From an uncultured Pelagibacteraceae bacterium (GTDB lineage: Bacteria > Pseudomonadota > Alphaproteobacteria > Pelagibacterales > Pelagibacteraceae): 46,049 nt of DNA. Every line of letters begins with the position of its first letter. The stretch's first letter is position 1. Position numbers and translations under genes: made by a program. A model generated the notes under the pieces. It had not been told where the DNA came from, searched no databases, and worked only from the letters and a program-made list of their open reading frames with translations. Of the stretch, positions 1 to 46,049 are shown piece by piece. The stretch spans positions 1 through 46,049 of the forward strand of contig CACJYQ010000008.1 of assembly GCA_902597725.1 (NCBI GenBank), in the 5' to 3' direction.

Positions 1-963
1 GTAAGTAGCCTCCATATTTACTAGATCGCCCACAAATCCGGCTATTTTATCTTTATCGGTATTTTGTATTTTTGATTTTATAATTTTAAAAACTTCATCC
101 CATGAAGCTTTTTCAAATTTATTATTATATTTTATATATGGTGTATCTAGTCTTTGACTTAACAAACCATCACAAGCATATCTTGTTTTATCAGATATCC
201 ATTCCTCATTTATATCTTCATTGATTATTGGTAGTATTCTTTTTACCTCCCAGTCATATGTGTCTACTCTAATATTTGATCCAACAGCATCCATTACATC
301 AATTGTTTCTGTTTTTTTTAACTCCCATGGCCTAGCTTCAAATACATAAGGCTTTGACGTAAGGGCGCCTACAGGACAAAGATCTATTACATTACCTGAT
401 AATTCTGACTGTATTGATTTTTCTAAATATGTTGTTATTTGCATATCTTCACCTCTACCTATTGCGCCTAATTCAGGCACACCAGCAATTTCTGTTGCAA
501 ATCTAATGCATCTAGTACAATGAATACATCTTGTCATTTGAGTCTTAATCAGCGGACCCATGTTTTTATCAGGGACTGCTCTTTTATTTTCTTTAAATCT
601 AGATTTATCAATACCATAGAACATTGACTGATCTTGAAGATCACATTCACCACCTTGGTCACAAACAGGACAATCCAAAGGATGGTTGGCTAATAAAAAT
701 TCCATTACACCCTTTCTAGATTTTTCTATTTTAGGAGTATTTGTTTTTATAACCATACCCTCAGCCGCAGGCATTGCACAAGAGGCTATGGGTTTTGGAG
801 ATTTTTCCATTTCAACAAGACACATTCTACAATTTCCAGCAATTGATAATTTTTCATGGTAGCAAAATCTTGGAATTTCTACACCAGCTTTCTCGCATGC
901 TTGAAGAACAGTTAGGCCCTCTTCTACTTCAACTTCTATATCATTTACTTTTAATTTAAGCAT
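1..963 (-). CDS. nuoG: NADH-quinone oxidoreductase subunit G, partial (C-terminus beyond left edge)
   Basis: This is the large Fe-S subunit of respiratory complex I, in the peripheral arm that carries electrons from NADH to quinone. The first 321 residues are visible. They contain a 2Fe-2S domain (Cys34, Cys45, Cys48, Cys62), the His/Cys N3-type cluster motif ([14 protein letters not shown], from about residue 94), and a following CxxCxxC motif at residues 146-152 (RCIHCTRC). The ATG at 963 gives the canonical N-terminus [13 protein letters not shown]. It overlaps the nuoF stop by 8 nt (ATGCTTAA), which implies translational coupling. The gene is cut by the window edge, so the catalytic-like molybdopterin-fold C-terminal half cannot be assessed. 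The family assignment is secure. Confidence 0.96.
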
Positions 964-2284
964 TCTTATCTAATAAGTGCTGATCCACCAAGTAAGGAAT
1001 ATTTTGAGTTTCTTTTACTATTGGATCAAAATTATTTCTTTTTTTAATTTCATCTTTAAAATGTCTTAACAAACCTTGAACAGGCCAGGATGATCCCTCA
1101 CCAAATGCACATATTGTATGACCTTCAATTTGTTTAGTTACATCACCCAACATCTCAATTTCATCTTTTGAAGCCTCACCTCTCGCCATTCTCTCAAGCA
1201 TCCTCCACATCCACCCTGAACCTTCTCTGCAAGGTGTACATTGACCACAGCTTTCATGCTTATAAAATCTGGCAATTCTTGCCATGCATTTGATTATGTC
1301 TTGATCTTTATTTATTACTACCACTCCTGCTGTACCCAGCCCACTTTTTTCAGCAACTAAAGAGTCAAAGTCCATAGTTAGTGTCTCACACTTTTCTTTA
1401 GGAATAAGTGGCATTGAGGATCCCCCTGGTATGACAGCTTGTAAATTATCCCAACCACCTATGACACCTCCTGCATGAACTTCTATTAATTCTTTCAGAG
1501 GTATGTTCATTTCCTCTTCAACATTACATGGATTATTTACATTTCCAGAAATACAAAATATTTTTGTTCCAGTATTTTTTTCTCTTCCCAAAGAAGCAAA
1601 CCATTTACCACCTCTTCTAAGAATTGTTGGAACTACAGCTATAGTCTCAACATTGTTAATTATTGTAGGACATCCATACAAACCAATTAATGCTGGGAAA
1701 GGTGGTTTTAATCTTGGCTGACCTTTATTACCTTCAATGCTCTCGAGTAATGCTGTCTCTTCCCCACAAATATAAGCTCCTGCACCGTAATGTATATAAA
1801 TATCTAAATCCCATCCTGTTCCAGATGCATTTTTTCCAATTAATTTTTTTTCATAAGCTTCGTCAATTGCAGCTTGAAGTTTTTGTCCATCAACAAAATA
1901 CTCACCTCTTATATAAATATAACAAACATGTGCTTGGATCGCATATGATGCTATTAAACAACCTTCAATTAGTTTATGTGGTTCAAATCTTAAGATATCT
2001 CTATCTTTACATGTGCCTGGTTCTGACTCATCTCCATTAATAACTAGATAGTGAGGTCTTGACCCAACTTCTTTTGGTGCAAATGACCACTTTAGACCTG
2101 TAGGAAAACCTGCTCCCCCTCTTCCTCTTAATTGAGAGTCTTTGATTTCATTTATGATCCAGTCTCTACCTTTGTCAGTAATTTCTTTTGTATTTACCCA
2201 GTCACCTCTTTTTTGAGCTGAAGTTAAATCTGAACCCAAATCATTATATAAATTCTGAAAAATTCTATCTTGATCTTTAAGCAT
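956..2284 (-). CDS. nuoF: NADH-quinone oxidoreductase subunit F (NADH/FMN-binding)
   Basis: This is the complex I subunit that binds NADH and FMN and passes electrons to the Fe-S chain. At 442 aa it has the usual length. The N-terminal glycine-rich FMN/NADH motif [13 protein letters not shown] is near residue 55. A second glycine-rich stretch ([15 protein letters not shown]) lies near residue 170. The C-terminal 4Fe-4S motif [10 protein letters not shown] starts near residue 345, with the fourth Cys in HTICAFGEG. The start ATG overlaps the nuoE stop by 8 nt and the 3' end overlaps nuoG by 8 nt, with the same junction sequence ATGCTTAA at both ends. The identification is secure. Confidence 0.98.
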
Positions 2285-2885
2285 TTTTTAATTCCATTAA
2301 TGTTTTTCTTCCACTTTCTGGTTCATTGTTTACCCGTCCTCTGTATGAACCTGGTTTTGGCATTTCGTCATTTAAAATTTTATCTATAATTTCTAAAGTT
2401 TTTTCTTTATCTAAATCTTCAAAGTAATCATCATTAATTTGCATCATTGGAGCAGTAACACAGGCACCTAAGCACTCTACTTCCATCCATGAACAATTTT
2501 TATCTGGTAATAATTCAGACTCTTTTTCAGAAATTTTTTCTTTACAGGCCTCAACTAATTTACCAGCTCCCCTTATCATACAAGGTGTTGTAGTACAAAC
2601 TTGTATAAAATATTTTCCAACTGGTGATAAGTTAAACATACTATAAAAAGTCGCTACTTCATAAACTTTTATGTAAGGCATATTTAGAAGTTTGGCTATA
2701 TATTTCATTGCAACTAAAGGTATCCAATTATTATTTTGTTTTTGGGCTATATATAACAATGCCATAACTGCACTTTGTTGTTTTCCTTTAGGATATTTTG
2801 AAATAATTTTATTCGCTGCTTCTAAAGAAGATGAATTAAATTCAAAATGATCTGGTTGATCTTTAGCTGGTCTCTTTAAACTCAT
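2277..2885 (-). CDS. nuoE: NADH-quinone oxidoreductase subunit E (2Fe-2S)
   Basis: This is the small thioredoxin-fold 2Fe-2S subunit of complex I that works next to NuoF. It is 202 aa long. The cluster ligands are visible as CTTTPC near residue 98 and CLGAC near residue 139, the standard CxxxxC...CxxxC arrangement. The start ATG shares 4 nt with the nuoD stop (ATGA). The roughly 40 residues after the cluster domain (ending [11 protein letters not shown]) form the tail seen in alphaproteobacterial NuoE proteins. The identification is secure. Confidence 0.97.
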
Positions 2886-4057
2886 CTATCAACCTCACCA
2901 AAAACTATATCTAAAGAACCAAGTACAGCAGGAACATCAGCCAACATATGCCCTTTAATTAGATAATCCATTGATTGTAAATGTGAAAATCCAGGTGCTC
3001 TAATTTTGCATTTGTAAGGTTTGCTTGATCCATCTGATATTAAATAAACTCCAAATTCTCCTTTAGGTGCTTCAACCGCAGTATAAATTTCATCTTTAGG
3101 TACACGATATCCCTCAGTAAATAATTTAAAGTGATGTATCAAGGCCTCCATTGATTGTTTAATATCTTTTTTTGATGGAGGTGTTATTTTTCCATCAAAT
3201 GTTTTTATTGGACCTTTTTCCATTTTTGATAAGCATTGTTTAATTATTTTGACACTCTCTTTCATTTCTTCAATTCTACATAAATATCTATCGTAACAAT
3301 CTCCATTTTTTCCTACAGGAATTTTAAACTCTAGTTGATTATAACAATCGTATGGTTGTGATTTCCTTAGATCCCATGGAATACCAGAACCTCTAATCAT
3401 AACGCCGCTAAAAGAATAATCGAGAGCATCTTCTTTTGTAACAACACCAATGTCTACATTTCTTTGTTTGAATATTCTATTGTCAGTTAATAAGTTTTCT
3501 AAATCATTAATTATTTTTGGAAAAGTTTCGCAGAATTTTGCAATATCTGCTTCTAAACCTGCTGGTAAATCTTGATGCACACCACCGGCTCTAAAATAAT
3601 TTGCATGCAATCTTGATCCAGATGCTCTTTCATAAAACGTCATTAAAGTTTCTCTTTCCTCAAAACCCCATAAAGATGGTGTTAAAGCTCCAACGTCTAA
3701 TGCTTGTGTTGTCACATTTAAAATATGACTTAAAATTCTACCAATTTCACAAAACATCACCCTAATAAATTGAGCTCTTATCGGAACATCAATATCTAAA
3801 ATTTTCTCAATAGCTAAAGCAAAAGCATGTTCTTGATTCATTGGGGCAACATAATCAAGACGATCAAAATATGGAACTGCTTGCATATAAGTTTTATTTT
3901 CAATTAATTTCTCCGTGCCACGATGTAATAGTCCAATATGTGGATCTGCTTTTTCCACAACTTCTCCATCCAATTCTAGAATAAGTCTAAGTACACCATG
4001 TGCCGCTGGATGTTGTGGTCCAAAATTTAAATTTAAGTTTTTAATTTTTTTTGTCAT
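2882..4057 (-). CDS. nuoD: NADH-quinone oxidoreductase subunit D (49 kDa homologue)
   Basis: This is the complex I subunit that forms the quinone-binding pocket with NuoB. The sequence contains the hallmark [10 protein letters not shown] near the N-terminus, [12 protein letters not shown], and the conserved C-terminal DIVFGEVDR. The ATG at 4057 is preferred ([17 protein letters not shown], 391 aa). The frame stays open to an upstream ATG at 4108, but the extra 17 residues lie inside nuoC and match nothing in the family. With the chosen start the gene overlaps the nuoC 3' end by 17 nt. At its 3' end it shares 4 nt with nuoE. The identification is secure; the start choice is likely. Confidence 0.96.
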
Positions 4058-4646
4058 TATTTTCTGATAGTTCTTTAATGTATTTTGTCCCTTCCCATGG
4101 ACTCTCATAATCGAAATTTCTGTAATTTTGTTCGAGTTTAACTGGTTCGTTAATAACTTTCTTTTGATCTTCGTTATATCTAACTTCTGTATGACCTGTT
4201 AATGGGAAATCTTTTCTAAGTGGATGGCCCTCAAATCCATAATCTGTAAGTATTCTTCTAAGATCAGGATGATCTTTAAAATTTACTCCATACATATCAA
4301 AAACTTCTCTTTCCATCCAATTGGCTGAAGGAAAAATTGAAGTGATTGATGATATGACTTCATTTTCATTTATGTCATAACTTAATATCATTCTTTGATT
4401 AAATTCATGGCTTAAAAATAGATAAACAATTTTAAATCTTTGTGACCGCTCTGGATAGTCAACAACTGTAATATCTATAAGCTGTCTAAATTTTGTATCT
4501 TTGTTAGTTTTAATAAATAAAGTCACATCTATTAGATCATCTTTATCAATTTCAACATAAATTTGATTATGTTTTATTTTAGAACTATTTATTTTAGTCC
4601 CAAGTTCTGAATTAATCTTTTTTTCTAGATCAGTTAGATTTTTCAT
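4041..4646 (-). CDS. nuoC: NADH-quinone oxidoreductase subunit C (30 kDa homologue)
   Basis: This is the peripheral-arm subunit of complex I. At 201 aa it has the usual length. It contains the family signature around [22 protein letters not shown] (about residues 110-131) followed by [12 protein letters not shown], both diagnostic for the 30 kDa subunit. It starts 1 nt after the nuoB stop and is a separate gene rather than the NuoCD fusion found in enterobacteria. The identification is secure. Confidence 0.97.
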
Positions 4647-4647
4647 A

Positions 4648-5163
4648 TTATCTAGTTATTGAACCTTTGTTTCTTATTTTTTTTTGTAATTGCATAATTC
4701 CATATAATAAAGCTTCTGCAGAGGGAGGACATCCAGGAACGTAAATATCAACCGGAACAATACGATCACAACCTCTAACAACTGAATAAGAATAGTGATA
4801 GTATCCTCCACCATTAGCACAACTACCCATAGATATAACATATCTTGGCTCAGGCATTTGATCATAAACTTTTCTTAGGGCTGGTGCCATTTTATTAGTT
4901 AAAGTACCAGCAACAATCATTACATCAGATTGTCTTGGTGAACCACGAGGTGCTGCACCAAATCTTTCTAAATCATATCTGGGCATCGCAGTTTGCATCA
5001 TTTCAACAGCACAACAAGCAAGACCAAAAGTCATCCAGTGTAATGATCCTGACCTTGACCAATTTATTAAATTATCTAAAGATGTTGTAATAAAACCATT
5101 CTTACTGAAATCTTCAGCAAGTTGTTTAAACTCTTCCGGAACTTGATCTAACTTATTATTCAT
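4648..5163 (-). CDS. nuoB: NADH-quinone oxidoreductase subunit B (N2 cluster)
   Basis: This subunit holds the terminal N2 4Fe-4S cluster that reduces quinone in complex I. The tandem cysteines in [11 protein letters not shown] (near residue 50), the Cys in [11 protein letters not shown] and the Cys in [14 protein letters not shown] are the four ligands. The protein is 171 aa, with a short N-terminal extension typical of alphaproteobacteria. It begins 12 nt after the nuoA stop. The identification is secure. Confidence 0.98.
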
Positions 5164-5175
5164 TTAAAAAAAAAT

Positions 5176-5544
5176 TTATTCCCAGTCTAAAGCACCTTTT
5201 TTCCATTCATAAATAAATCCAATAGTAAGTATGAATAAGAAAATCATCATTGAGATAAAACCTAAAATTCCAATATTTCCTAAAGAAATTGCCCACGGAA
5301 ATAAAAATGCTATTTCAAGATCAAAGATTATAAAAAGTATAGCAACCAAATAAAAACGAACATCAAATTCCATTCTAGAATCTTGAAATGGTTCAAATCC
5401 ACATTCATAAGCTGATAACTTCTCTGGGTCTGGATTTTTTGGAGATAGAATAAAATTAATTACAATAAATGCACAACTTAAACCTAATGCAATAATTAGG
5501 AACAATATTATAGGCAAATAATCCTTTAAAAATTCCGCTGTCAT
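5176..5544 (-). CDS. nuoA: NADH-quinone oxidoreductase subunit A (membrane)
   Basis: This is a small membrane-arm subunit of complex I with three predicted transmembrane helices (about residues 10-32, 63-85 and 92-113). The conserved loop [12 protein letters not shown] and the motif [20 protein letters not shown] or its close equivalent are present. At 122 aa it has the usual length. It is the first gene of the nuo operon, which begins about 105 nt downstream of the tRNA-Asp 3' end. Read-through from the tRNA promoter, or a promoter in the spacer at 5545-5650, would drive the operon. The identification is secure. Confidence 0.97.
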
Positions 5545-5650
5545 GGTGGAATATATATCATTTTTTAAAGCTAGATGAAGTGGTGTTAGGTCACATTATT
5601 CAAAATATACAGTATATTTGATAATGATTATCACCTGTAAACTTATAAAG

Positions 5651-5727
5651 TGGCGGGAGTGAAGGGACTCGAACCCTCGACCTATCGCGTGACAGGCGAT
5701 CGCTCTAACCAACTGAGCTACACCCCC
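5651..5727 (-). tRNA. tRNA-Asp (anticodon GTC), CCA encoded
   Basis: The minus strand folds as a complete 77 nt tRNA. The acceptor GGGGGTG pairs with CACTCCC (one G-U pair), followed by discriminator G and an encoded CCA. The D arm is TAGCTCAGTTGG. The anticodon stem-loop has loop CTGTCAC, giving anticodon GTC. The T arm is GAGGGTTCGAGTCCCTT-like. It lies 14 nt downstream of tRNA-Val, so the two are probably one transcript. Confidence 0.95.
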
Positions 5728-5741
5728 ACTTTTGATTCTTT

Positions 5742-5817
5742 TGGTGGGCAGTAAAGGACTCGAACCTTTGACCCCCTCGGTGTAAACGAGATGCTCTACC
5801 AACTGAGCTAACCGCCC
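5742..5817 (-). tRNA. tRNA-Val (anticodon TAC), CCA encoded
   Basis: The minus strand folds as a complete 76 nt tRNA. The acceptor GGGCGGT pairs with ACTGCCC, followed by discriminator A and an encoded CCA. The anticodon loop TTTACAC gives TAC. The T loop is GGTTCGAGTCC. It is preceded by a good sigma70-type promoter and followed directly by tRNA-Asp. Confidence 0.95.
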
Positions 5818-5835
5818 ATAACCAAAACAGAGTGA

Positions 5836-5863
5836 TTTATATCTTTTGGAAAAATAACGTCAA
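5836..5863 (-). promoter_or_regulatory. Probable sigma70 promoter of tRNA-Val/tRNA-Asp (possibly nuo)
   Basis: On the minus strand TTGACG (5863-5858) is followed after 16 nt by TATAAA (5841-5836). Initiation would fall about 10 nt before the tRNA-Val 5' end. The match to consensus and the position relative to a stable RNA gene support it. No transcript data are available. Confidence 0.6.
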
Positions 5864-5922
5864 GTTCTAATACTATAGAAAAAATGGCTTAAAAATAATT
5901 TTTATTTAAAATTTTTTGGTAG

Positions 5923-7095
5923 TTAACAAAGATAATCAAGTGCTTTAAGTATTCCACCTTTTTTATATGGAATTTTAGATTTCATTAATCCCATTTCAAC
6001 ACCAGCTAAAGTTCCAGCTAACATCAGTTCGTTAAAATCTCCTAAATGTCCAATTCTAAAAATTTTCCCTGCAACTTTGGCTAAACCCGTTCCTAAAGAC
6101 ATGTTGTAATGATCTAAAATTATTTTTCTTAATGAGTCCGCATCATGTCCGTCTGGGACCATCACGGCTGTTAAAGAGTCAGAATATTCCTCTGGATTTT
6201 TACAAAGTATTTCTAGGCCCCAAGCTTTAACTGCAACTCTGGTGGCCTCTGCAAATCTTTTATGTCTTGTAAAAACATTTTCTAAACCTTCTTCAGTCAA
6301 CATATTAATTGCTTCATCTAATCCATACAATAGATTTGTTGCTGGTGTGTATGGGAAATACCCTTTTTTATTATTTTCTAACATCGGTTTCCAATCCCAA
6401 TATGATTTAGGTAAATCAGAACTTTCGTAAGCTTTTAGTGCTTTTGAACTTATTGCATTAAAGGATAGTCCTGGAGGTAATAATAATCCTTTTTGAGATC
6501 CACCAACTGTTACATCAACTTTCCATTCTTCATGTCTATAATCTATTGAACCAAGTGATGAGATCGTATCAACAAATAATAAAGCAGGATGTTCAGCGTT
6601 ATCTATTGCTTTTCTTATTTTTCCAATTCTACTTGTTACTCCTGTAGATGTTTCATTGTGAACTGCACAGACTGCTTTAATTTTTTTCTCTTTATCATCC
6701 TTCAATTTTTGCTCAACAATATTTGGGTCAACACCTGTTCTCCAGTCACCTTTAACAAAGTCGATTTCTAATTTAAATTTTTCTGCAATATCATACCAAA
6801 GTGTAGAAAAGTGTCCTGTTTCGAACATTAAAATTTTATCACCTGCACTTAAAGTATTTACAATTGCAGCTTCCCAAGCACCTGTGCCTGAAGCAGGAAA
6901 TATTATTACAGGTTCTGAAGTTTTAAAAATTAACTTTATTCTATCTAAAACTCTTAAACCAAGTTCTGCAAAATCTGGACCTCTATGGTCTATTGTTGGA
7001 TAATCCATTGCTCTTAAAACTCTATCAGGAACGTTAGTTGGACCTGGTATTTGTAAAAAATGTCGACCTGGTCTTATATTGTTTGAAATTGCCAT
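5923..7095 (-). CDS. Serine-glyoxylate-type aminotransferase (class V, PLP-dependent)
   Basis: This fold-type I class V aminotransferase is of the serine:glyoxylate / alanine:glyoxylate group, 390 aa. The N-terminal PGPTNVP motif and HRGPDF are typical. The PLP lysine lies in GGSQKGLLLPPG (about residue 200), and the PLP-binding Asp lies in LLFVDTISSLGSID. Such enzymes convert serine and glyoxylate to hydroxypyruvate and glycine, linking C1/C2 metabolism. BhcA of the beta-hydroxyaspartate cycle is a close relative, but none of that cycle's other genes are here. It is divergent from the enolase-superfamily gene with only 45 nt between the two starts. The family call is firm; substrate specificity is inferred. 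Confidence 0.85.
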   Translation of the reverse strand: MAISNNIRPGRHFLQIPGPTNVPDRVLRAMDYPTIDHRGPDFAELGLRVLDRIKLIFKTSEPVIIFPASGTGAWEAAIVNTLSAGDKILMFETGHFSTLWYDIAEKFKLEIDFVKGDWRTGVDPNIVEQKLKDDKEKKIKAVCAVHNETSTGVTSRIGKIRKAIDNAEHPALLFVDTISSLGSIDYRHEEWKVDVTVGGSQKGLLLPPGLSFNAISSKALKAYESSDLPKSYWDWKPMLENNKKGYFPYTPATNLLYGLDEAINMLTEEGLENVFTRHKRFAEATRVAVKAWGLEILCKNPEEYSDSLTAVMVPDGHDADSLRKIILDHYNMSLGTGLAKVAGKIFRIGHLGDFNELMLAGTLAGVEMGLMKSKIPYKKGGILKALDYLC

Positions 7096-7140
7096 TCTGC
7101 TGTATATGCTAAAGAAATTATATAATCAAACTTATAATAT

Positions 7141-8295
7141 ATGACAAATGGTAGTAATTCAATCGAGACTATAGAAGTTTATGTTTTAAATAACCCAGAT
7201 GAAGTTAATCCTCACTGGGTAAGCCATTTCATAGTTCCAACAGCAAATGAATTATTGATAAAGATTAAAACTAAAGATGGTAACTCTGGTTTTGGTTTGG
7301 CAACTAGTTACACTGATATCACACCAATTATCAAACCTTTCTCTAATGGATTACAGGATTTAATAATAGGAGAGGATCCTTTTTGTCCAGAAAAATTATA
7401 TGAGAAAATTTTTACATTAACTGACACTCGTCACAGTAATGAAAAAGGTTGGAGTAGAGAAGCTTTAATCAGAATTTCAGCAGCTTTAGATATTGCATGC
7501 TGGGATTTGATAGGTAAAGCCTCCAAAATTCCACTATATAAATTGTTTGGAGGTTACAGAAATAAAATTCCTGTATATGTAACTTGTGCTTATTACAGAG
7601 ACGGTAAAAATGAAAAAGAACTTCGAGATGAACTACAAAAATTAATTAAAATTGGCCATCAAAGCTTTAAAGTTAAAGTGGGAGGATTAAGTATAAAAGA
7701 AGATGCAAAAAGATTGGAAATAATTCGACAAGAAATTGGTGAAGATAAAGATTTAATGATTGATGTTAATAGAGCATGGAACCTAAAAACGGCCATTGAG
7801 GGAGTAAAAGAATTTGAAAGATTTAATCCAACTTGGATAGAAGAGCCTGTGAGATGGGAAGATGATAGAAGAAATTTAAAACTTTTATCACAACAAACAA
7901 AAATTCCTTTATCAGGTGGAGAAAGTGAAATTACGATTTATGGATGTAGATCTTTAGTGGAGGAAAATGCAATTCAAATTTTACAATTTGATTGCACAAT
8001 GTTTGGTGGTTTTACTAATGGTAAAAAACTATCTGCTTTATGCGAATTAAATCATTTAGATATAGCGCCACATCATGATTGTTATATTCATGCTCCTTTA
8101 GTTGCGTCTTCTCCATCAGGAAGAATAGTCGAGTCATTTGATGATGAAAGAGATCCTCTACAAGCTCAATTATTTGAAAATCACCATAAAATGAGTAATG
8201 GTTGGATACATCTAAATGAAAATCCAGGTTTAGGATTAGAAATTTCAGAAACCGCGCTAAAAAAGTTCGGTAAACTAGTTTACAAAAATAAATAA
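7141..8295 (+). CDS. Enolase-superfamily (mandelate racemase-type) acid-sugar dehydratase or epimerase
   Basis: A 384 aa cytoplasmic enzyme of the mandelate racemase/muconate lactonizing group, which abstracts the proton alpha to a carboxylate. The catalytic set is complete: KxK at Lys177/Lys179, metal ligands Asp208, Glu234 and Glu261, and a His-Asp dyad formed by Asp284 with His311 or His312. A KxK plus His-Asp arrangement is the mandelate-racemase subgroup pattern, which includes many sugar-acid dehydratases. The substrate cannot be read from the sequence. A TATAAT-like box at 7121-7126 would give a leader of only a few bases, and no Shine-Dalgarno is visible. The 2-hydroxyacid dehydrogenase follows after 17 nt, so the two probably act in one pathway. 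Confidence 0.85.
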   Translation: MTNGSNSIETIEVYVLNNPDEVNPHWVSHFIVPTANELLIKIKTKDGNSGFGLATSYTDITPIIKPFSNGLQDLIIGEDPFCPEKLYEKIFTLTDTRHSNEKGWSREALIRISAALDIACWDLIGKASKIPLYKLFGGYRNKIPVYVTCAYYRDGKNEKELRDELQKLIKIGHQSFKVKVGGLSIKEDAKRLEIIRQEIGEDKDLMIDVNRAWNLKTAIEGVKEFERFNPTWIEEPVRWEDDRRNLKLLSQQTKIPLSGGESEITIYGCRSLVEENAIQILQFDCTMFGGFTNGKKLSALCELNHLDIAPHHDCYIHAPLVASSPSGRIVESFDDERDPLQAQLFENHHKMSNGWIHLNENPGLGLEISETALKKFGKLVYKNK

Positions 8296-8312
8296 ACCTT
8301 TAATTAAGTTTT

Positions 8313-11216
8313 ATGCGGTTTAGTTCAGATCAAATACAAAGAATAGCAAAAGAAATAAGTAATAAAGTTGATGGGAAAACTTTATTTGATGAATTTTCTC
8401 GAGGTCGATACAGTACAGATGCATCAGTTTATCAAATCAAGCCTCTTGGTGTAGTTCTTCCAAAAGATACAAATGATGTTTTAAACCTAATGGAATATTC
8501 TCAAAAAAATTCCATTCCTCTTCTAGCTAGAGGCGGTGGAAGTTCTCAATGTGGTCAAACTGTAGGTGAAAGTGTAGTTCTCGATTATTCAAAACATCAA
8601 AACAAAATATTAGAACTTAATGTAGAAGAAAAATATGTATGGGTTCAGCCAGGTGTTGTCTTGGATCATTTAAATTCATTTCTAAGACCGCATGGTCTAT
8701 GGTTTCCTGTAGATGTATCTACAAGTAGTAGAGCAACTATTGGGGGGATGTCAGCAAATAATTCATGTGGATCTAGATCTTTATATTATGGAAATATGGT
8801 TCACAACGTGCTAGCTATCGAAGCAATTCTAGATGATGGTTCATTACATACTTTCGATCAAATTAATAAAAACTATTTAACAACAACTAATAACCAAGAT
8901 CGTTTTTATGAAATAATTGATAAATTTTTAAATTTAAGACAGAAAGTTAGAAAGGATATTGATGAAAACTGGCCAACTACTCAAAGAAGAGTTGGTGGAT
9001 ATAACATTGATTTAATAGATTCAAACGGGTTTAATTCATCAAATCTATTAGTTGGTTCTGAGGGAACATTGTCTCTTTTTAATAGAATAAAATTAAAGTT
9101 ATCTGAGATTCCTGAAAACAAAATTTTAGGCGTCTGTTATTTTGATAACTTTCATCAAGCTATGGAATTAACAAAAGAGATCGTAAAATTAAAACCTACT
9201 TGTGTCGAATTAATGGATCAAAACTTATTAAATCTAGCAAAAGAAATTCCAATGTATGCTGGTGGTATTAAGAAATATATAAAAGGTAATCCAGAGGCAG
9301 TTCTGATGGTTGAATTTATAGATACAGACCAAAATATTTATGAGAAAAAAATAAAAGACCTTGAATATTTAGTTCTTCATCAAAATAGAAAAAATCAATT
9401 TTCTTTTTTTACAGACTTATCAGAGCAAAAAGAAGTTTTTGAGATTAGAAAAGCTGGATTAAATATTTTGATGTCGATGAAGGGAGATAAGAAGCCGGTT
9501 GCATTTATAGAGGATTGTGCAGTTTCTTTAGATCATTTGGCAGAATACACTGCAAGATTAAATGAAATATTTAAAAGATATAACACAAGTGGAATGTTTT
9601 ACGCTCATGCATCGGTTGGAACCCTTCACGTAAGACCAGTTTTGAATATGAAATCTGACCAAGATATTAAAAAAATGAGATCTATATCTGAGGAAGCTTT
9701 TGAAATGGTTAAAAATTATAAAGGTTCTCATTCAGGTGAACACGGAGATGGAATTGTTAGATCAGAATTCCACGAAATGATGTTTGGAAAAAATATCATA
9801 AATGCATTCGAAGAAATTAAAGATATATTCGATAATAAGAATTTATTAAATCCAGGTAAAATTGTAAGACCTTTTAAATCAAATGATAGATCTTTGATGA
9901 GATATAAGTCAGATTATCAAACAGAGAATATAAGTACTCATTATGATTGGTCTAATTGGGGTCAATTTTCAGATGCAATTGAAATGTGTAATAACAACGG
10001 CGCATGCAGAAAATTAGATTCAGGAGTGATGTGTCCTTCATACAGGGTAACGAAAGAAGAGAAAGATTTAGTTAGAGGAAGAGCAAATACATTAAGACTC
10101 GCTCTTTCTAATCAATTACCAGAGGGGTCTTTTGCATCTAAAGAAATGTATGAAACAATGGAGCTTTGTGTGAGCTGTAAAGCTTGTCAAAGAGAATGTC
10201 CAATGTCTGTAGATATGGCTAAGATGAAAAGTGAATTTCTCTCTCATTATTACAAAAAATTTAGTATGAGAATTAAAGATAAAATTATCTCTGATATGCC
10301 TAGGCTGATTTGGTTATATAAAATCATAAACCCAATAATTAATAAGATTAAAAATTTTCCAGTTATTTCAAACATTATTAAAAAATTTGGTTTTGCAACT
10401 GAAAGAAGCCTGCCTGAGGTCCAAAATCAAAAGGCTTTAAAAGACATATATAACAATCAAGAAATTTCAGAAAATAAAGTAATTTTATTTGCAGATACAT
10501 TTAATATTAATTTTGAGAATGAAAATTTGGTCTACACAATTAAAGTATTAAATAAATTTGGTTATCAAGCAGTAATCCCAAGTTTTGATAGTGATAAACT
10601 TGATAGACCACTCTGTTGTGGAAGAACCTATATATCATATGGTCAACTAGATAAGGCTGCAGAAGAATTGAATAGATTTAATGACTATATTATTAAGAAT
10701 AACTACTTTGAATTACCCATAGTAGGTATCGAACCGTCTTGTTTGCTTACTTTTAGTGACGAGTATCAATCACTTAAAGGCATAAAAAATAGAGATAAAA
10801 TAAAAAATAGATTTTATTTATTAGAAGAGTTTATTTTAGAACAAATTAAAAAAGATAAAAATGTTAAATCAAATAGTTTTAGTCAAAATGTTTTAATTCA
10901 TGGACATTGTCACCAAAAGTCTCAAGATAGAATGAAAGGTCTTAAAGATCTTTTATCTGAGCTAAATATAAATAATAAGATGATAGATTCTAGTTGTTGT
11001 GGGATGGCCGGTTCTTTTGGCTATGATAGTAAAACTTATGAAACTTCAAAAAAAATGGCTCATCTATCTTTAATACCTGCAATTAATAGTAGTGATGAAA
11101 ATGATTTCATAGTAGCAAATGGTACAAGCTGTAGACACCAAATATCTGATTTATCAGAAAAAAAAGGGAAGCACGTTTCAGAATTACTATTTAAAATTTT
11201 CGAAACTGTAAATTAA
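8313..11216 (+). CDS. Large FAD-linked D-2-hydroxyacid dehydrogenase with Fe-S and CCG domains (YdiJ/GlcD-like)
   Basis: A 967 aa multidomain oxidoreductase. The N-terminal FAD-binding domain contains RGGGSSQCGQTVG near residue 75 and IGGMSANNSCGSRS near residue 145. It is followed by the FAD-oxidase C-terminal domain (SHSGEHGDGIVRSEF near residue 470). Next comes a ferredoxin-like region with Cys in CNNNGACRK near residue 557 and CVSCKACQRECP near residue 617. The C-terminal half has two CCG motifs, at about residues 766 (LCCGRTY) and 893 (SCCGMAG). This architecture matches YdiJ-type D-2-hydroxyglutarate or D-lactate dehydrogenases, which pass electrons to quinone or a carrier. Its stop codon overlaps that of the convergent CoA-transferase. 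The exact substrate is unknown. Confidence 0.88.
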   Translation: MRFSSDQIQRIAKEISNKVDGKTLFDEFSRGRYSTDASVYQIKPLGVVLPKDTNDVLNLMEYSQKNSIPLLARGGGSSQCGQTVGESVVLDYSKHQNKILELNVEEKYVWVQPGVVLDHLNSFLRPHGLWFPVDVSTSSRATIGGMSANNSCGSRSLYYGNMVHNVLAIEAILDDGSLHTFDQINKNYLTTTNNQDRFYEIIDKFLNLRQKVRKDIDENWPTTQRRVGGYNIDLIDSNGFNSSNLLVGSEGTLSLFNRIKLKLSEIPENKILGVCYFDNFHQAMELTKEIVKLKPTCVELMDQNLLNLAKEIPMYAGGIKKYIKGNPEAVLMVEFIDTDQNIYEKKIKDLEYLVLHQNRKNQFSFFTDLSEQKEVFEIRKAGLNILMSMKGDKKPVAFIEDCAVSLDHLAEYTARLNEIFKRYNTSGMFYAHASVGTLHVRPVLNMKSDQDIKKMRSISEEAFEMVKNYKGSHSGEHGDGIVRSEFHEMMFGKNIINAFEEIKDIFDNKNLLNPGKIVRPFKSNDRSLMRYKSDYQTENISTHYDWSNWGQFSDAIEMCNNNGACRKLDSGVMCPSYRVTKEEKDLVRGRANTLRLALSNQLPEGSFASKEMYETMELCVSCKACQRECPMSVDMAKMKSEFLSHYYKKFSMRIKDKIISDMPRLIWLYKIINPIINKIKNFPVISNIIKKFGFATERSLPEVQNQKALKDIYNNQEISENKVILFADTFNINFENENLVYTIKVLNKFGYQAVIPSFDSDKLDRPLCCGRTYISYGQLDKAAEELNRFNDYIIKNNYFELPIVGIEPSCLLTFSDEYQSLKGIKNRDKIKNRFYLLEEFILEQIKKDKNVKSNSFSQNVLIHGHCHQKSQDRMKGLKDLLSELNINNKMIDSSCCGMAGSFGYDSKTYETSKKMAHLSLIPAINSSDENDFIVANGTSCRHQISDLSEKKGKHVSELLFKIFETVN

Positions 11217-12403
11217 AGAATTATTTTTTTGTTATAAAAATCATCTATTTCTTCATCTTTATAACCAAAATTTTTCATTATTTCTCTTGTATGCTCACCC
11301 AAATCTGGTGCACCTTTGGATTTTTCAGTTTTGCTTTTTGAAAATTTGATTGGCATTCCAACAGCTTTACTTATCCCAGCTTTTTTATTATTTACCTCAA
11401 TAATCATCTCTCTTTCAATAGTTTGAGGGTCTTTAAACATGTCGGTTATCGAATTTATAGGACCACATGGTAAACCATTTTCATCAAATATTTTTAACCA
11501 TTCTTGAGAAGGTTTTTTAATAAATTCATTATTAAGTATTTCTACCAGTTCATTTAAATTTTCTTTTCTACTTGAATTAGTTGAAAATTTCTCATTCTCG
11601 TTAAGATCTTGACGATTGATTGCCTTTAATAACATGAGCCATGTATTCTGATTTGATGCACCAACAGTTATCCATTTATCTTTTGTTTTAAAAGCTTGAT
11701 AAGGTGCAGTCAAAGGATGAGCTGATCCAAGAGGACCTGGTGATACACCAGTTGCACCAGCAATTGCTGATTGCCAATAAGTATGAACTATTCCTGCTTC
11801 ATACAAAGATGTATCAACTTTTTGACCTTCCCCAGTTTTATCTCTATGAATTAAAGCTGCTAAAATACCGCTTGCAGCAAGTAATCCTGCGGTGATATCT
11901 GTAAGTGGCGCTCCTACTTTCATTGGTGGTTTATTCTTATCTTCACCAGTAATACTCATTAAACCACTCATACCTTGTGCTACTAAATCAAAGCCTCCTT
12001 TATTTGCGTAAGGACCTGTTCTTCCATAACCAGAAATTTCACATAAAATAATTTTAGGATTAATTTTTGACATCGTATCATAACCGATACCTAGTTTTTC
12101 TAGTGTCCCTTTTCGAAAATTTTCTAAAACTACATCAGAATTTTTTATCATCTTCTTAAAAATTTCAATTCCTTCTTTATCTTTTAAATTTAAAGCAATA
12201 CCTTTTTTATTTCTATTCATCATTAAGTATGCTGCCGATACTCCATTGACATCGGGAGGAAGGAAATTTCTAGTATCATCACCTCCTGGAGTTTTTTCTA
12301 TCTTAATAACTTCAGCCCCTAGATCTGCCAATAACAATCCACATGTAGGACCAGCCATTATTTGAGCCATCTCTAATACTCGTATGCCTTTTAATGATGC
12401 CAT
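11213..12403 (-). CDS. Class III (CaiB/BaiF) acyl-CoA:carboxylate CoA-transferase
   Basis: A 396 aa enzyme of the formyl-CoA transferase family, which moves CoA between carboxylic acids. The N-terminal Rossmann-like stretch (MAGPTCGLLLADLGAEVIKIE) and VVLENFRKGTLEKLG are typical. The likely catalytic Asp is in KGGFDLVAQG, near residue 150. It is the last gene of a minus-strand operon (TRAP transporter, crotonase, CoA-transferase), 6 nt after the crotonase stop. This placement suggests CoA activation of an acid imported by the neighbouring TRAP system. The family is certain; the substrates are not. Confidence 0.9.
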   Translation of the reverse strand: MASLKGIRVLEMAQIMAGPTCGLLLADLGAEVIKIEKTPGGDDTRNFLPPDVNGVSAAYLMMNRNKKGIALNLKDKEGIEIFKKMIKNSDVVLENFRKGTLEKLGIGYDTMSKINPKIILCEISGYGRTGPYANKGGFDLVAQGMSGLMSITGEDKNKPPMKVGAPLTDITAGLLAASGILAALIHRDKTGEGQKVDTSLYEAGIVHTYWQSAIAGATGVSPGPLGSAHPLTAPYQAFKTKDKWITVGASNQNTWLMLLKAINRQDLNENEKFSTNSSRKENLNELVEILNNEFIKKPSQEWLKIFDENGLPCGPINSITDMFKDPQTIEREMIIEVNNKKAGISKAVGMPIKFSKSKTEKSKGAPDLGEHTREIMKNFGYKDEEIDDFYNKKIIL

Positions 12404-12409
12404 TTATGA

Positions 12410-13192
12410 TTATTTATTTTTAAATTTTGGCTTAGTTTTATTTAGGAAGGATTGATATCCAATTTTAAAATCCTCAGTATCATAGCATTTGTAACCAAGA
12501 TTATTTATTTTTTCTGTTACTTTGCCTTTCTTTAAAATATTTCTTGCAAATTCTTTATGCCATCTAGCAACTTTAGGAGCGCCTTCACATATCAGTTCAG
12601 CTGATTTATATGCTTCTTTCCTTACGTCTTCATCTTTAACTACTCTATTGACCAATCTTTTTTCTAATGCCTCTTGAGAATCAAATACTCTTCCCTCAAA
12701 CAAAATTTCCATTGCAGTAGAATAGGTAGTTGCTTTTAAAAGAACTTCTAGTTCTTTCGCAGCCATTGTTAAACCAAGTCTTTTTATTGGTATACCAAAT
12801 CTTGAACTTTTCCCACAAATTCTAATATCACAACAAGCGGCAATTTCTAAACCACCTCCCACACAAATTCCCTCAATCATAGCTATTGTAGGTACTGGAC
12901 AATTAAAAATTGATCCCAAAGTTCCATGTAAAAACTTTCCATAAGATTTTGCTAATTTTGATGATGATCTTTCTTTTTTAAATTCTCCAATATCATTTCC
13001 AGGTGAAAAAGATTTTCCACCCTCACCTCTTATGATTACACATCTAAGGTTTTTTTCTTTTGAAATTTCTTGAAAAATTTTACCAAGTTTTATCCACATT
13101 GGTTTAGTCATTGCATTTAATTTTTCTGGTCTATTAATAACAACTTCAGATAAATGACTATTTATTTTATTTAGCTTAACTAAACTGCTCAT
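12410..13192 (-). CDS. Enoyl-CoA hydratase/isomerase (crotonase) family protein
   Basis: A 260 aa crotonase-fold protein. The oxyanion-hole segments GGKSFSPGNDIGEF (near residue 60) and EGICVGGGLEIAACCD (near residue 107) are present. The Glu after the glycine triplet matches the first catalytic Glu of classical hydratases. The second catalytic Glu, normally in a PE..LG context, is replaced: the sequence reads FGIPIKRLGL. It may therefore be a decarboxylase, isomerase or other crotonase variant rather than a hydratase. Its start lies against the dctM stop with no gap, and the CoA-transferase follows. Confidence 0.85.
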   Translation of the reverse strand: MSSLVKLNKINSHLSEVVINRPEKLNAMTKPMWIKLGKIFQEISKEKNLRCVIIRGEGGKSFSPGNDIGEFKKERSSSKLAKSYGKFLHGTLGSIFNCPVPTIAMIEGICVGGGLEIAACCDIRICGKSSRFGIPIKRLGLTMAAKELEVLLKATTYSTAMEILFEGRVFDSQEALEKRLVNRVVKDEDVRKEAYKSAELICEGAPKVARWHKEFARNILKKGKVTEKINNLGYKCYDTEDFKIGYQSFLNKTKPKFKNK

Positions 13193-14476
13193 CTAACTCC
13201 TATAAAAATACTCTACTAATGTCATTGGTATTGCTGGTACATAAGTTACCAAAAGTAATAAAACTAACAACACACATATAAATGATATGTTTGATCTTGT
13301 TACATCCCAGATATCTGCTTTTGCAACTGAACAGGCCGTTACTAGTACACTTGCTACAGGAGGTGTCTGTTGTCCTATAGCTAGATTTAAAGTTACAATT
13401 ATTCCAAAATGAACAGGATCAATACCGACTGCATTAACCAGTGGCATCACAATTGGTACAGTTAAAATTATTGCTGCAACCGAGTGTAAAAAGAAACCTA
13501 TAATTAATAAAAATATATTTAAGATTCCTAAAACGGCATATTTATTATTAGTAAAGTCAATAATTGACTCAGCAACTTTTTGAGGAATTTGTTCAATTGT
13601 TAAAAACTCTCCTAATAAAACAGATGCCGCGACTAATAACATTACAGATGCAGTTTGTATTGCTCCCTCGCATGCTGACTCATACAGTCTTTTAAAGTCT
13701 ATTTCTTTATAGATAAAACCTATTACCAAAGATGCTACAACTGCTAAACCAGCTCCCTCTGTAGCTGTTACAACGCCTCCAAAAATACCTCCTAAAATAA
13801 TTATTGGTAATAAAAAGGCCAGAGCTGCATCTTTTGCCGTCTTTTTAACATTTGGTATATTGAATGTCTCTTCAACAGGAAAATTTTTCTTTCTTGCTGT
13901 AACATAAGCTGCCAACATAAGAAAAAATCCACCAATTACTCCAGGAATAATTCCAGCAACAAATAATTGAACAACTGAACTTTGAGACATAACTGCATAA
14001 ACAATCATTGGTATAGATGGTGGAATAATGATCGCTAAAGATGCTGACGATGAAGTCACTGCAGCAGCAAATGCTCCTGGGTATCCTTTCTTCTTCATCG
14101 CAGGAATTAAAATAGAACCTAGTGCAGCAACATCAGCAACTGCCGACCCAGAAATTTCAGCAAAAAACATTGAGGTTGCAATATTAATCATACTCAACCC
14201 ACCTTTGATAAATCCAACTAGAGCAGAGGCAAAGGCTATAAGTCTTCGTGAAATACCAGCACTATTCATAATTGATCCAGCTAAAATAAATAATGGAATT
14301 GCAATCAATGGAAACTTCATTGATCCATCAAACATTACGATTGCAGTATCAATTAGAAAACTTGTGCCAGTTTTCATAACCATTGCAATAATAGTTGTTA
14401 CTGCAAGGCCAATCGCAATTGGCACATTTATAGACAACAGAAGCAACAAGACCATAAACATTGTTAGAATTATCAT
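13193..14476 (-). CDS. dctM: TRAP transporter large permease subunit (DctM family)
   Basis: A 427 aa polytopic membrane protein with about 11-12 hydrophobic helices, the ion-coupled channel of a tripartite TRAP importer. Family motifs include NVPIAIGLAV near the N-terminus, FFAEISGSAVADVAALGSILIP, and SIPMIVYAVMSQSSVVQLFVAG. The start ATG shares one base with the dctQ stop (TAATG), so translation is coupled. It works with the DctQ and DctP genes upstream. The crotonase and CoA-transferase downstream suggest a carboxylate substrate. Confidence 0.95.
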   Translation of the reverse strand: MIILTMFMVLLLLLSINVPIAIGLAVTTIIAMVMKTGTSFLIDTAIVMFDGSMKFPLIAIPLFILAGSIMNSAGISRRLIAFASALVGFIKGGLSMINIATSMFFAEISGSAVADVAALGSILIPAMKKKGYPGAFAAAVTSSSASLAIIIPPSIPMIVYAVMSQSSVVQLFVAGIIPGVIGGFFLMLAAYVTARKKNFPVEETFNIPNVKKTAKDAALAFLLPIIILGGIFGGVVTATEGAGLAVVASLVIGFIYKEIDFKRLYESACEGAIQTASVMLLVAASVLLGEFLTIEQIPQKVAESIIDFTNNKYAVLGILNIFLLIIGFFLHSVAAIILTVPIVMPLVNAVGIDPVHFGIIVTLNLAIGQQTPPVASVLVTACSVAKADIWDVTRSNISFICVLLVLLLLVTYVPAIPMTLVEYFYRS

Positions 14477-14985
14477 TAAATATCTCCTGTTTGCTCGTCA
14501 CCTGTATTTTGTAGAACTAAATTTTTATAATCCTCTGGAATTCTTAATGTCTCAGAAAGAATAAAAAGACATGAGGCAATTGGAATTACTGATTGAACAA
14601 ATGGCTGAGGTACCCATTCTAATGTCACTAACGTTTCGCCTGTTATTAAGGTTAAAACTAAATAACCGTAATATGCTAATAATATTAAAAAACCATAAAC
14701 AACCAGCTTAGATATAACAAAAAAAATTTTTCTTAATGGCAGTGGAAAAGCTTTAAAAATACTTGGCACACTTATATGAGAACCTTTTAATGCAGCATAG
14801 GCAGAACCATAATATGTTATCCATGCAAGTTGGACAGCAGCAACTTCATCGTACCAAACCAAAGCACTGCCGGCAAAACGAAATGTAACTCCAAGTAAAA
14901 CCGTAACTGCTAATGCTACCATCATTATAAACAGTATTAGTTTTAAAATTTTTTCGTACGAATTAATAAAATTTTGTAATTTCAT
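14476..14985 (-). CDS. dctQ: TRAP transporter small permease subunit (DctQ family)
   Basis: A 169 aa protein with four predicted transmembrane helices, the small membrane subunit that pairs with DctM. The motif FRFAGSALVWYDEVAAVQLAWITYYG spans the typical DctQ W-x-E region (about residues 31-56). Its ATG is only 7 nt from the end of a perfect 10 bp hairpin. The 3' arm of that hairpin holds the only Shine-Dalgarno-like sequence (GAGGG), so translation may be limited by RNA structure. Confidence 0.93.
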   Translation of the reverse strand: MKLQNFINSYEKILKLILFIMMVALAVTVLLGVTFRFAGSALVWYDEVAAVQLAWITYYGSAYAALKGSHISVPSIFKAFPLPLRKIFFVISKLVVYGFLILLAYYGYLVLTLITGETLVTLEWVPQPFVQSVIPIASCLFILSETLRIPEDYKNLVLQNTGDEQTGDI

Positions 14986-14992
14986 ATTATAT

Positions 14993-15017
14993 TCAGGCCC
15001 TCTGAATGAGGGCCTGA
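14993..15017 (-). promoter_or_regulatory. Perfect 10 bp hairpin between dctP and dctQ (translation or processing control)
   Basis: In the transcript, arm TCAGGCCCTC pairs exactly with GAGGGCCTGA around loop ATTCA. It lies 19 nt after the dctP stop and 7 nt before the dctQ ATG. No U-run follows it, so it is not a standard intrinsic terminator. More likely it protects the dctP mRNA end or sequesters the GAGGG ribosome-binding sequence of dctQ. Either effect would lower permease synthesis relative to binding protein. Confidence 0.75.
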
Positions 15018-15036
15018 TAAGATCTATTTAATTATA

Positions 15037-16011
15037 TTATTTTGCTAAAGATGATACTTTTTTAACTAAAGCACCACCAGTAGGAACTTCTGATCCAAAT
15101 TGATCATAAATCCCTTTACTAGCTGCAATAAAGGCACCTTTGTCCGCTTCGTTTACTTGGACACCAGCATCTTTAATTACTTTTAATAAAGATTTTTCAA
15201 GTTTAGCAGCTTCTTTGTACACAAATTTTTGTGTGTCTTGAGCAGCTTTTTCTAAAATATCTTGAACATCCGCAGGTAGTTTGCTCCAGTGATCCTTATG
15301 AACAGTTACATAAGCAGGAGTATAAACGTGACCTGTGATTGATAAATATTTTTGAACTTCTTGAAATTTAGCACTAGCTATTTGAGCATATGGGTTTTCT
15401 TGTCCATCCATTGTACCTGTTTTCAAAGCAGTAAATACTTCAGAAAAAGACATTGGAGTTGGGTTTGCACCATATGATTGGAACATTTTAACTCTCCATT
15501 TTGATTTAGGAGTTCTTAATTTAATTCCTTTTAAATCACCTGGAGTATTAATTGGTCTAGTATTATTTGTTATATGTCTAAAACCATTTTCCCATACAGC
15601 AATAACTTTATAACCTGTTTTATCTTCAAGGTTTTTAAACATACCTGGTAAAACATTTTTTTCTACTTTAGCCATGTGCTTTCTGTCTTTAATAATAAAA
15701 GGCATATCAAAAACACCAAACTCATCATGAATAGAAGCCATTACTGATGAAGGTAACCACATATTAACTGTACCTAATTTTAGTTTTTGCATTCCTTGTT
15801 TGTCTTTTCCAAGTTGTGAAGAACCAAATACAGTTACTTTACCTTTATTTCCTAATCTCTTATTAGCAAGTTTAGCAAAATGATCAACTGAAGCTGAAAA
15901 TAGAGAACCTGGTTTACCCACATGTCCAAATTTTACTTCAACAGAGTTTGCTGCAAAACTTAAGAATAAAGACGAGAACAATACAACGATTATTTTACTT
16001 AATTTATTCAT
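15037..16011 (-). CDS. dctP: TRAP transporter periplasmic solute-binding protein (DctP family)
   Basis: A 324 aa exported binding protein. The first 22 or so residues (MNKLSKIIVVLFSSLFLSFAAN) are a signal peptide. The mature part follows the DctP fold with KLRTPKSKWRVKMFQSYGANPTPMSF, whose Arg normally binds the ligand carboxylate, and then FTALKTGTMDGQENP. A clear Shine-Dalgarno AAGGGA lies 7 nt before the ATG. A 13 nt dyad sits further upstream at 16043-16055. It is the first gene of the operon dctP-dctQ-dctM-crotonase-CoA-transferase. A carboxylate substrate is likely from the family; its identity is unknown. Confidence 0.94.
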   Translation of the reverse strand: MNKLSKIIVVLFSSLFLSFAANSVEVKFGHVGKPGSLFSASVDHFAKLANKRLGNKGKVTVFGSSQLGKDKQGMQKLKLGTVNMWLPSSVMASIHDEFGVFDMPFIIKDRKHMAKVEKNVLPGMFKNLEDKTGYKVIAVWENGFRHITNNTRPINTPGDLKGIKLRTPKSKWRVKMFQSYGANPTPMSFSEVFTALKTGTMDGQENPYAQIASAKFQEVQKYLSITGHVYTPAYVTVHKDHWSKLPADVQDILEKAAQDTQKFVYKEAAKLEKSLLKVIKDAGVQVNEADKGAFIAASKGIYDQFGSEVPTGGALVKKVSSLAK

Positions 16012-16042
16012 ATTTATTTCCCTTAGTTATTATTTATTTAAA

Positions 16043-16055
16043 TTAGGTTACCTAA
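16043..16055. promoter_or_regulatory. Short dyad upstream of first TRAP operon
   Basis: The sequence TTAGGT-T-ACCTAA is a 6+1+6 perfect inverted repeat, 32 nt before the dctP start codon. Its position in the promoter/leader region makes an operator possible. In such an AT-rich context a chance occurrence cannot be excluded. Confidence 0.35.
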
Positions 16056-16133
16056 AATATTAATATAGATCTAGTCAATAAATCAGCTTACATCAAAAAA
16101 TTTATTTAAGTAAATATCTGGAAAAATTTGAGA

Positions 16134-18512
16134 TTATTGAATGCTCGCTTGAGATTTATCGTCTTTTTTAGACATATCAACCTCAACCCACTCTGTCTTC
16201 TTAAGCTCTTTAGTTAGGGCAATTTTTAAAACCTCATCAGCAAACTCAACTGGAGTAATTTTTATCTCATCAATAATCTTTTTTGGCATATCTACCAGGT
16301 CTTTTTCATTTTCTTTTGGAATTAAAACCTCTTTTATACCTGCTCTATGTGCCGCTAATAGCTTTTCTTTTAACCCACCAATAGGTAATACCTGGCCAGT
16401 CAATGTTACTTCGCCTGTCATAGCCACATCTCTTTTTACCGGAATATTTGTAATTGATGAAACTATTGATGTAACCATTCCTATTCCAGCAGATGGGCCA
16501 TCTTTTGGCGTCGCTCCTTCAGGAACATGAATATGAAAATCTTTTTTCTCAAATAATGGAGGAATAATTCCATACTCTAAACATTTTGATCTTACAAATG
16601 ATTTTGCAGCTTTAACCGACTCTTGCATGACGTCACCGAGCTTTCCGGTAATTTGCATACGGCCTTTACCTGGCATTGTTACTGTCTCTATTTTTAAAAT
16701 CTCACCACCGTACTCAGTCCAAGCTAATCCTGTTACAATACCTACTCTATTTTCAGACTCTAACTCACCTGATTTAAATTTAGGAACTCCCAAAAAGTCT
16801 GGTAGATTTTTTGTGTTAACACTAACTTCTTTTTCTTCTCCAGAGACAACCTTTTTAACTACTTTTCTTGCAATTTTAGAAATTTCTCTCTCAAGATTTC
16901 TTACTCCGGACTCCTTTGTGTAACTTCTAATTACTTCTTTTATAATATCATCACCCAAGTTCATTTCTTTTTCCTTCACACCATTATCTTTTATCTGTTT
17001 TGGAAGAAGATATTTGTTTGCAATATTTATTTTTTCATCTTCTGTGTAGCCTGCTAATCTAATAACTTCCATTCTATCTAATAACGGAGGTAAAATATTT
17101 AATGTATTAGCTGTAGTCACAAACATTACATCAGATAAATCATAATCAACTTCTAGATAGTGATCATTAAAAGTCGTATTTTGTTCTGGGTCTAAAGCCT
17201 CTAGTAAAGCTGAAGAGGGATCTCCTCTATAATCATTTCCAACTTTATCAATCTCGTCTAAAAGTATCAGTGGATTTTTAGTTCCAGCTTTTTTCATCAT
17301 TTGAATGATTTTACCCGGTAAAGAACCAATATAAGTTCTTCTGTGACCTCTAATTTCTGCCTCATCTCTCATTCCACCTACCGACATTCTTACAAACTCT
17401 CTGTTTGTTGCTTTAGCAATTGATTTTCCTAAAGATGTTTTTCCAACACCAGGCGGTCCTACTAAGCACAAAATAGGGCCTTTAATCTTATCCATTCTTT
17501 TTTGAACTGCTAAAAATTCAATAATTCTTTCTTTAACTTTTTCTAAACCAAAATGATCTTTATCTAAAACTTCAAGTGCTTTTTTTAAATCTATGACAAC
17601 ATCACTTTTTTTATGCCAGGGTAAATCTATCATCCAATCTAAGTAATTTCTCACCACAGTGGCTTCTGCTGACATTGGACTCATATTCTTTAATTTTTTT
17701 AATTCTTGAAGACATTTTTTCTCAACATCTTTTGGCATTTTAGATTTAAGGATTGCTTTATTTAAACTTGTATTTTCGTCTTTGCCATCCTCTATTTCAC
17801 CTAACTCTTTTTGGATAGCTTTTAATTGTTCATTTAAATAATACTCTCGTTGAGTTTTTTCCATTTGAGTTTTGACTCTTCCTCTAATTCTTTTTTCAAC
17901 TCCAATAATACTTGTTTCATTTTCCATTATCTTTATGATTGCATTTAATCTTTTCTTTACATCTATGGTCTCAAAGATTTGTTGTTTTTCTGAAATTGTT
18001 GCTGTGATGTGTGAAGCAATGTTATCTGCAATCTGAGACGGATCCTTCAATTGTTTAATCGTATTAATAGTCTCGCTTGAAACTTTTTTATTTATAGAAG
18101 TTAATTTTTCCATTCTTCTGATTGCTGTAACAGCTAATGGGTACAAATCTTCATCGCCGTCGATCACATCATTGTGAGGTGTAAAGTCACAAGTTATAAA
18201 CTTTTCTTTATCTTTAAAATCAATAATTTTTACTCTACGAACACCCTCAACTAAAACTTTTACTGTTCCATCTGGGAGTTTTAAAAGTTGTAAAATACTA
18301 CCTTCACATCCATACATAAATATATCTGTTTTCTTAGGATCATCGATTTCAGAATTTTTTTGAGTTACTAAAATAATTTTTTTTTCTTTTTTCATCACCT
18401 CATTTAAAGCAGAGATTGACTTATCTCTTCCAACAAAAAGTGGAATTACCATGCTAGGAAAAACCACAATATCTCTAAGTGGTAATAATGGTGAAGAGGT
18501 TTTTACGTCCAT
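16134..18512 (-). CDS. lon: ATP-dependent protease Lon
   Basis: A 792 aa cytoplasmic AAA+ serine protease. It has the N-terminal substrate-binding LON domain (PLLPLRDIVVFPSMVIPLFVG at residues 9-29) and then a Walker A GPPGVGKTSLGKS near residue 350. A Walker B LILLDEIDK follows. The C-terminal protease domain has PKDGPSAGIGM with the catalytic Ser, and the catalytic Lys in GGLKEKLLAAHRAG. The length is standard. It ends the tig-clpP-clpX-lon cluster, 60 nt downstream of clpX, the usual order in alphaproteobacteria. It degrades misfolded and regulatory proteins. The identification is secure. Confidence 0.98.
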   Translation of the reverse strand: MDVKTSSPLLPLRDIVVFPSMVIPLFVGRDKSISALNEVMKKEKKIILVTQKNSEIDDPKKTDIFMYGCEGSILQLLKLPDGTVKVLVEGVRRVKIIDFKDKEKFITCDFTPHNDVIDGDEDLYPLAVTAIRRMEKLTSINKKVSSETINTIKQLKDPSQIADNIASHITATISEKQQIFETIDVKKRLNAIIKIMENETSIIGVEKRIRGRVKTQMEKTQREYYLNEQLKAIQKELGEIEDGKDENTSLNKAILKSKMPKDVEKKCLQELKKLKNMSPMSAEATVVRNYLDWMIDLPWHKKSDVVIDLKKALEVLDKDHFGLEKVKERIIEFLAVQKRMDKIKGPILCLVGPPGVGKTSLGKSIAKATNREFVRMSVGGMRDEAEIRGHRRTYIGSLPGKIIQMMKKAGTKNPLILLDEIDKVGNDYRGDPSSALLEALDPEQNTTFNDHYLEVDYDLSDVMFVTTANTLNILPPLLDRMEVIRLAGYTEDEKINIANKYLLPKQIKDNGVKEKEMNLGDDIIKEVIRSYTKESGVRNLEREISKIARKVVKKVVSGEEKEVSVNTKNLPDFLGVPKFKSGELESENRVGIVTGLAWTEYGGEILKIETVTMPGKGRMQITGKLGDVMQESVKAAKSFVRSKCLEYGIIPPLFEKKDFHIHVPEGATPKDGPSAGIGMVTSIVSSITNIPVKRDVAMTGEVTLTGQVLPIGGLKEKLLAAHRAGIKEVLIPKENEKDLVDMPKKIIDEIKITPVEFADEVLKIALTKELKKTEWVEVDMSKKDDKSQASIQ

Positions 18513-18572
18513 AAAATCAATATGGATATTAAAATTATTTTTGCAATACCTTTTTACAAGTTATTAGGGTTA

Positions 18573-19841
18573 TTAAGCCGCTGTTGTCTTAGTTGTTTTG
18601 GATTTACCATCCTTTTTTGAGTGAACAATAATAGGCTGCGACAAACCTTTAGCCGCTGATGAATCGACTATTACCTCTTCAATATTTTCTTGACTTGGTA
18701 AATCATACATAGTTTTAAGAAGTATATTTTCTAAAATAGATCTTAAGCCTCTTGCTCCTGTTTTTTTGCTAATTGCTTTAATTGCAATTTCTTTAAGTGC
18801 AGAGTCTTTAAATATTAATTTTGCACCATCTAGTTTAAATAGCTCTTGATATTGTTTTGTTAAAGAATTTTTTGGTTCTTGTAATATCTTGATTAAAGAT
18901 TTTTCATCTAAATCTTCTAGAGTGGCAATCATAGGTAATCTTCCAATAAACTCGGGTATTAATCCATATTTAAGCAAATCCTCAGGCTCTAGGTTCTTCA
19001 TCCACTCACCAGTCTTTTTATCTTGTATATTCTTAACATCTGCTCCAAAACCAATAGATGTTCCTTTATCTCTCTGAGAAATAATTTTATCAAGTCCCGC
19101 AAATGCTCCACCACAAATAAATAAAATATTTGTAGTATCAACTTGTAAGAATTCTTGTTGGGGGTGTTTTCTACCACCTTGAGGAGGTACACTTGCAATT
19201 GTCCCTTCCATTATCTTTAATAAAGCTTGTTGAACACCTTCACCAGAAACGTCTCTTGTAATAGATGGATTTTCAGATTTTCTACTAATCTTATCAACTT
19301 CATCAATGTACACAATTCCCCTTTGGGCTTTTTCAACATTATAATCTGCTGCTTGTAACAATTTTAAAATAATATTTTCTACATCCTCTCCTACGTAACC
19401 TGCTTCAGTTAAAGTTGTTGCATCAGCCATTGTAAATGGAACATCTAAAATTCTAGCCAGCGTTTGTGCTAATAATGTTTTTCCACATCCAGTTGGACCA
19501 ACCAAGAGTATATTAGATTTTGCAAGCTCTACATTTTTACTTGTTTTATTTTCATAATTTAATCTTTTGTAGTGATTGTGAACAGCTACTGATAAAACTT
19601 TTTTTGCATGAGATTGTCCAATCACATAATCATCTAAGACCGTACAAATCTCTTTTGGTGATGGTAAACCATCTTGATGTTTTACAAATGTATCTTTGCT
19701 CTCTTCTTTTATAATATCCATACAAAGTTCAACACACTCATCACAAATAAAGACAGTTGGACCTGCAATTAATTTTCTCACTTCGTGTTGGCTTTTGCCG
19801 CAGAAAGAGCAATAAAGAATATTTTTATTATTTGTGTTCAT
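18573..19841 (-). CDS. clpX: ATP-dependent Clp protease ATP-binding subunit ClpX
   Basis: A 422 aa AAA+ unfoldase that feeds substrates to ClpP. The N-terminal zinc-binding domain is complete (CSFCGKS and ICDECVELC, residues 12-42). Walker A is [12 protein letters not shown] near residue 117 and Walker B is [10 protein letters not shown]. An IGF loop for ClpP docking is present as SIGFGADV. The C-terminal tail is lysine- and threonine-rich. It lies 87 nt downstream of clpP. The identification is secure. Confidence 0.98.
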
Positions 19842-19928
19842 AAAATTTTAAACGAATCAATAAATCTACTTTATTATAAATGACTCCTATTAATCAAGTT
19901 TTGGATTTCGTAAACTATATGTGGTGTT

Positions 19929-20540
19929 CTAAGATCTTTTCTCTACTACAGAATCTATAAGTCCAAAAGATTTGGCAGCGTCCGCAGTCATAAAATTATC
20001 TCTTTCTAAAGCAGTTTTAATTTCATCCACAGATTTGCCGGTATGTTTAGAATATATTTCATTCAATCTTTTTTTTAATGATAATACTTCATTGGCATGA
20101 ATTTCGATATCAGTAGCCTGTCCTTGAAATCCCGCAGATGGTTGATGAACCATAATTCTTGAATTTGGAAGTGAAAATCTTTTTCCTTTTGTTCCTGCCG
20201 ACAATAAAAAAGATCCCATCGAAGCTGCTTGTCCAATACATAAAGTTGAAATATCTGGTTTTACATATTGCATTGTATCGTAAATACCTAAGCCTGCAGT
20301 AACAAGTCCACCAGGACTATTAATATATAAAAAAATTTCTTTTTTAGGATCTTCTGCTTCTAGAAATAATAATTGAGCTGTAATTAATGAAGCTACATTG
20401 TCATTAATTTGACCTGTCAAAAAAATAATTCTTTCTTTTAACAGTCTTGAATAAATATCATAGGCTCTTTCACCTTTGTTCGATTGCTCAACAACCATAG
20501 GTATTAAATTACTCATATGTTCTGACATTTTATTATTCAT
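19929..20540 (-). CDS. clpP: ATP-dependent Clp protease proteolytic subunit ClpP
   Basis: A 203 aa serine peptidase that forms the barrel of ClpXP. The catalytic Ser is in [11 protein letters not shown] (near residue 103), the His in [10 protein letters not shown] (near residue 128), and the Asp lies further on. The Met at codon 5 (position 20528) is an alternative start giving [15 protein letters not shown], closer to many homologues. The first ATG is kept here. It lies 33 nt downstream of tig. Confidence 0.98.
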
Positions 20541-20573
20541 AAAGTTGATTCGTATTACTTATACAACTTGAGA

Positions 20574-21986
20574 TTACTTTTTGCTAACTTTTTTTGTTTT
20601 TTTTGCAGGAGGCTTCGTTTTTGAAGTAGTTTTTTTTACATCTTTTTTTTTAGTCTCAACTGTTTTCTTTGATGATTGTTTTTTTTCATCATCTTGATTT
20701 TGAGACTGTTTTAATATTTTTTCAGCTTCTTCCTTTGAAACCTCTTTTTTATTAGATTTAGCTTTTTGTTTTACAAGATTTAAAATTTTTTCTTCATAAA
20801 CTGTTCCTCTTAAGCTAGCAAGGGCTGATTGATTCTTTTGATAAAAATCCATTACCATTTTTTCTTGACCTGGCATCATTCTTATTTGTTTTTGAACTTC
20901 AGCCTGTAATTCTTGTTCTGATACTTTTATCTGATTTTGCTCACCGAATTCGTTTAATATTAAACCAACTTTAATTCTTTTTTTCGCTATCTCTTCAAAA
21001 TTATCTTTACTTTTTTTCTTATCTTCGTCTGTCATTCCTTGAGAGAGAATCTTAACTTCTTCATCAACTAAATTTTGTGGGATTTCATCAATTTTAAATT
21101 TTTCTAATTCTTTAAGAATTTGGTTTTTCGACAATCTATCTAATGAATTTTTATATTCATCATTAATTTGTTTTGAAATAAGAGTTTTCAAATCTTTTAA
21201 GTCTTTTGCCCCAAGATTTTTTGCAAATTGATCATCAATTTTTACTTCATCTGAAATTTTTACCGATAATATCTTACAATTAAATTTTGCTTTTTTATTT
21301 ACTAAGTCTTTTTCAGGAAAGTTTTCAGGCAAAGTAGCTTCAACAATTTTTTGATCATCTTTTTTAACTCCAATTAATTGTTTATCAAAACCTTTTAAAA
21401 ATAAATCTTTACCTAAAGTTAATTGTGTATTTTTTCCTTCCCCTCCTTTAAATGATTTTTCATCAACAGTTGCTGTATAATCAAATGTTACTAGATCTCC
21501 CTCTTTTGCTTTGGTTTCAGGTGGAGCATCTTTGAAGCTCGGTGTATTTTTAGCTATCTCTTTAATTCTTTTTTCGGATTCACCCTCGTCAATTTTAACT
21601 GTGTATTCATCAAATTTAATATTTTCTATAGATTTTAATTCAACTTTAGGAAGCTCTGTGACGGAAATTATATATTCTAGATCTTTATCTTCACCATAAG
21701 TTTTGAGATCCAATTTTGGTTGTCCTGCTGGTTTTATTTTGTTTTCTTCTAAAGCCTTTGTAGTTGTGTCTTTTAAAACTTTGTCTAAAACTTCACTAAA
21801 TACTGCTTTACCAAACTGTCTTTTTAAAACTTCTACTGGAACTTTTCCTGGTCTAAACCCTTTTAAATTTACAGTACCTTTAATTTCCTCATATTTTTCA
21901 TCCATATAAGAATTCATTGTTTTTTTATCAATGAAAACTTTTATATCTTTATTAAGACCTTTTTTATTTTCTACTGTGACCTTCAT
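20574..21986 (-). CDS. tig: Trigger factor (ribosome-associated chaperone)
   Basis: A 470 aa chaperone that binds nascent chains at the ribosome exit tunnel. The ribosome-binding motif GFRPGKVP is at about residues 44-51. The middle FKBP-like prolyl isomerase domain (about residues 150-245) and the helical C-terminal arms follow. The last 60 or so residues form a low-complexity Lys/Thr/Ser-rich tail not found in short trigger factors. The start codon is only 10 nt from the 3' end of tRNA-Leu, so after tRNA processing the mRNA would be almost leaderless. It is first of the tig-clpP-clpX-lon set. Confidence 0.96.
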   Translation of the reverse strand: MKVTVENKKGLNKDIKVFIDKKTMNSYMDEKYEEIKGTVNLKGFRPGKVPVEVLKRQFGKAVFSEVLDKVLKDTTTKALEENKIKPAGQPKLDLKTYGEDKDLEYIISVTELPKVELKSIENIKFDEYTVKIDEGESEKRIKEIAKNTPSFKDAPPETKAKEGDLVTFDYTATVDEKSFKGGEGKNTQLTLGKDLFLKGFDKQLIGVKKDDQKIVEATLPENFPEKDLVNKKAKFNCKILSVKISDEVKIDDQFAKNLGAKDLKDLKTLISKQINDEYKNSLDRLSKNQILKELEKFKIDEIPQNLVDEEVKILSQGMTDEDKKKSKDNFEEIAKKRIKVGLILNEFGEQNQIKVSEQELQAEVQKQIRMMPGQEKMVMDFYQKNQSALASLRGTVYEEKILNLVKQKAKSNKKEVSKEEAEKILKQSQNQDDEKKQSSKKTVETKKKDVKKTTSKTKPPAKKTKKVSKK

Positions 21987-21996
21987 AATAAATTAA

Positions 21997-22081
21997 TGGT
22001 AGGGCGAAAAGGACTCGAACCTTCACAGATTGCTCTATCGGTTCCTAAGACCGACGCGTCTACCAATTCCGCCATCGCCCC
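21997..22081 (-). tRNA. tRNA-Leu (anticodon TAG), CCA encoded
   Basis: The minus strand gives an 85 nt class II tRNA with a long variable arm. Acceptor GGGGCGA pairs with TCGCCCT (first pair G-U), followed by discriminator A and an encoded CCA. The anticodon loop CTTAGGA gives TAG. The D arm is TGGCGGAATTGGTAGACGC-like, as in leucine tRNAs. It is followed after 10 nt by the tig start codon. Confidence 0.95.
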
Positions 22082-22096
22082 ACAAATTCAAGAGGT

Positions 22097-22125
22097 TTTA
22101 TATATGATTGAAACTATTTGTCCAA
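22097..22125 (-). promoter_or_regulatory. Probable promoter of tRNA-Leu-tig
   Basis: On the minus strand TTGGAC (22125-22120) is followed after 17 nt by TATAAA (22102-22097). Initiation would fall about 10 nt before the tRNA. Both boxes are near consensus and the spacing is ideal. No separate promoter is possible in the 10 nt between the tRNA and tig, so this one probably serves both. Confidence 0.6.
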
Positions 22126-22170
22126 CGACAATTATTGTAAATTATATAATTTTTACTCTATAATATTATT

Positions 22171-22422
22171 ATGGTTATTTCTCCATGTATAAGTATTTGT
22201 AAAACTGATCCAAAAACTGGTTATTGTTATGGGTGTGGAAGAACCAACGAAGAAAAAAAAACCTGGAAAATAGAGACTACAACTGACGATTGGAAAAATG
22301 AAAATCTTGAAATTATTCAGAAAAGATTAACTGGTTGGCAATTAGAGAGTTTTAAAGAGTCCTATACTTATAAAATTGAAAATGGTATCTCTCTTTTCAA
22401 AAAAAAATTATTAGATGAGTAA
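22171..22422 (+). CDS. DUF1289 family small cysteine-motif protein
   Basis: An 83 aa protein of the DUF1289 family, recognised by its N-terminal SPCISICKTDP and YCYGCGRTNEE, which place four cysteines at positions 6, 10, 19 and 22. The spacing suggests a metal or Fe-S site. Function is not established. A TATAAT box at 22159-22164 lies just 6 nt before the ATG, so the transcript may be leaderless. It overlaps the next small gene by 8 nt. Confidence 0.85.
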   Translation: MVISPCISICKTDPKTGYCYGCGRTNEEKKTWKIETTTDDWKNENLEIIQKRLTGWQLESFKESYTYKIENGISLFKKKLLDE

Positions 22423-22588
22423 AACTACAATTGTAATTATTGTATATGTTCTAGGTCTTATTTTTGGAGCATTATTCCTTGATTTATGGAGTGCTGACAC
22501 TAATATTATTAAAGGATTAATAGGACTTGGTTGGACAGCTTTACTTTTAATTGGCTTATTTTTTGCTGAAAAAAATGAAAGAAATTAG
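22415..22588 (+). CDS. Small two-helix membrane protein, function unknown
   Basis: A 57 aa reading frame (MSKTTIVIIVYVLGLIFGAL...) whose ATG overlaps the DUF1289 stop region by 8 nt. Two hydrophobic segments (residues 4-23 and 34-51) are separated by a short polar loop with Trp, Asp and Asn. The C-terminus AEKNERN is charged. Overlap with genes on both sides in the same direction suggests a real three-gene operon. No family is recognised. Confidence 0.6.
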   Translation: MSKTTIVIIVYVLGLIFGALFLDLWSADTNIIKGLIGLGWTALLLIGLFFAEKNERN

Positions 22589-22997
22589 ATTTTTAATTTC
22601 TCTTTTATTTATAATTCTTCCCTTCCAACATCTTAAATCAGAAATAATCATTATGAGTAAATGTGATGATAAACAAGATGAATTTTTAAAAAATGAGTAC
22701 ATCTTAAATCTAGACGAATTAATCATGACTAGAAATTATGTTTATAAGGAAAAAACATATCAAAAATATCGACTAACTGATTTAAGTACTAAAAAATCAA
22801 ACTCTTATGTTCAAAATATTTATGAAGAAAATGGTAAAATACTCACTCATAAACATGGATATCCTCAATTTTATACTCAAATTCTTTTTGAAAAAGACAA
22901 ACAAGAGATTTTCATGAAAACTGTTCTTAATGATGAAGAAGGAATATCAAAAATTTCCTCTTGTAAAAAAATTGAGAAATTTAAAAAAGAAAGTTAA
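22575..22997 (+). CDS. Hypothetical exported protein
   Basis: A 140 aa protein with a clear signal peptide (MKEIRFLISLLFIILPFQHLKSE) and a polar mature domain with two Cys (SKCDDK and SSCKKIEKF) that may form a disulfide. The frame can extend to a TTG at 22551. The ATG at 22575 is preferred because it starts exactly at a signal peptide and overlaps the previous gene by 14 nt. The fold and function are not recognised. The stop overlaps that of a tiny convergent gene. Confidence 0.7.
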   Translation: MKEIRFLISLLFIILPFQHLKSEIIIMSKCDDKQDEFLKNEYILNLDELIMTRNYVYKEKTYQKYRLTDLSTKKSNSYVQNIYEENGKILTHKHGYPQFYTQILFEKDKQEIFMKTVLNDEEGISKISSCKKIEKFKKES

Positions 22998-23119
22998 CTT
23001 TTTTTATTTTTCTTGGAGGAATTTTTTTTTCTATTTCCAAATCTATTATTAGTAATGTTGCTTCTATGTTTGGCGTAAGCTTGTTTTTGGGCTTGTTTCA
23101 TTGCTCGTTTTGATGACAT
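22994..23119 (-). CDS. Small very basic protein, hypothetical
   Basis: A 41 aa reading frame with a composition dominated by Lys, Arg, Asn, Ser and Gln (it begins MSSKRAMKQAQKQAYAKHRS). It fills the gap between a convergent hypothetical gene (4 nt overlap) and the histidine phosphatase gene downstream (5 nt gap at 23120-23123, same strand upstream end). Such a tail-like basic peptide could bind RNA or DNA. No homologue is recognised and it may be chance. Confidence 0.4.
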   Translation of the reverse strand: MSSKRAMKQAQKQAYAKHRSNITNNRFGNRKKNSSKKNKKS

Positions 23120-23123
23120 AATA

Positions 23124-23681
23124 TTAAAAATCTATTTCTATACTACCAATTTTATTAAAATTCTTATCTGCAATAACTATTTCGCCCGATGAAGGAGCAT
23201 AATCTAAAGCCTCAGATATTACCACATAATGTGTCACAAAAACTAAATTTTCATTACCTTTGAATTTTTTAATATAATTTTTTAAATCCAACATTTGTTT
23301 ATTTTTATTATTAGCAAACTTTTCACTAAAAAAGGAATTTAAAAAATCTTTTGTTTCAAAATTTATAAAGGCTAATTTAGCAGTCTCTTTACAACGACAC
23401 CATTCACTTGAAAAAACTTTGAAAATTGGAACATTATTTTCTGTAAAAAAATTTCCAATCTTTTTTGCTTGGTTTCTTCCCTCTACACTCAAATTTCTTT
23501 GAGTATCACAGTTATTAATATCAAAATTTTCAGGATCTCCGCCACCTGGTGCATATGCGTGCCTAATAAATATAAGTTTACCACCTTTATTAAGTTTTAT
23601 GGATAATTCTTGATTTAAATCTGCTTTAATCGTTGAAGGTAAAGTTATAAAAATAATGAGAAAAAATTTTATAAGTTTCAT
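23124..23681 (-). CDS. Exported histidine phosphatase superfamily protein
   Basis: A 185 aa protein with a signal peptide (MKLIKFFLIIFITLPSTIKA) and the histidine phosphatase core. The nucleophile motif is LIFIRHAYAPGGG near residue 40. An Arg/Glu region follows (SSEWCRCKETAKLAF, near residue 95), and the second catalytic His is in LVFVTHYVVIS near residue 150. It probably removes phosphate from a periplasmic substrate. The start is 2 nt from the divergent uracil-DNA glycosylase start, so promoters must lie inside the genes. Confidence 0.85.
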   Translation of the reverse strand: MKLIKFFLIIFITLPSTIKADLNQELSIKLNKGGKLIFIRHAYAPGGGDPENFDINNCDTQRNLSVEGRNQAKKIGNFFTENNVPIFKVFSSEWCRCKETAKLAFINFETKDFLNSFFSEKFANNKNKQMLDLKNYIKKFKGNENLVFVTHYVVISEALDYAPSSGEIVIADKNFNKIGSIEIDF

Positions 23682-23683
23682 TA

Positions 23684-24364
23684 ATGACTATTAAATTAAA
23701 AAAAATAAATAATACAATTATTAAATGTAAAAAATGTCCAAGGCTTGTTAGTTTTATTAAAAAAATTTCAATACAAAAAAGAAGACAAAATAAGAATGAA
23801 AAATACTGGGGAAAACCAGTCCCAGGCTTTGGTGATAAAAAAGCAAAATTGATGATCTTAGGTCTTGCTCCTGCAGCTCATGGTGGAACAAGAACTGGAA
23901 GGGCATTCACAGGAGATAAATCAGGGAATTTTTTATTTAAAAGTTTATTTTTAACAGGAATTTCTAATCAAGATTTTTCAGAAAAAGCAAATGATAATTT
24001 AAAATTACATAATACTTACATAACTAATATTCTTAAATGTGTTCCTCCAGGCGATAAACCAGAAAGTAATGAATTAAATCGCTGTTCAAATTATTTTGAA
24101 AATGAAATTAAAAATTTAAAAAATCTTAAAGTAATCGTAACTCTTGGAAAGGTTGCATTTGATAATTGTTTAAAAATTTATAAAAAAAAGTTTACGTTTC
24201 GTAAAAAATACGAATTTAGACACGGAAACAAATATTTATTACCAGATAATAAAGTTCTAATTGCTTGTTATCATCCAAGTCCAAGAAATGTAAATACAAA
24301 ATTAGTTACGACTTCTATGATTAACAAATTACTTATTAAAGCAAAGAAAATAGCTATGATTTAA
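23684..24364 (+). CDS. Uracil-DNA glycosylase, family 5 (UDGb type, Fe-S)
   Basis: A 226 aa DNA repair enzyme that removes uracil and related deaminated bases. Motif A is GLAPAAHGGTRTGRAFTGD, with the Ala-Pro-Ala form and the GxRTGRxFTGD continuation typical of family 5 rather than family 4. The second motif HPSPRN is near the C-terminus. Four cysteines (KCKKCPRL near residue 15, LKCVPP, NRCSNYF) are placed as the 4Fe-4S ligands of this family. It is divergent from the histidine phosphatase gene with a 2 nt gap and overlaps ybgC at the 3' end by 11 nt. Confidence 0.88.
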   Translation: MTIKLKKINNTIIKCKKCPRLVSFIKKISIQKRRQNKNEKYWGKPVPGFGDKKAKLMILGLAPAAHGGTRTGRAFTGDKSGNFLFKSLFLTGISNQDFSEKANDNLKLHNTYITNILKCVPPGDKPESNELNRCSNYFENEIKNLKNLKVIVTLGKVAFDNCLKIYKKKFTFRKKYEFRHGNKYLLPDNKVLIACYHPSPRNVNTKLVTTSMINKLLIKAKKIAMI

Positions 24365-24776
24365 TAGTATCACAAAAATAAGGTTTAAATTTTGAGTAAA
24401 TTTCATCGGGTATTTTTACTGGTTTACCTAAACCATTAACAAAAACTAAATGAACTTGTGCCTCAACTATAATGTCATCACCTTTGGTTATTATTTGATT
24501 CATAAAAAAAGATGTTTTGGTGATAGATTTGACAAAAGATCTTATAGTTAGTTCATCCTCAAGACTTGCTGGTTTTTTATATTCAATGTTGCAAGCTTTT
24601 ACTATGATTAATGAACCAAAATCTTTTTTCACTTTTTGATTACTGTACCCAATTGAATGGAGAGCTTCTGTTCTAGCTCTCTCTAAAAACTTTAAATAAT
24701 TAGCATAATAAACAACACCTCCAGCGTCAGTATCCTCATAATAAACTTTTAAAGTGTGAAAAAAATTTTCATGCAT
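24354..24776 (-). CDS. ybgC: Acyl-CoA thioesterase of the YbgC/4-hydroxybenzoyl-CoA family
   Basis: A 140 aa single hot-dog domain protein. The catalytic Asp is in VYYEDTDAGGVVYYANYLKF (about residues 11-30), followed by LERARTEAL, the YbgC signature. Homologues hydrolyse short acyl-CoA or acyl-ACP and are often encoded with the Tol-Pal envelope system. No tol or pal gene is present in this window. It overlaps the glycosylase gene convergently by 11 nt. Confidence 0.88.
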   Translation of the reverse strand: MHENFFHTLKVYYEDTDAGGVVYYANYLKFLERARTEALHSIGYSNQKVKKDFGSLIIVKACNIEYKKPASLEDELTIRSFVKSITKTSFFMNQIITKGDDIIVEAQVHLVFVNGLGKPVKIPDEIYSKFKPYFCDTIKS

Positions 24777-24833
24777 AATAAAATTATACCAAAAAAGTAA
24801 ACTATTTAATAGAAACTAAGGTATAAGTATTTA

Positions 24834-24974
24834 ATGAATATATTTGTAATCTGGTTGGTGATGGTTACCGCGTGGAACTTTGGATATCCACAAGCTAGTC
24901 CTTTGGAGGATGTAATTGTAGCTGTTGTTCTATCATTATTTAATATTTATTTAAAAAAATATCTCAAATTCTAA
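24834..24974 (+). CDS. Small membrane protein, function unknown
   Basis: A 46 aa frame (MNIFVIWLVMVTAWNFGYPQ...). It has one hydrophobic N-terminal stretch, a short acidic turn (SPLEDV) and a second hydrophobic stretch, ending in basic residues (LKKYLKF). It occupies the gap between ybgC and the convergent DUF3047 gene, ending 1 nt from the latter's stop. Codon use looks like the neighbours. Not recognised. Confidence 0.5.
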   Translation: MNIFVIWLVMVTAWNFGYPQASPLEDVIVAVVLSLFNIYLKKYLKF

Positions 24975-25625
24975 TTATTGAGATGAAAAATATATATTTT
25001 GAAAATAAGCTATAGATTTCATTTTAGAATTGTCAGTATCAGACATAATAGCAAGTCCATCAAGCTCATTGACATCTAGATCATGTAACCTTTTAAAATC
25101 CTCCTTAACATTAGCTTTAACTGTTACCCATTCATTTAGGTTATCTTTTGTACTAGCTAAAACATTATCTACCGATTTTTTTGTGTACGGGCTTGGGAAA
25201 TTAGCTCCAACTTCATTATTACTTGAGAAAACATAATTAATGGCTCTATTTGAGAGGGGTGTAGCTCCAGTTTTTTTAATGACAAAAACTCTTGCAGCAA
25301 AATCATGCCCTTTTTTAGTATTTTCTTTGATACCTGATAAATCTTTCTCGATTTTCCACGTTATATTTATGAATGGAGTCTTATCTAAGTTTATCTTGAT
25401 CTCTTTTCCAAGGCCAGAGGCAGCATTATCAGCAATCGATTTTAAATAATTTCCTTTATCATTTGTTCCAACGGTATAAAGTGTTTTATTGTCAGCTCCT
25501 CTTACCTTTCTAACTTTAAGTTCTGCGAGCTCTGACTCAGTAAAATCAAAGACCTTTAATTCATCTGCTGATGACAAGTTAATAAATAAAATCGTGATGA
25601 TTAAAATATTTAATAAAATTTTCAT
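24975..25625 (-). CDS. DUF3047 family exported protein
   Basis: A 216 aa protein with a signal peptide (MKILLNILIITILFINLSSA). The mature beta-rich domain matches DUF3047, with INITWKIEKDL, DFAARVFVIKK, INYVFSS and the C-terminal LDGLAIMSDTDNSK as landmarks. The family is periplasmic and of unknown function. The gene ends 1 nt from the small convergent membrane protein gene, and only 83 nt separate its start from the next small gene. Confidence 0.8.
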   Translation of the reverse strand: MKILLNILIITILFINLSSADELKVFDFTESELAELKVRKVRGADNKTLYTVGTNDKGNYLKSIADNAASGLGKEIKINLDKTPFINITWKIEKDLSGIKENTKKGHDFAARVFVIKKTGATPLSNRAINYVFSSNNEVGANFPSPYTKKSVDNVLASTKDNLNEWVTVKANVKEDFKRLHDLDVNELDGLAIMSDTDNSKMKSIAYFQNIYFSSQ

Positions 25626-25708
25626 AAAAAATTAAAAAAAATTCTTAATACATTATTTAGACAAAATTTAAACATTCAAAATTCAATATTCACTTCTATA
25701 TAAATAAT

Positions 25709-25846
25709 ATGAAGACAATATCCGCTTTTATACTCTTAATTTACTGGTCTATAATGATTTTTGCACCGGTTATGTCCAAAGACATTAAGTTTAGTAGAGC
25801 TAAAATTAATAATATCAAAATAGTTGAACAAAAACCAAGAAGTTAA
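25709..25846 (+). CDS. Small secreted or membrane-anchored peptide, hypothetical
   Basis: A 45 aa frame beginning MKTISAFILLIYWSIMIFAP, a signal-peptide-like segment, followed by about 22 basic polar residues. An AT-rich TATATAAATAATATG context leads into its ATG and may contain a -10 box. Its stop overlaps the convergent SDR stop by 4 nt. No family is recognised and it may be non-coding. Confidence 0.45.
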   Translation: MKTISAFILLIYWSIMIFAPVMSKDIKFSRAKINNIKIVEQKPRS

Positions 25847-26595
25847 TAAGTAGAGCGACCACCACTAATATCAAAGACTGCTGCTGTTGAAAAAGTGTTT
25901 TCCTCAGAAGAAAGCCAACAGATTAATGAGGTAAACTCTTCAACCTCCAAAAATCGACCTCTAGGTACTTTTGAAAGCATTCTTTGGACATGTTCTTTGG
26001 TCATTTGATCTAAAATTCTAGTTTTTGCTCCCGCTGGAGTGACTGCATTTACAGCTATATTCTTATCTGCAAGCTCTTTACCTAATGATTTAGTTAAACC
26101 TATTGCGCCTGCTTTTCCTACACTGTATGCACTAGCATTAGCATTTCCATCTTTTCCAGCCACAGAGGCTACATTTACAATTCTCCCATAATCATTTTTT
26201 ATCATGTTTGGGACTATTGACCTGCAACAATTAAATGTTCCCATTAAATTGATCTCTACAACTTTTTTCCACATCTCAATGTCATATTCCCATAATGTAG
26301 CTGTAGGGCCAGTTATTCCTGCATTATTTATTAAAATGTCAATGTTTGAGTTTTTTGTAATTTCATTTACAATTTTATCAACTTCATCATAATTAGATAC
26401 ATCTACAACATGAGAACTTAAATTAGGATTGTTTAAATCTTTAATAGCTTTCTCAGTAGCATTAGGGTCATTATCCCATATTATCACACTAGCACCAGAC
26501 TCTAAAAGTCTTTTAGAAATATCAAATCCAAATCCTTGGGCACCCCCAGTTACGATAGCAGTTCTGTTTTTAAAATCATAATTAATTTTTTTCAT
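25843..26595 (-). CDS. Short-chain dehydrogenase/reductase (SDR)
   Basis: A 250 aa classical SDR oxidoreductase. The NAD(P)-binding motif TGGAQGFG is at about residues 16-23, the Asp after beta-2 (IIWDND) favours NAD(H), and NNAG is near residue 90. The catalytic Ser lies in NVASVAG and the Tyr/Lys in AYSVGKAG, near residue 156. It starts 4 nt after the NCS1 permease stop and is the last gene of the TRAP-NCS1 operon. The substrate is probably a small alcohol imported by one of these transporters. The exact reaction is unknown. Confidence 0.88.
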   Translation of the reverse strand: MKKINYDFKNRTAIVTGGAQGFGFDISKRLLESGASVIIWDNDPNATEKAIKDLNNPNLSSHVVDVSNYDEVDKIVNEITKNSNIDILINNAGITGPTATLWEYDIEMWKKVVEINLMGTFNCCRSIVPNMIKNDYGRIVNVASVAGKDGNANASAYSVGKAGAIGLTKSLGKELADKNIAVNAVTPAGAKTRILDQMTKEHVQRMLSKVPRGRFLEVEEFTSLICWLSSEENTFSTAAVFDISGGRSTY

Positions 26596-26599
26596 TGTT

Positions 26600-28057
26600 T
26601 TATTCTCTGGCTAATAAATAATATGTAAAAGCAGCTATAGCGGCTCCTATAATCCAAGAAAATGATTGAAGAAACATCAAATTAGCATTCCAAATTGTTG
26701 AAGCAGAAAAAATAAAACCTATAATTACAGAATAAACTGCTTTTATATGCCAACCCCCAGTATAATAATAAATTCCATTATTCTCTAAAGAATATATATC
26801 TTTGTTATTTATCTTGCTCTTTTGAATGAAATAAAAGTCAGAAATCATAATTCCAAAAAGTGGTCCAAAAAAAGCTCCAAAAGTATCAATGAAAGATAAG
26901 GCTCCAACTTGACTTAAAAAAGTTAACCAAAATATTCCAATTATGAAACCTAGAATTGAAATTATTAAACCTGCACTCCTTATAGATAAAGAGAAAGGTA
27001 AAAAATTTACCAAAGTGTATTGAGACGGAATAAAATTTACTATTAAATTTGTTGAAGCAGATGCAATAATTATAAAAATTAAAGCTAAAACAACCAGGAA
27101 TAAATTATCTAATTTTCCAATAATATCTGTTGGATTTGTTAAAATTCTGTTTAAATTTTCTGGATCTTGCTTCAAAAAAGCATCCATGCCAGAAACGATA
27201 AACAGCGCAAAAAAAGAAAAGATTAATAAATTTAAAATTAAGCTAAAATTTCCTTTTTTAAGCTGACTTTCATCTTTGACATATCTAGAAAAATCACCAA
27301 AACTCAAAATTACAACTGAGAAATAAGCAAACACTGTGCTAGAGACTGTTATTAATGGCCCAAAATTATCTTTATTAAGAAAATTTTCAGTATTTAAAAT
27401 ATTTAAAAAAGCTTTAGAAGTAAATTTAACATCACTAAGCAAAACTGATAAAAAAAACAATAACATCCCAAAATATACTATTATAGCTGAAAAAATAATA
27501 ATTTTTTTGTTTATATTCATTCCTGCACTAAATAAAAAACCTTGCAAAATTATTGCAATAATAATTGCCGTCCAATCGATTAAATTCATTCCTAGAAAGA
27601 ATATTAAAAATATTTCTTTATCAAGTAACACGGGATCTATTGAAAAAATTGATATTCTTATAAGATAACTAAATGCTTTTGATAAAAAATATGTTTGAAT
27701 ACCAAATAAAAAAATACCAACAAAAAATCTAATCAATCCAAAGTATTTTGCACCAATAACACCTAATGATGATCTTAGTAAAACAATAAAAGGTAATCCA
27801 TTTTTTTGAGATGGTTTTCCTATTAAATTTGAAAAAACGTAAATTAATAATGTTCCAATTATTGTACCAGTAAACACAACGAAAGTATTAAGATCATAAA
27901 TTAGATAAAGAGATACGATTAGTGAAAAGCCAATAACACTTTGTATATTTACACCCCAAAAGCAAAATAGAATTTTCCAATCCCAATTTTTTTCAATAGG
28001 ATTTACAGAAACTAAATCCCAATTAGTAAGATTTTTTTTTATATTTTGAGGACTCAC
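26600..28057 (-). CDS. NCS1-family nucleobase/allantoin-type cation symporter
   Basis: A 485 aa membrane protein with about 12 hydrophobic helices, matching the NCS1 family (cytosine, purine, hydantoin, allantoin importers). Landmarks are the N-terminal NWDLVSVNPIEKNWDW, then IGFSLIVSLYLI, and FGPLFGIMISDF, the conserved region in helix 10. The start is GTG at 28057, as no ATG fits the family N-terminus. It begins 25 nt after the TRAP dctM stop, so a nitrogenous-base transporter appears to share an operon with a TRAP system. The substrate is unknown. Confidence 0.85.
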   Translation of the reverse strand: MSPQNIKKNLTNWDLVSVNPIEKNWDWKILFCFWGVNIQSVIGFSLIVSLYLIYDLNTFVVFTGTIIGTLLIYVFSNLIGKPSQKNGLPFIVLLRSSLGVIGAKYFGLIRFFVGIFLFGIQTYFLSKAFSYLIRISIFSIDPVLLDKEIFLIFFLGMNLIDWTAIIIAIILQGFLFSAGMNINKKIIIFSAIIVYFGMLLFFLSVLLSDVKFTSKAFLNILNTENFLNKDNFGPLITVSSTVFAYFSVVILSFGDFSRYVKDESQLKKGNFSLILNLLIFSFFALFIVSGMDAFLKQDPENLNRILTNPTDIIGKLDNLFLVVLALIFIIIASASTNLIVNFIPSQYTLVNFLPFSLSIRSAGLIISILGFIIGIFWLTFLSQVGALSFIDTFGAFFGPLFGIMISDFYFIQKSKINNKDIYSLENNGIYYYTGGWHIKAVYSVIIGFIFSASTIWNANLMFLQSFSWIIGAAIAAFTYYLLARE

Positions 28058-28082
28058 TTAAGTAATATAAAACTTTAACTTT

Positions 28083-29417
28083 CTACTGTCCATATAAGAG
28101 AGTTGGTAACCATAAAGCAATTTTGGGAAATATAATTATTAAAATCAAACCAAAAATCTGTAAGACCATAAACTGCATCATTCCATAGTAAATATCCTTT
28201 AAATCCCATTCTGGTACTACTCCTTTTAAAAAATACGCAGATAATGCGACTGGAGGTGAAAGCCAGGCGGTTTGTAAATTTACAGCCACTAGGATAGCAA
28301 ACCAAGTCAAATTAAATCCTAGTGCTTCGATCAATGGTAATATTATTGGAACGATAATCATTACTATAGGTACCCATTCTAACGGCCATCCCAATAAAAA
28401 TATCATTACCATAACCATTGCTAGAATTAGATATTTATTCATTTCAAGACCTAATAAAAATTCAGTTAATAAAGTTGGAGTTCCTAGTCTTGCGAAAACA
28501 GCGCCAAAAAAATTTGAAGCAGCAACTAAAACCATTATCAATGCTGTAATCTCTAGTGTTTTTACTAATGCCTCTTGTAATTTTGGAAGAGTTAATTTTT
28601 TATAAGCTAATGAAAGGATTAAAGCACCCATCGCTCCACATCCTGCAGCTTCAGTTGGTGTTGCAAAACCAAATAAAATACTTCCTAATGCTGCAAATAC
28701 CAAAGCTGCTGGCGGAACTAAACCCAAGAAAAATTCAATCCATACATCTTTCATGCTTGCAGCTCTCATATCTTCAGGTATCACTGGTCCTAATTTTGGA
28801 TTAATCATACATCTGATCGTTGTGTAGCCAGCGTATAAACTTGCAAGTAAAATTCCTGGTATAATTGCAGCAGCAAATAAATCTATTACTGGAATTTCCA
28901 TTATAGGCCCCATTACAACTAACATAATACTTGGCGGAATTAATATTCCTAAAGTTCCTCCAGCTGTAATAGTTCCAGCTGCAAGTCTCACATCATACCC
29001 AGATCTATTCATAGATTTTGCAGCCATAATTCCAAGTATTGTTACAGAGGCACCAACAATTCCTGTTGCAGCAGCAAATATTACAGAGACAAATAAAACT
29101 GCATAATATAAAGATCCTTTAACTTTTGCTAACATCATTTGGAACGCTGAAAATAATCTTTCCATTAATCCAGCTTGTTCCATCATAATTCCCATAAATA
29201 CAAAGAGTGGGACGGCGGCAAGTGTCTGCTCCGTCATTACCATAGAAAATTGGAGTGTCATTAAATAAAAAACTAGCTTTCCAAATCCTAAATAACCAAA
29301 TACGAAACCTAAGAAAATTAATGTAAATGAAATCGGGAAACCTACAAATATTGCAAATAGCATTACGCCAACAAGAATAAAACCTAAGATGGCTGGGTCT
29401 ATAAACTCAGCAATCAT
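28083..29417 (-). CDS. dctM: TRAP transporter large permease subunit (DctM family)
   Basis: A 444 aa polytopic membrane protein of the TRAP large-subunit family. Recognisable stretches are VGFPISFTLIFLGFVFGYLG, FVFMGIMMEQAGLMERL and GTLGILIPPSIMLVVMGP. It shares 4 nt with dctQ (ATGA). Together with an unusually long DctQ and a 364 aa binding protein it resembles the TAXI-independent TakP/mannitol-chloroaromatic subgroup, which includes 2-oxoacid and sulfonate importers. Confidence 0.94.
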   Translation of the reverse strand: MIAEFIDPAILGFILVGVMLFAIFVGFPISFTLIFLGFVFGYLGFGKLVFYLMTLQFSMVMTEQTLAAVPLFVFMGIMMEQAGLMERLFSAFQMMLAKVKGSLYYAVLFVSVIFAAATGIVGASVTILGIMAAKSMNRSGYDVRLAAGTITAGGTLGILIPPSIMLVVMGPIMEIPVIDLFAAAIIPGILLASLYAGYTTIRCMINPKLGPVIPEDMRAASMKDVWIEFFLGLVPPAALVFAALGSILFGFATPTEAAGCGAMGALILSLAYKKLTLPKLQEALVKTLEITALIMVLVAASNFFGAVFARLGTPTLLTEFLLGLEMNKYLILAMVMVMIFLLGWPLEWVPIVMIIVPIILPLIEALGFNLTWFAILVAVNLQTAWLSPPVALSAYFLKGVVPEWDLKDIYYGMMQFMVLQIFGLILIIIFPKIALWLPTLLYGQ

Positions 29418-30028
29418 TTAGTCTCTCCAGGCCACTCACCTTTTTTTGCTGCCCAATAACTTTTAAGTAACTCAGAAACTCCTTGAACTAGTAAAAATAT
29501 TATACCAACAAGTAAGCAAGTTTTGATTGGCCACATGTAAGGCATCCATGTGGTATCCATACCTCTTTCACCTCTTTGAATTGATTCTCCAACAAATCCG
29601 ATAGTCATATAAAGAAAAACAATTAAACCTGGAAAATAAAATAATAAATATAACCAAAAATCTATTAAACCTTGATTTTTAGTTTTAAAATTTCTGTATA
29701 AAAAATCTGCTCTTATATGGACTCCTCTAGAAAGAGCATAACCAGCACCCAACATAAAAAGTGCTCCATATAAAAAACGACTTATGTCGTAAGCCCAAAT
29801 TGTTGGTGCTAAAAATAATTTTCTTGCAAGAACTTCATAAGTCATTGCAAAAATTAATGGTATCAATATCCAACAAACTATATTACCAATTAATTTACTG
29901 AATCTATCAATACTTGTAATAGATTTAGCCATCCAGAATGGCATATCGTCAGGCATTTTTCCCAAACCGCCTCGTCTTTCGGCAATCATTTCATCTGATA
30001 TATCTAGTTTATCTGGTTCTTCTGCCAT
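29414..30028 (-). CDS. dctQ: TRAP transporter small permease subunit (DctQ family, long form)
   Basis: A 204 aa membrane protein with four main hydrophobic helices after a 30-residue charged N-terminus (MAEEPDKLDISDEMIAERRG). The motif YEVLARKLFLAPTIWAYDIS (near residue 64) is the DctQ signature. The long charged N-terminus is common in the TakP-type TRAP systems. No clear ribosome-binding site precedes it, and a terminator-like hairpin lies 20 nt upstream. Confidence 0.92.
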   Translation of the reverse strand: MAEEPDKLDISDEMIAERRGGLGKMPDDMPFWMAKSITSIDRFSKLIGNIVCWILIPLIFAMTYEVLARKLFLAPTIWAYDISRFLYGALFMLGAGYALSRGVHIRADFLYRNFKTKNQGLIDFWLYLLFYFPGLIVFLYMTIGFVGESIQRGERGMDTTWMPYMWPIKTCLLVGIIFLLVQGVSELLKSYWAAKKGEWPGETK

Positions 30029-30048
30029 AATATTTATGTATAAAAAAC

Positions 30049-30075
30049 TAGAGCGGACTTTAAAAGTCCGCTCTA
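30049..30075 (-). terminator. Intrinsic-terminator-like hairpin between dctP and dctQ
   Basis: In the transcript TAGAGCGGACTTT pairs with AAAGTCCGCTCTA in a 10-13 bp stem with a tiny loop, followed by GTTTTTTA. It lies 23 nt after the dctP stop and inside the operon. It therefore probably acts as a partial terminator that makes binding-protein mRNA more abundant than permease mRNA. Confidence 0.75.
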
Positions 30076-30098
30076 ATTAAATCAAGATTAATTACTGA

Positions 30099-31193
30099 TT
30101 ACTTTAATGTTGCTGCGTGTGCCATTCCTAGCTTCGCATTAGACATTTGAGCACCACTCCAGAATGGAACAGCAATATCAGCAAATTCTTTCATCGAATT
30201 ATAAACTTCGTTGAAGAATTTATTTTCTTTAGCATTCTTATTTAAAGAAGCTTTTGCTGCAGCCATATACTCTGTGAAATAATCTGAAGGTGTATCTTCT
30301 AAAATTACTCCATGTTTAGTAGTAAGCTCTTGTAAAGCTTTTCCGTTCTCATAGATTCTGTAACTTAAAGATTTTGCTAATGATGCATTAGCAGCTACTT
30401 CAAGTGACTTTTTCTCATGAGCAGTCATAGCATTGTAAGTTTTTCCAGTAATATAAAAGTCAGCATTTACGACTACTTGGTGTAAACCTTGTAAGTAGTA
30501 GTGCTTTAATACTTTTTGGAAACCAAATGTTAAATCTGGTTTTGGACAACACCATTCAGCAGCATCGATAGTTCCTGCTTCAAGAGCTGGCAAAATATCT
30601 CCACCACCCATTGCAACAGATGCTATACCAATGTCTTTGTAAGTTTGTCCTGGAATTCCTGGAGGAGTTCTGAACTTATATTTTCTAAAGTCAGCCATAT
30701 CTTTAATTGGTTTTGGAAACCAACCTAGAGCTTCTGGGCCAACTGGTTGAATCATAAATCCTTTTATGTCTCTTCCCATTTCTTTCCAAAGTTGGTCGTA
30801 TAACTCTTTACCACCACCGTATTGGAACCATGATAAGAACGCTATATTGTCAATACCAACTCCACCACCAGCTACCGGTGACCCGAATAACATAGCAGCA
30901 GGATGATCACCTGACCAATAATGTGTCCAAGCAAATCCGCAATCAATTAAACCCTTATCTACAGCATCTAGAGTTTCTTTAACTCCAACAACCGCACCAG
31001 CAGGTAAAATTTCAAACTTTAAAGAACCACTTGTTAAAGTTGTTACTGTGTCAGTAAAGTCTTTTAACATTTTGACCTCATCAGCCTTAGTGTTAAGTAC
31101 TGTCTGACATTTTAGTGTCTTTGCAGCGTTAGCATTTGATACGAAACCAAGTACTAAAACAGATGCAAATAACATTGAAATGATTTTTTTCAT
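30099..31193 (-). CDS. dctP: TRAP transporter periplasmic solute-binding protein (TakP-like)
   Basis: A 364 aa exported binding protein with a signal peptide (MKKIISMLFASVLVLGFVSNANA). The region KFRTPPGIPGQTYKDIG holds the conserved Arg that binds an acid group. GTIDAAEWCCPKPDLTFGF and VLKHYYLQGLHQ match the TakP-type (2-oxoacid, mannitol/chloroaromatic) subfamily. Tandem Cys in EWCC is notable. A strong Shine-Dalgarno AGAAGG stands 7 nt before the ATG, and an 18 nt palindrome lies just upstream of it. The gene is divergent from the GMC oxidoreductase. An organosulfonate or oxoacid ligand is an inference. Confidence 0.92.
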   Translation of the reverse strand: MKKIISMLFASVLVLGFVSNANAAKTLKCQTVLNTKADEVKMLKDFTDTVTTLTSGSLKFEILPAGAVVGVKETLDAVDKGLIDCGFAWTHYWSGDHPAAMLFGSPVAGGGVGIDNIAFLSWFQYGGGKELYDQLWKEMGRDIKGFMIQPVGPEALGWFPKPIKDMADFRKYKFRTPPGIPGQTYKDIGIASVAMGGGDILPALEAGTIDAAEWCCPKPDLTFGFQKVLKHYYLQGLHQVVVNADFYITGKTYNAMTAHEKKSLEVAANASLAKSLSYRIYENGKALQELTTKHGVILEDTPSDYFTEYMAAAKASLNKNAKENKFFNEVYNSMKEFADIAVPFWSGAQMSNAKLGMAHAATLK

Positions 31194-31208
31194 TATTTTT
31201 CCTTCTCG

Positions 31209-31226
31209 TTAGTTAAATTTAACTAA
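31209..31226. promoter_or_regulatory. Perfect 18 nt palindrome upstream of second TRAP operon
   Basis: TTAGTTAAATTTAACTAA reads identically on both strands. It sits 15 nt from the dctP ATG, immediately upstream of its Shine-Dalgarno, in the 133 nt divergent spacer to the GMC gene. It could be an operator or form a hairpin in the dctP leader. The length and position argue against chance, though the spacer is AT-rich. Confidence 0.5.
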
Positions 31227-31326
31227 TATATACAATCAGAAAAACAAACCTCACACAAGTGACAATTGATTAATATGAGTGTAAAGAAGATTAATAAAGA
31301 GATATAAAAAACTTATTCAACTTGTG

Positions 31327-32931
31327 ATGGAAAATTTTGATTTTATAATTATTGGTGCCGGGTCTGCTGGATGTGTTCTTGCAAATAGACTTTCGGAGAA
31401 TCCAAAAAATAAAGTTTTGTTAATTGAGGCCGGAGGAAAAGATAACTATCCCTGGATACATATACCAGTTGGTTATTTTAAAACGATGCATAATCCCTCT
31501 GTTGATTGGTGTTACAAAACTGAACCTGATGAGACAATGAATAATCGTTCAATTCGTTATCCTAGAGGAAAAACTTTAGGAGGAAGCTCTGCTATTAATG
31601 GTTTACTATATATTAGAGGTCAAAGTAGAGATTATGATGTTTGGCGTCAATTAGGTAATACTGGTTGGGGTTGGGATGATGTTCTTCCTTACTTTATCAA
31701 AGCTGAGGATCAAGAACGTGGAAAAGATGACTATCATGGTGTTGGCGGTCCTTTATCTGTATCAGATCAAAGAATTCAGTTACCACTTTTGAATGAATTT
31801 CAGAATGCTGCTGAGGAATTTGGTATTCCAAAAACTAAGGATTTCAATACTGGTGACAATCATGGTTGTGGATATTTTCAAGTAACCGAAAAAGATGGAT
31901 TTAGGTGTAGTACTGCAGTTGGATATTTAAACCCAATTAAAAATAGAAAAAATTTAAAGATCATTACTCATGCTCATGTAAAAAAAATAAATTTCGAAAA
32001 TAAAACTGCTAAAAATATTGAGTATTGGCAAGAAAATGTTCTAAAAAAGGTTACAGCTAATAAAGAAATAATACTCTCATCTGGGTCAATTGGATCACCT
32101 CAAATTTTGCAAACTTCCGGGATAGGTAATTCAGAAAAATTAAAACACCTAGGTGTGACTATGGTGCATGAACTAATGGGAGTTGGAGAAAATTTACAAG
32201 ATCATTTAATGTTCAGACCAATTTACAAAGTTAATGGGCTTAAATCATTAAATAAAAAAGTTAATAGTTTGTTTGGAAAATTAATGATTGGTCTAGAATA
32301 TGTTTTTAATAGGAGTGGACCAATGACAATGGGTGCTAGTCAAATGTGTATGTTTGCTAAGAGTGATCCATCTTTAGAATTACCAGATCTGCAATGGCAC
32401 GTGCAACCGATGAGTATGGACACCTTGGGTGCTACAAAAAACCATGACTTTCACGCATTCACACCCACTGTATCAAATATCAGACCAACAAGTAGAGGCC
32501 ATGTCAACATAATTAATAAAGACTCAAGAATTTATGCAAAAGTAAAACTCAACTATCTTTCAACTGATCACGATCGTATGGTCGCTGCGAAGGGTTTAAA
32601 ACTTACAAGAAAAATAGTAATGGAGTCCGAAACTTTTAAAAAATATAAACCAGAAGAATATAGACCTGGTATTAATATTAATGATGATGAAGAGCTTGTG
32701 AAAGCTGGATCAGATTATGCGCAAACTATTTTTCATCCAGTTGGTACATGTAAAATGGGACAAGACGATATGGCGGTAGTCGATGAAACTCTTAAAGTAA
32801 AGGGGTTAAATAATTTGAGGGTAATTGATGCATCAATAATGCCTAATATAACTTCGGGTAATACAAATGCACCCACAATAATGATTGCCGAAAAAGGTGC
32901 TGATATGATACTTAGAAGTAATGTTCACTGA
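31327..32931 (+). CDS. GMC-family FAD-dependent oxidoreductase (choline/isethionate dehydrogenase-like)
   Basis: A 534 aa FAD alcohol dehydrogenase of the glucose-methanol-choline family. The N-terminal dinucleotide motif is IIGAGSAGCVLANRLSENP and the second GMC signature is GSIGSPQILQTSGIG. The catalytic His is in FHPVGTCKMG near residue 470, with the partner Asn in GNTNAPT near residue 514. The ATG at 31327 is chosen over a GTG one codon upstream. Automatic annotation would say choline dehydrogenase. Divergence from a TRAP operon and the nearby xsc gene also allow isethionate dehydrogenase (IseJ), an enzyme of the same family. It overlaps the terC-like gene by 11 nt. Confidence 0.88.
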   Translation: MENFDFIIIGAGSAGCVLANRLSENPKNKVLLIEAGGKDNYPWIHIPVGYFKTMHNPSVDWCYKTEPDETMNNRSIRYPRGKTLGGSSAINGLLYIRGQSRDYDVWRQLGNTGWGWDDVLPYFIKAEDQERGKDDYHGVGGPLSVSDQRIQLPLLNEFQNAAEEFGIPKTKDFNTGDNHGCGYFQVTEKDGFRCSTAVGYLNPIKNRKNLKIITHAHVKKINFENKTAKNIEYWQENVLKKVTANKEIILSSGSIGSPQILQTSGIGNSEKLKHLGVTMVHELMGVGENLQDHLMFRPIYKVNGLKSLNKKVNSLFGKLMIGLEYVFNRSGPMTMGASQMCMFAKSDPSLELPDLQWHVQPMSMDTLGATKNHDFHAFTPTVSNIRPTSRGHVNIINKDSRIYAKVKLNYLSTDHDRMVAAKGLKLTRKIVMESETFKKYKPEEYRPGININDDEELVKAGSDYAQTIFHPVGTCKMGQDDMAVVDETLKVKGLNNLRVIDASIMPNITSGNTNAPTIMIAEKGADMILRSNVH

Positions 32932-33514
32932 TTTAATTACTCCAGAACAAATTACAATTTTAACACAAATCATCTTAATTGATCTTGTATTAGCAGGTGA
33001 CAATGCAATCATAATTGGAATGGTAGCATCAAAATTTCCTTTAGAACAAAGACGAAAAATTATTTTTTGGGGAATAGGTGGTGCAGTTATCTTAAGAATA
33101 ATCTTAACTTTATTGACTGCTTATTTATTACAAATTACAGGTTTAAGATTAATTGGAGGTGTTCTTCTTCTCTATATTGTCTACAAACTTTATGTAGATG
33201 TCATAAAAGGTTCTGATCACGGAAGTGATATAAAGGTAGATAATTCCAGTTTCCTAAAAGCTATTTGGACAATCTTATTAGCTGATTTTACTATGAGTTT
33301 AGATAATGTATTAGGAGTTGCTGGAGCAGCAGGAGACCATTACTATTTATTAATTTTTGGTCTTGTTTTATCAATTGTACTAATGGCAACAGCTGCAACA
33401 TTAATATCTAATTGGATAAAGAAATATAAATGGATTGCTTGGGCTGGATTATTGGCAATTTTAATTGTTGCTATTAAATTGATTTATACTGATATTAAAA
33501 TATTATTTTTATGA
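32921..33514 (+). CDS. TerC family integral membrane protein
   Basis: A 197 aa membrane protein with about seven hydrophobic helices. The two conserved acidic motifs of the TerC family, LVLAGDNAIIIG (near residue 22) and ADFTMSLDNVLGVAGAA (near residue 120), are present. The short form without CBS domains corresponds to the YjbE-type group, proposed to move manganese or other metals and to aid metal loading of exported proteins. It overlaps the GMC gene by 11 nt and the SDR by 4 nt, implying translational coupling. The functional link to the operon is unclear. Confidence 0.88.
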   Translation: MFTDLITPEQITILTQIILIDLVLAGDNAIIIGMVASKFPLEQRRKIIFWGIGGAVILRIILTLLTAYLLQITGLRLIGGVLLLYIVYKLYVDVIKGSDHGSDIKVDNSSFLKAIWTILLADFTMSLDNVLGVAGAAGDHYYLLIFGLVLSIVLMATAATLISNWIKKYKWIAWAGLLAILIVAIKLIYTDIKILFL

Positions 33515-34281
33515 TGTATCTGAAAAACTACAATTTAAAGAACAAAACCGCAGTTGTAACTGGGGCTGGAAAAGGACTTGGTAGAGCATGTGCAATAGCG
33601 CTGGCTGAGGCTGGTGCGAATTTGATAATAATAAGTAGAACAAAAAAAGATTTGGATGAGGTTTCAAAAAAGATAAAAAAAATAAAATCTAAATGTAAAT
33701 CTTATGTGTGTGACATCACAAATTACAATCAAATTAAAGAGATAATTAATAAGCAGTCAAAAATAGACATACTGATTAACAATGCAGGCAATAATATTCC
33801 AGAACATTTTACAAAAGTTAAAACAAAAAATATGGAGTATTTGGTTAAGATAAACACGATGGCAACTTTTAATCTTGCTCAATTATGTGCTTTAAAAATG
33901 ATTAAGTTCAAAAATAGAAAAAAAATTGGTGGTTCGATTGTAAATATGTCCTCTCAAATGGGTCATGTTGGGGGTCCTATTAGAAGTGTGTATAATATGA
34001 CAAAATTTGGCTTAGAAGGCTTAACTAAAGGAATGTCGATTGATCTAGCTAAATATAATATAAGGGTAAATACTGTTTGCCCAACTTTTGTTGTTACTCC
34101 AATGACAAGTAAATTTTTAAAAAGTAAAAAATTTAAAAAAGAAGTTTTGGGAAATATTCCCTTAGGAAAATTTGCTGAACTTTCAGATGTAGCAAGCGCA
34201 GCTGTATTTCTTGCATCTGATGCAGCGTCAATGATTACTGGAACTTCTTTATTAGTTGATGGTGGATGGACTGCAAAATAA
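33511..34281 (+). CDS. Short-chain dehydrogenase/reductase (SDR)
   Basis: A 256 aa classical SDR. The cofactor motif is TGAGKGLG (about residues 18-25). After beta-2 the sequence reads IIISRTKKD, with Arg suggesting NADP(H). NNAGNN is near residue 92, the catalytic Ser is in NMSSQMG, and the Tyr/Lys is in VYNMTKFG near residue 162. The C-terminus LLVDGGWTAK is typical. It differs from the NAD-type SDR at 25843-26595. It sits between the TerC and M23 genes with overlaps at both ends (4 and 16 nt). The substrate is unknown. Confidence 0.88.
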   Translation: MMYLKNYNLKNKTAVVTGAGKGLGRACAIALAEAGANLIIISRTKKDLDEVSKKIKKIKSKCKSYVCDITNYNQIKEIINKQSKIDILINNAGNNIPEHFTKVKTKNMEYLVKINTMATFNLAQLCALKMIKFKNRKKIGGSIVNMSSQMGHVGGPIRSVYNMTKFGLEGLTKGMSIDLAKYNIRVNTVCPTFVVTPMTSKFLKSKKFKKEVLGNIPLGKFAELSDVASAAVFLASDAASMITGTSLLVDGGWTAK

Positions 34282-35069
34282 TACCAAGATTATTTTTTTT
34301 AATAATCTTTTTTATATCAGCTCATTCAAATGCTATCGAGTTTAAAGGAAAATTTTTACAGGGTCATTATATCATAGGAATAACTGATCCCTCTTCTAAA
34401 ATAATTATAGATAAAAAAGAAGTGAAAGTTTCTAAAGATGGTTATTTTGCTTTTGGTATTGATAGAGATAGAAAATTTGATTTGACTATTACTAAAATAA
34501 CAAACGGAAAAAGTGAAAAAATAATTAAAAAAGTTCTTAAAAGAAAATATAACATTCAAAGAATAGATGGCTTAGAAGAAAGTAAAGTTACACCACCGGA
34601 GTCAGTTTACAAAAGAATAAAAGAAGAAAATAATAGAATTGGGAAAGCTAGAGCTATCAATTCTGATTTACCTTTTTTTAAAAACCAATTTATTATGCCT
34701 GTAGAAGGAATTATCAGTGGTGTTTATGGAAGCCAGAGAATTTTAAATGGTAAACCAAAATGGCCTCATTATGGAATTGATATAGCAGCAAAAAAAGGAA
34801 CAATGATCAAATCATCAGCATCTGGGGTTGTTACAATGGCCGAGGATGACCTTTATTATACTGGTGGCACAATCATTATGGATCATGGACATGGGATTTC
34901 AACAATTTATTCTCATCTAGAAAATGTGATGGTATCTGTTGGTGACCAAATTAATCAAGGAGATATCATAGGTACAGTTGGATCTACAGGAAGATCTACA
35001 GGCCCTCACCTAGATTTTAGGGTAAATTGGTTTCAAACTAGACTTGATCCAATGTCTTTATTAAATTAA
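34266..35069 (+). CDS. Exported M23-family metallopeptidase
   Basis: A 267 aa periplasmic peptidoglycan peptidase. A hydrophobic signal segment occupies residues 7-22. It is followed by a beta-rich region and a C-terminal M23 domain with HYGIDIAAKKGTMI near residue 172, TIYSHLENV, and GSTGRSTGPHLDFRVNWF near the end. The usual HxH zinc motif reads HLD here, a variant also known in proteobacterial members with HLDWR. It probably cleaves cell-wall cross-links. The start ATG overlaps the SDR by 16 nt. Confidence 0.87.
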   Translation: MDCKIIPRLFFLIIFFISAHSNAIEFKGKFLQGHYIIGITDPSSKIIIDKKEVKVSKDGYFAFGIDRDRKFDLTITKITNGKSEKIIKKVLKRKYNIQRIDGLEESKVTPPESVYKRIKEENNRIGKARAINSDLPFFKNQFIMPVEGIISGVYGSQRILNGKPKWPHYGIDIAAKKGTMIKSSASGVVTMAEDDLYYTGGTIIMDHGHGISTIYSHLENVMVSVGDQINQGDIIGTVGSTGRSTGPHLDFRVNWFQTRLDPMSLLN

Positions 35070-35083
35070 CAAAATTTATATAG

Positions 35084-35233
35084 ATGGTGACTAAACTTAA
35101 AAATTTATTATTAAAAAGCCGATGGAGTAAATATATTCTAGTTGGAGGGTTTACTTTTTTTTTAATAAAAGGTTTAGTTTGGTTGATAGTTTTCTTTATA
35201 GCTGGTTTTAGTTTGATAAACTTTGGATCATAA
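35084..35233 (+). CDS. Small single-helix membrane protein, function unknown
   Basis: A 49 aa frame with a basic N-terminus (MVTKLKNLLLKSRWSKY) followed by one long hydrophobic segment (residues 18-45). The layout is positive-inside with a membrane anchor. It lies 14 nt after the M23 gene and 41 nt before the FAH-family gene on the same strand, so it is likely part of the operon. No family is recognised with certainty. Confidence 0.6.
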   Translation: MVTKLKNLLLKSRWSKYILVGGFTFFLIKGLVWLIVFFIAGFSLINFGS

Positions 35234-35274
35234 AATATAATTTATCAAAAAAATTAAAAAGATAATTTAAATAT

Positions 35275-36045
35275 ATGAGCACACTAATAGAGAGAACTTC
35301 TAATAAATTGGTAAAAGCTTTTCTGAGGAATAAGACTATTGCACCATTACCTAGAAAATTTACAAAGAAACTAACTGAAGCAAATAAATTTAGAATACTT
35401 TGTGAAAGTAAAGTTAAAAAGCCTATAATTGGTTTCAAAGCTGGAGGAACCGGAATTCCAGTGATGAAAAAATTAAAAGAGAAAGAGCCATTTTATGCTT
35501 CTGTTTATAAAAATAACTTCCTAAAAAGTGGTAGAAGTGTCAAGATAAGTAAGACAACTTTTGGTATTGAGTTAGAAGTTTGCTATCTGATTAAAAAATC
35601 TTTTTTTTATTCAAAGGGTGTAATTACGATGAAGAATATTTCAAAATTTATTTCTCATATGGCTCCTTGCATCGAAATCGTTGGTTATAGACAAAGAAAA
35701 AAGGGAATAACTTCATTTGGAGATTTGTGCAGTGATTTCGGAGCAAATGTAAAATTTTTAATAGGTCAAAAGAAAAAATATAAAAAGATTAATATTGGAA
35801 ATTTAAAAACAAAAATTTCCAACAAAAAAACAAAGCAGAATATTAACGGTAATACTAATGCTGTTTTTATTAATCCATTAAACTCTTTAAGGTTTGTCTT
35901 AAACAAATTAAAAAAAGATAAAGTTAATCTGAATAAAAATTTTTATGTATTCACTGGTTCAACTGTAGGGGTTGTTCCGATTGGTAAAGGACTTTATCAA
36001 GGTACAATCGATAAGCTCGGTTCTGTTAAGACAATAATAAGATAA
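35275..36045 (+). CDS. 2-keto-4-pentenoate hydratase / fumarylacetoacetase-family protein
   Basis: A 256 aa protein that resembles the 2-keto-4-pentenoate hydratase (MhpD) branch of the FAH superfamily. Visible landmarks are FKAGGTGIPV near residue 58, FGIELEVCYLIKKS near residue 96 (the Glu pair that ligates the metal) and the C-terminal FVFTGSTVGVVPIGKG-like stretch. The sequence is Lys-rich and shorter than most members. It may hydrate or decarboxylate a 2-oxo acid. The reaction cannot be fixed from the sequence. It follows the small membrane protein gene in the same operon. Confidence 0.75.
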   Translation: MSTLIERTSNKLVKAFLRNKTIAPLPRKFTKKLTEANKFRILCESKVKKPIIGFKAGGTGIPVMKKLKEKEPFYASVYKNNFLKSGRSVKISKTTFGIELEVCYLIKKSFFYSKGVITMKNISKFISHMAPCIEIVGYRQRKKGITSFGDLCSDFGANVKFLIGQKKKYKKINIGNLKTKISNKKTKQNINGNTNAVFINPLNSLRFVLNKLKKDKVNLNKNFYVFTGSTVGVVPIGKGLYQGTIDKLGSVKTIIR

Positions 36046-36048
36046 AAA

Positions 36049-36171
36049 ATGAAAACATTAATATTATTATCTTTAGCAATTGTTATTGCTTGGGTTTTGT
36101 TCAGGCCAATAACAAAAAAAGAGTTAGACAGATATAATGATAAAGATAACTGGCCTTTGGATCTACATTAA
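36049..36171 (+). CDS. Small membrane-anchored protein, hypothetical
   Basis: A 40 aa frame: an N-terminal hydrophobic anchor (MKTLILLSLAIVIAWVLF) and a polar, mostly charged tail (KKELDRYNDKDNW). It begins 3 nt after the FAH-family gene and its stop overlaps the convergent xsc stop by 4 nt. The tight packing favours a real gene. Function unknown. Confidence 0.5.
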   Translation: MKTLILLSLAIVIAWVLFRPITKKELDRYNDKDNWPLDLH

Positions 36172-37952
36172 GAATTCAAAGAGGGCTGCTTTTTCATATC
36201 TTCTTTTTTAATTCCAGCAACTTTTACAGGTGCTTTCATCGCGTCTCTTCTGAATGGTTCACCTAATTCTTGATTAAGTATTACTTCAATAAATGTTGTA
36301 ATGCCTTTTTTTTGATCCTCACAGGATTTTTTGATTGCCGCAGTTGTCTCTTCCATAGTTTTAACAGTCACACCTTTTAAACCACATGCATTAGCTACTT
36401 TTGCATAACTTAAATTAGGATCTAATTCAGTTCCTATAAAATTGTTATCATACCACAGGGTGGTGTTTCTTTTTTCTGCTCCCCATTGATAATTTCTAAA
36501 AATAACCATAGTGATTGCTGGCCACTCCTTACGAGCACAAGAACTCATCTCGTTCATACTAATTCCGAATGCTCCATCTCCCGCAAAACCAATCACAGGT
36601 GTATCGGGACATCCAATCTTTGCTCCAAGTATTGATGGGAAACCATAACCACAAGGACCAAACAAACCTGGTGCTAAATATTTTCTTGGCTTTTCAAAAG
36701 TTGGATAAGCATTTCCAATTGCACAATTATTTCCAATATCACTTGAGATAATTACATCTTCAGGCATTCCAGCTTGAATTGCTCTCCAAGCCTGTCTTGG
36801 CGACATTCTATCTTTATCCCTCTCTCTTGCTTCTTTATTCCAAACTGTTCCCTTATCATCATCTTCATGATCTAAACTAGATAATTTTTGTAACCATGCA
36901 GATTTTGTTTGATGAATTAAGTCTTTTCTTTTTTGTCTATCTGCATCACCTGCATTAGATGATAATTTATCAAATATTTGTTGAGCAACTAATTTTGCAT
37001 CTCCACTTATTCCAACAGTAACTTTTTTAGTTAGACCAATTCTATCAGGGTTGATGTCTACTTGGATGATGCTTGCTTTCTTAGGCCAATAATCAATGCC
37101 ATACCCTGGAAGTGTTGAAAATGGATTTAGTCTTGTACCTAAAGCCAAAACAACATCTGCTTTTGAAATTAATTCCATCGCGGCTTTTGACCCATTATAT
37201 CCCAAAGGTCCTACAGCTAATTGATGGCTCCCTGGAAAACTATCATTGTGTTGATAACCAGAACAAACTGGTGAGTCTAATTTTTCTGCAAGTTTTTTTG
37301 TTTCTTCAATTGCACCACCAATTACAACTCCTGCACCAGATAAAATAACTGGAAACTTTGCATTTGATAAAAGTTTTGCAGCTTTATCTATTGCCTCTGC
37401 TCCTCCACCTTGTCTTTCTAATCTTACTATTGGTGGTAATTCAATATCGATAACTTGTGTCCAATAATCTCTTGGAACATTAATTTGAGCTGGCGCTGAG
37501 CCTCTTATTGCTTTTTCAATTACTCTATTTAAAACTTCAGCCATTCTTGATGGGTCTCTAACCTCCTCTTGGTAACAAACCATATCTTTAAATAAGTTCA
37601 TTTGCTCTACTTCTTGAAAACCTCCTTGGCCCATAGTTTTATTTGCTGCCTGAGGGGTCACTAATAATAATGGTGTATGATTCCAGTAAGCAGTTTTAAT
37701 TGGGGTTACTAATCCAGTGATACCAGGTCCGTTTTGTGCAATAACCATAGACATTTTACCTGTGGACCTTGTATAACCATCAGCGATTAGTCCACCATTT
37801 GTCTCATGAGCAACGTCCCAAAAAGTAATACCAGCATCTGGAAAAATATCAGAGATGGGCATGAATGCTGAACCTATTATTCCAAAAGCATGTTCAATGC
37901 CGTGCATTTGTAAAACTTTTACAAAAGCTTCTTCTGTTGTCATTTTTGTCAT
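36168..37952 (-). CDS. xsc: Sulfoacetaldehyde acetyltransferase
   Basis: A 594 aa thiamine-diphosphate enzyme that converts sulfoacetaldehyde plus phosphate to acetyl phosphate and sulfite, the desulfonation step for taurine and isethionate. The N-terminal HGIEHAFGIIGSAFMPISD and DVAHETNGGLIADGY (with the ThDP-activating Glu) and the C-terminal metal/ThDP motif GDGAFGISMNEM (near residue 460) are typical of Xsc. This separates it from acetolactate synthase, which has different N-terminal sequences. A Shine-Dalgarno AAAGG lies 8-9 nt before the ATG. It is divergent from suyAB. No phosphotransacetylase is present in the window. Confidence 0.93.
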   Translation of the reverse strand: MTKMTTEEAFVKVLQMHGIEHAFGIIGSAFMPISDIFPDAGITFWDVAHETNGGLIADGYTRSTGKMSMVIAQNGPGITGLVTPIKTAYWNHTPLLLVTPQAANKTMGQGGFQEVEQMNLFKDMVCYQEEVRDPSRMAEVLNRVIEKAIRGSAPAQINVPRDYWTQVIDIELPPIVRLERQGGGAEAIDKAAKLLSNAKFPVILSGAGVVIGGAIEETKKLAEKLDSPVCSGYQHNDSFPGSHQLAVGPLGYNGSKAAMELISKADVVLALGTRLNPFSTLPGYGIDYWPKKASIIQVDINPDRIGLTKKVTVGISGDAKLVAQQIFDKLSSNAGDADRQKRKDLIHQTKSAWLQKLSSLDHEDDDKGTVWNKEARERDKDRMSPRQAWRAIQAGMPEDVIISSDIGNNCAIGNAYPTFEKPRKYLAPGLFGPCGYGFPSILGAKIGCPDTPVIGFAGDGAFGISMNEMSSCARKEWPAITMVIFRNYQWGAEKRNTTLWYDNNFIGTELDPNLSYAKVANACGLKGVTVKTMEETTAAIKKSCEDQKKGITTFIEVILNQELGEPFRRDAMKAPVKVAGIKKEDMKKQPSLNS

Positions 37953-38068
37953 TAGTAGAACCTTTCTAATCTAGCAAATGTAATAATTTTTTATAAAACT
38001 ATTTCTTAATTGTCGCGATTAATATATAAGATTTTTGAAAATTCAAACAAACAAATCGACACGATATA

Positions 38069-38353
38069 ATGGCTACTGACATCATAATTCACGATAAAAA
38101 GGATAATGTAGGGGTTGTAGTAACCGAAAAAATAACGCCAAAACAAGACTGTAAATGCTGGATTATGGAAGATGATAGCTCAACAGATATTCAATCAATG
38201 GATGAAATACCTTTGGGTCATAAAATTGCTATGACGGACTTAAAAGAGGGAGACACAATTTTAAAATATGGTCACGACATAGGAAAAGTTGTTAAATCCA
38301 TAAAAAAAGGTGAACATGTACATGTTCATAACGTCAAAACGAAAAAGTGGTAA
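38069..38353 (+). CDS. suyA: (2R)-sulfolactate sulfo-lyase small subunit (SAF domain)
   Basis: A 94 aa SAF-domain protein, the small subunit of the enzyme that splits 3-sulfolactate into pyruvate and sulfite. Sequence landmarks are [22 protein letters not shown] (mid-protein) and [14 protein letters not shown] at the end, where the His residues form part of the metal site. Related SAF subunits belong to altronate or galactarate dehydratases. The sulfolactate role rests on the partner SuyB, divergent xsc and the sulfite-handling genes that follow. No Shine-Dalgarno is seen before the ATG. Confidence 0.85.
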
Positions 38354-38357
38354 ATTG

Positions 38358-39524
38358 ATGGAAATCCCAAAAAGTTTTTTAGGTTACAAAAGAGAAAATG
38401 GAAGAGCGGGGACTAGAAATCACGTAATTATTTTACCAGTAGATGATATTTCAAATGCTTGCGCAGAGGCAGTCGCAAACAATATAAAAGGAACTATCGC
38501 ATTACCTCATTCATATGGACGATTACAGTTTGGAGCAGATTTAGAATTACACTTTAGAACAATGATAGGCACTGGAAGTAACCCAAATGTTGCTGCGGTG
38601 ATTGTAATAGGTATTGAGCCAAAGTGGACTAAAAGAATTGTAGATGGAATAGCAAAAACTGGAAAACCTGTGGAAGGTTTTCATATTGAACGAACAGGTG
38701 ATATTGGAACTGTTATGAAAGCATCCAAAAAAGCACAAGAATTTGTCATGTGGGCTTCAGAAAAACAAAGAGAGGAATGTCCGATAAGTGATTTATGGAT
38801 TTCAGTAAAATGTGGAGAGTCAGATACTACTTCAGGTCTTGCGTCAAATCCTACAGTTGGAAACTTAATGGATAAACTTGAACCACTTGGTGTTCATCTA
38901 TGTTTTGGTGAAACTTCAGAGCTCACCGGAGCTGAAAAAGTTTGTGCAAATAGAGGCGCTACAAAAGAAGCTTCAGATAAATTTATGAAAACTTGGAGCG
39001 CATATAATGACTTTATCTTAAAAGAGGCAACAGATGATCTTTCAGAGAGTCAGCCAACTGCTGGAAACATTGCTGGAGGCTTAACAACTATTGAAGAAAA
39101 AGCATTTGGAAATTTTCAAAAAATTGGTGATTGCAAATTTATAGATGTTTTAGAACCAGCCGAAGAACCAAAAAAAGGTAAAGGATTATACTTTATGGAT
39201 ACTTCTTCAGCTGCAGCAGAGTGTGTAACACTACAAGCAGCAGCAGGATTTAATATTCATCTGTTTCCAACTGGGCAAGGTAATATTGTTGGAAATCCAA
39301 TTGAGCCAGTCGTTAAATTAACTGCTAATCCATTGACTGTTAAAAGTATGGGTGAACATATTGATTGCGATGTATCAAAAATTCTTTCAAGAGAAATGAA
39401 TTTATCAGAGGCAGGAGATAAACTTATTGAAACAACTATTAGAGTTGCTAATGGAAGATTAACTTGTGCAGAAGCTTTGGGTCATAAAGAATTTGTTATG
39501 ACCAAACTTTATAGAAGCGCATAA
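38358..39524 (+). CDS. suyB: (2R)-sulfolactate sulfo-lyase large subunit (UxaA family)
   Basis: A 388 aa protein of the UxaA/GarD dehydratase family. [20 protein letters not shown] at the start is the typical N-terminus. [17 protein letters not shown] near residue 155 and the C-terminal [18 protein letters not shown] are also conserved. The ATG at 38358, 4 nt after suyA, is preferred over an in-frame upstream ATG at 38310 that overlaps suyA by 44 nt. The product pair releases sulfite from sulfolactate. Altronate dehydratase is the main alternative, but the context has no uronate genes. Confidence 0.86.
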
Positions 39525-39537
39525 TCACTTTATAAGA

Positions 39538-40605
39538 ATGCTCTTAAAAGATTACTTGGTGTTAATACCAGGTATAATACTTGCATTTATTCTTTATTCT
39601 CTTTCTCAAGGTTTTAATAATATTATTGGTATTGAACTTTTAGGATATAGCAAAAGTCCAATCTCTACAGCGATGATAGCTATTCTACTAGGAATTTTTT
39701 TTGGAAATTTTTTTAAAATTCGAGAAAGTTTTCAAAAAGGATTAGATTTTAGTCGAGACTATATTTTAAAACTTGGAATAATTTGTCTAGGTATACAATT
39801 AAAACCCTTTGAATTTTTAGAATTTGGAAAAATAGCAATTCCATTAATAGTAATCTGTATTGTCAGTGTCTTAATTGTAATAAAGCTAATAATTAAAAAA
39901 CTACAAATACCAACAAGGATGGCCTACTTAATATCAATCGGTAGCACTGTTTGTGGTACTACAGCCATAATGGCAACTGCACCAGTAATAAAAGCTAATA
40001 AAAGTGAAATTTCTTATGCAATTGCTAATATTACTTTATTCGGAATACTCTCGATGTTGTTATACCCTTACTTTGCGAATTTTTATTTTGAAGGAAACTC
40101 ATTATTTGCAGGTCTTTTTTTAGGAACTGCCATACATGAAACCTCACAAGTAGCTGCAGCAGGATTAATATATGATCAGCAGTTCAATAGTCCTGAAACA
40201 TTAAATATCGCAACTGTTACAAAGCTTATAAGAAATACTTTTTTAGTAGTTATGATCCCTCTTTTTGCTTTTCTTTATAATAGAGGTCAAACAAAAGAAA
40301 AGGGTTACTCTATTTTAAGTATATTTCCATATTTTGTTTTGGGGTTTGTTGGGATGATAATTTTAAGAAATGTAGGTGATGAAGTTTTCTCAACTGATAA
40401 TAATTGGATCGAGTTAATAAATACAATTAAATCTTCTTCTAAAATTTTTTTGACTATGGCTATGGCAGCTATAGGCTTATCAACAAATTTAAAAGATATT
40501 AGAAATATGGGTTACAAACCTTTTGTTGTTGGATTTACATCCATGTTGACTGTAGGAATTGTAAGTATATTTTCGATTGAGATCTATATAAAATTTTTTA
40601 TTTAG
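39538..40605 (+). CDS. YeiH/UPF0324-family putative sulfate or sulfite exporter
   Basis: A 355 aa membrane protein with about 10 hydrophobic helices, of the putative sulfate exporter family. Landmarks are LGIICLGIQLKPFEFLEFG, SIGSTVCGTTAIMATAPVIKA and the highly conserved GTAIHETSQVAAAG (near residue 200). Members linked to suyAB are called SuyZ-like. The gene lies 13 nt after suyB and so probably exports the sulfite the lyase releases. It overlaps the convergent TauE-type gene by 8 nt. The exported anion is inferred. Confidence 0.83.
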   Translation: MLLKDYLVLIPGIILAFILYSLSQGFNNIIGIELLGYSKSPISTAMIAILLGIFFGNFFKIRESFQKGLDFSRDYILKLGIICLGIQLKPFEFLEFGKIAIPLIVICIVSVLIVIKLIIKKLQIPTRMAYLISIGSTVCGTTAIMATAPVIKANKSEISYAIANITLFGILSMLLYPYFANFYFEGNSLFAGLFLGTAIHETSQVAAAGLIYDQQFNSPETLNIATVTKLIRNTFLVVMIPLFAFLYNRGQTKEKGYSILSIFPYFVLGFVGMIILRNVGDEVFSTDNNWIELINTIKSSSKIFLTMAMAAIGLSTNLKDIRNMGYKPFVVGFTSMLTVGIVSIFSIEIYIKFFI

Positions 40606-41692
40606 ATTGTTTAACTGTCTTTTTAAAATATTTTGCTCTAAACCTTGAAATTGATCTTCTAATAAATGCAGCACCTATTCCTAAAATAACAGCAAATAAG
40701 ATTGAAAATAATCCATAGAAGAATGGCATATCTTCTGAAAACTCCTTAATAAATTTTGAGAAAAAATTTAATTCTGGTGAACTTATGGATGTAACTCCAT
40801 TCTCAATCTCATCAGCAAAAAAAGTATCATAAGCAATGACAATTCCAACTATTAATAATAAAATTGCTAACAAAGCTTTTAATCCAGAGCTGTCAATCTG
40901 CTCTCCAAGCTTCTGACCTACTTGAACTCCTACTATTGATCCCACAACTAACATTAAAACTAACATTAAATCAATTGACCCATAATTAATTGAATGAAGA
41001 AATGTAACTATCACACTAACAAAAATCGTCACAAACAAGGAAGTCCCAGGCACTAATTTTGTTGGCATCTTAATAATGTAAATCATTGCGGGCACTAAAA
41101 TAAAGGCACCACCGATACCCATAATAGCCGCAATAAAACCAACAATTAATCCAATTACGATAGGTGTAAATATACTTTCATATAATTTGGATTTAGGAAA
41201 TCTCATCCTAAAAGGAAGTCCATGGATCCAATAATGAACATGTAGTTTTTTCTTCTCTACTATATTTTTTTTGGCTTTATCAATTTCGCCTAAACTTTCC
41301 ACTAACATCAAAGTCCCAATTATTGCAAGAATGTACATATAGGCTAAAGATATTACTGTATCTATTTTTCCAATATCTTTAAAATAAGTGAAAGTAAAAA
41401 TACCTAATATAGTTCCTATTGTTCCGCCAATTACAATCATTAATCCCATTTTATAATCTAAAGTATTTTTTAACCAATGAGTGGTAGATCCAGACACAGA
41501 AGTTGCTAAGATATTGTTAGCCTCATTTGCTACAGCATAAGCTGGCGGAACACCCATAAAGATTAAAAATGGTGTCATTAAAAAACCACCCCCTACTCCA
41601 AACAAACCTGAAAGAACACCGACAATGGCACTAAGTAAAAGTATTTCAACTGGATTAATAAAGACTTGGGCTATAGGTAAAAAAACGTCCAT
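40598..41692 (-). CDS. TauE/SafE-family sulfite exporter-like permease
   Basis: A 364 aa membrane protein with an internal duplication. The two halves carry SGLFGVGGGFLMTPFLIFMG (near residue 28) and AAIMGIGGAFILVPAMIYI (near residue 190), separated by a long charged cytoplasmic loop (residues 140-175). The family exports sulfite or sulfoacetate in sulfonate degraders. It is the last gene of the apr operon, downstream of two small unknown genes, and its stop overlaps that of the YeiH-type gene. Two unrelated exporters thus face each other. The substrate is inferred. Confidence 0.85.
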   Translation of the reverse strand: MDVFLPIAQVFINPVEILLLSAIVGVLSGLFGVGGGFLMTPFLIFMGVPPAYAVANEANNILATSVSGSTTHWLKNTLDYKMGLMIVIGGTIGTILGIFTFTYFKDIGKIDTVISLAYMYILAIIGTLMLVESLGEIDKAKKNIVEKKKLHVHYWIHGLPFRMRFPKSKLYESIFTPIVIGLIVGFIAAIMGIGGAFILVPAMIYIIKMPTKLVPGTSLFVTIFVSVIVTFLHSINYGSIDLMLVLMLVVGSIVGVQVGQKLGEQIDSSGLKALLAILLLIVGIVIAYDTFFADEIENGVTSISSPELNFFSKFIKEFSEDMPFFYGLFSILFAVILGIGAAFIRRSISRFRAKYFKKTVKQSK

Positions 41693-41716
41693 TAAATAAA
41701 AAACTTAAAATATTAC

Positions 41717-41851
41717 TTATTTAAAAGTAATAAAAGTTCCAACTAAGATAACACCCCAACATGCAGCTATAGCTGAAAAAATTCCAGTTTTAATAAAAGT
41801 TGATTTTTTATTAGCTATGATATTTAGTATTTTTAAATTTGAAAGATGCAT
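41717..41851 (-). CDS. Small membrane protein of the apr operon, function unknown
   Basis: A 44 aa frame with a polar N-terminus (MHLSNLKILNIIANKKS) and one hydrophobic helix (about residues 19-42) containing a single Cys. It lies 44 nt after the 116 aa gene and 24 nt before the tauE-type gene, all on the minus strand. It appears to be an operon member. No family is recognised. Confidence 0.6.
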   Translation of the reverse strand: MHLSNLKILNIIANKKSTFIKTGIFSAIAACWGVILVGTFITFK

Positions 41852-41895
41852 CTAAATCCCTGAATACACCCAGTAAAAAAATTGTCAAACTATAA

Positions 41896-42246
41896 TTAAT
41901 AGATTGTAGCTCCAAAAATTTTGATCTCATCATCCTCAACCCCAAGTACCAACCTTCCAAGAAACTCCCCAGGTATTTCCTTGTTAGTCTGTTTGATTAA
42001 TACTGTTATGTGCTCACCACGTCTTAAAGTTCCAAAGGGCTTGTAGGTTTCTTCTAGATTTGTGATAATTTTATTGTTTGCCCATTGTTTACCTAACTCA
42101 ACTTCATTTGCTCCAAATAGCATTTGTGTTGAAAAGTCTTTGGTAAAACCTCCATAATCCTTCATATTTGAGGCTCGTACTAGGTTTTCCCACAAGGGTT
42201 TTCCAATTTTAAAAATCTCTTCATCTGACTTTGATAAAAGATCCAT
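41896..42246 (-). CDS. Uncharacterised 116 aa protein between aprA and the exporter
   Basis: A soluble protein without signal peptide or transmembrane helix. The pattern of aromatic and charged residues (PLWENLVRASNMKDYGGF near the N-terminus; GEFLGRLVLGVEDDEIKIFG at the end) suggests a small alpha/beta fold, perhaps NTF2-like, but no family is recognised with certainty. It begins 18 nt after aprA on the same strand. Its position implies a part in APS reductase function or sulfite handling. No cysteine is present, so it is not an Fe-S protein. Confidence 0.8.
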   Translation of the reverse strand: MDLLSKSDEEIFKIGKPLWENLVRASNMKDYGGFTKDFSTQMLFGANEVELGKQWANNKIITNLEETYKPFGTLRRGEHITVLIKQTNKEIPGEFLGRLVLGVEDDEIKIFGATIY

Positions 42247-42264
42247 AAATGTTCTTAAAATAAA

Positions 42265-44124
42265 TTATGAGGCCTTCTTTTTCTCTTTTTCATCAACAAT
42301 GTGATAAACCGGAACTTTTTCTAGAGTAAATTTACCAGTTTTGGGATCTCTTCTTGAAACTGTCAAACAATGCCAATTTTCATCGTCTAATTTCATATGA
42401 TCTCCTCTATAATAATAACCCGGCCAACGAGTTTCCTCCCTAAATAAAGTATGCTCAGTCACACACTGTGATGTCAAAGCTCTATGTTTCAACTCCCAAG
42501 CTCTCATTAACTGATGATAATCTTCCGCACCAACGTGTTCTAAATCCTCTTGTAACCAAGCTAAAAGTTCTAAAGCTTTTTTTAGTAAATTTCCATTGGT
42601 CATATAATTTGAGGTAATACCTCCAACGTATTCATCCATAATCTTTTGAAGTCTTTGTAGTCCTTGTATTGGAGAAATATAACTTGGTGAAACAGTTCCT
42701 CCAGTTATTTCGTTTTGAGCAACTGTGTATGTTTCTAAAGGTTTGTAGACAGCTTTTTTAAAATTATCACATTGTTTATCTGTAACATTTATTCCTTCAG
42801 CTTTTTTATCTTCGATATATTTGACTGCTGCTTTTGCTGCTAATCTACCCTCTGTAAAAGAACCTGATGAAAATTTATGCGCACTGCCACCCACTGTATC
42901 TCCTGCACCAAAAAGTCCATCGATTGTTAACATTCTGTTGTAACCCCAGAAATATTCTGGTGGAGACAAATCTTCAGGTCCACTAACCCATGCTCCTGAA
43001 CATGTTGCATGCGATCCCATAACGTAAGGTTCAGATGTTGTTAACTCAGGATTTGTATACTTTGGATCAATATTTTGTGATGCCCAAACAACAGCTTGTC
43101 CAACTGTCATACCTAAAAAGTTTTCCCATCCAACTGTTTCTAAATGTGGATCTTGAAAAGCCTCTTTAGTAACCATGTGGATCGGTCCACCACCTGCAGC
43201 AACTTCTTGTATAAATGCGTGGTTTCTTAAACAAGTAGGAGTTGGATGATGATCAATATATTCACCAACTAATTCTTTAGTTTGATCATACCATTTTTTT
43301 TCATAATTTTCGCCATTAGCATTTTGTGTATATGTTTTTAAATGTAAAAAATATGCTCCAACAGGTCCATAACCATCTTTAAATCTACACAACACAATTC
43401 TATTTTCCATTTGAGTCATCTTTGCACCTGCAGCAATAGGTAGTGCATATGCAGATCCATTACTCCATGGTGCATACCAAGTTCTTCCCATACCTTCTCC
43501 AACCGCTCTTGGTTTAAAAATATGCGATGCACCGCCTGCAGCGACAATAACTGCTTTAGCTCTAAATACATGAAAATCTCCTGTTCTCATATTAAATCCA
43601 ACAGCTCCACCAATTCTATTTTCTTGAGCTTCATCCATTAATAAATGAGTAACCATTATTCTATTATAAATTTTATCTGCAGATTTTTTTGCTGCCTCAG
43701 CAACGATTGGTTTATAGCTTTCACCATGTATCATGATTTGCCATTTACCTTCCCTTAAGTATCTTCCAGTTTTTTCATTTTTCATCATTGGAAGACCCCA
43801 CTCATCAAACATATGAACAGTTGAGTCTACATGACGAGCCATGTCATAACCTAAATCTTCTCTAACCATTCCCATTAAATCATTTCTGGCATATCTAACA
43901 TGGTCCTCAGGTTGATTTTCATCCCATTGCATACCCATGTAACAATTGATTGCATATAGACCTTGTGCGACTGCACCACTTCGATCAATATTTGCTTTTT
44001 CAACACAAACAATTTTTAAATCTCTTCCCCAATGTCTAGCTTCGAATGTTGCTCCAGTACCAGCCATTCCACCACCAACAACTAATACATCACATTCCTC
44101 ATAATGTGTTTTGTGCTTAGCCAT
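42265..44124 (-). CDS. aprA: Adenylylsulfate (APS) reductase alpha subunit
   Basis: A 619 aa FAD flavoprotein. The N-terminal FAD-binding motif is DVLVVGGGMAGTGATFEARHW. Conserved AprA landmarks are GAVAQGLYAINCYMG, RNDLMGMVREDLG and the C-terminal HCLTVSRRDPKTGKF. The enzyme interconverts APS and sulfite plus AMP. In an aerobic marine bacterium with sulfonate desulfonases it most likely oxidises sulfite. The start ATG shares a base with the aprB stop. No ATP sulfurylase or dissimilatory sulfite reductase is in the window. Confidence 0.96.
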   Translation of the reverse strand: MAKHKTHYEECDVLVVGGGMAGTGATFEARHWGRDLKIVCVEKANIDRSGAVAQGLYAINCYMGMQWDENQPEDHVRYARNDLMGMVREDLGYDMARHVDSTVHMFDEWGLPMMKNEKTGRYLREGKWQIMIHGESYKPIVAEAAKKSADKIYNRIMVTHLLMDEAQENRIGGAVGFNMRTGDFHVFRAKAVIVAAGGASHIFKPRAVGEGMGRTWYAPWSNGSAYALPIAAGAKMTQMENRIVLCRFKDGYGPVGAYFLHLKTYTQNANGENYEKKWYDQTKELVGEYIDHHPTPTCLRNHAFIQEVAAGGGPIHMVTKEAFQDPHLETVGWENFLGMTVGQAVVWASQNIDPKYTNPELTTSEPYVMGSHATCSGAWVSGPEDLSPPEYFWGYNRMLTIDGLFGAGDTVGGSAHKFSSGSFTEGRLAAKAAVKYIEDKKAEGINVTDKQCDNFKKAVYKPLETYTVAQNEITGGTVSPSYISPIQGLQRLQKIMDEYVGGITSNYMTNGNLLKKALELLAWLQEDLEHVGAEDYHQLMRAWELKHRALTSQCVTEHTLFREETRWPGYYYRGDHMKLDDENWHCLTVSRRDPKTGKFTLEKVPVYHIVDEKEKKKAS

Positions 44125-44594
44125 TAATAATAAACACCTTTTTTAAAAGATTCTTTTGGAACTGATGGTAATTCTTTATTAGTATTTAAACCCTCTGGCT
44201 CACTATATAATCTTTGTGAATTAATTTCTCCTTGGTTAGGAGTGTCACCTTCAGCAAGTTTAGGAATAAATTTACCCCAAGGTTTAGTTGTTATTGGAGA
44301 TACGAAATTTTTTTCTGTTCCATTTCTAAATTTGATTTTCCAAGAGATAGTTCCTTTTTCTTCTTCTCTTCTTACTCTCACACTGTGACCCATAGGAGCA
44401 AAATCAGCATACCCTCTTACATCAATTGCATGATTAGGACATGCTTTAACGCATGAGTAACATTCCCAACAAAAATTTGGTTCAATGTTTTTTGCTCTTC
44501 GAATATTTTCATCTATGTGCATGATGTCCGAAGGACATATATCTACACAATGTCCACAACCATCACATCTTGTCATATATACAAAAGTTGACAT
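44124..44594 (-). CDS. aprB: Adenylylsulfate (APS) reductase beta subunit (2x 4Fe-4S)
   Basis: A 156 aa electron-transfer subunit. The two ferredoxin motifs are CDGCGHCVDICPSDIM (residues 10-25) and CWECYSCVKACPNHAID (near residue 42), each completing a 4Fe-4S cluster. It passes electrons between AprA and the membrane. A Shine-Dalgarno AGGAG lies 11 nt before the ATG, and 31 nt separate it from aprM upstream. The identification is secure. Confidence 0.97.
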   Translation of the reverse strand: MSTFVYMTRCDGCGHCVDICPSDIMHIDENIRRAKNIEPNFCWECYSCVKACPNHAIDVRGYADFAPMGHSVRVRREEEKGTISWKIKFRNGTEKNFVSPITTKPWGKFIPKLAEGDTPNQGEINSQRLYSEPEGLNTNKELPSVPKESFKKGVYY

Positions 44595-44625
44595 AATTTA
44601 TTTTTCTCCTTTTTTTAATAACATA

Positions 44626-45420
44626 TTAATAGTGTTTTGGCTCTTCTCTTTTTATACCTAAGCCAAATTGCTCAGGGGCATCTGCTGGTGGAGGAAGATT
44701 GTCTCTTGAACCATCAGCTTCAGCTAGATTTTTTTGTATTGCTGCTCCAGGTTTGTAGAACATATGGGCAAATTTAGACCAATAAACACCACCAAATAAA
44801 ATTAAATTTGATGAAACAAATAAAGTTAAAAACAAATATGATAATCCCATTTGTCCGTTAAATTGAGTGTAAGACCATGCTAACCCAAAAGTTGAACATG
44901 CAAGTAAAGCTAAAACAAATAAATCAGCTTTAATGATTCTATACCAAGGATGAGCTTCCGCTGATACGTCTACTCTTAAAAAAAACCAAAACCAATACCC
45001 GCCCAAGCAAGTTAATATTGCTCCTGCATGCCAAATAAACGACCAAGTTTGAGAAGTTGGTTTATCAGTACCTGTGTAACAAAAAACTAAAACAGCTGAA
45101 GACACCCAAAATAAAATTGTCCCGTACATTCCTAGAACATGGGCCAGTCTTCTTTTACCAAAACCTAATTCAGAGGTGGTGCCAATATCAACAACTGTTG
45201 TTTTAGCAATCACGGAAACTTTTTCTCCAACACCTAGTTCTTTTGTCGCTGATAGTTTTGCTTTTTTTGCGTTATTAAAAAAATAAGTCAGATTTTTATG
45301 GTGTATCATTTGAATAATAGTTCCAACTGCAATCAACAAAACCATTGCAACAATAAAAGATTGCATAGCAAACGGTGAAATGGTTTCTGATAAAATTGAA
45401 AATGGATTGTTGCTTAACAT
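44626..45420 (-). CDS. aprM: AprM, membrane protein associated with APS reductase
   Basis: A 264 aa membrane protein with about six hydrophobic helices, first gene of the aprM-aprB-aprA operon. Order and size match AprM, the proposed membrane anchor and quinone link that replaces QmoABC in some sulfur oxidisers and SAR11. Helix-borne His residues (e.g. FIWHAG near residue 134) could bind haem. The C-terminus is rich in Pro and Glu. A Shine-Dalgarno AAGGCGG sits just before the ATG. The role in electron transfer is inferred from operon context. Confidence 0.88.
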   Translation of the reverse strand: MLSNNPFSILSETISPFAMQSFIVAMVLLIAVGTIIQMIHHKNLTYFFNNAKKAKLSATKELGVGEKVSVIAKTTVVDIGTTSELGFGKRRLAHVLGMYGTILFWVSSAVLVFCYTGTDKPTSQTWSFIWHAGAILTCLGGYWFWFFLRVDVSAEAHPWYRIIKADLFVLALLACSTFGLAWSYTQFNGQMGLSYLFLTLFVSSNLILFGGVYWSKFAHMFYKPGAAIQKNLAEADGSRDNLPPPADAPEQFGLGIKREEPKHY

Positions 45421-45473
45421 TTCCGCCTTTTGTTAAATTTTGAATTAATTTTACAGTTTTATATATAGTTGAA

Positions 45474-45502
45474 TTTATAGTTCAACCTCAAACTCGGGTC
45501 AA
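45474..45502 (-). promoter_or_regulatory. Probable sigma70 promoter of the aprMBA operon
   Basis: On the minus strand TTGACC (45502-45497) is followed after 17 nt by TATAAA (45479-45474), about 54 nt before the aprM ATG. A short inverted repeat, GTTGAA-CTATAAA-TTCAAC on the minus strand (45486-45468), surrounds the -10 box and could be an operator. This is one of the best promoter matches in the window. Confidence 0.6.
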
Positions 45503-45520
45503 TTTGTCTTTTATAACAGG

Positions 45521-45919
45521 CTAATTATTTCTTTTATAATGTTGTTTGTTTGGAATGACCGATCGTACTCCACCCTGAGGATTATCTACATCTCCTTCTC
45601 TTCGGGGAATCAGATGAAAATGACAATGTAAAATAGATTGACCGGATACAGTTCCTATATTTGTGCCTAAATTAAATCCTTTAACTAATGGATCTTTATC
45701 GATTATTTCTTTTTTTACAATTTTTAAAAGATCGTTACAGGCAACCAATTCATCATTGGATAAATCAAAATAATCTTTTATGTGTCTTTTAGGTATAATC
45801 AAACAATGATGTTCTGAAACTGGATACGAGTCATAACTTGCATATGCCAATTCATTTTCATGAGCACATCCACTTTTTTTAACATTACAAAATAAACAAG
45901 GATTGTTTGGGTCTTTCAT
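45521..45919 (-). CDS. HIT-family nucleotide hydrolase/transferase
   Basis: A 132 aa protein with the histidine-triad motif HCHFHLIPRREG (from about residue 97). A zinc-type CLFCNVKKSGC stretch is at the N-terminus, and SEHHCLIIPKRHIKDYFDL lies in the middle. HIT proteins hydrolyse AMP-linked nucleotides, and some cleave adenylylsulfate. It lies directly upstream of aprM (101 nt), which may or may not be coincidence. It starts 3 nt after the stop of the next upstream gene. Confidence 0.85.
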   Translation of the reverse strand: MKDPNNPCLFCNVKKSGCAHENELAYASYDSYPVSEHHCLIIPKRHIKDYFDLSNDELVACNDLLKIVKKEIIDKDPLVKGFNLGTNIGTVSGQSILHCHFHLIPRREGDVDNPQGGVRSVIPNKQHYKRNN

Positions 45920-45922
45920 TTG

Positions 45923-46048
45923 CTAGAATCTATAAGAATTACATTTATTTATAACTGCATCATATTGTTTTGATAGAAACTTGAATTTTTTAAGGTTTTT
46001 TCTTTTCCATTTAAGCTCATTTATAGTTTTAACTGAAGTAACACCTTT
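45923..46048 (-). CDS. 3' end of an unidentified gene (N-terminus beyond right edge)
   Basis: An open frame enters from the right edge and ends in TAG at 45923, giving about 41 residues that are very basic and hydrophilic (for example KTINELKWKRKNLKKFKF). It lies 3 nt upstream of the HIT gene on the same strand, as operon partners do here. Too little is visible to name it. Confidence 0.45.
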   Translation of the reverse strand, partial: KGVTSVKTINELKWKRKNLKKFKFLSKQYDAVINKCNSYRF

Positions 46049-46049
46049 G

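Follow-up and report, generated by a model that had tools for sequence, protein, structure and literature searches.

A close known counterpart of the locus presented here is AMP-dependent sulfite oxidation by AprMBA and Sat, for example in Allochromatium vinosum, in which sulfite is oxidised via APS (passages of PMC8232776). The SAR11 locus shares AprB, AprA and AprM with this system. It differs in that a Sat match is lacking in 237 of 247 family genomes, in that a HIT or nucleotidyltransferase gene lies 5' of aprM, and in that the sulfite would derive from desulfonases. In 'Ca. Taurinisymbion ianthellae', Xsc-derived sulfite is likewise oxidised via APS (part of PMC10356861), with Qmo and Sat, whereas the SAR11 locus has AprM, no Sat, and SuyAB within the block. 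For SAR11 itself, passages on organosulfur catabolism name aprAB, suyAB and xsc together (PMC12636525) and put forward the idea of sulfite detoxification (PMC5069961). These passages make no mention of the physical cluster, the HIT gene or orf116 described below.

An Azospirillum plasmid also combines a desulfonase, likely sulfite oxidation and a YeiH-type exporter in one stretch. Its xsc gene lies beside a trio of molybdopterin oxidoreductase, 4Fe-4S and DmsC-type genes, and a sulfate-exporter gene follows about 6 kb further on. As read from the three annotations, the plasmid probably encodes direct molybdenum-dependent oxidation (SoeABC), in contrast to the Apr of SAR11.

Layout and conservation of the locus

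The window, i.e., the whole stretch of DNA that was analysed (46,049 nt, from an uncultured Pelagibacteraceae bacterium), contains the following features.

28083-31193, minus strand: TRAP transporter genes dctM, dctQ and dctP (PF06808, PF04290, PF03480)
31324-32931, plus strand: GMC oxidoreductase (PF00732, PF05199)
36168-37952, minus strand: xsc, sulfoacetaldehyde acetyltransferase (TIGR03457, 967 bits, above the cut-off of 676)
37953-38068, no strand: spacer of 116 nt between the divergent xsc and suyA
38069-38353, plus strand: suyA, sulfolactate sulfo-lyase small subunit (by its position 5' of suyB)
38358-39524, plus strand: suyB, sulfolactate sulfo-lyase large subunit (PF20629, PF04295)
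39538-40605, plus strand: YeiH-type putative exporter, between suyB and tauE (PF03601, 233 bits)
40598-41692, minus strand: tauE, TauE/SafE-type putative sulfite exporter (PF01925, 158.6 bits)
41896-42246, minus strand: orf116, Apr-linked small protein of 116 codons (no Pfam or NCBIfam family)
42265-44124, minus strand: aprA, APS reductase alpha subunit (TIGR02061, 989 bits, above cut-off)
44124-44594, minus strand: aprB, APS reductase beta subunit (TIGR02060, 188 bits, above cut-off)
44626-45420, minus strand: aprM, putative APS reductase membrane anchor (position and SAR11 AprM profile)
45521-45919, minus strand: HIT-family gene, 132 aa, 5' of aprM (PF01230, 58.7 bits, above cut-off)

All genes named in a first-pass annotation of this DNA were found at, or very close to, the positions that it gave. 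The divergence of xsc and suyAB from a spacer of 116 nt was confirmed, as was the order YeiH-type gene, tauE and aprMBA after suyAB, with orf116 as an additional gene between tauE and aprA. The spacer carries an AT-rich element that was found again in many relatives by spacer alignment. Both orf116 and the HIT gene are conserved and went unmentioned in that annotation, the HIT gene lying beyond the coordinates that it covered.

Several assignments call for comment. Xsc yields sulfite and acetyl phosphate. The window holds both a small SuyA and a large SuyB of the galactarate/altronate dehydratase superfamily; SuyA has a weak N-terminal match to TIGR03248 (41 bits), and family model searches matched no SuyAB-specific model to the window proteins. 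The start of suyB is most likely the ATG at 38358, 4 nt past suyA, rather than the GTG at 38310 given in the list of open reading frames. The YeiH-type protein stays under the cut-off of TIGR00698 (158 versus 232.6 bits), and the C-terminus of TauE shows a weak match to Alph_Pro_TM, also under the family cut-off. AprM has no Pfam match and a weak match to QmoC. We nevertheless call the gene aprM because of its position and because, in 16 of 20 apr loci from other alphaproteobacterial families, the gene 5' of aprB is likewise recognised by the SAR11 AprM profile.

Among 247 Pelagibacteraceae genomes, xsc is present in 138, aprA in 136 and both in 128. The two genes share a contig in 124 of these 128 genomes, and there they lie on the same strand in 123 cases and at most 10 kb apart in 120 (median gap 3470 nt). 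This proximity is more than chance. Conservation across relatives, on which the first-pass annotation had made its proposal depend, is thus borne out. suyB accompanies xsc in 111 of 114 loci and orf116 accompanies aprA in 109 of 111, counts in which some loci represent the same genome from two collections. Across 80 SAR11 loci, suyA was found in all 80 and tauE in 76. The YeiH-type gene, found in 48, is accessory. Hence, in SAR11 the genes for desulfonases, exporters and Apr make up a single conserved neighbourhood. In the same 80 loci, GMC occurred in 49 and dctP in 43, the latter count being affected by the many loci that end at contig ends.

The small protein encoded by orf116 may have an NTF2/cystatin-like fold, a common arrangement, and no more specific named fold was recognised. 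Its AlphaFold model has a pLDDT of 81.8, and the best VIA Z was 8.0 (97 residues, rmsd 3.0). Foldseek gave no match at E 0.001, and no PDB sequence match was found.

Probable disposal of sulfite and the linked HIT gene

The gene set, its synteny, the near-absence of Sat and the linkage of the HIT gene are read from the sequences themselves, and enzyme functions are assigned through protein families. On this basis, the conserved SAR11 locus probably both produces and disposes of sulfite. Xsc would split sulfoacetaldehyde and SuyAB would split 3-sulfolactate, each releasing sulfite in the cytoplasm. TauE, joined by the YeiH-type protein where present, would export sulfite or sulfate. AprBA with AprM would convert sulfite and AMP to APS, with two electrons going to the membrane pool, as has already been hypothesised in print.

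With respect to AMP-dependent (indirect) sulfite oxidation, in which Sat or APAT sets sulfate free from APS, AprA, AprB and a membrane partner (AprM) were found, and Sat, looked for with PF01747, was not. The first-pass annotation had proposed Apr as an energy-yielding or detoxifying sink for sulfonate-derived sulfite. Its detoxifying reading is sound and is already in print for SAR11; an ATP yield via Sat is unlikely. In the part of PMC10356861 that concerns SAR11, peptides of Tpa, Xsc and AprAB are reported from Antarctic waters, ATP sulfurylase is described as absent from most SAR11, and sulfate excretion on taurine is described as not yet shown in culture. A profile search for sulfite oxidase (PF00174) gave matches in three of 31 relatives and none in the genome of the window. 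PF00384 was matched in 27 of the 31 relatives, mostly in frames of NuoG-like size, and SoeABC-type sulfite oxidation may occur among them.

A search with the profile PF01747 detected no ATP sulfurylase in the genome of the window (75% complete) or in 237 of the 247 family genomes. ATP yield via Sat is therefore unlikely in the SAR11 locus. In contrast, 19 of 20 aprA-bearing genomes from other alphaproteobacterial families have ATP sulfurylase, and in 15 of the 20 no more than about 3 kb separates it from apr. Since SAR11 is almost without this enzyme, APS must go by another way. The rare sat genes, present in ten family genomes, were considered as part of the sulfite sink and rejected. Of these ten, G174 was examined closely and G166 (L084) partly; only in G174 does sat lie a few kb from xsc, and there it adjoins an APS kinase gene (PF01583), which suggests PAPS synthesis.

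The gene 5' of aprM encodes a member of the HIT superfamily, with a PF01230 match above cut-off, the HxHxH motif in the form HCHFHLIP, and relatives in the PDB. APS cleavage is reported for Fhit (passages of PMC7072326 and PMC8704414), and titles cited in the same two papers refer to APS-cleaving Hint4 and DcpS. These proteins belong to the HIT family like the SAR11 protein; however, they are eukaryotic and, in those passages, have no link with APS reductase. Among the matches listed from the open-access literature, no paper linked HIT proteins to APS reductase.

HIT matches of at least 90 bits were found in 89 of 136 family genomes with aprA versus 0 of 111 without it, a contrast that relatedness exaggerates, as do missing contigs by removing linked genes together. 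In 87 of the 89 genomes, no more than 8 kb separates the HIT gene from aprA. It can follow suyB in other SAR11 genera, with an overlap of 1 nt in 10 of 11 such loci. G482, an unrelated alphaproteobacterium of another family, has the order sat, aprB, aprA, a CxxCxxCC gene, HIT and xsc, with pta and a GMC gene on the opposite strand. Elsewhere the HIT gene is rare, with matches at E 1e-15 in four of the 189 other genomes sampled across the class.

We tentatively propose the HIT protein as a candidate for APS removal with release of sulfate. It would act by hydrolysis to AMP and sulfate or by phosphorolysis to ADP and sulfate, so that AMP would be turned over and sulfite burnt to sulfate with a gain of electrons and without Sat-made ATP. 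It is conceivable, if doubtful, that in the AMP-dependent sulfite oxidation of SAR11 it replaces ATP sulfurylase by cleaving APS, with sulfate and either AMP or ADP as products, and that its gene has changed places between the apr operon and the suyAB operon without leaving the cluster. Independent recruitment to the two SAR11 positions found no support: in a tree of 63 rows the two positional groups are sister clades (95/80), with outgroups that are few and long-branched. The HIT gene is not obligatory, because 47 of the 136 aprA-bearing genomes lack it and two have it unlinked. Against a clean swap with Sat, five of seven aprA-bearing genomes with an ATP sulfurylase match retain HIT (four linked, one elsewhere). 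G563, from another family and with aprA and no Sat, has no HIT match in the stretch around apr. Apr loci were compared for 19 of the 20 genomes outside SAR11; HIT is near apr in one of them, and that genome has sat.

An alternative explanation is that Apr scavenges sulfite, that general enzymes clear APS, and that HIT is a general adenylate or dinucleotide hydrolase which, in the genus of the window, goes with the PABA genes. In this genus the HIT gene may belong to a PABA operon, since it is packed against a PabC-like (Aminotran_4) gene (-4 to 9 nt away in 44 of 45 loci listed) and lies about 102 nt before aprM. The aprA-bearing genomes without HIT point the same way, as do relatives of HIT on four annotated plasmids, whose neighbours are HNH endonuclease, transposase or unrelated genes and no sulfur genes. 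Against this, the HIT gene of other SAR11 genera overlaps suyB, and in G482 it stands between apr and xsc, no PabC-like gene being its neighbour there; moreover, none of the 111 family genomes without aprA carries it. We consider this alternative plausible, though we would not call it probable.

Other neighbours and other readings

The first-pass annotation had read the TRAP and GMC genes as uptake and oxidation functions for sulfonates. They are indeed present a few kb away, but a role as sulfonate importer and oxidase is not borne out, as their nearest structures lie elsewhere and unrelated genes (terC, SDR, M23 and hydratase-like genes) intervene between GMC and xsc. We regard them as frequent neighbours that may have a sulfonate role, and do not claim them as pathway members. 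They could be IseKLM and IseJ, which would turn the whole block into a locus for isethionate, with desulfonation by Xsc. R. pomeroyi has iseM, iseL, iseK and iseJ as SPO2356-2359 (a passage of PMC4334477), and a GMC gene 44% identical to that of the window occurs near xsc in G482 too. This is rather unlikely, given that the solved structures nearest to DctP are ketoacid-, sorbitol/mannitol- and lactate-type binders, that the GMC protein is closest in structure to choline dehydrogenase and shares 53-55% identity with the ten listed plasmid enzymes, and that the intervening genes separate the two parts.

In SAR11 genomes that lack HIT, APS might be handled by an alternative to it, a small nucleotidyltransferase of about 126 aa with an HxGH motif. 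It lies within 8 kb of aprA in at least 36 of the 47 HIT-less aprA-bearing genomes (seven have it elsewhere, with G207 lacking a listed position, and four have none), compared to 17 of 87 genomes with linked HIT. In addition, the fusion L097, 258 aa long, has a PF01583 match (E 2e-9), although AAA_33 outscores PF01583. Yet the nucleotidyltransferase also occurs in 33 of 111 genomes without aprA, sits away from aprA in 62 of the 87 genomes whose HIT is linked, and follows a CADD-family gene by 9 nt in L052. NMN adenylyltransferases and a phage kinase family are the named entries that match it best, its structure model is poor (pLDDT 58.7), and its pattern tracks genus, possibly reflecting one event. 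All this makes a role in APS handling improbable. As a minimal ATP sulfurylase it is equally doubtful, in view of its weak PF01747 match (E 0.023, below cut-off), its NMN adenylyltransferase matches and its poor model, and we retain it as an alternative at low odds. In some cases the nucleotidyltransferase adjoins, or is fused to, a P-loop domain that resembles APS kinase.

That Apr works reductively to supply sulfite is very hard to credit, even though the enzyme is bidirectional (a passage of PMC5069961), for 237 of 247 genomes lack a PF01747 match for an ATP sulfurylase to make APS and the cluster already has two sulfite-releasing enzymes and an exporter.

Implications for SAR11

SAR11 heterotrophs are very abundant in the ocean, and phytoplankton supply sulfonates as major currencies. 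Passages of PMC10356861 hold a tension, in that SAR11 expresses Xsc and AprAB, yet most SAR11 lack ATP sulfurylase. The newer point of our analysis may be the linkage of a HIT gene just outside the stretch first described, which may supply the step thought to be missing. If the HIT protein does not cleave APS, it is more likely that SAR11 exports sulfite, or another route for APS would be needed. If it does, the pathway would be closed without Sat, and sulfonate sulfur would be converted fully to sulfate with a gain of electrons.

Conservation of the gene block

The window is the entire contig C8 of a Pelagibacteraceae genome of 820 kb in 39 contigs (75% complete). The first-pass annotation had read a compact sulfonate-to-sulfite cluster here, and all of its listed genes were recovered by ORF and family scans, as was the 116-nt spacing of xsc and suyA.

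Gene order in the window, from left to right
dctMQP (-), TRAP transporter
31324-32931 (+), GMC gene
terC (+)
SDR gene (+)
M23 peptidase gene (+)
hydratase-like gene (+)
xsc (-)
37953-38068, spacer between xsc and suyA
suyA (+)
suyB (+)
YeiH-type exporter gene (+)
40598-41692 (-), tauE
orf116 (-), 116-codon ORF
aprA, aprB, aprM (-)
45521-45919 (-), HIT gene (PF01230), slightly past the right end of the cluster as first described

The start of suyB is most likely 38358 rather than the GTG of the ORF list. The C-terminal part of TauE weakly resembles Alph_Pro_TM (PF09608), scoring 22.8 bits against a cut-off of 24.5. In the alignment of 67 distinct xsc-suyA spacers, an AT-rich element, GATTAATATATAAGAT...TTCAAACAAACAAATCGACAC, recurs in many, and is absent in the same form from g3 and g4, two SAR11 genera other than that of the window. 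The element is a possible promoter or operator.

The block is real and strongly conserved in SAR11. An Xsc scan of named species genomes yielded loci chosen by xsc, and the best 80, all with Xsc identity of at least 90% and many ending at contig ends, contained suyA and suyB (80/80), tauE (76/80), orf116 and aprA (74/80 each), aprB and aprM (68/80 each), HIT (55/80), GMC (49/80), YeiH (48/80), dctP (43/80) and the hydratase-like gene (18/80). As a control that did not depend on xsc alone, we sampled 247 Pelagibacteraceae genomes, of which 138 had xsc, 136 aprA and 128 both. The two genes lay within 10 kb in 120 of the 124 genomes with both on one contig (median gap 3470 nt), which supports a single neighbourhood of desulfonase, exporter and Apr (APS reductase) genes in other SAR11. 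The exceptions (G008, G170, G074, G131) had distances of 15 to 26 kb, and four further genomes carried the genes on separate contigs.

In many loci suyB and tauE are close to touching, while in some lineages YeiH, HIT or other genes are interposed. For instance, a small monohaem cytochrome-c-like gene on the apr strand lies between suyB and tauE/orf116 (L101:8815-9120, with a PF13442 match; also L074, L098, L100 and L076); it is a possible electron carrier. The suyB-tauE slot of g3 loci (L074, L092, L098, L100 and others) holds a homocysteine S-methyltransferase-like gene of ~305 aa, with PF02574 demonstrated for L101.

In 109 of 111 loci the small gene orf116 stands after aprA, loci without tauE included, and outside SAR11 a homologue with 45% identity has the same position in L161. 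Searches of Pfam, NCBIfam, PDB sequences and phage families gave no match. Its structure model (pLDDT 81.8, with a single weak stretch at 33-38) is NTF2/cystatin-like with Z up to 8.0, a likeness that may simply reflect a common arrangement. We infer that orf116 is a candidate Apr accessory protein.

Sulfite, TRAP and GMC

Xsc and SuyAB would release sulfite, which AprBA with AprM would combine with AMP to form APS; TauE and YeiH are members of exporter families. The earlier view of Apr as a sink for sulfonate-derived sulfite is sound. This core function is not new, having been proposed in print for SAR11, in whole or in part, according to the accessible portions of PMC12636525, PMC5069961 and PMC10356861. 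The physical cluster as such is not described in these same portions. SAR11 enzymes are also reported to act on dihydroxypropanesulfonate, a source of sulfolactate (PMC11131964, in the portion available).

TRAP and GMC, previously cast as sulfonate importer and oxidase, are indeed frequent neighbours, but that role is unsupported, and terC, SDR and M23 genes intervene. The nearest solved relatives of DctP bind ketoacids, sorbitol/mannitol or lactate, and that of GMC is choline dehydrogenase. In G482, a genome of another family, a GMC gene (44% identity to that of the window) also lies near xsc, and therefore a link to sulfonates is possible. Even in close relatives, the identity of GMC to that of the window splits into bands of about 97-98, 82-95 and 61-73%, a pattern suggestive of replacement or recombination. 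On a plasmid of Azospirillum sp. TSH58 (L190), xsc adjoins a trio of molybdopterin oxidoreductase, 4Fe-4S and DmsC-type genes, with a gene for a sulfate exporter in the same stretch.

Scarce ATP sulfurylase and the linked HIT gene

ATP sulfurylase (Sat, PF01747) was matched in only 10 of the 247 family genomes, and no match was found in the window's own, 75% complete genome. In contrast, among 385 genomes of the class 23 had aprA, 20 of them outside Pelagibacteraceae, and 19 of these 20 had Sat, in 15 within about 3 kb of apr. Hence, Apr without Sat is an unusual trait of SAR11, in which APS would have to be removed in some other way. In G174, one of the rare SAR11 Sat genes is found together with an APS kinase gene, at a distance of a few kb from xsc (L105:14379-15945). 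The alphaproteobacterium G563 (L180) has aprMBA, and Sat was not found in its genome.

We tentatively propose that the linked HIT protein would release sulfate from APS, because of its linkage to apr, its overlap with suyB, its context in G482, its tree and the existence of APS-cleaving HIT proteins. With the window protein as query and a threshold of at least 90 bits (the next matches, at only 37 bits, were taken as general HIT paralogues), HIT occurred in 89 of 136 aprA-bearing versus 0 of 111 aprA-less family genomes, 23 of the latter being at least 90% complete; this contrast does not consist of independent events. It lay within 8 kb of aprA in 87 of the 89. In the window's genus HIT is located 5' of aprM (100 nt before it in the window, ~102 nt in 66 loci), whereas in g3 and g4 it comes after suyB. 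There the two genes overlap by 1 nt in 10 of 11 loci (two of them, L074 and L102, are apparently one genome), which argues for co-translation with sulfolactate lyase. G482 has HIT between apr and xsc, then pta and GMC on the opposite strand, and also has sat. The HIT tree (63 rows) places the two groups from SAR11 as sister clades (95/80), consistent with a single gain followed by a single move within the cluster. Fhit, Hint4 and DcpS are described as hydrolysing or phosphorolysing APS in the accessible portions of PMC7072326 and PMC8704414.

Sulfate release by HIT nevertheless remains doubtful because of several counter-results. HIT is missing from 47 of the 136 aprA-bearing family genomes and is retained in 5 of the 7 that have Sat. 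Among the loci listed for the window's genus, 44 of 45 have HIT at -4 to 9 nt from a PabC-like aminotransferase gene, preceded in L048 by a pabA-type glutamine amidotransferase gene. No HIT was found near apr in G563, and the four annotated regions around plasmid relatives of HIT held no sulfur genes (a fifth region is without annotation).

The gene order ahead of apr in the window's genus is pabA-like, pabC-like, HIT (loci L003-L124 compared), and other genera have a CADD-family gene and a small nucleotidyltransferase, so that two unrelated kinds of PABA-type gene occupy the same place. The CADD family serves PABA synthesis in some bacteria.

Possibly, a ~126-aa HxGH nucleotidyltransferase before aprM is the alternative in HIT-less lineages. 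It is linked to apr in at least 36 of 47 HIT-less aprA-bearing genomes versus 17 of 87 with linked HIT, and in some loci stands beside, or is fused to, an APS-kinase-like domain. However, we claim no role for it, because it is also frequent without aprA (33/111 genomes) and shows similarity to NMN adenylyltransferases as well as to a phage kinase family. The fusion with an APS-kinase-like P-loop domain at L097:11275-12051 (-), also L087:4471-5247, is matched by the phage family phrog_10255.

With sulfate release by HIT as a tentative proposal, the scarcity of Sat combined with a HIT gene linked to apr yields one new point for SAR11 that can be tested directly.
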